Positions 1 to 32,888 of a DNA stretch of 32,888 nucleotides are shown here, one piece after another (position 1 is the stretch's first letter; each line of letters opens with the position of its first letter). Below the pieces are notes generated by a model. That model was given only the letters and a program-made list of their open reading frames with translations, was not told where the DNA came from and ran no database searches. Origin of the DNA: Pseudomonadota bacterium. Lineage in GTDB: Bacteria; Pseudomonadota; Gammaproteobacteria; Burkholderiales; Burkholderiaceae_C. The position numbers and the translations under genes were made by a program. The DNA lies in contig JAKCDM010000027.1 in NCBI GenBank assembly GCA_021841865.1, positions 1 through 32,888 on the forward strand, given 5' to 3'.

Positions 1-1
1 G

Positions 2-1819
2 CCGGCAGCCGCCCAGCCCCTGCCCGCGGCGCCTCGCGCGCCGGGCCTCGACGCCGGGCTGCTGCGCCCGCCGCCGCGGCCGGCGGCCGGCATCGCCACG
101 CTGATCGACCGCGCCGCGCATGCCATGCAGGCGCGCCGCACCTTCGGCCTTTCCCCGGCCTCGCTGGGTCTGGCCGCCGCCGACTGGTGGACCCACCTGC
201 TGACCTCCCCGGGCAAGCGACTGGAACTGGCCGACGAGGCCGCGCGCATGAGCGGCACCTATGCCAACTACCTGCTGCAGGTGCTCGCGCATCGCCACGG
301 CCAGCCGGCTCCGGAGTGCTGCGCGCAGGCCGAGGATCGCGACCGGCGCTTTCGCGACCCCGCGTGGCAGCGCTTTCCGTTCAACCTGCTGCAACAGGCG
401 TTCCTGCTGCAGCAGCAATGGTGGCAGCAGGCGACGACCGGGGTGCGAGGCGTCTCCCGGCACCACGAGCAGGTGGTGTCGTTCACCGCGCGCCAGTTGC
501 TCGACACCATGGCGCCGAACAACCTGCTGCCGACCAACCCCGAGGTGCTCGACGCGACGCTGCAAAGCGGCGGCGCGAACCTGGTGCGCGGGTTCCAGTC
601 GTGGTGGGACGACGCGCAGCGCCTGCTCAGCGGCGCGGCTCCGGCCGGTACCGAACAGTTCCTGCCCGGCAGGCAGGTGGCGCTGACCCCCGGCAAGGTG
701 GTCATGCGCAATCGCCTGGTCGAACTCATCCAGTACGCGGCGAGCACGGACAAGGTTCGTCCCGAGCCGCTGCTGATGGTCCCGGCGTGGATCATGAAGT
801 ACTACATCCTGGACCTGTCGCAGCACAACTCGCTGGTGCGCTACCTGGTGGACCAGGGCTACACCGTGTTCATGATCTCGTGGAAGAACCCCACCGGGGA
901 GGACCGCGACCTCGGCATGCAGGACTACCTGGAGTTCGGGCCGCTGGCGGCGCTGGACACCATCGGTCGCATCTGCCCGGACACGCGCGTGCACGCCGCC
1001 GGCTATTGCCTCGGCGGGACCCTGCTGTCGATCGCCGCGGCAGCGCTGGCCGCGCGCGGCGACCAGCGCCTGGCCAGCTTCAGCCTGCTGGCGTCGCAGG
1101 TCGATTTCAGCGAACCGGGCGAGTTGTCGCTGTTCATCGACGACAGCCAGGTCAGTTTCCTCGAGGACATGATGTGGGCCCAGGGCTACCTGGACACGAC
1201 GCAGATGGCCGGGGCCTTCCAGATGCTTCGCTCGTACGACCTGATCTGGTCGCGTATCACGCGCGAATACCTGCTCGGCGAACGCCGGCCGCCGAACGAC
1301 CTGATGGCGTGGAACGCCGATGCCACGCGCATGCCCTACCGCATGCACAGCGAGTACCTGCGCGGCATGTACCTCGAAAACGACCTCGCCGAGGGGCGCT
1401 GGCGGGTCGACGGCAGCGCCGTCAGCGTGGAGGACGCGCCGCAGCCGCTGTTCGTGGTCGGCACCGAGAGCGACCACGTGGCGCCATGGCGCTCGGTGTA
1501 CAAGATCCACCTGCTGACCCATGCCGAAGTCACCTTCGTGCTGACCAACGGAGGCCACAACGCCGGCATTGTCAGCGAGCCCGGGCATGTCGGGCGCTAC
1601 CACCGCTGGGCCACGCGTCAGCCCGGCAGCCCCGGGCAGCCGTACCTGGACCCCGAGCGCTGGCTGGCGCAAGCCGAGACCGCGCAGGGCTCGTGGTGGC
1701 CGCGCTGGACGGCGTGGCTGGCGCGTTACAGTTCGGAGCCGGTGGCGCCGCCAGCCCTCGGCGTGCCGGGACAGCCCCGGCTCGGCGACGCGCCGGGAAG
1801 CTATGTCCTGCAACGCTGA
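2..1819 (+). CDS. phaC: Poly(3-hydroxyalkanoate) synthase, 5' end outside window
   Basis: This is a PhaC-type polymerase that joins (R)-3-hydroxyacyl-CoA units into PHA at the granule surface. The alpha/beta-hydrolase core carries the PhaC lipase box GYCLGGT. Numbered from the Met codon at 125, the catalytic triad is Cys295, Asp450 (TESDH) and His478 (GGHNAG). The PhaC N-terminal domain is recognisable (DTMAPNNLLPTNPE around residues 128-141). The frame is open back to base 2 with no ATG, GTG or TTG before 125. The residues just upstream of Met125 (IDRAAHA) read like the start of the family's conserved N-terminal segment, so the true start lies outside the window. The gene is followed after 15 bp by the hydratase/phosphotransacylase gene, so enzymes making and consuming hydroxyacyl-CoA are adjacent. 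I am sure of the family. The exact class (class I or a Pta-linked subgroup) is less certain. Confidence 0.93.
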   Translation, partial: PAAAQPLPAAPRAPGLDAGLLRPPPRPAAGIATLIDRAAHAMQARRTFGLSPASLGLAAADWWTHLLTSPGKRLELADEAARMSGTYANYLLQVLAHRHGQPAPECCAQAEDRDRRFRDPAWQRFPFNLLQQAFLLQQQWWQQATTGVRGVSRHHEQVVSFTARQLLDTMAPNNLLPTNPEVLDATLQSGGANLVRGFQSWWDDAQRLLSGAAPAGTEQFLPGRQVALTPGKVVMRNRLVELIQYAASTDKVRPEPLLMVPAWIMKYYILDLSQHNSLVRYLVDQGYTVFMISWKNPTGEDRDLGMQDYLEFGPLAALDTIGRICPDTRVHAAGYCLGGTLLSIAAAALAARGDQRLASFSLLASQVDFSEPGELSLFIDDSQVSFLEDMMWAQGYLDTTQMAGAFQMLRSYDLIWSRITREYLLGERRPPNDLMAWNADATRMPYRMHSEYLRGMYLENDLAEGRWRVDGSAVSVEDAPQPLFVVGTESDHVAPWRSVYKIHLLTHAEVTFVLTNGGHNAGIVSEPGHVGRYHRWATRQPGSPGQPYLDPERWLAQAETAQGSWWPRWTAWLARYSSEPVAPPALGVPGQPRLGDAPGSYVLQR

Positions 1820-1834
1820 TCTACCCTGCATGCG

Positions 1835-3283
1835 ATGACCGACTGGATCGAGAACCGCCCCCTGGCCGAACTGCGCGTGGGCGACACGGCGAGCCTGACG
1901 CGCAGTTTCACGAGCGATGAACTGCAGACCTTCGCACTGGTCTCGGGTGACGTGAACCCGGCGCATGTGGACGCCGAGTACGCCGCCAGCGACGCGTTCC
2001 ACGCGGTGGTCGCGCACGGCATGTGGAGCGCGGCGCTGATCTCCAGCGTGCTGGGCACCCAACTGCCCGGCCCGGGCACCGTGTACCTCGGACAGGACCT
2101 GCGCTTCCTCGGCCCGGTGTTCGTCGGCGACACGGTGCGCGTGACGGCCACGGTCACCGCGATCGAGACCCCGGCCGACGCCCCGCCGCGCGCGCGCCTG
2201 CATTGCCGGGTGGTCAACCAGCGCAACGAGCCTGTGCTGGAGGGCGACGCGCTGGTGCTGGTTCCGCAATCCAAGGTGCGGCGCCCGCGCACCCACCTGC
2301 CGCGCCTGGAACTGCGCGATCCGGGAGTCAAGCTGCGCGCGCTGGTCGAGCAGGCGCAACGCGCGCTGGCCGGGCGCCCACCGCTGCGCTGCGCGGTGGT
2401 GCACGCGGTCGACGCGGTGTCGCTGGGCGGCGCGGTGGATGCGGCGCGAGCCGGGCTCATCGAGCCGGTGTTCGTCGGCCCCGAGGCGCGCCTGCGCGCG
2501 GCCGCGCAGGCCGCCGGGATCGACCTGTCGCCCTACGCCATCGAGCCCACCGAGCACAGCCACGCGGCCGCGGCACGCGCCGCGGCGATGGCGCGCGAGG
2601 CCAGCGTGCAGGCCATCATGAAGGGTTCGCTGCACAGCGACGAACTGCTGCGCGCGGTGCTCGACGCGTCGGCCGGACTGCGCACGCAACGACGCGTCAG
2701 CCACGTGTTCGTGATCGACGCAGTCGGCGTGCCGCGCCTGCAACTGCTGACCGACGCCGCGGTCAACGTGGCGCCCGACCTGTCGGCCAAGCGCGACATC
2801 GTGCAAAACGCCATCGACCTCGCCCACGCGCTGGGAATCGCGCAACCCCGGGTGGCGATCCTGTCGGCGGTGGAAACGGTCACGCCCGGCATGGCGTCGA
2901 CGCTCGACGCCGCTGCGCTGTGCAAGATGGCCGATCGCGGACAGATCAGCGGCGGCCTGCTCGACGGCCCGCTGGCCTTCGACAACGCGGTGTCGCTGCG
3001 CGCGGCGCAGACCAAGGGCATCGTGTCGCCGGTGGCCGGGCTCGCCGACGTGCTGGTGGCCCCCGACCTGGAGGCCGGCAACATGCTGGCCAAGCAGCTC
3101 GAATACCTCGCCGACGCCAAGGTGGCCGGTATCGTGCTGGGCGCGCGCGTGCCGGTGGTGCTGACCAGTCGCGCCGACCTGCCCGACTCGCGCATGGCCT
3201 CGTGCGCGCTGGCCGTGCTGCTCGCCACCCATGCCGCGGGCGCGCCTCCGGCGCCGGCTCGCGCCGCGGGAGAGCCGGCATGA
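1835..3283 (+). CDS. MaoC-like (R)-enoyl-CoA hydratase / phosphate acyltransferase fusion
   Basis: A 482-residue two-domain protein. Residues 1-150 form a MaoC/hotdog hydratase: the hydratase-2 motif is SGDVNPAHVD, with Asp39 and His44 as the expected catalytic pair, followed by an AHGM turn. This domain would hydrate trans-2-enoyl-CoA to (R)-3-hydroxyacyl-CoA, a PHA synthase substrate. Residues about 165-475 are a phosphate acetyl/butyryl-transferase domain (motifs IMKGSLHSDELL, DAAVNVAPD, ISGGLLDGPLAFDNA), which swaps CoA for phosphate on an acyl group. Such fusions are known as bifunctional enoyl-CoA hydratase/phosphate acetyltransferases. The Met at 1835 is preferred to the out-of-frame ATG at 1830. 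No clear Shine-Dalgarno is present, so translation may be coupled to phaC. The stop overlaps the acetate kinase ATG by four bases, consistent with transfer of acyl-phosphate to AckA. Whether the chain prefers acetyl or longer acyl groups cannot be read from the sequence. Confidence 0.92.
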   Translation: MTDWIENRPLAELRVGDTASLTRSFTSDELQTFALVSGDVNPAHVDAEYAASDAFHAVVAHGMWSAALISSVLGTQLPGPGTVYLGQDLRFLGPVFVGDTVRVTATVTAIETPADAPPRARLHCRVVNQRNEPVLEGDALVLVPQSKVRRPRTHLPRLELRDPGVKLRALVEQAQRALAGRPPLRCAVVHAVDAVSLGGAVDAARAGLIEPVFVGPEARLRAAAQAAGIDLSPYAIEPTEHSHAAAARAAAMAREASVQAIMKGSLHSDELLRAVLDASAGLRTQRRVSHVFVIDAVGVPRLQLLTDAAVNVAPDLSAKRDIVQNAIDLAHALGIAQPRVAILSAVETVTPGMASTLDAAALCKMADRGQISGGLLDGPLAFDNAVSLRAAQTKGIVSPVAGLADVLVAPDLEAGNMLAKQLEYLADAKVAGIVLGARVPVVLTSRADLPDSRMASCALAVLLATHAAGAPPAPARAAGEPA

Positions 3284-4497
3284 ACGGTGCGTTGCTGAGT
3301 CTCAACGCCGGCTCGTCGAGCCTGAAGTTCGCGCTGTTCGAGACCGCGGCCGGCTGGCACGACGGGCAGCTGCCGGTGCCGCTGCTGCGCGGCGAGATCG
3401 ACGTGCGCGACAGCCGCCCGCTGTTGCGCTACGAGCAGCCCGGGCAGCCCGAACGCAGCGTCGAGCCGCAGGCCATGCGAGGGGATATCGCGGCCGAGAC
3501 GGCCTGGCTGGTCTCCTGGATGCAGCGGGACATGGGGCTGCCGCCCCCCGGCGTGGTCGCCCACCGCATCGTGCATGGCGGTCTGCGCTTCGCGCATGCC
3601 GTGCGCATCGACGCGCAGGTCGAAAGCGAACTGCGGCGCCTGGTGTCGCTGGCCCCGCTGCACCAGGGTCCGGGGCTGGACGGCGTGCGCGCGGCGCGCG
3701 AGGCGCTGCCCGCTGCCGTGCAGGTGGCCTGCTTCGACACCGCGTTCCACGCCGGGCATGCCGACGCCGAGCGGCGCTACGCGATTCCCCGCCGCTGGCA
3801 CGAGCTCGGCTACCAGCGCTACGGCTTCCACGGCCTGTCCTTCGATGCCATCAGCCGTCGCCTTCCGGGGCTGCTCGGACAGCGGGCGCGCGGCGCCGTC
3901 GTCATCGCCCACCTGGGCAGCGGTGCCAGCATCTGCGGCCTGCGCGACCTGCGCAGCGTCAGCACCACGATGGGCTACACGGCGCTCGACGGGCTGGTCA
4001 TGGCCACGCGCTGCGGCAGCCTCGACCCCGGCCTGGTGCTGCACTGGCTGCAGCAGGACGGACTCGAGCCGTCGCGCATCTCCGACCTGCTGTACCGCGA
4101 AAGCGGCCTGCTCGGCGTGTCGCAGATCAGCGCCGACCTGCGCGAACTGCTGGCCAGCGACGACCCGCGCGCACGCGACGCGGTGGATCTGTTCACGGCC
4201 TCGGTGGTGCGCCACGTCGGCGCCGTCGCGGCGAGCATCGGCGGACTCGACGCGCTGGTGTTCACCGGAGGCATCGGCACCCACCAGGCGCCGGTGCGCG
4301 AGGCGGTGGCCGCGCGCCTGGGCTGGATGGGCGTGTCGCTGGACACCGAGGCCAACGAGGCCGGCGCCACGCTGGTGTCGGGCAGTTCCAGCCGGGTCCC
4401 GGTGCTGGTGCTGCGCACCGACGAGGAGGCGGTGATGGCGCTGCAGGCCGCCGAGCTCGCCGGCACGCGCGCGCGGCGCGTCGCGCACGCCGGCTGA
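3280..4497 (+). CDS. ackA: Acetate kinase
   Basis: A 405-residue acetate kinase of the ASKHA fold that makes ATP from acetyl-phosphate and ADP. All residues expected for catalysis are present: Asn9 in NAGSSSLKF, Arg96 in HRIVHGG, His128, Asp153 in FDTAFH, His184 in YGFHGLS, Arg244 in ATRCGS and the TDEE glutamates near 382-383. The ATGA overlap with the upstream fusion fixes the start and implies translational coupling. One departure from the usual family pattern is APLHQGPGL at about 125-133, where most AckA proteins have APLHNP; the catalytic His is kept. With the phosphotransacylase it forms a substrate-level phosphorylation pair. Propionate or butyrate kinase activity cannot be excluded. 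Confidence 0.95.
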   Translation: MNGALLSLNAGSSSLKFALFETAAGWHDGQLPVPLLRGEIDVRDSRPLLRYEQPGQPERSVEPQAMRGDIAAETAWLVSWMQRDMGLPPPGVVAHRIVHGGLRFAHAVRIDAQVESELRRLVSLAPLHQGPGLDGVRAAREALPAAVQVACFDTAFHAGHADAERRYAIPRRWHELGYQRYGFHGLSFDAISRRLPGLLGQRARGAVVIAHLGSGASICGLRDLRSVSTTMGYTALDGLVMATRCGSLDPGLVLHWLQQDGLEPSRISDLLYRESGLLGVSQISADLRELLASDDPRARDAVDLFTASVVRHVGAVAASIGGLDALVFTGGIGTHQAPVREAVAARLGWMGVSLDTEANEAGATLVSGSSSRVPVLVLRTDEEAVMALQAAELAGTRARRVAHAG

Positions 4498-4504
4498 ATG
4501 CGCC

Positions 4505-5773
4505 ATGAACCTGGCACTGCCTCCGCTGCTGCTGCAGTTCGCCGCCACCACGGTGCTGGCCTTCGTGCTCGGCCTGGAACTGCATGGATACCGGCGATCG
4601 CAGGACGAGGGCGTCGGCTTCGGCACCACCCGCACGCTGACCCTGATCGGCGCGGCGGGATTCGTGTTGTGGCTGCTCGACGGATCGAGCCCGCGGGGCC
4701 TGTACCTGGCCGGGCTGGTGGCGCTGGCGGCGTGGCTGGCGGTGGACCTGGCACGCAGCGAGGCATCGTCGGCGGGCCGCGGCGCGCTGCTGCCCGGGGT
4801 CATCGCGCTGCTTGCGTACGCGCTCGGCCCGCTGGTGCAGACCCAGCCCGAATGGATGCCCGCGGCGCTGTTGATCGTGGCCATCCTGATGCTCGCCGAG
4901 AAGCCGATGATCCGCAAGCTGTCGGACGCCATGCCTGTGTCCGAGGGGGTCACGCTGGCCAAGTTCCTGATCATCGCCGGGCTGGTGCTTCCGCTGCTGC
5001 CGGACACTCCGATTCCCGGGCTGCCCGGCATCAGCTACTCCAAGGTCTGGCTGGCGGTGGTGCTGATCTCGGCCATTTCCTACTCCGGCTACCTCGCCCA
5101 CGCCTATGTGTTCCCGAAGGCCTCGACCCTGCTGACCGGGCTGCTCGGCGGCGTGTACTCGAGCACCGCCGCCACCGTGGTGCTGGCGCGCCAGGCGCGC
5201 CAGGATCCGTTGACTGCGCGCCAGGCGCCGGCCGCCACGGTGCTGGCCACGGCGATGATGTACGCGCGCCTGTGGGCCGTCATCGCCGTGCTGGGGCACC
5301 GCGACGCCGCGCTGCGCCTGGCGCTGCCCTTCGGCGCGCTGTTCGCGATCAGCCTGTGCGTGACCTGGCTGCTGTGGCGCGGCGCCGGCGACGCTGCCGG
5401 CGAACCCGCCAGCCTGGGCTCGCGCAACCCGCTGGATCTTCCGGTGGCGTTCCTGTTCGCCGCGCTGTTCGTCGCGTTCGCCGCGCTGACCGGCTTCGTC
5501 ACCAGCCATTTCGGGGTCGGCGGGCTCAACGTGCTGAGCTTCGTCGTCGGCCTGAGCGACATCGATCCCTTCGTGCTGTCGCTGCTGGCCGGGCATTTCC
5601 AGGTCAGCGATGCCGCCGTGATCCACGCCGTGCTGATCGCGTCGGGCAGCAACAACCTGCTCAAGGCCGGCTACGCGCTGGCGCTTTCGCGACGCCGCAG
5701 CATGCTGCCGGCGGCGGCATGGCTGGTGCTCAGCCTGCTGCTGTCGCTCGGCTGGGCCACCTGGGGAGCCTGA
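4505..5773 (+). CDS. MgtC/SapB N-domain plus DUF4010 integral membrane protein
   Basis: A 422-residue, strongly hydrophobic protein with roughly a dozen predicted membrane segments. The first about 140 residues match the MgtC/SapB pattern (a TVLAFVLGLELHGYRR segment followed by GFGTTRTLTLIG). The rest resembles DUF4010 (SGYLAHAYVFPK, then GLLGGVYSSTAATVVLARQ, then GFVTSHFGVGGLNVLSFVVG). MgtC proteins are linked to magnesium limitation and to control of ATP synthase in some bacteria. The role of the DUF4010 fusion is unknown, and transport is only a guess. The start follows the ackA stop by 7 bp, so it is the last gene of this operon. A perfect 20-bp palindrome lies just after its stop. Confidence 0.85.
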   Translation: MNLALPPLLLQFAATTVLAFVLGLELHGYRRSQDEGVGFGTTRTLTLIGAAGFVLWLLDGSSPRGLYLAGLVALAAWLAVDLARSEASSAGRGALLPGVIALLAYALGPLVQTQPEWMPAALLIVAILMLAEKPMIRKLSDAMPVSEGVTLAKFLIIAGLVLPLLPDTPIPGLPGISYSKVWLAVVLISAISYSGYLAHAYVFPKASTLLTGLLGGVYSSTAATVVLARQARQDPLTARQAPAATVLATAMMYARLWAVIAVLGHRDAALRLALPFGALFAISLCVTWLLWRGAGDAAGEPASLGSRNPLDLPVAFLFAALFVAFAALTGFVTSHFGVGGLNVLSFVVGLSDIDPFVLSLLAGHFQVSDAAVIHAVLIASGSNNLLKAGYALALSRRRSMLPAAAWLVLSLLLSLGWATWGA

Positions 5774-5783
5774 GCGCGGCTCG

Positions 5784-5803
5784 CGCTGGCGCCGGCGCCA
5801 GCG
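5784..5803. terminator. Perfect 20-bp palindrome between convergent operons
   Basis: A perfect inverted repeat with 10-base arms and no spacer (arm CGCTGGCGCC). It sits between the stop of the MgtC/DUF4010 gene (5771-5773) and the stop of the permease gene coming from the other side (5804-5806). As RNA it can form an 8-bp stem with a CCGG loop from either strand. No T-tract follows, so it would be a hairpin-only or Rho-assisted bidirectional terminator. The position is what supports the call; function is inferred. Confidence 0.6.
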
Positions 5804-6913
5804 TCAGGCGCCGCGGCGCCCGAACCACCATGCCGCGGCAGCCATGCTGCACAGGCCGATGAGCGCCAGCGGCAGGTACTGCGGCAGCAACTGCCGCACC
5901 GAGGCAGCCTGCAGGAACACGTCGCGATTGATGACCAGGAAATAGCGCATCGGGTTCAGCAGGGTCAGCCATTGCACAACGCGCGGCATGTTGGCGATCG
6001 GAGTGGCGAAGCCCGACAGGATCACCGCCGGCACCATGAACAGGAACACCCCGAGCAGGCCCTGCTGCTGGGTTCGCGCGATCGACGAGATCAACAGCCC
6101 GATGCCGACCGCCGCCACCAGGAACAGCGCCATGCCGATGCCCAGCGCGAGCACGCTGCCGGTGAACGGAACGCCGAACCACAGCACCGCCATCAGCACG
6201 GTGAACACGCCCTCGACGGCGCCGATCAGCACCCCGGGCAAGGCCTTGCCGAGCAGGATCTCGCCCGGGCTCATCGGCGTGACCAGCAACTGGTCGAAGG
6301 TGCCCAGTTCGCGCTCGCGCGCCACCGAAAGCCCGGTGACCAGCAGCGTGATGACCAGCATCAGCAGCGCCACGATGCCGGGCACGATGAACCAGCGCGA
6401 CAGCAAGCCCGGGTTGAACCAGGCGCGCATGCGCAGGCGCGCCGGAGCCGCCGGCCAGGCGTGGGCTGCCGCCCACTGGTCGTTGAACTCCTCCAGCACG
6501 CCGTTGACGTCGCCCTGCACGATGGCCGCGGTGTTCGAATCACGTCCGTCGATCAGCACCTGCAGTCGGGCGCCGCGGCCGTCGAGCAGATCGCGCGAGA
6601 AATCGGGGCCGACATGCAGCACAAGAAGCGCCCGGCGCTCGTCGATCCAGGTTCGCATCTGCTGCTGCGAATGCAGTGTCGCCACGCGCCGGAACTCGCC
6701 TGAGCCGTCGAAGCGCGCCAGCAGCTGGCGCGCGGCGCGGCCTCCGTCCTGGTCGTAGACGGCGTAGGCGATGTGGTTCAGGTCGAAGGTCGCGGCGTAG
6801 CCGAACACCATCAGCTGGATCAGCGGCGGCCCGATCAGCACGGCACGGCTGGCGCCGTCACGCAGCAGCGCGAGCAGTTCCTTGACGATCAACGCGCGGA
6901 TGCGTTGCCACAT
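5804..6913 (-). CDS. ybhR: ABC-2 exporter permease, YbhR-like
   Basis: A 369-residue ABC-2 type permease. It has one N-terminal membrane segment (ALIVKELLALLRDG, then LIGPPLIQLMVFGYAATF), a large periplasmic region with the DGRDSNTA motif seen in YbhR, and five further membrane segments. The start ATG at 6913 gives MWQRIRALIVKELL, matching the family start. It lies 11 bp after the stop of the sister permease. It should pair with that permease and the double ATPase to export a small molecule. In E. coli the YbhFSR system affects tolerance of some drugs and exchanges Na+ or Li+; the substrate here is unknown. It is the last gene of the operon. Confidence 0.88.
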   Translation of the reverse strand: MWQRIRALIVKELLALLRDGASRAVLIGPPLIQLMVFGYAATFDLNHIAYAVYDQDGGRAARQLLARFDGSGEFRRVATLHSQQQMRTWIDERRALLVLHVGPDFSRDLLDGRGARLQVLIDGRDSNTAAIVQGDVNGVLEEFNDQWAAAHAWPAAPARLRMRAWFNPGLLSRWFIVPGIVALLMLVITLLVTGLSVARERELGTFDQLLVTPMSPGEILLGKALPGVLIGAVEGVFTVLMAVLWFGVPFTGSVLALGIGMALFLVAAVGIGLLISSIARTQQQGLLGVFLFMVPAVILSGFATPIANMPRVVQWLTLLNPMRYFLVINRDVFLQAASVRQLLPQYLPLALIGLCSMAAAAWWFGRRGA

Positions 6914-6924
6914 GGTCGCCTCGC

Positions 6925-8040
6925 TCAGTCCAGGCCCTTGCGCGTGCGCAGGCGAGCCACGCCGACGAAGACCAGCGCCATCAGCGCCAGCGCCGCGCTG
7001 TTGCCCAGCAGCACGCCGGGAATGTCCCCGGCCAGGAACAGGGTGTGCAGAATGGACACGAAGTAGCGCGCGGCAACGACGTGGCTGAGCACTCGCACCG
7101 CCTGGGGCATGGAGCCGATGTCGAAAATGAATCCCGACAGGATGAACGCCGGCAGGAAGGTGGCGATCACCGCCACCTGCGCGACCACGAACTGGCTCTT
7201 GGCGAGGGTCGAGATCAGCAGCCCCATTCCCAGCGCCGCGAGCAGGAACAGCGCCGAGCAGGCCACCAGCAGCCACAGGCTGCCGCGCAGCGGCACCAGG
7301 AACATCCAGCGCGCCATCGCCACCGACAGCAGCATGCCTCCCATGCCCAGCATGAAGTACGGCAGCAGCTTGCCGAGCAGGATCTCGTCCATGCTCACCG
7401 GCGTGGCCATCAGGGCTTCCATGGTGCCGCGCTCCCATTCACGCGCCACCACCAGCGCCGTCAGCAGCGCGCCGATCAGGGTCATGATCACCGCCACCAG
7501 CCCGGGAACCAGGAAATCCCGGCTGCGCAACGCCGGGTTGAACCACACGCGGTCGTCGACCCGCACGGGCTCGCGCAGCTTGGTGGCACGCGCCTGGGCC
7601 AGCTGCTGCAGCCAGTCGTGCCACATGCCGCGCAGGTAGCCCTGCACGATGCGCGCGGTGTTGGCGTCGACGCCGTCGACCCATACGCCGACGTCGGCGC
7701 CGCGCCCGTCGAGCGCGCGCCGCGCGAAGTCGCCCCGCAAGTGCACGATGGCGCGCACCTGGCCGGCGGCGAGCGCCTGCCGCGCCGCGCGCATGTCGGC
7801 AAGCTCGCGCGGCGCGAACTGCGCCGAGCCGCGCAACCCCGAGACGAAGGACTCGGTCAGCGGCGACGCGCGCTCCACCACCACGGCCAGCGGCACATGC
7901 CGCGCGTCGAGGGACACGCCATAACCGAACAGCAGCAACAGCAGCACCGGCAGCACGAAGGCGATGGCGATGGCCGACGGGTCGCGCAGGATCTGCAGCC
8001 CCTCCTTGCGCATCAGCGCTCGCAGACGCATGGCGTTCAC
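6925..8040 (-). CDS. ybhS: ABC-2 exporter permease, YbhS-like
   Basis: A 371-residue ABC-2 permease with the same architecture as its neighbour: an N-terminal membrane segment after KEGLQILRDPSA, a periplasmic domain with DGVDANTARIVQGY, then five C-terminal membrane segments, and the REWERGTMEALMATPVS loop typical of the family. I chose the GTG at 8040, which has an AAGG element 8 nt upstream and lies 2 bp past the ATPase stop. An in-frame ATG at 8031 would shorten it by three residues. It closely resembles E. coli YbhS (KExxQIxRDPS start, LLLLFGYG segment). It probably forms a heterodimer with the YbhR-like permease. Confidence 0.88.
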   Translation of the reverse strand: MNAMRLRALMRKEGLQILRDPSAIAIAFVLPVLLLLLFGYGVSLDARHVPLAVVVERASPLTESFVSGLRGSAQFAPRELADMRAARQALAAGQVRAIVHLRGDFARRALDGRGADVGVWVDGVDANTARIVQGYLRGMWHDWLQQLAQARATKLREPVRVDDRVWFNPALRSRDFLVPGLVAVIMTLIGALLTALVVAREWERGTMEALMATPVSMDEILLGKLLPYFMLGMGGMLLSVAMARWMFLVPLRGSLWLLVACSALFLLAALGMGLLISTLAKSQFVVAQVAVIATFLPAFILSGFIFDIGSMPQAVRVLSHVVAARYFVSILHTLFLAGDIPGVLLGNSAALALMALVFVGVARLRTRKGLD

Positions 8041-8042
8041 GC

Positions 8043-9840
<1,798 letters not shown>

Positions 9841-9854
<14 letters not shown>

Positions 9855-10872
9855 CGGAAGCGGCCCCGGCCGGGTTGTCGTGCAGCGGCACCTGCACGGT
9901 CACCGGCATGCCCAGCCGCAGGCGTCCCGACGCGTCGCACACGTACACGCGCGTGCGGTAGACGAGTTGCGTGCGCAATTGCGTGGTCTGCACCTGCCTG
10001 GGCGTGAACTCGGCGCTGGGCGAGATGAACCCGATCCACGCGGCGAAGGCCTGTCCCGGAAAGCTGTCGCTGTACACCTCGGCGTGCATTCCCGGGGCGA
10101 TCCGGCCCAGTTCCGGCTCGGGCACGTAGGCCCGCACCCACAGCGGGTCGCGCAGCGCCAGCGTGAGCACCGGGGTCTGCGGCGAGGCCATGTCCCCCAC
10201 TTCGAGTATGCGGTTCTCGACCACGGCATCGTCGGGCGAGCGCAGCGTGGCGTCGTCGAGCTGGCGTTGCGCCAGCGCCAGCGCCGCGCGGTCGGCGTCG
10301 ACCTCGGCCGCGGCGGCCGCGATGTCCTGCTTGCGCGGGCCTTGCAGCGCCAGGCTCAGCGCCTGCTCGGCGCGCTCGCGCCCGGCCTGCGCGGCGCGCA
10401 GCGCCTCGGTGGCGTCGTCCAGGTTCTGGCGCGGCAGGAAGCCCGACTCGACCAGGCTGCGCTGGCGCCGCCAGGTGGCCTGCGCATGGCTCCACGCAGC
10501 CTGCGCGGCGCGCAGCGCGGCCCGCGCCTGCTCGACCTCCTGCGGGCGAGTGCCCGAGCGCAACGCGGCCAGCACGTTGCCGCGCGCGTCCAGCGTCGCG
10601 CGAGCCCGCCGCAGCGCGTCGCGCAGCCGTGCATCGTCCAGCCGAGCCACGACCTGCCCCTTGCGAACCTGCTCGCCTTCGCGCACCGGCAGGCTGCGAA
10701 TTCGACCCACCGCGTCGAAGGCCAGCTGCACCTGGCGCAGATCGATGTTTCCGTACAGGGTCAGCTGTGCCGCAGGCGCATGCGTGCGCTGGTGCAGCAC
10801 CCAGGCGGCGCCGGTGGCAACGAGCAGCGCCGGCACGGCCAGCAACACCATCAGGCGCTTGGGAGGGGGCAT
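9841..10872 (-). CDS. ybhG: HlyD-family periplasmic adaptor, YbhG-like
   Basis: A 343-residue membrane-fusion protein. It has a single N-terminal anchor (LMVLLAVPALLVATGAAWVL), a barrel/lipoyl part (VGRIRSLPVREGEQVRKGQVVARLDD), a long alpha-helical hairpin rich in Ala, Arg and Glu (about residues 80-195), and a C-terminal beta-barrel. It would bridge the inner-membrane permeases to an outer-membrane channel. I chose the ATG at 10872. A TTG at 10884 would add four residues. It is the first gene of the exporter operon and diverges from the TolC-type gene across a 171-bp promoter region, which suggests the two form one tripartite system. Confidence 0.9.
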
Positions 10873-10931
10873 GTCCTGGAGCAAGGCGGCGTGGGAACCC
10901 GCGCGCCACGGAAGGCACGCTCGGCGAGTTC

Positions 10932-11001
10932 ATTGTCCCGCCATGCGCCGCGATGTTTTCTGCCGGGGATCAAGCTTTTGCGATCTCGCTGCACCTAGCA
11001 T
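10932..11001. promoter_or_regulatory. Divergent promoter pair around one FNR/Anr-like box
   Basis: The central 14-mer at 10960-10973 reads CTGCCGGGGATCAA on the plus strand and TTGATCCCCGGCAG on the minus strand, matching 7 of the 10 defined bases of TTGAT-N4-ATCAA. On the plus side TAGCAT (10996-11001) starts exactly 22 nt after the box and would serve the TolC-type gene. On the minus side GACAAT (10937 down to 10932) also starts exactly 22 nt away and would serve the exporter operon. Both distances are those of a class II FNR site centred at -41.5. Predicted start points are near 11008 (plus) and 10925 (minus). The geometry is seen in the sequence; FNR binding is inferred. Confidence 0.5.
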
Positions 11002-11006
11002 GGTGC
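10991..11006. promoter_or_regulatory. Inverted repeat enclosing the putative tolC-side -10
   Basis: GCACC and GGTGC are perfect 5-base arms flanking TAGCAT, the candidate -10 of the TolC-type gene. A repressor dimer bound here would block that promoter. E. coli controls ybhGFSR with a TetR-type repressor, but no regulator gene is present in this window. The arms are short and a chance origin is possible. Confidence 0.3.
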
Positions 11007-11043
11007 GCAGCCGGCGTCCTGCCGGATTCGCCCACCGCCTGCC

Positions 11044-12417
11044 ATGCCCGCCCTCGCCCTGCGCGCCCGCCCACCACGCCGCCTGAGCGCCTGCGCGCTG
11101 GTGCTGGGCCTCGCGGCGGCCTGCTGCGCGGCGGCGCATGCCGATACCTTGCTGCAGGACTTCGCGCGGGCGCAACAGCACGCGCCGGCGTTGCGCGGAG
11201 CGCGCGACGCCTACGCCGCCGCGCTGCAGCGCATTCCCGCGGCACGCGCGCGCCTGCTGCCGCAGGTGCAGGCCAGCGCCGGACTCGGCGACAACCTGCA
11301 CGACGAGACCGGCAACCCGCTGCTGCGCATGTTCGGGCTCGCCAACCACTGGAACTTCCTGCAGCGCGACGTCGGCATCAGCGCCACGCAGAGCCTGTAC
11401 GCACCGGGCGACGACATCGCGGTGACCCAGGCGCGAATCGGTGCCGAGATCGCCTACGTGCAGCTGGCCCGCGCCGACCAGCAGCTGATGCTGCAAGTGG
11501 CGCAGGCCTACTTCGACCTGCTGGCAGCCGGCGACACCGTGCGCTCGCTGGAGCACGAGCAGCAGGCGACGCGGCGCCAGCTCGACGCGGCTCGCGCGCA
11601 GTTTGCAGCAGGCAACGGCACGATCATCAACGTGCGCGACGCGCAGGCGCGGCAGGACCTGCTGGCGGCGCGCCTGATCGCCGCGCGCAACCAGCAGCAG
11701 GTCGCGCACGACGCGCTGCGCACGCTGGTCGGCGGCAGCATCGGCACGCCCGCCCCGCTGCTGGCGCGGGCCAGGCTGCCGTCGCCGAGCGGCGACGCCG
11801 GACAATGGGCGGCGCGTGCCGCGCGCGACAACCTCGAGGTCACCCAGGCACGCCTGGCACTGCGTATCGCGCGCTGGCAGCTGCGGCGCTCCGACAGCGA
11901 CTCCCTGCCCAGGGTGCAGGCCTACGCGCGGGTGGATCGACTCAGCACCAGCGGCGGCGGGCCGTCGTTCCCGTTTGGCGACCGGGTCGACAGCGCGTCG
12001 GTGGGGGTGCGCATGCAGTGGCCGCTGTTCACCGGCTTCGGGCTGCGCAGCCAGCGGCGCGAAAGCGCCGCGCTGCTCGACAAGGCGCAGGACGACCTCG
12101 ACGCCGCTCGCGACGCCGCAACCCTGCAGGCGCGCAGCGCGCTGGCCGGCTGGACCGCCGCCTGCGCGCGCGCGCAGGCGCTGCAAAGCGCGCTGCTGTC
12201 AGGGCGCAGCGCGCTGCAGGCGAACCGCACGGGCTTCGACGTCGGCCTGCGGGTCAGCACCGATGTGCTGAACTCGCTGGCCCAGCTCGCCGACACCGAG
12301 CGCGAGGCACGGCAGGCGCGCTACGACCAGCTGATGCAGTCGCTGCGCCTGCGCTTCGCTGCCGGACGCCTCGACGAGCGCGACCTGGTCGAGGTGGACG
12401 CGCTGCTGCGCCAGTAG
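11044..12417 (+). CDS. TolC-family outer-membrane channel protein
   Basis: A 457-residue outer-membrane efflux protein. The N-terminus is a signal peptide (basic RPPRR, hydrophobic ACALVLGLAAACCAA, cleavage likely after AHA), followed by the two repeated alpha-helical/beta segments of the TolC fold. Recognisable pieces are ALRGARDAYAAAL near the mature N-terminus, VGVRMQWPLFTGFG before the second helical half, and DVLNSLAQLADTEREARQARYDQ near the end, which is typical of TolC/OprM proteins. The ATG at 11044 has only a weak ribosome-binding site. It is divergent from the HlyD-like adaptor gene and most likely supplies its exit duct. Its stop lies 24 bp from the convergent stress-protein stop. 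Confidence 0.9.
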   Translation: MPALALRARPPRRLSACALVLGLAAACCAAAHADTLLQDFARAQQHAPALRGARDAYAAALQRIPAARARLLPQVQASAGLGDNLHDETGNPLLRMFGLANHWNFLQRDVGISATQSLYAPGDDIAVTQARIGAEIAYVQLARADQQLMLQVAQAYFDLLAAGDTVRSLEHEQQATRRQLDAARAQFAAGNGTIINVRDAQARQDLLAARLIAARNQQQVAHDALRTLVGGSIGTPAPLLARARLPSPSGDAGQWAARAARDNLEVTQARLALRIARWQLRRSDSDSLPRVQAYARVDRLSTSGGGPSFPFGDRVDSASVGVRMQWPLFTGFGLRSQRRESAALLDKAQDDLDAARDAATLQARSALAGWTAACARAQALQSALLSGRSALQANRTGFDVGLRVSTDVLNSLAQLADTEREARQARYDQLMQSLRLRFAAGRLDERDLVEVDALLRQ

Positions 12418-12430
12418 CCCCTGCGCCAGC

Positions 12431-12443
12431 AGCCCGCCGGGCT
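12431..12443. terminator. Short hairpin between convergent tolC-type and usp genes
   Basis: AGCCCG and CGGGCT pair around one C (a realistic 5-bp stem with a 3-nt loop). The site lies 13 bp past the TolC-type stop and touches the stop codon of the convergent stress-protein gene. No T-run follows. Its position between convergent genes favours a weak terminator, but the stem is short. Confidence 0.35.
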
Positions 12444-12885
12444 ATTGCAGCGCGTCGCCCGGGTGCACCAGCAGCACCGCGCAGCCGCAGCTGCGCGCGA
12501 CGGCTTCGGCGGCGCTGCCGAGCACCAGGTTTCCGACCCCGCTGCGCCCGCGACTTCCCAGCACGACCAGCTGCGCGCGCCACGACGCGGCCTCGGCGCA
12601 GATCGCATCGGCGACCCGCGGGACCTTCGGCGAGGTCTCGACGATCGCGGTGCTGACGTCGACCCCGAACTGCGCGGCGCGGTTCATCCAGTCGTCGAGC
12701 AGAAGGCGCGCGTCACCGCTCATCATCGGCGCCATGCCCGGCAGCGTGCCGGCCAGGCTGGCCGCGTCGACGACGCACACCATGCGCAGCGATGCGCGCA
12801 GGCCGCGCGCCAGCGCGATGGCGTGCTCGGCAGCTTGCTGCGCGGTGGTGCTGGCGTCGATGGCGAGGAGGATTCGTGTGTACAT
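12442..12885 (-). CDS. Universal stress protein (UspA family)
   Basis: A 147-residue single-domain UspA protein. It begins MYTRILLAIDASTTAQQAAEHA and carries the C-terminal nucleotide-binding loop VVLGSRGRSGVGNLVLGSAAEAVARS, matching the G-2x-G-9x-G-S/T pattern of ATP-binding Usp proteins; it ends AVLLVH. Proteins of this type help survival under growth arrest, and in several proteobacteria under oxygen limitation. It is the last gene of the phasin-phaB-ppk2 cluster, starting 19 bp after the PPK2 stop with no promoter-like sequence between, so it should be cotranscribed. The specific role is unknown. Confidence 0.92.
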   Translation of the reverse strand: MYTRILLAIDASTTAQQAAEHAIALARGLRASLRMVCVVDAASLAGTLPGMAPMMSGDARLLLDDWMNRAAQFGVDVSTAIVETSPKVPRVADAICAEAASWRAQLVVLGSRGRSGVGNLVLGSAAEAVARSCGCAVLLVHPGDALQ

Positions 12886-12904
12886 CGTGCAACTCCGTGC
12901 GTTG

Positions 12905-13726
12905 TCACGCGGCGATCAGCCCGCTGCGCAGCGCTTCTTCCGAATACGCGAACACCACCTGCGGGTCCGGCCGCACCTTCTCGACCAGCTTGCCGTGGTA
13001 GTCGAGATGGCTCAGCAGGTGGCGCATGAGGTTCAGGCGGGCCTGCTTCTTGTCCCCGGCGCGCACCACGTACCAAGGCGCGTGCAGCGTGTGGGTGCGC
13101 GCGAACATGAGGTTGCGCGCGCGGCTGTAGTCCTTCCAGTGCTGCTGCGCGGCGGCGTCGATGGGGCTGAGCTTCCACTGCTTGAGCGGATCGGTGCGAC
13201 GCGCCTGCAGGCGCCTGCGCTGCTCGTCCCGATCGATGTCCAGGTAATACTTGAACAGCCGGATTCCCGAGCGCACCAGCATCTGCTCGAAGACCGGGAC
13301 GGTGTCGAGGAATTCCTCGTACTGCGCGGCGTCGCAAAATCCCATCACCGGCTCGACGCCGGCGCGGTTGTACCAGCTTCGGTTGAACAGCACGAACTCC
13401 TGCGCCGCCGGCAGGTGCGGCACATAGCGCTGGAAATACCATGCCGTGGACTCGCGGTCCGAGGGCTTGCCCAGCGCCACCACGCGGGTCTCGCGAGGCG
13501 ACAGGTGCTCGACGACATGCTTGATGCTGCCGTCCTTGCCGGCGGCGTCCCGCCCCTCGAGGATCACCAGCAGGCGCTCGTCGTGCACGATCAGGTGCTT
13601 CTGGTACTTCACCAGCTCGATCTGCAGCTCGCGCAGCGCGCGCGCGTACGACGGCGCCTTCGACGCCGCGGTGGCGGCGTCGGCATCGGTGTCGGTGTAG
13701 GTGTCGGACTTCGGGGAACGGGGCAT
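12905..13726 (-). CDS. ppk2: Polyphosphate kinase 2
   Basis: A 273-residue PPK2-family kinase that moves phosphate between polyphosphate and nucleotides (ADP/ATP or GDP/GTP). The P-loop is EGRDAAGKDG (57-66) and the Walker B/lid region is FNRSWYNRAGVE (114-125). The one-domain length fits class I PPK2. The first about 24 residues are a low-complexity Asp/Thr/Ala tail. The ATG at 13726 lies 26 bp after the phaB stop. Being in an operon with a phasin, PhaB and a stress protein suggests use of polyphosphate as a phosphate donor during energy limitation. Nucleotide preference cannot be told from the sequence. Confidence 0.93.
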   Translation of the reverse strand: MPRSPKSDTYTDTDADAATAASKAPSYARALRELQIELVKYQKHLIVHDERLLVILEGRDAAGKDGSIKHVVEHLSPRETRVVALGKPSDRESTAWYFQRYVPHLPAAQEFVLFNRSWYNRAGVEPVMGFCDAAQYEEFLDTVPVFEQMLVRSGIRLFKYYLDIDRDEQRRRLQARRTDPLKQWKLSPIDAAAQQHWKDYSRARNLMFARTHTLHAPWYVVRAGDKKQARLNLMRHLLSHLDYHGKLVEKVRPDPQVVFAYSEEALRSGLIAA

Positions 13727-13752
13727 GGGAGGGCAGGACGGGAGCCAGGTGG

Positions 13753-14478
13753 TCAGGCCAGGTATTGTCCCCCGTTGATCGCCAGCGTGGCTCCGGTGAC
13801 GAAGCCGGCGCGCTCGTCGACCAGGAAGGACACCGCATGGGCGATCTCCTCCGGGCGCCCCAGGCGCCCCAGCGGGATCTGCGCCTTGATGCCCTCCATC
13901 ACCTGCGGGTCGATTCCCGCCAGCATGTCGGTGTCGGTGTAGCCCGGCGCCACCGCGTTGACCGTGATGCCCTTGCGCGCCGACTCCAGCGCCAGCGCCT
14001 TGGTGAATCCGATCACGCCGGCCTTCGCGGCCGAGTAGTTGGCCTGCCCGAACTGCCCCTTCTGCGCGTTGACCGACGAGATGTTGACAATGCGCCCCCA
14101 GCCCCTGGCGCGCATGCCGTCGATCACCGCCCGGCACATGTGGAACAGCGCGTCCAGGTCGTCCTGCATGACTTCGCGCCACTGCTGCAGGCTCATCTTG
14201 TGCAGCATCGCGTCGCGCGTCACGCCGGCGTTGTTGACCAGTACGTCCACCGACTGGCCGAACGCCCTCTCGACCTCGCGCACGCCGGCCTGGCAGGCAT
14301 CGTGGTCGGCGACGTCCCAGCGGAAGGTCGGGATTGCGGTGTCGTGGCGAAAGGACTCGGCGGCAGCCTCGAGGCCCCGGTAGTTGACCGCCACGCGCAG
14401 GCCGTCGGCGGCAAGGCGGCGCGCGATCGCCGCGCCGATTCCGCGCGTGCCGCCGGTGACGAGGGCGAGTCGGGTCAT
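13753..14478 (-). CDS. phaB: Acetoacetyl-CoA reductase (short-chain dehydrogenase)
   Basis: A 241-residue SDR that fits PhaB, the NAD(P)H-dependent reductase making (R)-3-hydroxybutyryl-CoA for PHA. It has the cofactor motif TGGTRGIG (8-15), NNAGVTRD (82-89) and catalytic Ser135, Tyr148 and Lys152 (YSAAK). The PhaB signature INGGQ lies near the end. The position that is usually the fourth catalytic residue, an Asn in NL, reads Asp107 (MQDDLDALF). The start ATG at 14478 gives MTRLALVTGG. It follows the phasin stop by 35 bp. The family (FabG-like versus PhaB) is decided mainly by the C-terminal part and by the phasin and PHA context. Confidence 0.9.
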   Translation of the reverse strand: MTRLALVTGGTRGIGAAIARRLAADGLRVAVNYRGLEAAAESFRHDTAIPTFRWDVADHDACQAGVREVERAFGQSVDVLVNNAGVTRDAMLHKMSLQQWREVMQDDLDALFHMCRAVIDGMRARGWGRIVNISSVNAQKGQFGQANYSAAKAGVIGFTKALALESARKGITVNAVAPGYTDTDMLAGIDPQVMEGIKAQIPLGRLGRPEEIAHAVSFLVDERAGFVTGATLAINGGQYLA

Positions 14479-14513
14479 GGCATGCTCCAGGAAGCGGGCT
14501 GGCGGCTGCGCCG

Positions 14514-15080
14514 TCATTTGGTCCTGCGTGGCGCAGCGCGCCGGGCCGCGGGCGGCGCGGTGTCGGGCTCGGCGCCCGGCGCCGCCGCGCCTTGCGTCAG
14601 GCGCTGCATCTGCTCGTTGAGCGAGCGCGCCACCTGCGCCTGCGAGCGCGACCAGCTCTGCATGGCCTGCGCCAGCAGCTCCGCCGGGCCGCGCATCCAG
14701 TCGGTCTGCCCGTCGGCCTGCGCTGGCGCGGCCTCGGCCACGGACTTCCACGCTCGCTGCATGTCGTCCATTCCCTGCTGCAAGGCCTGCGCGAAACCGG
14801 CCTGCATGGATCCGGCGATCTCCCCGAGCCGCTGCAGGTACTGCGCGGCACGCTCGCCGTCGCCGCGCAAGGCCTGGTTGGGCAGGCCGGCCCATTGCTG
14901 CGGCTCGCGCGCGTCCAGCGCCTCGCGCATGCTCCGCGAGCCGTGCTGCGCGAGATCGCGCAAGGCCTGCAGTTGCAAGCGGCTGAGCTGGTCCAGGCCG
15001 TCGAGCGTGACGTCGAACATGCCGGTGAGGCATTGGAGTTCGGCGCGCTGCGCGGCCTGCAGGTGTTCGCTGGGGTTCAT
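14514..15080 (-). CDS. Phasin-family granule-associated protein
   Basis: A 188-residue amphipathic helical protein with the phasin_2 pattern: AELQCLTGMFDVTLDGLDQLSRLQLQALRDL near the N-terminus (residues about 13-44; quoted in parts as AELQCLTGMFD and LDQLSRLQLQALRDL) and a Gln/Ala-rich helical centre. The tail is basic and proline/alanine-rich (PAARRAAPRRTK). Phasins coat PHA granules. Two adjacent ATG codons (15083 and 15080) follow an AGGAG element, and the second has the better 6-nt spacing. It is first in the operon phasin-phaB-ppk2-usp, and its promoter holds an FNR-like box. Confidence 0.82.
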   Translation of the reverse strand: MNPSEHLQAAQRAELQCLTGMFDVTLDGLDQLSRLQLQALRDLAQHGSRSMREALDAREPQQWAGLPNQALRGDGERAAQYLQRLGEIAGSMQAGFAQALQQGMDDMQRAWKSVAEAAPAQADGQTDWMRGPAELLAQAMQSWSRSQAQVARSLNEQMQRLTQGAAAPGAEPDTAPPAARRAAPRRTK

Positions 15081-15146
15081 CATAGGCTCCTGGCGTGTGC
15101 CGGCGCCGCCGCGCACGGCGGTGTCGGGCCTGGGACATGCATCCCG

Positions 15147-15188
15147 AGTGTCGGTCCATACGGGGCTGATGTCCTTGACGTGGATCAG
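15147..15188 (-). promoter_or_regulatory. FNR/Anr-like promoter of the phasin-phaB-ppk2-usp operon
   Basis: In the direction of transcription the box is CTGATCCACGTCAA (15188 to 15175; reverse strand TTGACGTGGATCAG), matching 8 of the 10 defined bases of TTGAT-N4-ATCAA. After exactly 22 nt comes GACACT (15152-15147), a weak -10, giving a box centre at -41.5 and a start near 15140. The same box, spacing and ACACT-CGGGA element recur before the next gene cluster at 17268-17309. Regulation by an FNR-type protein is inferred. Confidence 0.55.
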
Positions 15189-15195
15189 CGCAACC

Positions 15196-17187
15196 CTATA
15201 GACCGAAAGGATAGGTGTCGGGAACTCCGTCCAGCGCCATGGTGTCCAGCGGGTGGATCGCCGTGGTGCGGTCGATCCAGATGTATTCGTCGTACTGGCG
15301 CGGCAGTACCGACTCGAAGTAGTGACTGGCCATTTCGCTGTCCGGGCGATAGATCACGCCGATCGCGCGCTGCAGGCGCGCCTGCAGAAGCCCGGCGAGT
15401 TCGCCGGACGGGCCCACGTCGCGCAGCGGCAGCAGCAGGCCCGGAATCCCGCTGTCGTGGAAAACCCGCTCGTAGCTGTCGGGGGCCGACGGGCGCACGT
15501 CCATGCGCTGCATCTCGCCGCCCCATTGCGATGCCGCGGCGACCTTGCCGGCGTGGGTGCCGAAGCCGATGCTGTACGCCTGCTCCCCGAACACCTTGCG
15601 ACACAGGCGCCCGATGTTGAACTCGCCGCGCAGCGCCATCTCGGTGGCCGCGGAATCGCCGATGTGCGAATTGTGGGCCCACACCACGGCGCGGCTTCGC
15701 GGACCGCGGAAGTCCAGCAGCGTGCGCAAGGTCTCGAACATGTGTCCATCCCGCAAGTTCCACGACGCACGCGAGCCGTAGTACATGGTGCGGTAGTAGC
15801 GCTCGGCGTTGGCCACCAGGCGCGCGTTCTGCAGCGCGTCGAGAAAGCGCTCGCCGTCCTGCGCGGCATAGTCCGCGTGCTTGTGCAGCATGTCGCGCAG
15901 CATCGCCACCACCTCGGTCTCGCAGGAGCGGTAGCGCGCGGTCAGCGCCGCCTGCGCGTACGCGGCGGGGTCGCTCTCCCACGGGCTGAGGCAGCCATAG
16001 CGCTGGCGCGCCACGCGCGCCGTGTCCGGGTCGATGCCGTCGAGGTACTCCAGCACGCGCTCGATCGAGCCGTACAGGCTGTACAGGTCGAGCCCGTGGA
16101 AGGCCACGCGCTGCGCGGGTCGCAGCCCGGCATTGAAGCGGTGCAGCCAGTCGACGAAGCCGGCAACCTCCTGGTTGCGCCACATCCATGTCGGGAAGCG
16201 CGCGAAGGCCTTCCAGGGCGCCGCCGGCGCCTCGACGTGGCGCACGTAGTGGTCGATTCGCGCGCCGTCGGGCCAGTCGCCCTCGATGGCCACGAAGTCG
16301 AAGCCCCTGCGCTCGATCAGCGCGCGGGTGATGCGCTGGCGCATGAGATGGAATTCGGCGCTGCCGTGCGAGGCCTCGCCGATCAGCACCACGCGCGCCA
16401 GCCCGATGCGCCGCAACAGCGGCTCGAGGTCGACGTCGTCGAGATCGTCGAAGGACTCGCCGTCGCGCCCGACGGCCACTGCCAGCCCGGCATCGCCGGC
16501 GCCCTTCGGCAGCGAAGGCGCCGGCATGCGCGAGGCCTCGAACAGCGCGCCGCCGAGCAGCGGAGCGACGTGCAGGTCGGCGATGTCCTCGCTCTGGTAC
16601 TGCAGCTCCGAGATTCGCCGTACCCGCACCAGCTCGTGGGCCCGTGCGCTGCTGGGCACCGGCATCACCAGGCGCCCGCCGCGCAGCAGCTGCTCGCGCA
16701 GCGTACGCGCGTCGACCTCGAGCCCGGGGTGCACGACGATGGCGTCGAACGGAGCCTGCTCGGGCCACCCGCCGGCGGCGTCGCCGTGCATCACGTGCAC
16801 GTTGTGCGGGCCGTGGCGCGAAAAGCGCTCCGCGGCCTGCTCGGCCAGGCGTGCATCGGGCTCGACCGTGTAGACGTCGGCGGCGATGCGCGCCAGCACC
16901 GCGCTGCCATAGCCGCAGCCGGTGCCGATCTCGAGCAGCTTCTCGCCGCCGCGCAGGCCGAGCGCTGCGATGCCCAGCGCCAGTGCGTGCGGCTGCGCCA
17001 GCACCCTGCCCTGCGGCAGCGGCAGCGAGGTGTCCTCGTATGCGAACTCGCGCATTTCCGGAGGCAGAAACTCCTCGCGAGGAACTGCCAGCATGGCGTC
17101 GAGCACGAGCGGCTCCTGCACGCCGCGCGCGACGATCTGATGGTGCACCATCCACTGCCTGCGGCGTGGGAAATCCGGGTGGTTCAT
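15196..17187 (-). CDS. Isoaspartate-methyltransferase-like / erythromycin-esterase-like fusion
   Basis: A 663-residue fusion. Residues 1-210 resemble protein-L-isoaspartate O-methyltransferase, with SAM motif LLEIGTGCGYG (84-94). The usual active-site block GQTISQP reads GRVLAQP (60-66), so isoaspartate repair is doubtful. Residues about 245-655 form an erythromycin-esterase-superfamily domain with GEASHGSAEF (His274), AIEGDWPD (Glu302) and VVWAHNSHIGD, the conserved His/Glu sites of the family. Most such non-resistance homologues have no proven substrate. The ATG at 17187 has GGAGG 6 nt upstream, which decides the start over longer frames. It stands alone between two FNR-like promoters. Resistance to macrolides should not be assumed. 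Confidence 0.88.
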   Translation of the reverse strand: MNHPDFPRRRQWMVHHQIVARGVQEPLVLDAMLAVPREEFLPPEMREFAYEDTSLPLPQGRVLAQPHALALGIAALGLRGGEKLLEIGTGCGYGSAVLARIAADVYTVEPDARLAEQAAERFSRHGPHNVHVMHGDAAGGWPEQAPFDAIVVHPGLEVDARTLREQLLRGGRLVMPVPSSARAHELVRVRRISELQYQSEDIADLHVAPLLGGALFEASRMPAPSLPKGAGDAGLAVAVGRDGESFDDLDDVDLEPLLRRIGLARVVLIGEASHGSAEFHLMRQRITRALIERRGFDFVAIEGDWPDGARIDHYVRHVEAPAAPWKAFARFPTWMWRNQEVAGFVDWLHRFNAGLRPAQRVAFHGLDLYSLYGSIERVLEYLDGIDPDTARVARQRYGCLSPWESDPAAYAQAALTARYRSCETEVVAMLRDMLHKHADYAAQDGERFLDALQNARLVANAERYYRTMYYGSRASWNLRDGHMFETLRTLLDFRGPRSRAVVWAHNSHIGDSAATEMALRGEFNIGRLCRKVFGEQAYSIGFGTHAGKVAAASQWGGEMQRMDVRPSAPDSYERVFHDSGIPGLLLPLRDVGPSGELAGLLQARLQRAIGVIYRPDSEMASHYFESVLPRQYDEYIWIDRTTAIHPLDTMALDGVPDTYPFGL

Positions 17188-17267
17188 CGCCTGCCTCCAC
17201 GGCTGCGGCGCGCCGCGCGCCGCCCATGCCAGCGGCACCGGCGGACGCGCCGGCGCCCGATTCCCGA

Positions 17268-17309
17268 AGTGTGCGCCGCGGGCGAGCCCCTTTCCTTGAC
17301 GTGGAGCAG
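17268..17309 (-). promoter_or_regulatory. FNR/Anr-like promoter of the methyltransferase-esterase gene
   Basis: The box CTGCTCCACGTCAA (17309 to 17296) is followed after 22 nt by CACACT (17273-17268) and then TCGGGA. It differs from the phasin box at one base of 14. The left half is less canonical (7 of 10 defined bases). The predicted start is an A near 17261, about 74 nt ahead of the ATG. The resemblance to the phasin promoter is seen directly; the regulator is inferred. Confidence 0.5.
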
Positions 17310-17331
17310 CTTGGCGCCGGCTCAGTGAAGC

Positions 17332-18729
17332 TCAGCGCAGCAGGATCGGCTCGCCTGCGCCGGGAATCTGGTGCGGCACGCCGTGCTGCTCCAGCAGCTC
17401 GGCGAAGCCCTGCATCGCGCTGTCGAGGTCCCCGTGCACCAGGAACACCCGCCGCGGCCTGCCGCAGGCCTGGAGCCACTGCAGCAGCTCGCCGCGCCCG
17501 GCATGCGCGGAAAATCCGTTGATGGTGTGCACCCGCGCCCTGACCTCCACCTGCTCGTCGAACAACCTGACCGCCTTCGCGCCGTCGATGATGCGCCGCG
17601 CCAGCGTGCCCTGCGCGGCGAAGCCCACGAACACCACGCTGGCCGAATCGTTGCCCAGGTTGTGACGCAGGTGGTGGCGCACGCGCCCGCCGCTGCACAT
17701 GCCCGAGCCGGCCATGATCACCGCGCCGCCGCGAATGGTGTTGATGGCCATCGATTCGGCCGTGTCGCGGGTCATGCGCAGTCCCGGCAGGCTCAGCGGA
17801 TCCGTGCCGTGCAGTCGCCTGGCGAACTCCGGCCGCAGGCAGCCGGGGTAGCGCAGGAAGATCTCGGTCGCGGAAATGGCCATCGGCGAGTCGAGGAACA
17901 CCGTCAGGTGCCGCGGCAGGCGCCCGGCCTCGACGCCCCACGCCAGCGCGTACAGCACCTCCTGCGCGCGCTCCAGCGCGAAGGTCGGGATGATCACGTT
18001 GCCGCCGCGCGCGTGGGTGTCACCCACCGCCTGCACCAGTTCGTCCACCGACTCCTGCCAGCCGCGGTGGTCGCGATCGCCGTAGGTGGTCTCCATGAGC
18101 ACGTAATCGGGCGTCGAGCCAGGCACCTGCGGGTCGCGCAGCAGCGGGCGTCCGGGGTTGCCGATGTCCCCGGAGAAATAGATGCTGCGCCGCGTGTCCG
18201 CGTCTTCGACCTCGAGCAGGATCGACGCCGAGCCGAGGATGTGGCCGGCGTCGTGGAAGGTCGCATGCACCCCCGGCGCCACGTGCATGGGCTGCCCGTA
18301 GGACACGCTGGCGTCGAAGAAATCCATGCTGTGGAAGGCGTCGGCCAGTGTGTAAAGCGGTTGCGCCTGCGCCTCGTGACGCCACGGGTGGCGCTGCGCG
18401 CGGTGCGCCTCCTCCTCCTGCAGCCCGGCGGCATCGACGAGCACCAGGCGGGCCAGCTCGCGGGTCGCCGCGGTGCACACGATGCGGCCCCGAAAGCCCC
18501 GCTTGACCAGCAGGGGAATGCGCCCGCAATGGTCGAGGTGGGCATGCGTCAGCAGCAGCACGTCGATGCTGCCGGGGTCGAAGCCGAATTCCTCGGCGTT
18601 CTCCTCGGACAGCTCGCGCCCGCCCTGGAACATGCCGCAGTCCACCAGCACGCGGGCATGATCGGTCTGCAGCAGATGGCACGATCCGGTGACCTGCTTG
18701 GCCGCGCCATGGCACGAAAGACGAATCAT
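17332..18729 (-). CDS. Beta-CASP metallo-beta-lactamase ribonuclease-type protein
   Basis: A 465-residue protein of the CPSF/RNA-specificity MBL group. The metal site is THAHLDHCGRIP, with further ligands in GHILGSA and FSGDIG. The beta-CASP part has METTYGDRDH, PTFALERAQEVLY, DSPMAISAT, GSGMCSGGRVRHHL, INGFSAHAGRGELL and FLVHGD, in the right order and at full length. Homologues act as RNA endo- or exonucleases. The ATG overlaps the stop of the PRPP-synthetase-like gene by four bases, so the two are translationally coupled. Nuclease activity is known for the family; the target RNA is unknown. Confidence 0.92.
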   Translation of the reverse strand: MIRLSCHGAAKQVTGSCHLLQTDHARVLVDCGMFQGGRELSEENAEEFGFDPGSIDVLLLTHAHLDHCGRIPLLVKRGFRGRIVCTAATRELARLVLVDAAGLQEEEAHRAQRHPWRHEAQAQPLYTLADAFHSMDFFDASVSYGQPMHVAPGVHATFHDAGHILGSASILLEVEDADTRRSIYFSGDIGNPGRPLLRDPQVPGSTPDYVLMETTYGDRDHRGWQESVDELVQAVGDTHARGGNVIIPTFALERAQEVLYALAWGVEAGRLPRHLTVFLDSPMAISATEIFLRYPGCLRPEFARRLHGTDPLSLPGLRMTRDTAESMAINTIRGGAVIMAGSGMCSGGRVRHHLRHNLGNDSASVVFVGFAAQGTLARRIIDGAKAVRLFDEQVEVRARVHTINGFSAHAGRGELLQWLQACGRPRRVFLVHGDLDSAMQGFAELLEQHGVPHQIPGAGEPILLR

Positions 18730-19646
18730 GATGTCGCTCCCGGTTGCGGCGCCGCGATGTCGCGCAGCGCCTCGGCGAGCTCGCCGTCGAGCTCGATCCG
18801 CTCCACTCCCGGCGGCGCGTCGACGCTGTCGGTGCATGCCAGGCGCGCGGCGCCGGCGGCGCGCAGCACCGGCAGCGCGTCGCGCGCGAACAGCCCGTGG
18901 GTGACCACGCACACCGCGCCCGCCAGCCCCTGCGCGCGCAACTGTTCCAGCACCACCGCCAGCGTGCGCCCGGAGCTCGCGATGTCGTCGAGCAGCACCG
19001 GGGTGCACTGCCGCCACTGCGCCAGCCCGGGCAGGCTGCTGGACACGTCGAGGTCGCCGCGGCGCTGCTTGTCCAGCACCAGCATCGGCGCGCCGATGCG
19101 CGACGCGACGTCGGCCACCCACTGCCGGCTCTCGGCATCGGGTCCGATGAGCAGCGGGCGCCGGATCTGCGCGGCGATCCAGCGCGCGAGCGCCGGCGCC
19201 GCATGCACCACGCGCGCGCGCAGCGCGTAGACCTGATCCAGCGACGCGATGCGGTGCAGGTGGGGGTCGACGGTCAGCAGCCAGTCGAAATGCGCCGACA
19301 GCCAGCGCGCGTAGATGCGTGCCGACACTGCCTGGCCGGGCTCGAAGGCGCGGTCCTGGCGCATGTACGCCAGGTACGGCGCGACCAGCCCCACGCTGCC
19401 GGCGCCGAGTTCGCGCAGCGTGGCGGCGGCCATGAGCAGCGGCACGCTGAGCCGGTCGGGGTCGCGCAGCGTGCACACCAGCGCGGCCGGACCCGCGGGC
19501 GGCTGCACGCGCACCAGCGACTCGCCGTCGGGAAAACGGTGCAGCTCGAGCGCGGCGCGCGCGGCCGCGTCGCCCAGGCGCGCCGCCAGCGCATCGGCGC
19601 GCGCCTCGTTGCCCGGCATCGCATACAGCTGCAGTGCGCTGGTCAC
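18726..19646 (-). CDS. PRPP-synthetase-like (ribose-phosphate pyrophosphokinase family)
   Basis: A 306-residue member of the ribose-phosphate pyrophosphokinase family. Seen are the ATP-site segment RQDRAFEPGQAVSARIYARWL, LTVDPHLHR, a catalytic-loop-like KQRRGD and the PRPP loop LLDDIASSGRTL. Canonical Prs has DDxxDTGGT in the loop, so this belongs to a divergent subgroup. It could make PRPP from ribose-5-phosphate or run in reverse. The GTG start at 19646 is chosen because AGGAG lies 6 nt upstream. It sits between the AMP-phosphorylase-like gene (78 bp upstream) and the MBL nuclease gene (4-bp overlap). The housekeeping prs is presumably elsewhere. Confidence 0.85.
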   Translation of the reverse strand: MTSALQLYAMPGNEARADALAARLGDAAARAALELHRFPDGESLVRVQPPAGPAALVCTLRDPDRLSVPLLMAAATLRELGAGSVGLVAPYLAYMRQDRAFEPGQAVSARIYARWLSAHFDWLLTVDPHLHRIASLDQVYALRARVVHAAPALARWIAAQIRRPLLIGPDAESRQWVADVASRIGAPMLVLDKQRRGDLDVSSSLPGLAQWRQCTPVLLDDIASSGRTLAVVLEQLRAQGLAGAVCVVTHGLFARDALPVLRAAGAARLACTDSVDAPPGVERIELDGELAEALRDIAAPQPGATS

Positions 19647-19724
19647 GACCTTCTCCTGCGGGCGCCGTTGACCGGCTGCCTGACCACGGGGCGTCGACGG
19701 AACAAATTGGAGGAATCCACCGCT

Positions 19725-21260
19725 TCAGGCGTGTTCGAGATGAATGATCGCCGGGTGATGCCGAACGAAGTCCAGCGCGTAATCGAGTTCGCCCTGCGAC
19801 TCGGCGTGCAGCTCGAACAGCGCCTGGCCGCGCTCGACATGCTCTCCCACATGCGCATGCAGCAGCAGCCCCGCGGTCGGCGCGTGCGGCGCGCCGGCGA
19901 GCTTGGCCGCGCGCGCCAGCAGCCGGTTGTCGATGGCCTGCACGCGGCCCGCGTGCGCCGCGGGCACCGGACGCTGGAACGGTGCCACGCCGGGTTCGCG
20001 GAACGCGCCCTGCGCCTGGCAGATGGCCTGGAACTTGCGCCAGGCGCGCCCGTCGGCCAGCACCTGCGCGGCGAGCTCGCGCGCGGCGGCGCCGGACTGC
20101 AGCCCGCCGAGCTCGACGACGGCGCCGGCCAGGTCCAGCGCACGCTGGCGCAGGTCATCGGGGGCCTGCGGGTGGTTGGCCAGCACGCGCAGCACGTCGT
20201 GGGCTTCCAGCGCCGGGCCCACCCCGCGGCCCACCGGCTGGGAACCGTCGGTGATCACGCCGACCAGCTTGAGGTCCAGCGCGCGGGCGCTGGCGCCGAG
20301 CGCGCGCAGCAGCGATTGCGCCTGCTCGGGGCTGCGCACCTTGGCCGTCGGCCCGGTCGGGATGTCGATCACGACGTGGGTCGAGCCGGCGGCCGCCTTC
20401 TTCGACAGCACAGACGCCACGAGCTGGGCCTCGCTGTCGAGGTCGAGCATGCGCTCGACCCGGATCAGCAGGTCGTCGGCGGGGCTCATGTTCATCGCCC
20501 CGCCCCACACCATGCAGCCGCCCTCGCTGTCGACCACGCGGCGCATCTGCTCGAGATCGAGGTCGACGCGCGTGATGGTCTCCACGGTGTCGGCGGTGCC
20601 GGCCGGCGACGTGATGGCGCGCGAGCTGGTCTTGGGCATCACCAGGCCGAGCGCGGCGACGATGGACACGACGATCGGCGTCGTGCGGTTGCCCGGCAGG
20701 CCGCCGATGCAGTGCTTGTCGACCACCAGGCCCTGGGGCCAGTTCATGCGGGCGCCGCTGTGCACCATCGCGCGGGTCAGGCTGGTGACCTCGGCCGGGC
20801 TCATGCGCCCGCCGGCGCAGGCCACCAGGAAGGCGGCGATCTCGACATTCGACAGGCGTCCGGCGACGATGTCGCCGATCACCGCCTCGAAGGCGCCCTC
20901 GCGCAACGGACTGCCGAAGATCTTGGCCCGCACATGGCTCATCGCGTCGCTGGGGCGGGCGAAGCGAAAGCCCAGGCGCTCGTCGGCTGCCGGCTGCAGG
21001 CGCCGCCAGGCCGCCTCCGAAAGGCCGACCTCGTCGGGGCCCAGCAATTCCCCGGAAGTGAGGATGTTGAGCGTGGCCACGATGCTGGCGCGCGCTCCCA
21101 CGACCTCGATGCGCGCGTGGGCCTCGAAGCCCTCGGCACGCACCACGGGGGAGTCGGCGCGCAACACCACGACCGGCTCGTGATGGGTATCGATTCCCAG
21201 GCGCCGCGCCCGCAGCGAGCACGGCGGCGTCGCGGTGGCCGCGTCGGTTTCGTGGGTCAT
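19725..21260 (-). CDS. AMP-phosphorylase-like 'thymidine phosphorylase' family enzyme
   Basis: A 511-residue nucleoside phosphorylase family II protein. It is longer than bacterial DeoA (about 440), carrying an extra N-terminal domain of about 90 residues as in archaeal AMP phosphorylase. The core motif at 181-193 is DKHCIGGLPGNRTT, followed by PKTSSRAITSPAGTADT. These match the AMP-phosphorylase version rather than the DeoA version (KHSxGGVGD, SGRGLGHTGGT). Family members convert a nucleoside 5'-monophosphate and phosphate to base and ribose 1,5-bisphosphate. The ATG at 21260 has GGGAG 6 nt upstream. It is probably first in an operon with the PRPP-synthetase-like and MBL genes. Annotation pipelines usually call it thymidine phosphorylase, which the motif argues against. 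Confidence 0.88.
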   Translation of the reverse strand: MTHETDAATATPPCSLRARRLGIDTHHEPVVVLRADSPVVRAEGFEAHARIEVVGARASIVATLNILTSGELLGPDEVGLSEAAWRRLQPAADERLGFRFARPSDAMSHVRAKIFGSPLREGAFEAVIGDIVAGRLSNVEIAAFLVACAGGRMSPAEVTSLTRAMVHSGARMNWPQGLVVDKHCIGGLPGNRTTPIVVSIVAALGLVMPKTSSRAITSPAGTADTVETITRVDLDLEQMRRVVDSEGGCMVWGGAMNMSPADDLLIRVERMLDLDSEAQLVASVLSKKAAAGSTHVVIDIPTGPTAKVRSPEQAQSLLRALGASARALDLKLVGVITDGSQPVGRGVGPALEAHDVLRVLANHPQAPDDLRQRALDLAGAVVELGGLQSGAAARELAAQVLADGRAWRKFQAICQAQGAFREPGVAPFQRPVPAAHAGRVQAIDNRLLARAAKLAGAPHAPTAGLLLHAHVGEHVERGQALFELHAESQGELDYALDFVRHHPAIIHLEHA

Positions 21261-21269
21261 GGCCGGCTC

Positions 21270-21284
21270 CCAGGATGATCCTGG
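21270..21284. promoter_or_regulatory. Palindrome at the transcription start/leader of the phosphorylase gene
   Basis: CCAGGAT and ATCCTGG are perfect 7-base arms around one base. In the minus-strand transcript they give CCAGGATCATCCTGG, a 6-bp stem with a 3-nt loop directly before the GGGAG ribosome-binding site. It covers roughly -3 to +13 of the predicted start. It could be an operator or a leader hairpin. Confidence 0.35.
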
Positions 21285-21288
21285 CGCC

Positions 21289-21330
21289 AGCATAGCCACG
21301 AATGCGAGCGGGAGTATTGATTTAATCCGA
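21289..21330 (-). promoter_or_regulatory. FNR/Anr-like promoter of the phosphorylase-prs-MBL operon
   Basis: The box TCGGATTAAATCAA (21330 to 21317) has a perfect promoter-proximal ATCAA half and a poor distal half. After exactly 22 nt comes TATGCT (21294-21289), the best -10 match of the set (4 of 6). The predicted start is A at 21282, leaving a 22-nt leader. The box overlaps the stop codon of the potassium-channel gene. FNR control is inferred from spacing shared with three other gaps. Confidence 0.45.
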
Positions 21331-22530
21331 ATGCGCGAACAGCAACCTGGACACGGTCTCGTTGTCGATCGGCTCGTCGAACAGCGAACGCACCAGCAGA
21401 TCGCTTCCCAGCACCTGCGGAGCGAACAGCATGTCCGGCTGCACGCGGCGGATCTTCGCCAGGTGGCGCGCGTCGTTGACTCCGGCGATGGTCTTCACCG
21501 TCGGGGCCAGCTCCTTGACCGCGAGCACGGCGAAGGCGTTCTCGGCGTCGTCGTCGCGCAAGGTCAGCACGGCGCGTGCGTGCGGCACGCCGGCCTGCTC
21601 CAGCACCTCGTTGCGCGTGGCGTCTCCGACGACCACGTCGGCGTCGGGGGGGAACGGCGACTGCTGGCCGGCGGCCACCACCACCGTCACCGGCACGCCG
21701 CGCTGCTGCAGCGCGCGCCACGCGGTGTAGGCGAGCGACGAGGCCCCGAAGATCACGTAATGGTTGCGACGTTGCTGTTTTTGCATTCGCCCCTCCAGGG
21801 CCCGTTTGATGCTGCCGCCGACCAGCGGCCCGATGACCACCGAAAGCGTGGTGGCGAACACCGTGATGCCCAGCACGATCAGCGAAACCGTGAACATGCG
21901 TGCATGCAGCGTGCGGGGGACGATGTCCCCGTAGCCCACGGTGGACATGGTTTCCACCGCGTAGTACAGCGCGGTGCCGAGGTCGCGGATCGGCGGCGTG
22001 TAGCCGTCTCCGAACCACAGGCTGCCCAGGGTTCCGTACAGCATCAGGCTGCCCACGCTGAGCAGCGTGAACAGCGAGCCCGCGGCGACGCTGCTGCGGT
22101 CGAAGCGCCGCGCGAACACGAGCAGCGCCGCCAGCAAGGCCACGCAGGACGCCAGCACCGCCGGCTCGCGCGCCGGCGGAACCAGCGCCAGCCCGGTCGC
22201 CAGCAGGCCCAGCAACAGCGAGATGACCCAGGCCAGGCGGGCGCGCGTGAGCAGCCCGAAGGACATCAGCACGAGGCCGAGGCCCGGCAGCGCGCGCGGC
22301 AGCACCATCAGATCGGCGGCCCTCAGCACCGCCGCGGAGGACGCCAGCGCGTGCAGCGAGCCGCCGAGGCTGGCGAACTGAGGGCGCATCACCAGCGCTC
22401 CGCTCAGCGCCGACAGCAGCGCCGCCAGCGCCTGCGGGCCATGCGCGTTCCAGCCGCCACGAAGCCGCCCCAGCCAGCGCATCGCGTGGCGGCGCAGTGT
22501 GGCCTGCGCGCCTTCAGCAGCGCCTGGCAT
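21322..22530 (-). CDS. Kch-like voltage-gated-type potassium channel with RCK domain
   Basis: A 402-residue channel resembling E. coli Kch. It has about six membrane segments in the first 240 residues, the selectivity filter TVGYGD at 197-202, and a cytoplasmic RCK/TrkA-N domain from about 255 (HYVIFGASSLAYTAW, then DVVVGDATRNEVLEQAGV). No regular voltage-sensor arginine ladder is obvious by eye. The ATG at 22530 is preferred; a GTG at 22539 would add three residues. It lies 24 bp after the stop of the FAD oxidase gene, so the two are likely cotranscribed. It would conduct K+ in the inner membrane under nucleotide or ion control. Confidence 0.88.
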   Translation of the reverse strand: MPGAAEGAQATLRRHAMRWLGRLRGGWNAHGPQALAALLSALSGALVMRPQFASLGGSLHALASSAAVLRAADLMVLPRALPGLGLVLMSFGLLTRARLAWVISLLLGLLATGLALVPPAREPAVLASCVALLAALLVFARRFDRSSVAAGSLFTLLSVGSLMLYGTLGSLWFGDGYTPPIRDLGTALYYAVETMSTVGYGDIVPRTLHARMFTVSLIVLGITVFATTLSVVIGPLVGGSIKRALEGRMQKQQRRNHYVIFGASSLAYTAWRALQQRGVPVTVVVAAGQQSPFPPDADVVVGDATRNEVLEQAGVPHARAVLTLRDDDAENAFAVLAVKELAPTVKTIAGVNDARHLAKIRRVQPDMLFAPQVLGSDLLVRSLFDEPIDNETVSRLLFAHSD

Positions 22531-22554
22531 CGCCGGCACCTTCGGGACGGCCCG

Positions 22555-24626
<2,072 letters not shown>

Positions 24627-24628
24627 CT

Positions 24629-25867
24629 ATGCGCCCTCGTCCGGTCCGGGCTGACATCGCCCGCGTGCTACGTGTGCTGCGACCGCTGCACCAGCGCTTC
24701 GAGCACTGCCGCCTGGCGCAGACCGCGGGCAGCCTGACGTTCACGACCCTGATCTCCCTGGTCCCCTTGCTTGCCGTGGGGCTTTCGCTGTTCACCGCGT
24801 TTCCCGCGTTCCAGCACCTGGAGCAGCATCTGCAGCAGCGCCTGGCCAGCGCCGTGCTGCCGCCGCGCATCGGCACCACCGTGATGGGCTACCTGCACGC
24901 GTTCGCCGAGCGCGCCGCCGGGCTCGGCGCCGCCGGCGTCGCCGGCCTGGCGCTGAGCGCGGTCTCGCTGATGTTCACGGTCGACCGCGCGCTCAACACC
25001 ATCTGGTACACGCCGCGCCCGCGCCCGCTGGCCCAGCGCGTGCTGCTGTACTGGGCGGCGGTCACGCTGGGGCCGTTGATCCTCGGCGCCTCGCTGGCGG
25101 CGTCGGCCGCGGTGCTGGCGTCGCGCAACGGCTGGATGCACCACATCCCGGGCGGCTCGGGAGCCTTGCTCACGGGATTTTCGTGGATGCTGCTGGCGCT
25201 CGCGCTCGGCGCGCTGTACCGCTTCGCGCCGAACGCCGACGTGCGCTGGCGCGATGCGCTGGGCGGGGCGGTCGTCGCGGCGGCAGGCTTCGGCCTCGCC
25301 GGGCGGGTGTTCGCGTGGTATGTCGGCACGGCGGCCAACTACACCGCGGTGTACGGCGCCTTCGCCGCGCTTCCGGTGTTCCTGCTGTGGATCTACTGCA
25401 GCTGGATGGTGGTGCTGCTCGGGGCCATGCTCGCCGCGCACCTGCCGCTGCTGCGCCTGCACGTGCGCGCGCAGGCTCCGGTGGCGGGGGCCGACTTCAT
25501 GCTGGCGCTGCGCCTGCTGCGGGTGCTGCACGAAGCTCGCGCCGGCAGTTCGCCCGGGCGCGACATCCTGCGCCTGTGCGCCGAACTGCATTGCGACCCG
25601 CTGCGCCTGCAACCCCTGCTCGCGCTGCTCGAGTCGCTGGGCTGGCTCGGGCGCGTGGTGCCGTCGCCGGCCCATCGCGAACTGCGCTGGGTGCTGCTGG
25701 TCGACCCGCGCCAGGTCGACGCCGCAGCGCTGCTCGACGCACTGGTGCTGGACCACCGAGCGATCGCCGACAGCTCGCCCGAACTGGCGCGCGACCTCGA
25801 GCAGCTCTGGCATGGCCGGTCGCTGGAGCGCCTGCTGCGGCGCGAAGCCCGACCACACGCCGAATAA
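24629..25867 (+). CDS. YihY/BrkB-family integral membrane protein
   Basis: A 412-residue protein; residues 1-285 are a YihY/BrkB domain with six membrane segments. Markers are the QTAGSLTFTTLISLVPL entry helix, SLMFTVDRALNTIW, YWAAVTLGPLILGASLA, and VYGAFAALPVFLLWIYCSW. The family was once called ribonuclease BN, which is now known to be wrong; its function is unsettled. A further about 120 residues after the last membrane segment look like a winged-helix-type cytoplasmic tail (LLRVLHEAR, DILRLCAELHCDPLRLQPLLALLESLGWL), common in betaproteobacterial members. The start is uncertain because the frame is open upstream. ATG 24629 fits the homologous start. Confidence 0.9.
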   Translation: MRPRPVRADIARVLRVLRPLHQRFEHCRLAQTAGSLTFTTLISLVPLLAVGLSLFTAFPAFQHLEQHLQQRLASAVLPPRIGTTVMGYLHAFAERAAGLGAAGVAGLALSAVSLMFTVDRALNTIWYTPRPRPLAQRVLLYWAAVTLGPLILGASLAASAAVLASRNGWMHHIPGGSGALLTGFSWMLLALALGALYRFAPNADVRWRDALGGAVVAAAGFGLAGRVFAWYVGTAANYTAVYGAFAALPVFLLWIYCSWMVVLLGAMLAAHLPLLRLHVRAQAPVAGADFMLALRLLRVLHEARAGSSPGRDILRLCAELHCDPLRLQPLLALLESLGWLGRVVPSPAHRELRWVLLVDPRQVDAAALLDALVLDHRAIADSSPELARDLEQLWHGRSLERLLRREARPHAE

Positions 25868-25993
25868 CCATACGTTTAGCAGGTGCGCTGTGGCGATTGC
25901 GCCAGCGAAGCCGGCAAAATGGCGGCAAGCCCGTCGCCGCGCCGCTCGCGGCAACCGGCGACCCAGGAGTCCGGGCTTCCAGGAGACGCGAAC

Positions 25994-26410
25994 ATGCAGA
26001 TCACGGTTCATCGCGGCCCCGAGCTCTGGCGGGAGCAGCGCAAGCTCGCTGCGCCCACCTACAACATGGCCCGTACGCTGCAACGCAAAAGCGCCCATGG
26101 AGTGGCCTTCGTGCCGATCCGCAGCCTGCAGGTGCTGGCGATCATCGACCCGCACGAGTTCGTGTTCGTCGACAGCCAGCAAAGGGCGCTGGCGCTGCTG
26201 GCGTGGGAGCGCCTGCGCCCCGACACCCGCACCGCGCTGGACCAGGCCGTGGATTTCGACGCCGTGGGATACGGAGAGCTGGCGCGCGAGACCATGCTGC
26301 GCCTGCCGCGCGAATTGCACCAGGCGCTGTGCACCGTGGCGCAGCGCCAGCGCGAGCAGCATGGCGCGCAGCTGCTGGCCTTCGCGCCACGCCTGCGCGG
26401 CGAACCCTGA
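25994..26410 (+). CDS. Hypothetical protein, 138 residues
   Basis: I do not recognise this family. The protein is soluble and basic at the N-terminus (MQITVHRGPELWREQRK), with a central hydrophobic strand region (VAFVPIRSLQVLAIIDPHEFVFVD) that suggests a small alpha/beta fold, and an Arg/Gln-rich helical end. No signal peptide or membrane segment is seen. The ATG at 25994 is supported by AGGAG 8 nt upstream, which outweighs the longer frame opening at 25883. It lies 126 bp after the YihY-type stop and faces the next small gene, ending 18 bp from its stop. Coding is supported by the ribosome-binding site and the lack of a better frame. Confidence 0.7.
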   Translation: MQITVHRGPELWREQRKLAAPTYNMARTLQRKSAHGVAFVPIRSLQVLAIIDPHEFVFVDSQQRALALLAWERLRPDTRTALDQAVDFDAVGYGELARETMLRLPRELHQALCTVAQRQREQHGAQLLAFAPRLRGEP

Positions 26411-26428
26411 AGGCCGGCGCCCTGGCTC

Positions 26429-26731
26429 CTACTCGTCGTCGCTCAGCTCGGGGTCCCAGCCGCCGGCCCGCGCCTGGCTGATGGCCTGGTCGTAGACCTG
26501 GCGGTGGCGCTGCGCGAGCTCGGGCGGCAGGCGACTGGGCAGGTTGCCGTAGCGGTCCCACTCGCGCTCGACGCGCTGCGAAAGCTCCTGCATGCGCCCG
26601 AGGCTCCAGCCGGCGCATTGCTCGTCGTCGGGAACGAGACCGAACACCCGGGCATCGAGCACGATCCTGCCAAGTTGGGTCAGGCCATGCCGATCGGCAT
26701 GCAATCCGGGATAGCTGGGAGGACTGTTCAT
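26429..26731 (-). CDS. Hypothetical protein, 100 residues, linked to carbonic anhydrase
   Basis: I cannot name this family. The protein is acidic and soluble, with segments LTQLGRIVLDARVFGLVPDD and WDRYGNLPSRLPPELAQRHR, and an acidic end (ELSDDE). The ATG at 26731 follows the carbonic anhydrase stop by 5 bp. A TTG at 26740 would overlap that stop and add three residues. The very tight spacing implies cotranscription and perhaps coupling with the carbonic anhydrase. Function is unknown. Confidence 0.72.
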   Translation of the reverse strand: MNSPPSYPGLHADRHGLTQLGRIVLDARVFGLVPDDEQCAGWSLGRMQELSQRVEREWDRYGNLPSRLPPELAQRHRQVYDQAISQARAGGWDPELSDDE

Positions 26732-26736
26732 GGAAT

Positions 26737-27402
26737 TCAACGAGAGGAATCGATGCCGCGCAGCGCGCGGGCGAAATCGTCGGCCACGCTGCCCGCGTCG
26801 CGCGCGGCCAGGCCGAGGTCACGCAGCAGCCCGTCCTTGAGCCCGTAGACGCAGGCGTGCACCGCGACGGACTGGCCGCGTGCCCACGCGTCCTGCAGCA
26901 CGGTGGTGCGACAGACATTGCGGGCCTGGTCGAGCGCGTTGAGCTCGCACAGCAGGTCCAGGCGCTGCTCGGGCGAAGCCGCGGCGAGCCGCCCGGAGTG
27001 CCGCTCGACCACGTCGCCGACATGACCCAGCCAGTTGTCGGCGAGCCCGACGCGCGAGCCCTCGAGCACGGCCTTGACCCCGCCGCATCCGTAGTGCCCG
27101 ACCACCAGGATATGCTGCACGCGCAACATGTCGACGGCGAACTGCAGCGTGGACATGGCGTTCATGTCCGAATGCGGCATCACGTTGGCGATGTTGCGGT
27201 GCACGAACACCTCGCCGGGGTCGAGTCCGATGACCTCGTTGGCAGGCACCCGCGAGTCGGCGCAACCGATCCAGAAATACTTCGGCGCCTGCTGGCGCGC
27301 CAGCACTTCGAAGAAATCGGGACGCGTGTCGTTGACACTGCGCACCCAGCGACGGTTGTTGTCGAACAGGCAGGCGTAGTCGGGATCGGGATCGTGGGGC
27401 AT
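26737..27402 (-). CDS. can: Beta-class carbonic anhydrase
   Basis: A 221-residue beta-carbonic anhydrase that interconverts CO2 and bicarbonate. The zinc site is Cys47, Asp49 and Arg51 (CADSR) with His103 and Cys106 (GHYGCGG). HRNIAN (68-73) and NWLGHVGDV also fit Can/CynT proteins. Length and start (ATG 27402) match E. coli Can. It heads a two-gene unit with the 100-residue unknown protein. The upstream 193-bp gap holds an inverted repeat of C6 and G6 tracts but no FNR-like box. Confidence 0.95.
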   Translation of the reverse strand: MPHDPDPDYACLFDNNRRWVRSVNDTRPDFFEVLARQQAPKYFWIGCADSRVPANEVIGLDPGEVFVHRNIANVMPHSDMNAMSTLQFAVDMLRVQHILVVGHYGCGGVKAVLEGSRVGLADNWLGHVGDVVERHSGRLAAASPEQRLDLLCELNALDQARNVCRTTVLQDAWARGQSVAVHACVYGLKDGLLRDLGLAARDAGSVADDFARALRGIDSSR

Positions 27403-27527
27403 GGACGACGAGAGGGGCCGCGGCCGGGCGCGGGCATGCGGGAGCTGGCGCGGTGCGACATGCTACCGGAGCGCCGCGGGAGCGCCGCGCGCCCTTTAGC
27501 GCAACGGCCGCTGCCATGCAAGGCTAG

Positions 27528-27563
27528 ACCCCCCAATGTATAGGCGTACCCAACACGGGGGGT
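27528..27563. repeat. Inverted repeat ACCCCCC/GGGGGGT with 22-nt spacer
   Basis: Perfect 7-base arms (27528-27534 and 27557-27563) between the carbonic anhydrase start and the porin stop. The long spacer makes a strong hairpin unlikely and no T-run follows on either strand. It could be a porin terminator or a protein-binding site for the carbonic anhydrase promoter. Nothing else was recognised in the 27403-27595 gap. Confidence 0.3.
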
Positions 27564-27595
27564 GTCTCTTCAAGGCCACGCGTTGCCCGGCCGGA

Positions 27596-28768
27596 TCAAA
27601 AAGTATGCGAGAACCCGACGCCGATGCCGCTCGATGCGCGCCCGGGCACGCCGTGGAACAGATCTCCCGCGGCACCGACGGCCAGAGCCGTGCCGGGAAA
27701 GCCCGGCGCTGGCGCGTCGTTGTCGATATGCGCTGCCGACGCGTACAGCGACGTGGTGGGCGACAACGGCAGCACGTAACCGATCGCGAACTGGCGGGCC
27801 CACGAAGTGCCCAGTTGCGCCGGCTGCGCTGCCAGCGACGTGCCGAAGCGCCCTGCCGAGAGCATCAGCGTGCCGTGGCCGGCGGGCAGGCTCAGGCCGA
27901 GGTCGAACGCCAGCTCGCGGCCGTGGAATCCGTCGGCGCGGCCGTGCTGGAGCTGCGCGTACAGACGCGGGCCGCCCAGGTCCAGCGCGGCGTACAGCAT
28001 GCTCAACCGGTAGCTGCGGTCCCACAGGTCCTCGGTGCTGCCGATGCCGTGCTGCCAGCGGCTCCAGTCGAAGCCAAGCAGCCAGCGCGAATCGCGCCAG
28101 CGCACCCCGAGAATCAGCGCGGAAGGGTCGTGCAGGTCGTCCGGGTCGGGGACCACCGGCCGCGACGCGGCATGCCGGGAATACTGGGCCAGCAGCTGCA
28201 GCCCTGCCCGCTCGGGGCTGAACCAGCTCAGGGTCTGGTCGCTGCGCTGCATGTCGAGACGGGCCAGGTTGTTGCCGAGCAGCGAGATGTTGCCCACCTG
28301 GCCGAGAAAGGAATTGCCGAAGGCGTCGGCGTCGCCCGAGTGCTCGGCGAGCATCGTGACCTGACGGCCCAGCCGCAGCGTGCCGGCGCCGGAGGCCAGC
28401 TGCACCCATGCTGCGCGTTGCATGAAACCGCCGCCCGAGCAGTACGGGTCGCCGCCGGCGTCGGGCTGGCTCAGCCCGAGGTTGCAGAAGCCGGTTTCCG
28501 CCAGGAAGCCCACGCGCAGCCCGGGCGACAGGCGCTCGCCGCCGCGCAGCCCCAGGTACGAGCCACTCGCGCCGGCCTGGCTGAGCCCGGTGACCGTCGT
28601 GGTGCGCCCGCTGGACGCGGCGTCGTCCGGGGGCTCGGTGTTGATGCCGGTGAAGTGCACGATTCCGGCGTCGATTCCGCCGTACAGCTGCACGTGGGCG
28701 TCGTGGGCCTGGGCACAACCCCAGGCTGCGGCGCAGGCTGCACCACAGGCGAGACAGGTGATGTTCAT
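27596..28768 (-). CDS. Gram-negative porin (Burkholderia type)
   Basis: A 390-residue trimeric-porin-type outer-membrane protein. It has a signal peptide (MNITCLACGAACAAAWGCAQA, cut probably after AQA) and then VQLYGGIDAGIVHF, the usual first strand. Internal motifs SGSYLGLRGGERLSPGLR, LRLGRQVTML and a C-terminal GVGFSHTF with terminal Phe fit the porin_4 family and export through BAM. The ATG at 28768 is chosen because it starts the signal peptide; the longer frame from 28834 has none. A CxxC-rich signal peptide and two cysteines in the mature protein (GFCNLGLSQ, PYCSGGG) are slightly unusual. It would pass small hydrophilic solutes. Confidence 0.9.
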   Translation of the reverse strand: MNITCLACGAACAAAWGCAQAHDAHVQLYGGIDAGIVHFTGINTEPPDDAASSGRTTTVTGLSQAGASGSYLGLRGGERLSPGLRVGFLAETGFCNLGLSQPDAGGDPYCSGGGFMQRAAWVQLASGAGTLRLGRQVTMLAEHSGDADAFGNSFLGQVGNISLLGNNLARLDMQRSDQTLSWFSPERAGLQLLAQYSRHAASRPVVPDPDDLHDPSALILGVRWRDSRWLLGFDWSRWQHGIGSTEDLWDRSYRLSMLYAALDLGGPRLYAQLQHGRADGFHGRELAFDLGLSLPAGHGTLMLSAGRFGTSLAAQPAQLGTSWARQFAIGYVLPLSPTTSLYASAAHIDNDAPAPGFPGTALAVGAAGDLFHGVPGRASSGIGVGFSHTF

Positions 28769-28916
28769 GATCGGGTCCGGTTGGGCAAACCCGAGGGCCG
28801 TCGACCATGCCGACGGGCCCGAGACCCGTGGCAAGCTCAGGCTCCGCGCCCTCGCTGACGAAGCAGAGGGGGACCTTGTAGAAGCAGGAATCGGCGCGAA
28901 CGACCGATCGCCTCAA

Positions 28917-28937
28917 GACCAGACGGGCTGTCTGGTC
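28917..28937. terminator. Strong 8-bp hairpin downstream of the nitronate monooxygenase gene
   Basis: GACCAGAC and GTCTGGTC are perfect arms around GGGCT. The site lies about 115 bp after the nitronate monooxygenase stop and about 150 bp before the porin start, on the transcribed strand of both. No T-tract follows (TTGAGG), so it may be a weak terminator or an operator of the porin gene. The rest of the 283-bp gap shows no recognisable element. Confidence 0.4.
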
Positions 28938-29051
28938 GTGGGGTCATGCTGTGCGAATGCGACAAAGCGACGGCCGCCCGCGCGCGCGGGCAGGCCGGTG
29001 CGGCACCACGCGCCGCGGGCGCGGCGCGGGCTGCGCGCGCTCAGCGCGGCG

Positions 29052-30011
29052 TCACTGCCGGCACAGGCGTTCGCGTGCGCGCTGGTATTGCTCGCGCAGG
29101 CGCTCGACCAGTTCGCGCGCCGGCAGCACCTCGCGCACCGCGGCGATTCCCTGGCCGCAGCCCCAGATGTCCTTCCACGCCTTCGCGCCGCCGATGGCCG
29201 CGGCGAAATCCATCTGGCTGGGGTCGCCGTCGGGGAGGTGTTCCGGGTCGAGTCCGGCGGCCACGATGGAGCCGCGCAGATAGTTGCCCAGCACGCCGGT
29301 GAACAGGCTGGAATAGACGATATCCCGTGCGCTGCTGTCGACCACCATCTGCTTGTACGCCGGCACCGCGCGCGCCTCCTCGGTGGCGATGAAGGCGCTG
29401 CCGATGTAGGCCAGGTCGGCCCCCATGGCCTGCGCGGCGAGGATCGAGTCGCCGCGAGCGATCGCTCCCGACAGCACCAGCGGGCCGTCGAACCAGGAGC
29501 GGATTTCCTGCACCAGCGCGAACGGCGACAGCGTGCCGGCATGGCCGCCGGCTCCGGCTGCCACCGCGATCAGCCCGTCGGCACCCTTTTCCACCGCCTT
29601 GCGAGCGAAGCGGTCGTCGATCACGTCGTGCAACACCACGCCGCCCCACGCATGCACGGCCTGGTTGACCTCGGGGCGCGCGCCCAGCGACGTGATGACC
29701 AGCGGCACGCGGTAGCGCGCGCACATCTCCATGTCGTGCTCGAGACGATCGTTGCTGCGATGCACGATCTGGTTCACCGCGAAGGGCGCGGCGGGTTGCT
29801 CCGGGTGCGCGCGGTCCCATGCCGCCAGCGCCTCGGTGATCTGGGCCAGCCATTCGTCGAGCTGCGACGCCGGACGCGCGTTCAGCGCCGGAAAACTGCC
29901 GACGATGCCGGCGGTGCATTGCGCGATCACCAGCTCGGGGTTGGAGATGATGAACAGCGGGGAGCCGATCACCGGCAGACGAAGGCGGGACAGCACGGCA
30001 GGCAGGGACAT
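29052..30011 (-). CDS. Nitronate monooxygenase / 2-nitropropane dioxygenase family
   Basis: A 319-residue FMN-dependent TIM-barrel protein. N-terminal LRLPVIGSPLFIISNPELV, the catalytic-His/phosphate loop AAGAGGHAGT (about 148-157), VLSGAIARGDSILAAQAMGADLAYIGSAFIAT, and the late GCGQGIAAV are characteristic. Enzymes of this family oxidise alkyl nitronates such as propionate-3-nitronate; some homologues have other flavin chemistry. It follows an acyl-CoA dehydrogenase gene by 87 bp, as often seen in betaproteobacterial fatty-acid clusters, where its role is unclear. Start ATG 30011 gives MSLPAVLSRLRLP. Confidence 0.9.
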   Translation of the reverse strand: MSLPAVLSRLRLPVIGSPLFIISNPELVIAQCTAGIVGSFPALNARPASQLDEWLAQITEALAAWDRAHPEQPAAPFAVNQIVHRSNDRLEHDMEMCARYRVPLVITSLGARPEVNQAVHAWGGVVLHDVIDDRFARKAVEKGADGLIAVAAGAGGHAGTLSPFALVQEIRSWFDGPLVLSGAIARGDSILAAQAMGADLAYIGSAFIATEEARAVPAYKQMVVDSSARDIVYSSLFTGVLGNYLRGSIVAAGLDPEHLPDGDPSQMDFAAAIGGAKAWKDIWGCGQGIAAVREVLPARELVERLREQYQRARERLCRQ

Positions 30012-30059
30012 GGCGTGTTCAGCGGATCGGGAAGGATCGGGCGGCGAGAAGCCGCGCGC

Positions 30060-30076
30060 CCGGCGCGACGCGCCGG
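30060..30076. repeat. GC palindrome between acyl-CoA dehydrogenase and nitronate monooxygenase genes
   Basis: CCGGCGCG and CGCGCCGG are perfect arms around one base, in the 87-bp gap after the acyl-CoA dehydrogenase stop. It could form a 7-bp stem with a 3-nt loop. No T-run follows. It may attenuate read-through, but in DNA of this GC content such palindromes arise easily. Confidence 0.3.
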
Positions 30077-30098
30077 CGCACGGCGTGGGCGAAGCGGG

Positions 30099-31886
30099 TC
30101 AGAATGCCTCGGCCGGCAGCGCCATCACGCTGTCGGCGCCGGACACCACCGCATCGCGCAGCGCGCCGCAACGCGGCAGCAGGTGGGCGCAGAAGAATTC
30201 CGCTGTGGCCCGCTTGGCCTGCGCGAAGTCGGCCTGCTCGGCGGGCAACTGGCCGCTGGCCAGCCATGCGCGCCCCATCTGCCAGGCAGCGAACAGATAG
30301 CCGCACAGCATCAGGTACGGCACGCTGCCGGCGTAGGCCGCGGCGGGCTGCTCGGCGCCTGCGCGCACGATGAATCCCACCACCTGCTCCAGCGCCTGCA
30401 GCGCCTCTCCCAGGCGCGCGGCCATCGCGCGCGCCCCCGGCGCGTCCTGCGCGGCCAGGCGCTCCTGCGTCGCGCGCACCTGCGCCGCGAACTGCAGCGC
30501 CAGCGCACCGTCGTCACGCACGGTCTTGCGCCCCACCAGGTCGTTGGCCTGGATCGCGGTGGTGCCCTCGTAGATGGTCAGGATGCGCGCGTCACGGTAG
30601 TGCTGCGCCGCACCGGTCTCCTCGACGAAGCCCATGCCGCCGTGCACCTGCACGCCCAGCGACGCCGCCTCGAGGCTGGCCTCGGTGCTGAAACCCTTGA
30701 CGATGGGCACCAGGAATTCGTAGGCCGCGGTGTGCGCGGCCCGGCTCGCGTCATCCGCTTCGCCGATTCCCAGGTCGTGCAGCCCGGCCGCGTACAGCGC
30801 CAGCGCGCGGCTGCCCTCGGCCAGCGCGCGCATGGTCATCAGCATGCGCCGCACGTCCGGGTGATGCACGATGACGGCCGACTCCTTGCCGCCGGGCGGA
30901 CGCGACTGCACGCGCTGGCGCGCATACGCCGCCGCCTGCTGGTACGCGCGCTCGGACAGGCTCACCCCCTGCATTCCCACCGCGTAGCGGGCCGCGTTCA
31001 TCATGATGAACATGAACTCGAGCCCGCGCCCGGGCTGGCCGACCATCTCGGCCACCGCGCCGGGACCGACCTCGCCGTGATCGTCGCCGTACAGCAGCAC
31101 AGCGGTCGGGCTGGCCTTGATGCCCAGCTTGTGCTCGATGGAAGCGCACCAGACATCGTTGCGCCGGCCGTCGGACAGGAACTTGGGGGCGATGAACAGC
31201 GAAATGCCCTTGACCCCCGGCGGGGCGTCCGGCAGGCGCGCGAGCACCAGGTGGACGATGTTGTCCGCCATGTCGTGCTCGCCATAGGTGATGAAGATCT
31301 TCTGTCCGAACAGGCGGTAGGTCCCGTCGGGCTGAGGCACCGCGCGGGTACGCACCAGCGACAGGTCCGAGCCGGCCTGCGGCTCGGTCAGATTCATCGT
31401 GCCGGTCCACTCGCCCGACACCAGCCTGGGCAGGTAGGAAGCCTTCTGCTGCTCCGAGCCGGCCGTCAGCAGCGCCTCGATGGCGCCGTCGGTCAGCAGC
31501 GGACACAGCGCGAAACTCAGGTTCGCGCTGTTGAGCATTTCATTGCACACGGCCCCGATCGCCTTCGGCAACCCCTGGCCGCCGTACTGCGGCGGGTGCT
31601 GCAAGCCCTGCCATCCGCCCTGCGTGAACTGGGCGTAGGCCTGCCGGAACCCCGGCGTGGTGCGCACCGCCCCCTGCTCCCAGGTCGACGGCTGCTGGTC
31701 GCCGGGCCAGTTCAGCGGCGCCAGCTGCTCGCGGGTGAAGCGCGCGCATTCGTCGAGCACCGCGGCCGCGGTCTCCACGTCGGCGCCGGCCTGCGCGTAC
31801 ACCGGCAGCGCGCAGACCTCGGCGAGCCCGGCCAGGTGCTCGAGCGCGAACATCATGTCCCTCACGGGGGCGTTGTAGTCACTCAT
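30099..31886 (-). CDS. Long acyl-CoA dehydrogenase with C-terminal extension (DmdC type)
   Basis: A 595-residue acyl-CoA dehydrogenase of the long form with an extra N-terminal helix region (NAPVRDMMFALEHLAGL) and the C-terminal domain found in DmdC-type enzymes. The FAD/substrate segments are GTMNLTEPQAGSDLS and IFITYGEHDMADNIVHLVLAR. The catalytic base is Glu440 in IYEGTTAIQANDL. It oxidises an acyl-CoA to the 2-enoyl-CoA. Substrate range (fatty acyl-CoA or methylmercaptopropionyl-CoA) is not decided by sequence alone. It follows etfA by 37 bp, so its electron acceptor is encoded next door. Start ATG 31886. Confidence 0.94.
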   Translation of the reverse strand: MSDYNAPVRDMMFALEHLAGLAEVCALPVYAQAGADVETAAAVLDECARFTREQLAPLNWPGDQQPSTWEQGAVRTTPGFRQAYAQFTQGGWQGLQHPPQYGGQGLPKAIGAVCNEMLNSANLSFALCPLLTDGAIEALLTAGSEQQKASYLPRLVSGEWTGTMNLTEPQAGSDLSLVRTRAVPQPDGTYRLFGQKIFITYGEHDMADNIVHLVLARLPDAPPGVKGISLFIAPKFLSDGRRNDVWCASIEHKLGIKASPTAVLLYGDDHGEVGPGAVAEMVGQPGRGLEFMFIMMNAARYAVGMQGVSLSERAYQQAAAYARQRVQSRPPGGKESAVIVHHPDVRRMLMTMRALAEGSRALALYAAGLHDLGIGEADDASRAAHTAAYEFLVPIVKGFSTEASLEAASLGVQVHGGMGFVEETGAAQHYRDARILTIYEGTTAIQANDLVGRKTVRDDGALALQFAAQVRATQERLAAQDAPGARAMAARLGEALQALEQVVGFIVRAGAEQPAAAYAGSVPYLMLCGYLFAAWQMGRAWLASGQLPAEQADFAQAKRATAEFFCAHLLPRCGALRDAVVSGADSVMALPAEAF

Positions 31887-31923
31887 CGTCGATCCTGCGG
31901 CAAAGGGGGCTGGGGGTCGTGGT

Positions 31924-32856
31924 TCAGAGTTGCGAAACCATGTCGGGCACGGCGCTGAACAGATCGGCCACCAGGCCGTAGTCGGCCACGCCGAAGATCG
32001 GCGCCTCCTCGTCCTTGTTGATGGCCACGATCACCTTGGAGTCCTTCATGCCCGCCAGGTGCTGGATCGCACCGGAGATGCCCACGGCCACGTACAGCTG
32101 CGGCGCGACGATCTTGCCGGTCTGCCCCACCTGCCAGTCGTTGGGCGCGTAGCCCGCGTCCACCGCTGCGCGGCTGGCGCCCAGCGCGGCGCCGAGCTTG
32201 TCGGCCAGCGGGGTCATCACCGCGTCGAAGTTCTCCTTCGAGCCCAGGCCGCGGCCGCCGGAGACGACGATCTTCGCGCCGCCGAGCTCCGGGCGCTCGC
32301 TCTTGGTCTGCTCGCGCCCGACCAGCCGGCTCCTGCCCGCATCGGGCGCAGCGTCGACGTTGTCCACCGCTGCGCTGCCGCCGTCGGCGGCCACCGGGTC
32401 GAAGCCGGTGGTGCGCACGGTGATCACCTTCACCGGGTCGGAGCTCTGCACCGTGGCGATCGCGTTGCCGGCGTAGATCGGGCGGTCGAAGGTGTCTGGC
32501 GCCAGCACGTGGATGATGTCGGAAACCTGCATCACGTCGAGCTGCGCCGCCACGCGCGGCATCACGTTCTTGCCCGACGCGGTGGCCGGCGCCAGGATGT
32601 GGCTGTAGGCCGGAGCCAACGCGAGGATCTGCGCGGCCAGGTTCTCGGCCAGCTGGTCGCCCAGGTGCGGCGCGTCGGCGCACAGCACCCTGGCCACTCC
32701 GGCGATGCGCGCCGCCGCCTGCGCGGCACCGGCACAGCCGTGGCCGGCCACCAGCACGTGAACCTCGCCGCCGCAGGCGGCGGCCGCCGCCACGGTGTTG
32801 AGGGTGGCCGCCTTGACGGCCTGGTTGTCGTGTTCGGCAATGACGAGTGCGGTCAT
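31924..32856 (-). CDS. etfA: Electron transfer flavoprotein alpha subunit
   Basis: A 310-residue EtfA. The C-terminal FAD domain has the family signature: [14 protein letters not shown], then [23 protein letters not shown] and [18 protein letters not shown]. The N-terminal domain starts [10 protein letters not shown]. With EtfB it takes electrons from acyl-CoA dehydrogenases and passes them to ETF:quinone oxidoreductase. A GAGGA element 7 nt before the ATG at 32856 supports the start, 10 bp after the etfB stop. Confidence 0.96.
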
Positions 32857-32866
32857 GAATGGATCC

Positions 32867-32888
32867 TCAGATCACCTTGGCTTCGTTC
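32867..32888 (-). CDS. etfB: Electron transfer flavoprotein beta subunit, last codons only
   Basis: Only the final six codons and TGA are inside the window, encoding NEAKVI, the usual carboxy-terminal end of EtfB. The position directly ahead of etfA on the same strand supports the call. The remainder lies beyond the window edge. Confidence 0.7.

What the first reader, a model, noticed from the sequence alone, without database searches (positions are those of the whole stretch)
2..21330. Candidate oxygen-limitation island combining PHA storage, substrate-level ATP, polyphosphate, nucleotide salvage and export
Seen: all four larger gaps between 10 kb and 21.4 kb hold an FNR-like box with class II spacing, while the gaps in 25.9-30.1 kb (yihY, carbonic anhydrase, porin, nitronate monooxygenase) hold none. 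Genes seen: PhaC, MaoC-Pta, AckA, PhaB, phasin, PPK2, Usp, AMP-phosphorylase-like, PRPP-enzyme-like, MBL nuclease, esterase-like fusion, YbhGFSR/TolC. Inference: PHA acts as electron sink while Pta-AckA and PPK2 supply ATP or nucleotide phosphates and the phosphorylase module recycles nucleotides. I know of FNR/Anr control of Usp, PHA and acetate genes in other proteobacteria, but not of this full set as one regulon.
Basis: inference. Interest (0 to 1): 0.8.

Follow-up and report, generated by a model that had tools for sequence, protein, structure and literature searches.

The report
Low-oxygen survival gene island in Thiomonas
In a sulfur-oxidising bacterium, neighbouring genes for carbon storage, fermentation-type energy, stress proteins, RNA and nucleotide breakdown and export share conserved switches of the kind used by an oxygen sensor, and the set closely resembles a survival locus already known in Burkholderia.

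Summary
The four named gaps each carry an FNR/Anr-like box exactly 22 bases from a -10-like hexamer; 1, 2, 2 and 7 of 300 shuffles score as well, and the gaps to the right score 0-9 against 10-11. In related Thiomonas-group loci the box with its -10 is kept at phasin (23 of 24), tolC (13 of 13) and hlyD (14 of 16); phaC has a box in 12 of 14, mostly without the spacing; AMP phosphorylase 6 of 11 and PCMT-esterase 5 of 14 are weaker. The genome has two FNR-type proteins, and related sites precede ccoN and fnr.

This is an lxa-like island with added AMP phosphorylase-PRPP, PPK2, phasin and PCMT-esterase. Modules come and go, and in some genus members the phaC unit lies elsewhere.

Oxygen response and metabolic roles are inferred; no expression or enzyme data exist. 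The boldest open reading is a heterodimer-type FNR site controlling an RNA-to-ribose-bisphosphate module.

The parts
2..1819 (+). PHA synthase (PhaC), 5' end cut by the contig start
   Evidence: PF07167 8.9e-55; TIGR01838 1e-155, below its cut-off
1835..3283 (+). bifunctional MaoC hydratase-phosphate acetyl/butyryltransferase
   Evidence: NF006045 5.4e-200, over cut-off
3280..4497 (+). acetate/propionate kinase (AckA)
   Evidence: PF00871 1.1e-90; TIGR00016 294.3 bits, cut-off 293.4
4505..5773 (+). DUF4010 membrane protein
   Evidence: PF13194 1.3e-49
5804..10851 (-). exporter operon: two ABC-2 permeases (5804-6913, 6925-8040), dual ATPase (8043-9854), HlyD-type adaptor (9841-10851)
   Evidence: RbbA (NF033858) and PRK03598 matches, below their cut-offs; drrA and RND_mfp over cut-off
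10932..10937 (-). -10-like hexamer GACAAT of hlyD promoter, 22 bases from shared box
10960..10973 (.). FNR-like box shared by the divergent tolC and hlyD promoters, 22 bases from each -10
   Evidence: tolC 13 of 13 and hlyD 14 of 16 genus loci score 10 or more
10996..11001 (+). -10-like hexamer TAGCAT of tolC promoter
11044..12417 (+). TolC-type outer membrane channel
   Evidence: PF02321 4.1e-47; TIGR01844 over cut-off
12442..12885 (-). universal stress protein
   Evidence: PF00582 2e-27
12905..13726 (-). polyphosphate kinase 2 (PPK2)
   Evidence: TIGR03707 353.3 bits, cut-off 301.8
13753..14517 (-). acetoacetyl-CoA reductase (PhaB-like)
   Evidence: TIGR01829 334.6 bits, cut-off 302.1
14514..15083 (-). 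phasin
   Evidence: PF09361 2.2e-12; TIGR01841 38.5 bits, cut-off 30.2
15147..15152 (-). -10-like hexamer GACACT of phasin promoter
   Evidence: GAYACT in 13 of 13 aligned sequences
15175..15188 (-). FNR-like box CTGATCCACGTCAA, phasin-phaB-ppk2-usp promoter
   Evidence: 23 of 24 genus loci with box and -10; 13 of 13 aligned
15196..17187 (-). PCMT methyltransferase fused to erythromycin-esterase-family domain
   Evidence: PF01135 4.8e-39, PF05139 3.8e-132
17268..17273 (-). -10-like hexamer CACACT of PCMT-esterase promoter
   Evidence: CACACT in 10 of 12 aligned sequences, CAGACT and CAAACT in the other two
17296..17309 (-). FNR-like box CTGCTCCACGTCAA with degenerate upstream half-site
   Evidence: box and -10 sum of 9 or more in 13 of 14 loci, downstream half TCAA in 12 of those 13; 10 or more in 5 of 14
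17332..18729 (-). beta-CASP metallo-beta-lactamase-fold RNase, TTHA0252 type
   Evidence: PF10996, PF07521; PDB 2dkf/3iek 4e-91
18726..19646 (-). ribose-phosphate diphosphokinase-like enzyme
   Evidence: NF005537 355.6 bits, cut-off 322; 1u9y 1.3e-28
19725..21260 (-). AMP/thymidine phosphorylase-family enzyme
   Evidence: NF003338 639 bits over cut-off; TIGR03327 AMP_phos 436.8 below its cut-off of 535; PDB 4ga5 4.1e-94
21289..21294 (-). -10-like hexamer TATGCT of AMP-phosphorylase promoter
21317..21330 (-). FNR-like box TCGGATTAAATCAA of AMP-phosphorylase operon; overlaps the end of the potassium-channel gene
   Evidence: 6 of 11 genus loci score 10 or more against 0.045 in shuffles

Best explanation
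This is an lxa-like low-oxygen survival island of a Thiomonas-group bacterium. Shown: the main transcription units (phaC-maoC/pta-ackA-DUF4010; tolC; hlyD-ABC; phasin-phaB-ppk2-usp; PCMT-esterase; AMP phosphorylase-PRPP-RNase) have FNR/Anr-type boxes upstream in the window or, for phaC, in relatives; for all but phaC the box in the window lies 22 bases from a -10-like hexamer (centre -41.5, class II). Conservation is strong for phasin, tolC, hlyD and the phaC box, weaker for PCMT and AMP phosphorylase. Inferred: when oxygen falls, the 4Fe-4S FNR proteins bind the boxes and recruit RNA polymerase. PHB synthesis then takes up reducing power, Pta-AckA yields ATP from acyl-CoA, PPK2 exchanges phosphate between polyphosphate and nucleotides, the RNase and phosphorylase release bases and ribose phosphates, Usp and PCMT-esterase protect or repair, and the exporter removes an unknown solute.
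For: Four boxes with exact 22-base spacing in the window, rare in shuffles. Conserved alignments of the phasin and PCMT promoters. Genus enrichment against shuffles and neighbouring control genes. phaC boxes of 7-9 of 10 in 14 of 14 loci. Two FNR-type proteins with C-x2-C-x5-C and a central Cys; one gene lies about 4 kb from ccoN on the same contig and has CTGATCTGCATCAG before it, and ccoN has TTGATACATGTCAA. An FNR-type match of 46% identity or more in 28 of 28 genus genomes. The lxa locus has the same core families and is induced by low oxygen. Fnr1 of Herbaspirillum directly controls phaC1, phbA2 and a phaC2 operon, and two uspA genes with Fnr3. Related gene sets elsewhere, with five boxes of 9 or more against 0.4 expected in a Sulfitobacter plasmid stretch.
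Against: No expression, binding or enzyme data. Single boxes are weak (7-8 of 10) and nine of the 14 places scoring 10 or more in the window lie inside genes. The AMPp box is missing in the outer part of the genus (L122, L247, L256, L269). In 39 family loci 6 have a box of 8 or more before AMPp against about 1.5 expected, but five of the six lie within 40 bases of the start codon. phaC class II spacing is met in 4 of 14 only; the control gene FMN reductase reaches 3 of 14 against 0.062. ccoN does not show the 22-base spacing (counted by eye). The phaC unit is not beside the rest in G171 and lies on other contigs in G150, G166 and G169. In B. thailandensis, oxygen-limited stationary cells had less PHA synthase and Usp, so the direction of response is not universal.
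Confidence: 0.8

Rival explanations
1. The boxes are bound by another CRP/FNR-family regulator with the same half-site, such as a nitric-oxide-responsive Dnr-type protein, so the signal is not oxygen itself.
For: 11 HTH_Crp_2 matches in the genome, 8 over the cut-off (one of these, L008, looks GntR-type to me by eye). A third protein, L006, has C-x2-C and a central Cys but not the full pattern. Outer-clade genomes carry extra paralogs. Anr and Dnr share the box (recalled).
Against: Related sites precede ccoN and fnr, typical oxygen-controlled genes. The lxa precedent answers to low oxygen.
Confidence: 0.1
2. It is a conserved chromosomal neighbourhood of PHA, acid-stress and salvage genes that answer to different signals; the boxes serve only some units. 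(This overlaps with the best explanation.)
For: Neighbouring genes without boxes (Kch, GlcD, FMN reductase, YihY) keep the same order. Modules are lost independently and the phaC unit is elsewhere in some genomes. Thiomonas lives in acid mine drainage and polyphosphate is tied to acid resistance there. PCMT and AMPp boxes are the weakest.
Against: Boxes are found at each main promoter of the island that the window holds and mostly not at the neighbours.
Confidence: 0.12
3. The boxes are chance matches in a G+C-rich window.
For: Scores of single boxes are 7-8 of 10, and nine of 14 places scoring 10 or more lie inside genes.
Against: Conservation in the genus with exact spacing while flanks diverge.
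Confidence: 0.02

Closest known systems
lxa (low-oxygen-activated) locus, Burkholderia cenocepacia BCAM0275A-BCAM0323 and B. contaminans
   Same: Usp, acetate kinase, PhbB, PHA polymerase, phosphate acetyl/butyryltransferase, MBL protein of about 51 kDa, ABC transporter genes (in B. contaminans also HlyD and outer-membrane efflux genes); CRP-family regulators proposed; patchy presence
   Different: No lxa HSP20, BON protein, phosphofructokinase or cytochromes among the window genes scanned; window adds AMPp-PRPP, PPK2, phasin, PCMT-esterase, DUF4010, and holds one Usp, not six.
Fnr regulon of Herbaspirillum seropedicae
   Same: Fnr1 directly controls phaC1, phbA2 and a phaC2 operon; two uspA genes co-controlled by Fnr1 and Fnr3; hybrid motif like the phasin box (passages)
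   Different: No single island of these genes in the passages that I saw
Anr/CydR control of PHB in Pseudomonas extremaustralis and Azotobacter
   Same: Oxygen-sensitive FNR-type control of pha genes (passages of a review)
   Different: Those passages treat PHA genes, not an island of this make-up
Archaeal pentose bisphosphate pathway
   Same: Phosphorylase of the same superfamily; best match structure 4ga5 (that it is the T. kodakarensis AMP phosphorylase is recalled)
   Different: No R15P isomerase found in the genome, which is 92% complete

Membership tests
lxa-type low-oxygen island | Usp, Pta, AckA, PhaB, PHA synthase, MBL protein and exporter genes together | tested here: met
   against the table in PMC4981469; by family name, not by sequence comparison with the lxa proteins
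lxa-type low-oxygen island | induction by low oxygen and need for anoxic persistence | not testable with these tools
   no expression data or mutants
lxa-type low-oxygen island | several Usp, HSP20, BON protein, phosphofructokinase | tested here: not met
   one Usp; none of the others among the window genes scanned (ORFs 26429-26593 and 31924-32856 were not scanned). I do not know that these define the kind, since lxa content varies by strain
FNR/Anr class II promoter | TTGAT-N4-ATCAA-like box centred near -41.5 with -10 element | tested here: met
   for phasin, tolC, hlyD, PCMT, AMPp of the window; for phaC the spacing is met in 4 of 14 relatives only
FNR/Anr class II promoter | 4Fe-4S FNR regulator in the genome | tested here: met
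   Cys pattern in L001 and L002; the cluster itself is not testable
FNR/Anr class II promoter | binding and oxygen response | not testable with these tools
   no experiment possible
Archaeal AMP phosphorylase-R15P isomerase-RuBisCO pathway | AMP phosphorylase | tested here: inconclusive
   in the superfamily, but below the AMP_phos equivalog cut-off
Archaeal AMP phosphorylase-R15P isomerase-RuBisCO pathway | R15P isomerase | tested here: not met
   no TIGR00511 match in G000; two RuBisCO large-subunit matches present, form not determined

The most novel reading that the evidence does not exclude
The island uses a two-FNR code: near-symmetric TTGAC-N4-RTCAA sites at phaC, and asymmetric sites (first base not T, C/G then C/T at positions 6 and 7, last base A) at phasin and, less cleanly, at PCMT-esterase and AMP phosphorylase, read by an FNR heterodimer as proposed for Herbaspirillum. 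Under this control an RNA-to-energy module runs when respiration stops: the beta-CASP RNase makes nucleotides, the phosphorylase turns NMPs into ribose 1,5-bisphosphate, and the paired PRPP-synthetase paralog, not an isomerase, takes the next step, either making PRPP or running in reverse to regain ATP.
Probability: 0.2. Interest if true: 0.7.

Novelty: new variant of a known kind. Interest (0 to 1): 0.45.

Why it matters
It carries the lxa idea, known from cystic-fibrosis Burkholderia, to an environmental sulfur-oxidising genus, and supplies something I did not see for lxa (the original lxa paper was not held): a conserved promoter footprint that predicts the regulator, the sites and the operons. 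A related gene set with FNR boxes sits on a Sulfitobacter plasmid, which suggests a modular kit for surviving without oxygen that reaches beyond this order. The phosphorylase-PRPP pair, adjacent in 36 of 39 loci examined, poses a testable unsolved step in bacterial nucleotide metabolism.

Tried and rejected
Chance boxes: rejected by conservation and shuffles. Recent mobile island in this genus: no base-composition step and conserved order with neighbours argue against; outside the genus related sets do sit on plasmids, so older transfer is open. FNR control of AMPp in the wider family: 6 of 39 against about 1.5 expected, but mostly too near the start codon, so not adopted. Archaeal-type R15P route: no isomerase found; PhnN only a sub-cut-off match. 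Scanning long ORFs first gave many frames without a family match; replaced by a codon-based caller. Literature: searches returned no paper; searches listed no paper that I recognised as describing this island. That I saw no report of it in Thiomonas rests on the listings and on passages of PMC2829063. Papers were seen as passages except section 5, part 1 of PMC4981469; all others as listings.

Corrections after checking: an earlier count said 16 phaC loci and 34 of 39 AMPp-PRPP pairs; two phaC loci were duplicates (14 distinct), and one search shows 36 of 39. The odds of the best explanation went from 0.82 in my draft to 0.80 because the phaC unit is not beside the rest in several genomes.

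Rows left out: one search used the window, L122 and L240-L278 (27 of the 28 genus genomes; G154 had no stretch fetched; L279 not used) and dropped loci with too little upstream sequence; one search shows such dropped loci for tolC (L242) and phasin (L262).
Full report
Setting. The window is G000:C40:1-32888, in a draft genome of 3.45 Mb in 212 contigs, 92% complete. In the scan with the PCMT-esterase protein the nearest record is a 'Proteobacteria' bin (97% identical) and the nearest named genus is Thiomonas (sp. FB-6, 70%). The genus of the window holds 28 genomes in the collection, itself included; the contig of FB-6 and contig C21 of G150 have the same length, 52531, so I call it the Thiomonas group.

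Genes. A codon-based gene caller and Pfam/NCBIfam scans give: PhaC (cut by the contig start), MaoC-Pta, AckA, DUF4010 on the plus strand; two ABC permeases, dual ATPase and HlyD adaptor on the minus strand; TolC on the plus strand; then Usp, PPK2, PhaB, phasin, PCMT-esterase, beta-CASP RNase, PRPP-synthetase-like and AMP phosphorylase on the minus strand; then a potassium channel, GlcD-like, FMN reductase, YihY, an unnamed ORF, carbonic anhydrase, porin, nitronate monooxygenase, acyl-CoA dehydrogenase. The RNase matches TTHA0252, the phosphorylase 4ga5. The esterase domain is of family PF05139 only; I make no claim of drug resistance.

Boxes in the window. The seven gaps to the right score 0, 0, 0, 9, 0, 0, 0. 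The window as a whole has 14 places of 10 or more against a mean of 2.0 in 20 shuffles; nine of the 14 lie inside genes, among them the highest (17741, score 13, in the RNase gene). In the tolC/hlyD gap a single box lies 22 bases from a -10 on both sides. With the consensus alone, up to two mismatches, the window has 9 matches against 1.56.

Conservation. In 12 Thiomonas-group loci plus the window the phasin promoter reads CTGATC-N3-GTCAA, 22 bases, GAYACT in 13 of 13 while the flanks diverge. At PCMT, 9 of 12 keep CTGCKCCACGTCAAGG and CACACT, L050 and L051 have GTGTTCCACGTCAAGG with CAGACT or CAAACT, and L052 a weak CTGTTCCAGCGCAA with CACACT. A wider set (window plus 40 genus loci from 27 genomes; 280 bases each; 30 shuffles each) gives a sum of 10 or more in phasin 23 of 24 (shuffles 0.046), tolC 13 of 13 (0.062), hlyD 14 of 16 (0.042), AMPp 6 of 11 (0.045), PCMT 5 of 14 (0.007), phaC 4 of 14 (0.048), Usp 4 of 23 (0.036), RNase 2 of 14 (0.002). 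The two hlyD misses are by deduction L122 and L247, whose HlyD matches are only 31% and 34% identical. Box alone of 8 or more at phaC: 12 of 14 (0.062); the box lies more than 100 bases upstream, so a first look at 160 bases in L050 and L051 had missed it. Neighbouring controls: Kch 1 of 14 (0.010), GlcD 1 of 15 (0.009), FMN reductase 3 of 14 (0.062), YihY 0 of 14, orf26k 0 of 7, CA 1 of 4, NMO 0 of 2, porin 0 of 2, ACAD 0 of 1. Inner genes: PPK2 1 of 21, PhaB 2 of 23, MaoC-Pta 0 of 18, AckA 0 of 18, DUF4010 0 of 19, PRPP 0 of 13, as expected of operons. The loci are related, so the counts are not independent.

Regulator. The genome has two FNR-type proteins with C-x2-C-x5-C near the N terminus and a central Cys. 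One gene starts about 4 kb from ccoN on the same contig. It has CTGATCTGCATCAG 22 bases before TATAAC; ccoN has TTGATACATGTCAA without that spacing (spacings counted by eye). Each of 28 genus genomes has an FNR-type match of 46% or more; the L001 type at 59% or more is in 15 (Cys patterns of relatives not checked). In the phasin box position 1 is C in 21 of 23, position 6 C or G in 22, position 7 C or T in 22, and the last base A in 23 of 23. That fits the paper's description of the hybrid Fnr3-Fnr1 motif of Herbaspirillum. PCMT boxes fit in these positions in 13 of 13; AMPp boxes less so. Against a strict heterodimer reading, G171 keeps the box (L251) although only one FNR-type match of 40% or more was listed for it (93% complete).

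Synteny. Phasin has PhaB beside it in 21 of 23 genus loci with a phasin match. At the locus, AMPp-PRPP-RNase is missing as a unit in L050-L052, the exporter is not found between Usp and DUF4010 in L045, L046, L049, L050, L051 and L083 (L051 keeps a partial TolC match, seen), and Pta-AckA is missing between DUF4010 and PhaC in L050 and L051. In G171 phaC-pta-ackA lies about 70 kb from the rest on one contig, and in G150, G166 and G169 on other contigs. An ATP synthase operon lies between PhaB and Usp in L248 and beyond Usp in L279.

Outside the genus. AMP-phosphorylase homologs, distant DeoA-type ones included, occur in 69 of 150 family genomes. In 39 fetched loci (one, L122, of the same genus) the PRPP-like gene is beside AMPp in 36; the RNase is in the stretch in 9, all among the 11 loci of 55% identity or more, and about 5 kb off in one of them (L123). 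Outside the genus the only PHA matches are a PhaB-like one of 32% (L128) and a PhaC-like one of 33% (L135), both some 8 kb off; PPK2 is in L128, Usp in L123, L124 and L130. The RNase has a match, often weak, in 198 of 300 genomes of the order; in 20 of the 22 best places DUF4010 is near in 4 and the exporter in 2. One (L289) reads AckA, phosphoketolase, SulP, DnaJ, DUF4010, RNase, PEP-utilising dikinase. Four of 40 listed plasmid hits were opened, picked by me, so this is no frequency: Sulfitobacter HlyD, Usp, RNase, AckA, MaoC-Pta; Acidovorax ppk2, RNase, AMPp, PRPP; Ciceribacter Crp/Fnr, PRPP, RNase, AMPp; Thiothrix Usp, RNase, P-type ATPase, SulP. The Sulfitobacter stretch has five boxes of 9 or more against 0.4 in base shuffles, all five between genes and within 350 bases of an annotated start; the other three stretches have one each (expected 0.1, 0.2, 0.4), in Thiothrix inside the RNase gene.

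What is known. The lxa table in PMC4981469 (section 5, part 1) lists Usp, acetate kinase, PhbB, PHA polymerase, Pta/Ptb, an MBL protein and ABC transporter genes, in B. contaminans also HlyD and outer-membrane efflux genes, with three CRP-family genes as putative regulators. Passages of PMC6127331, PMC3759415, PMC9104464, PMC8509486 and PMC9733578 tell of low-oxygen induction and anoxic persistence. The original paper (Sass 2013) is not held and I have not seen it. Fnr control of PHB genes is known. So the kind is known; this is a new variant with its own modules and a promoter footprint.

Mechanism. Shown: the gene set, the boxes, their spacing and conservation, the presence of FNR-type proteins, and the recurrence of the families. 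Inferred from family knowledge: the oxygen response, the roles of PHB as electron sink, of Pta-AckA and PPK2 in energy supply, and of RNase, phosphorylase and PRPP-like enzyme in nucleotide use. The substrate of the exporter is unknown.

Noticed in passing
L248:2030-8573, L279:518-6247: An ATP synthase operon lies in the island of two outer-clade genus members, between PhaB and Usp in L248 and beyond Usp in L279; by layout it may be an N-type ATPase (recalled).
   Followed up: partly
17741-17754: A box of 9 of 10 with a -10-like hexamer lies inside the RNase gene, in the coding direction; the same 14-mer occurs in several relatives' loci. It may be only conserved coding sequence.
   Followed up: no
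19725-21260 and 18726-19646: The AMP phosphorylase and PRPP-like genes are adjacent in 36 of 39 loci, mostly without the rest of the island.
   Followed up: partly
15196-17187: The PCMT-esterase fusion has relatives in alpha- and gammaproteobacteria, planctomycetes and Synechococcus, mostly without this neighbourhood.
   Followed up: no
25994-26410: A 138-residue protein without a Pfam match at 1e-6, conserved in position in genus loci.
   Followed up: no
L337:3223-18987: A Sulfitobacter plasmid stretch with an lxa-like gene set holds five boxes of 9 or more of 10.
   Followed up: partly
L130: A perfect box TTGATGCCGATCAA lies upstream of the RNase gene of an RNase-AMPp-PRPP run in another genus of the family.
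   Followed up: no
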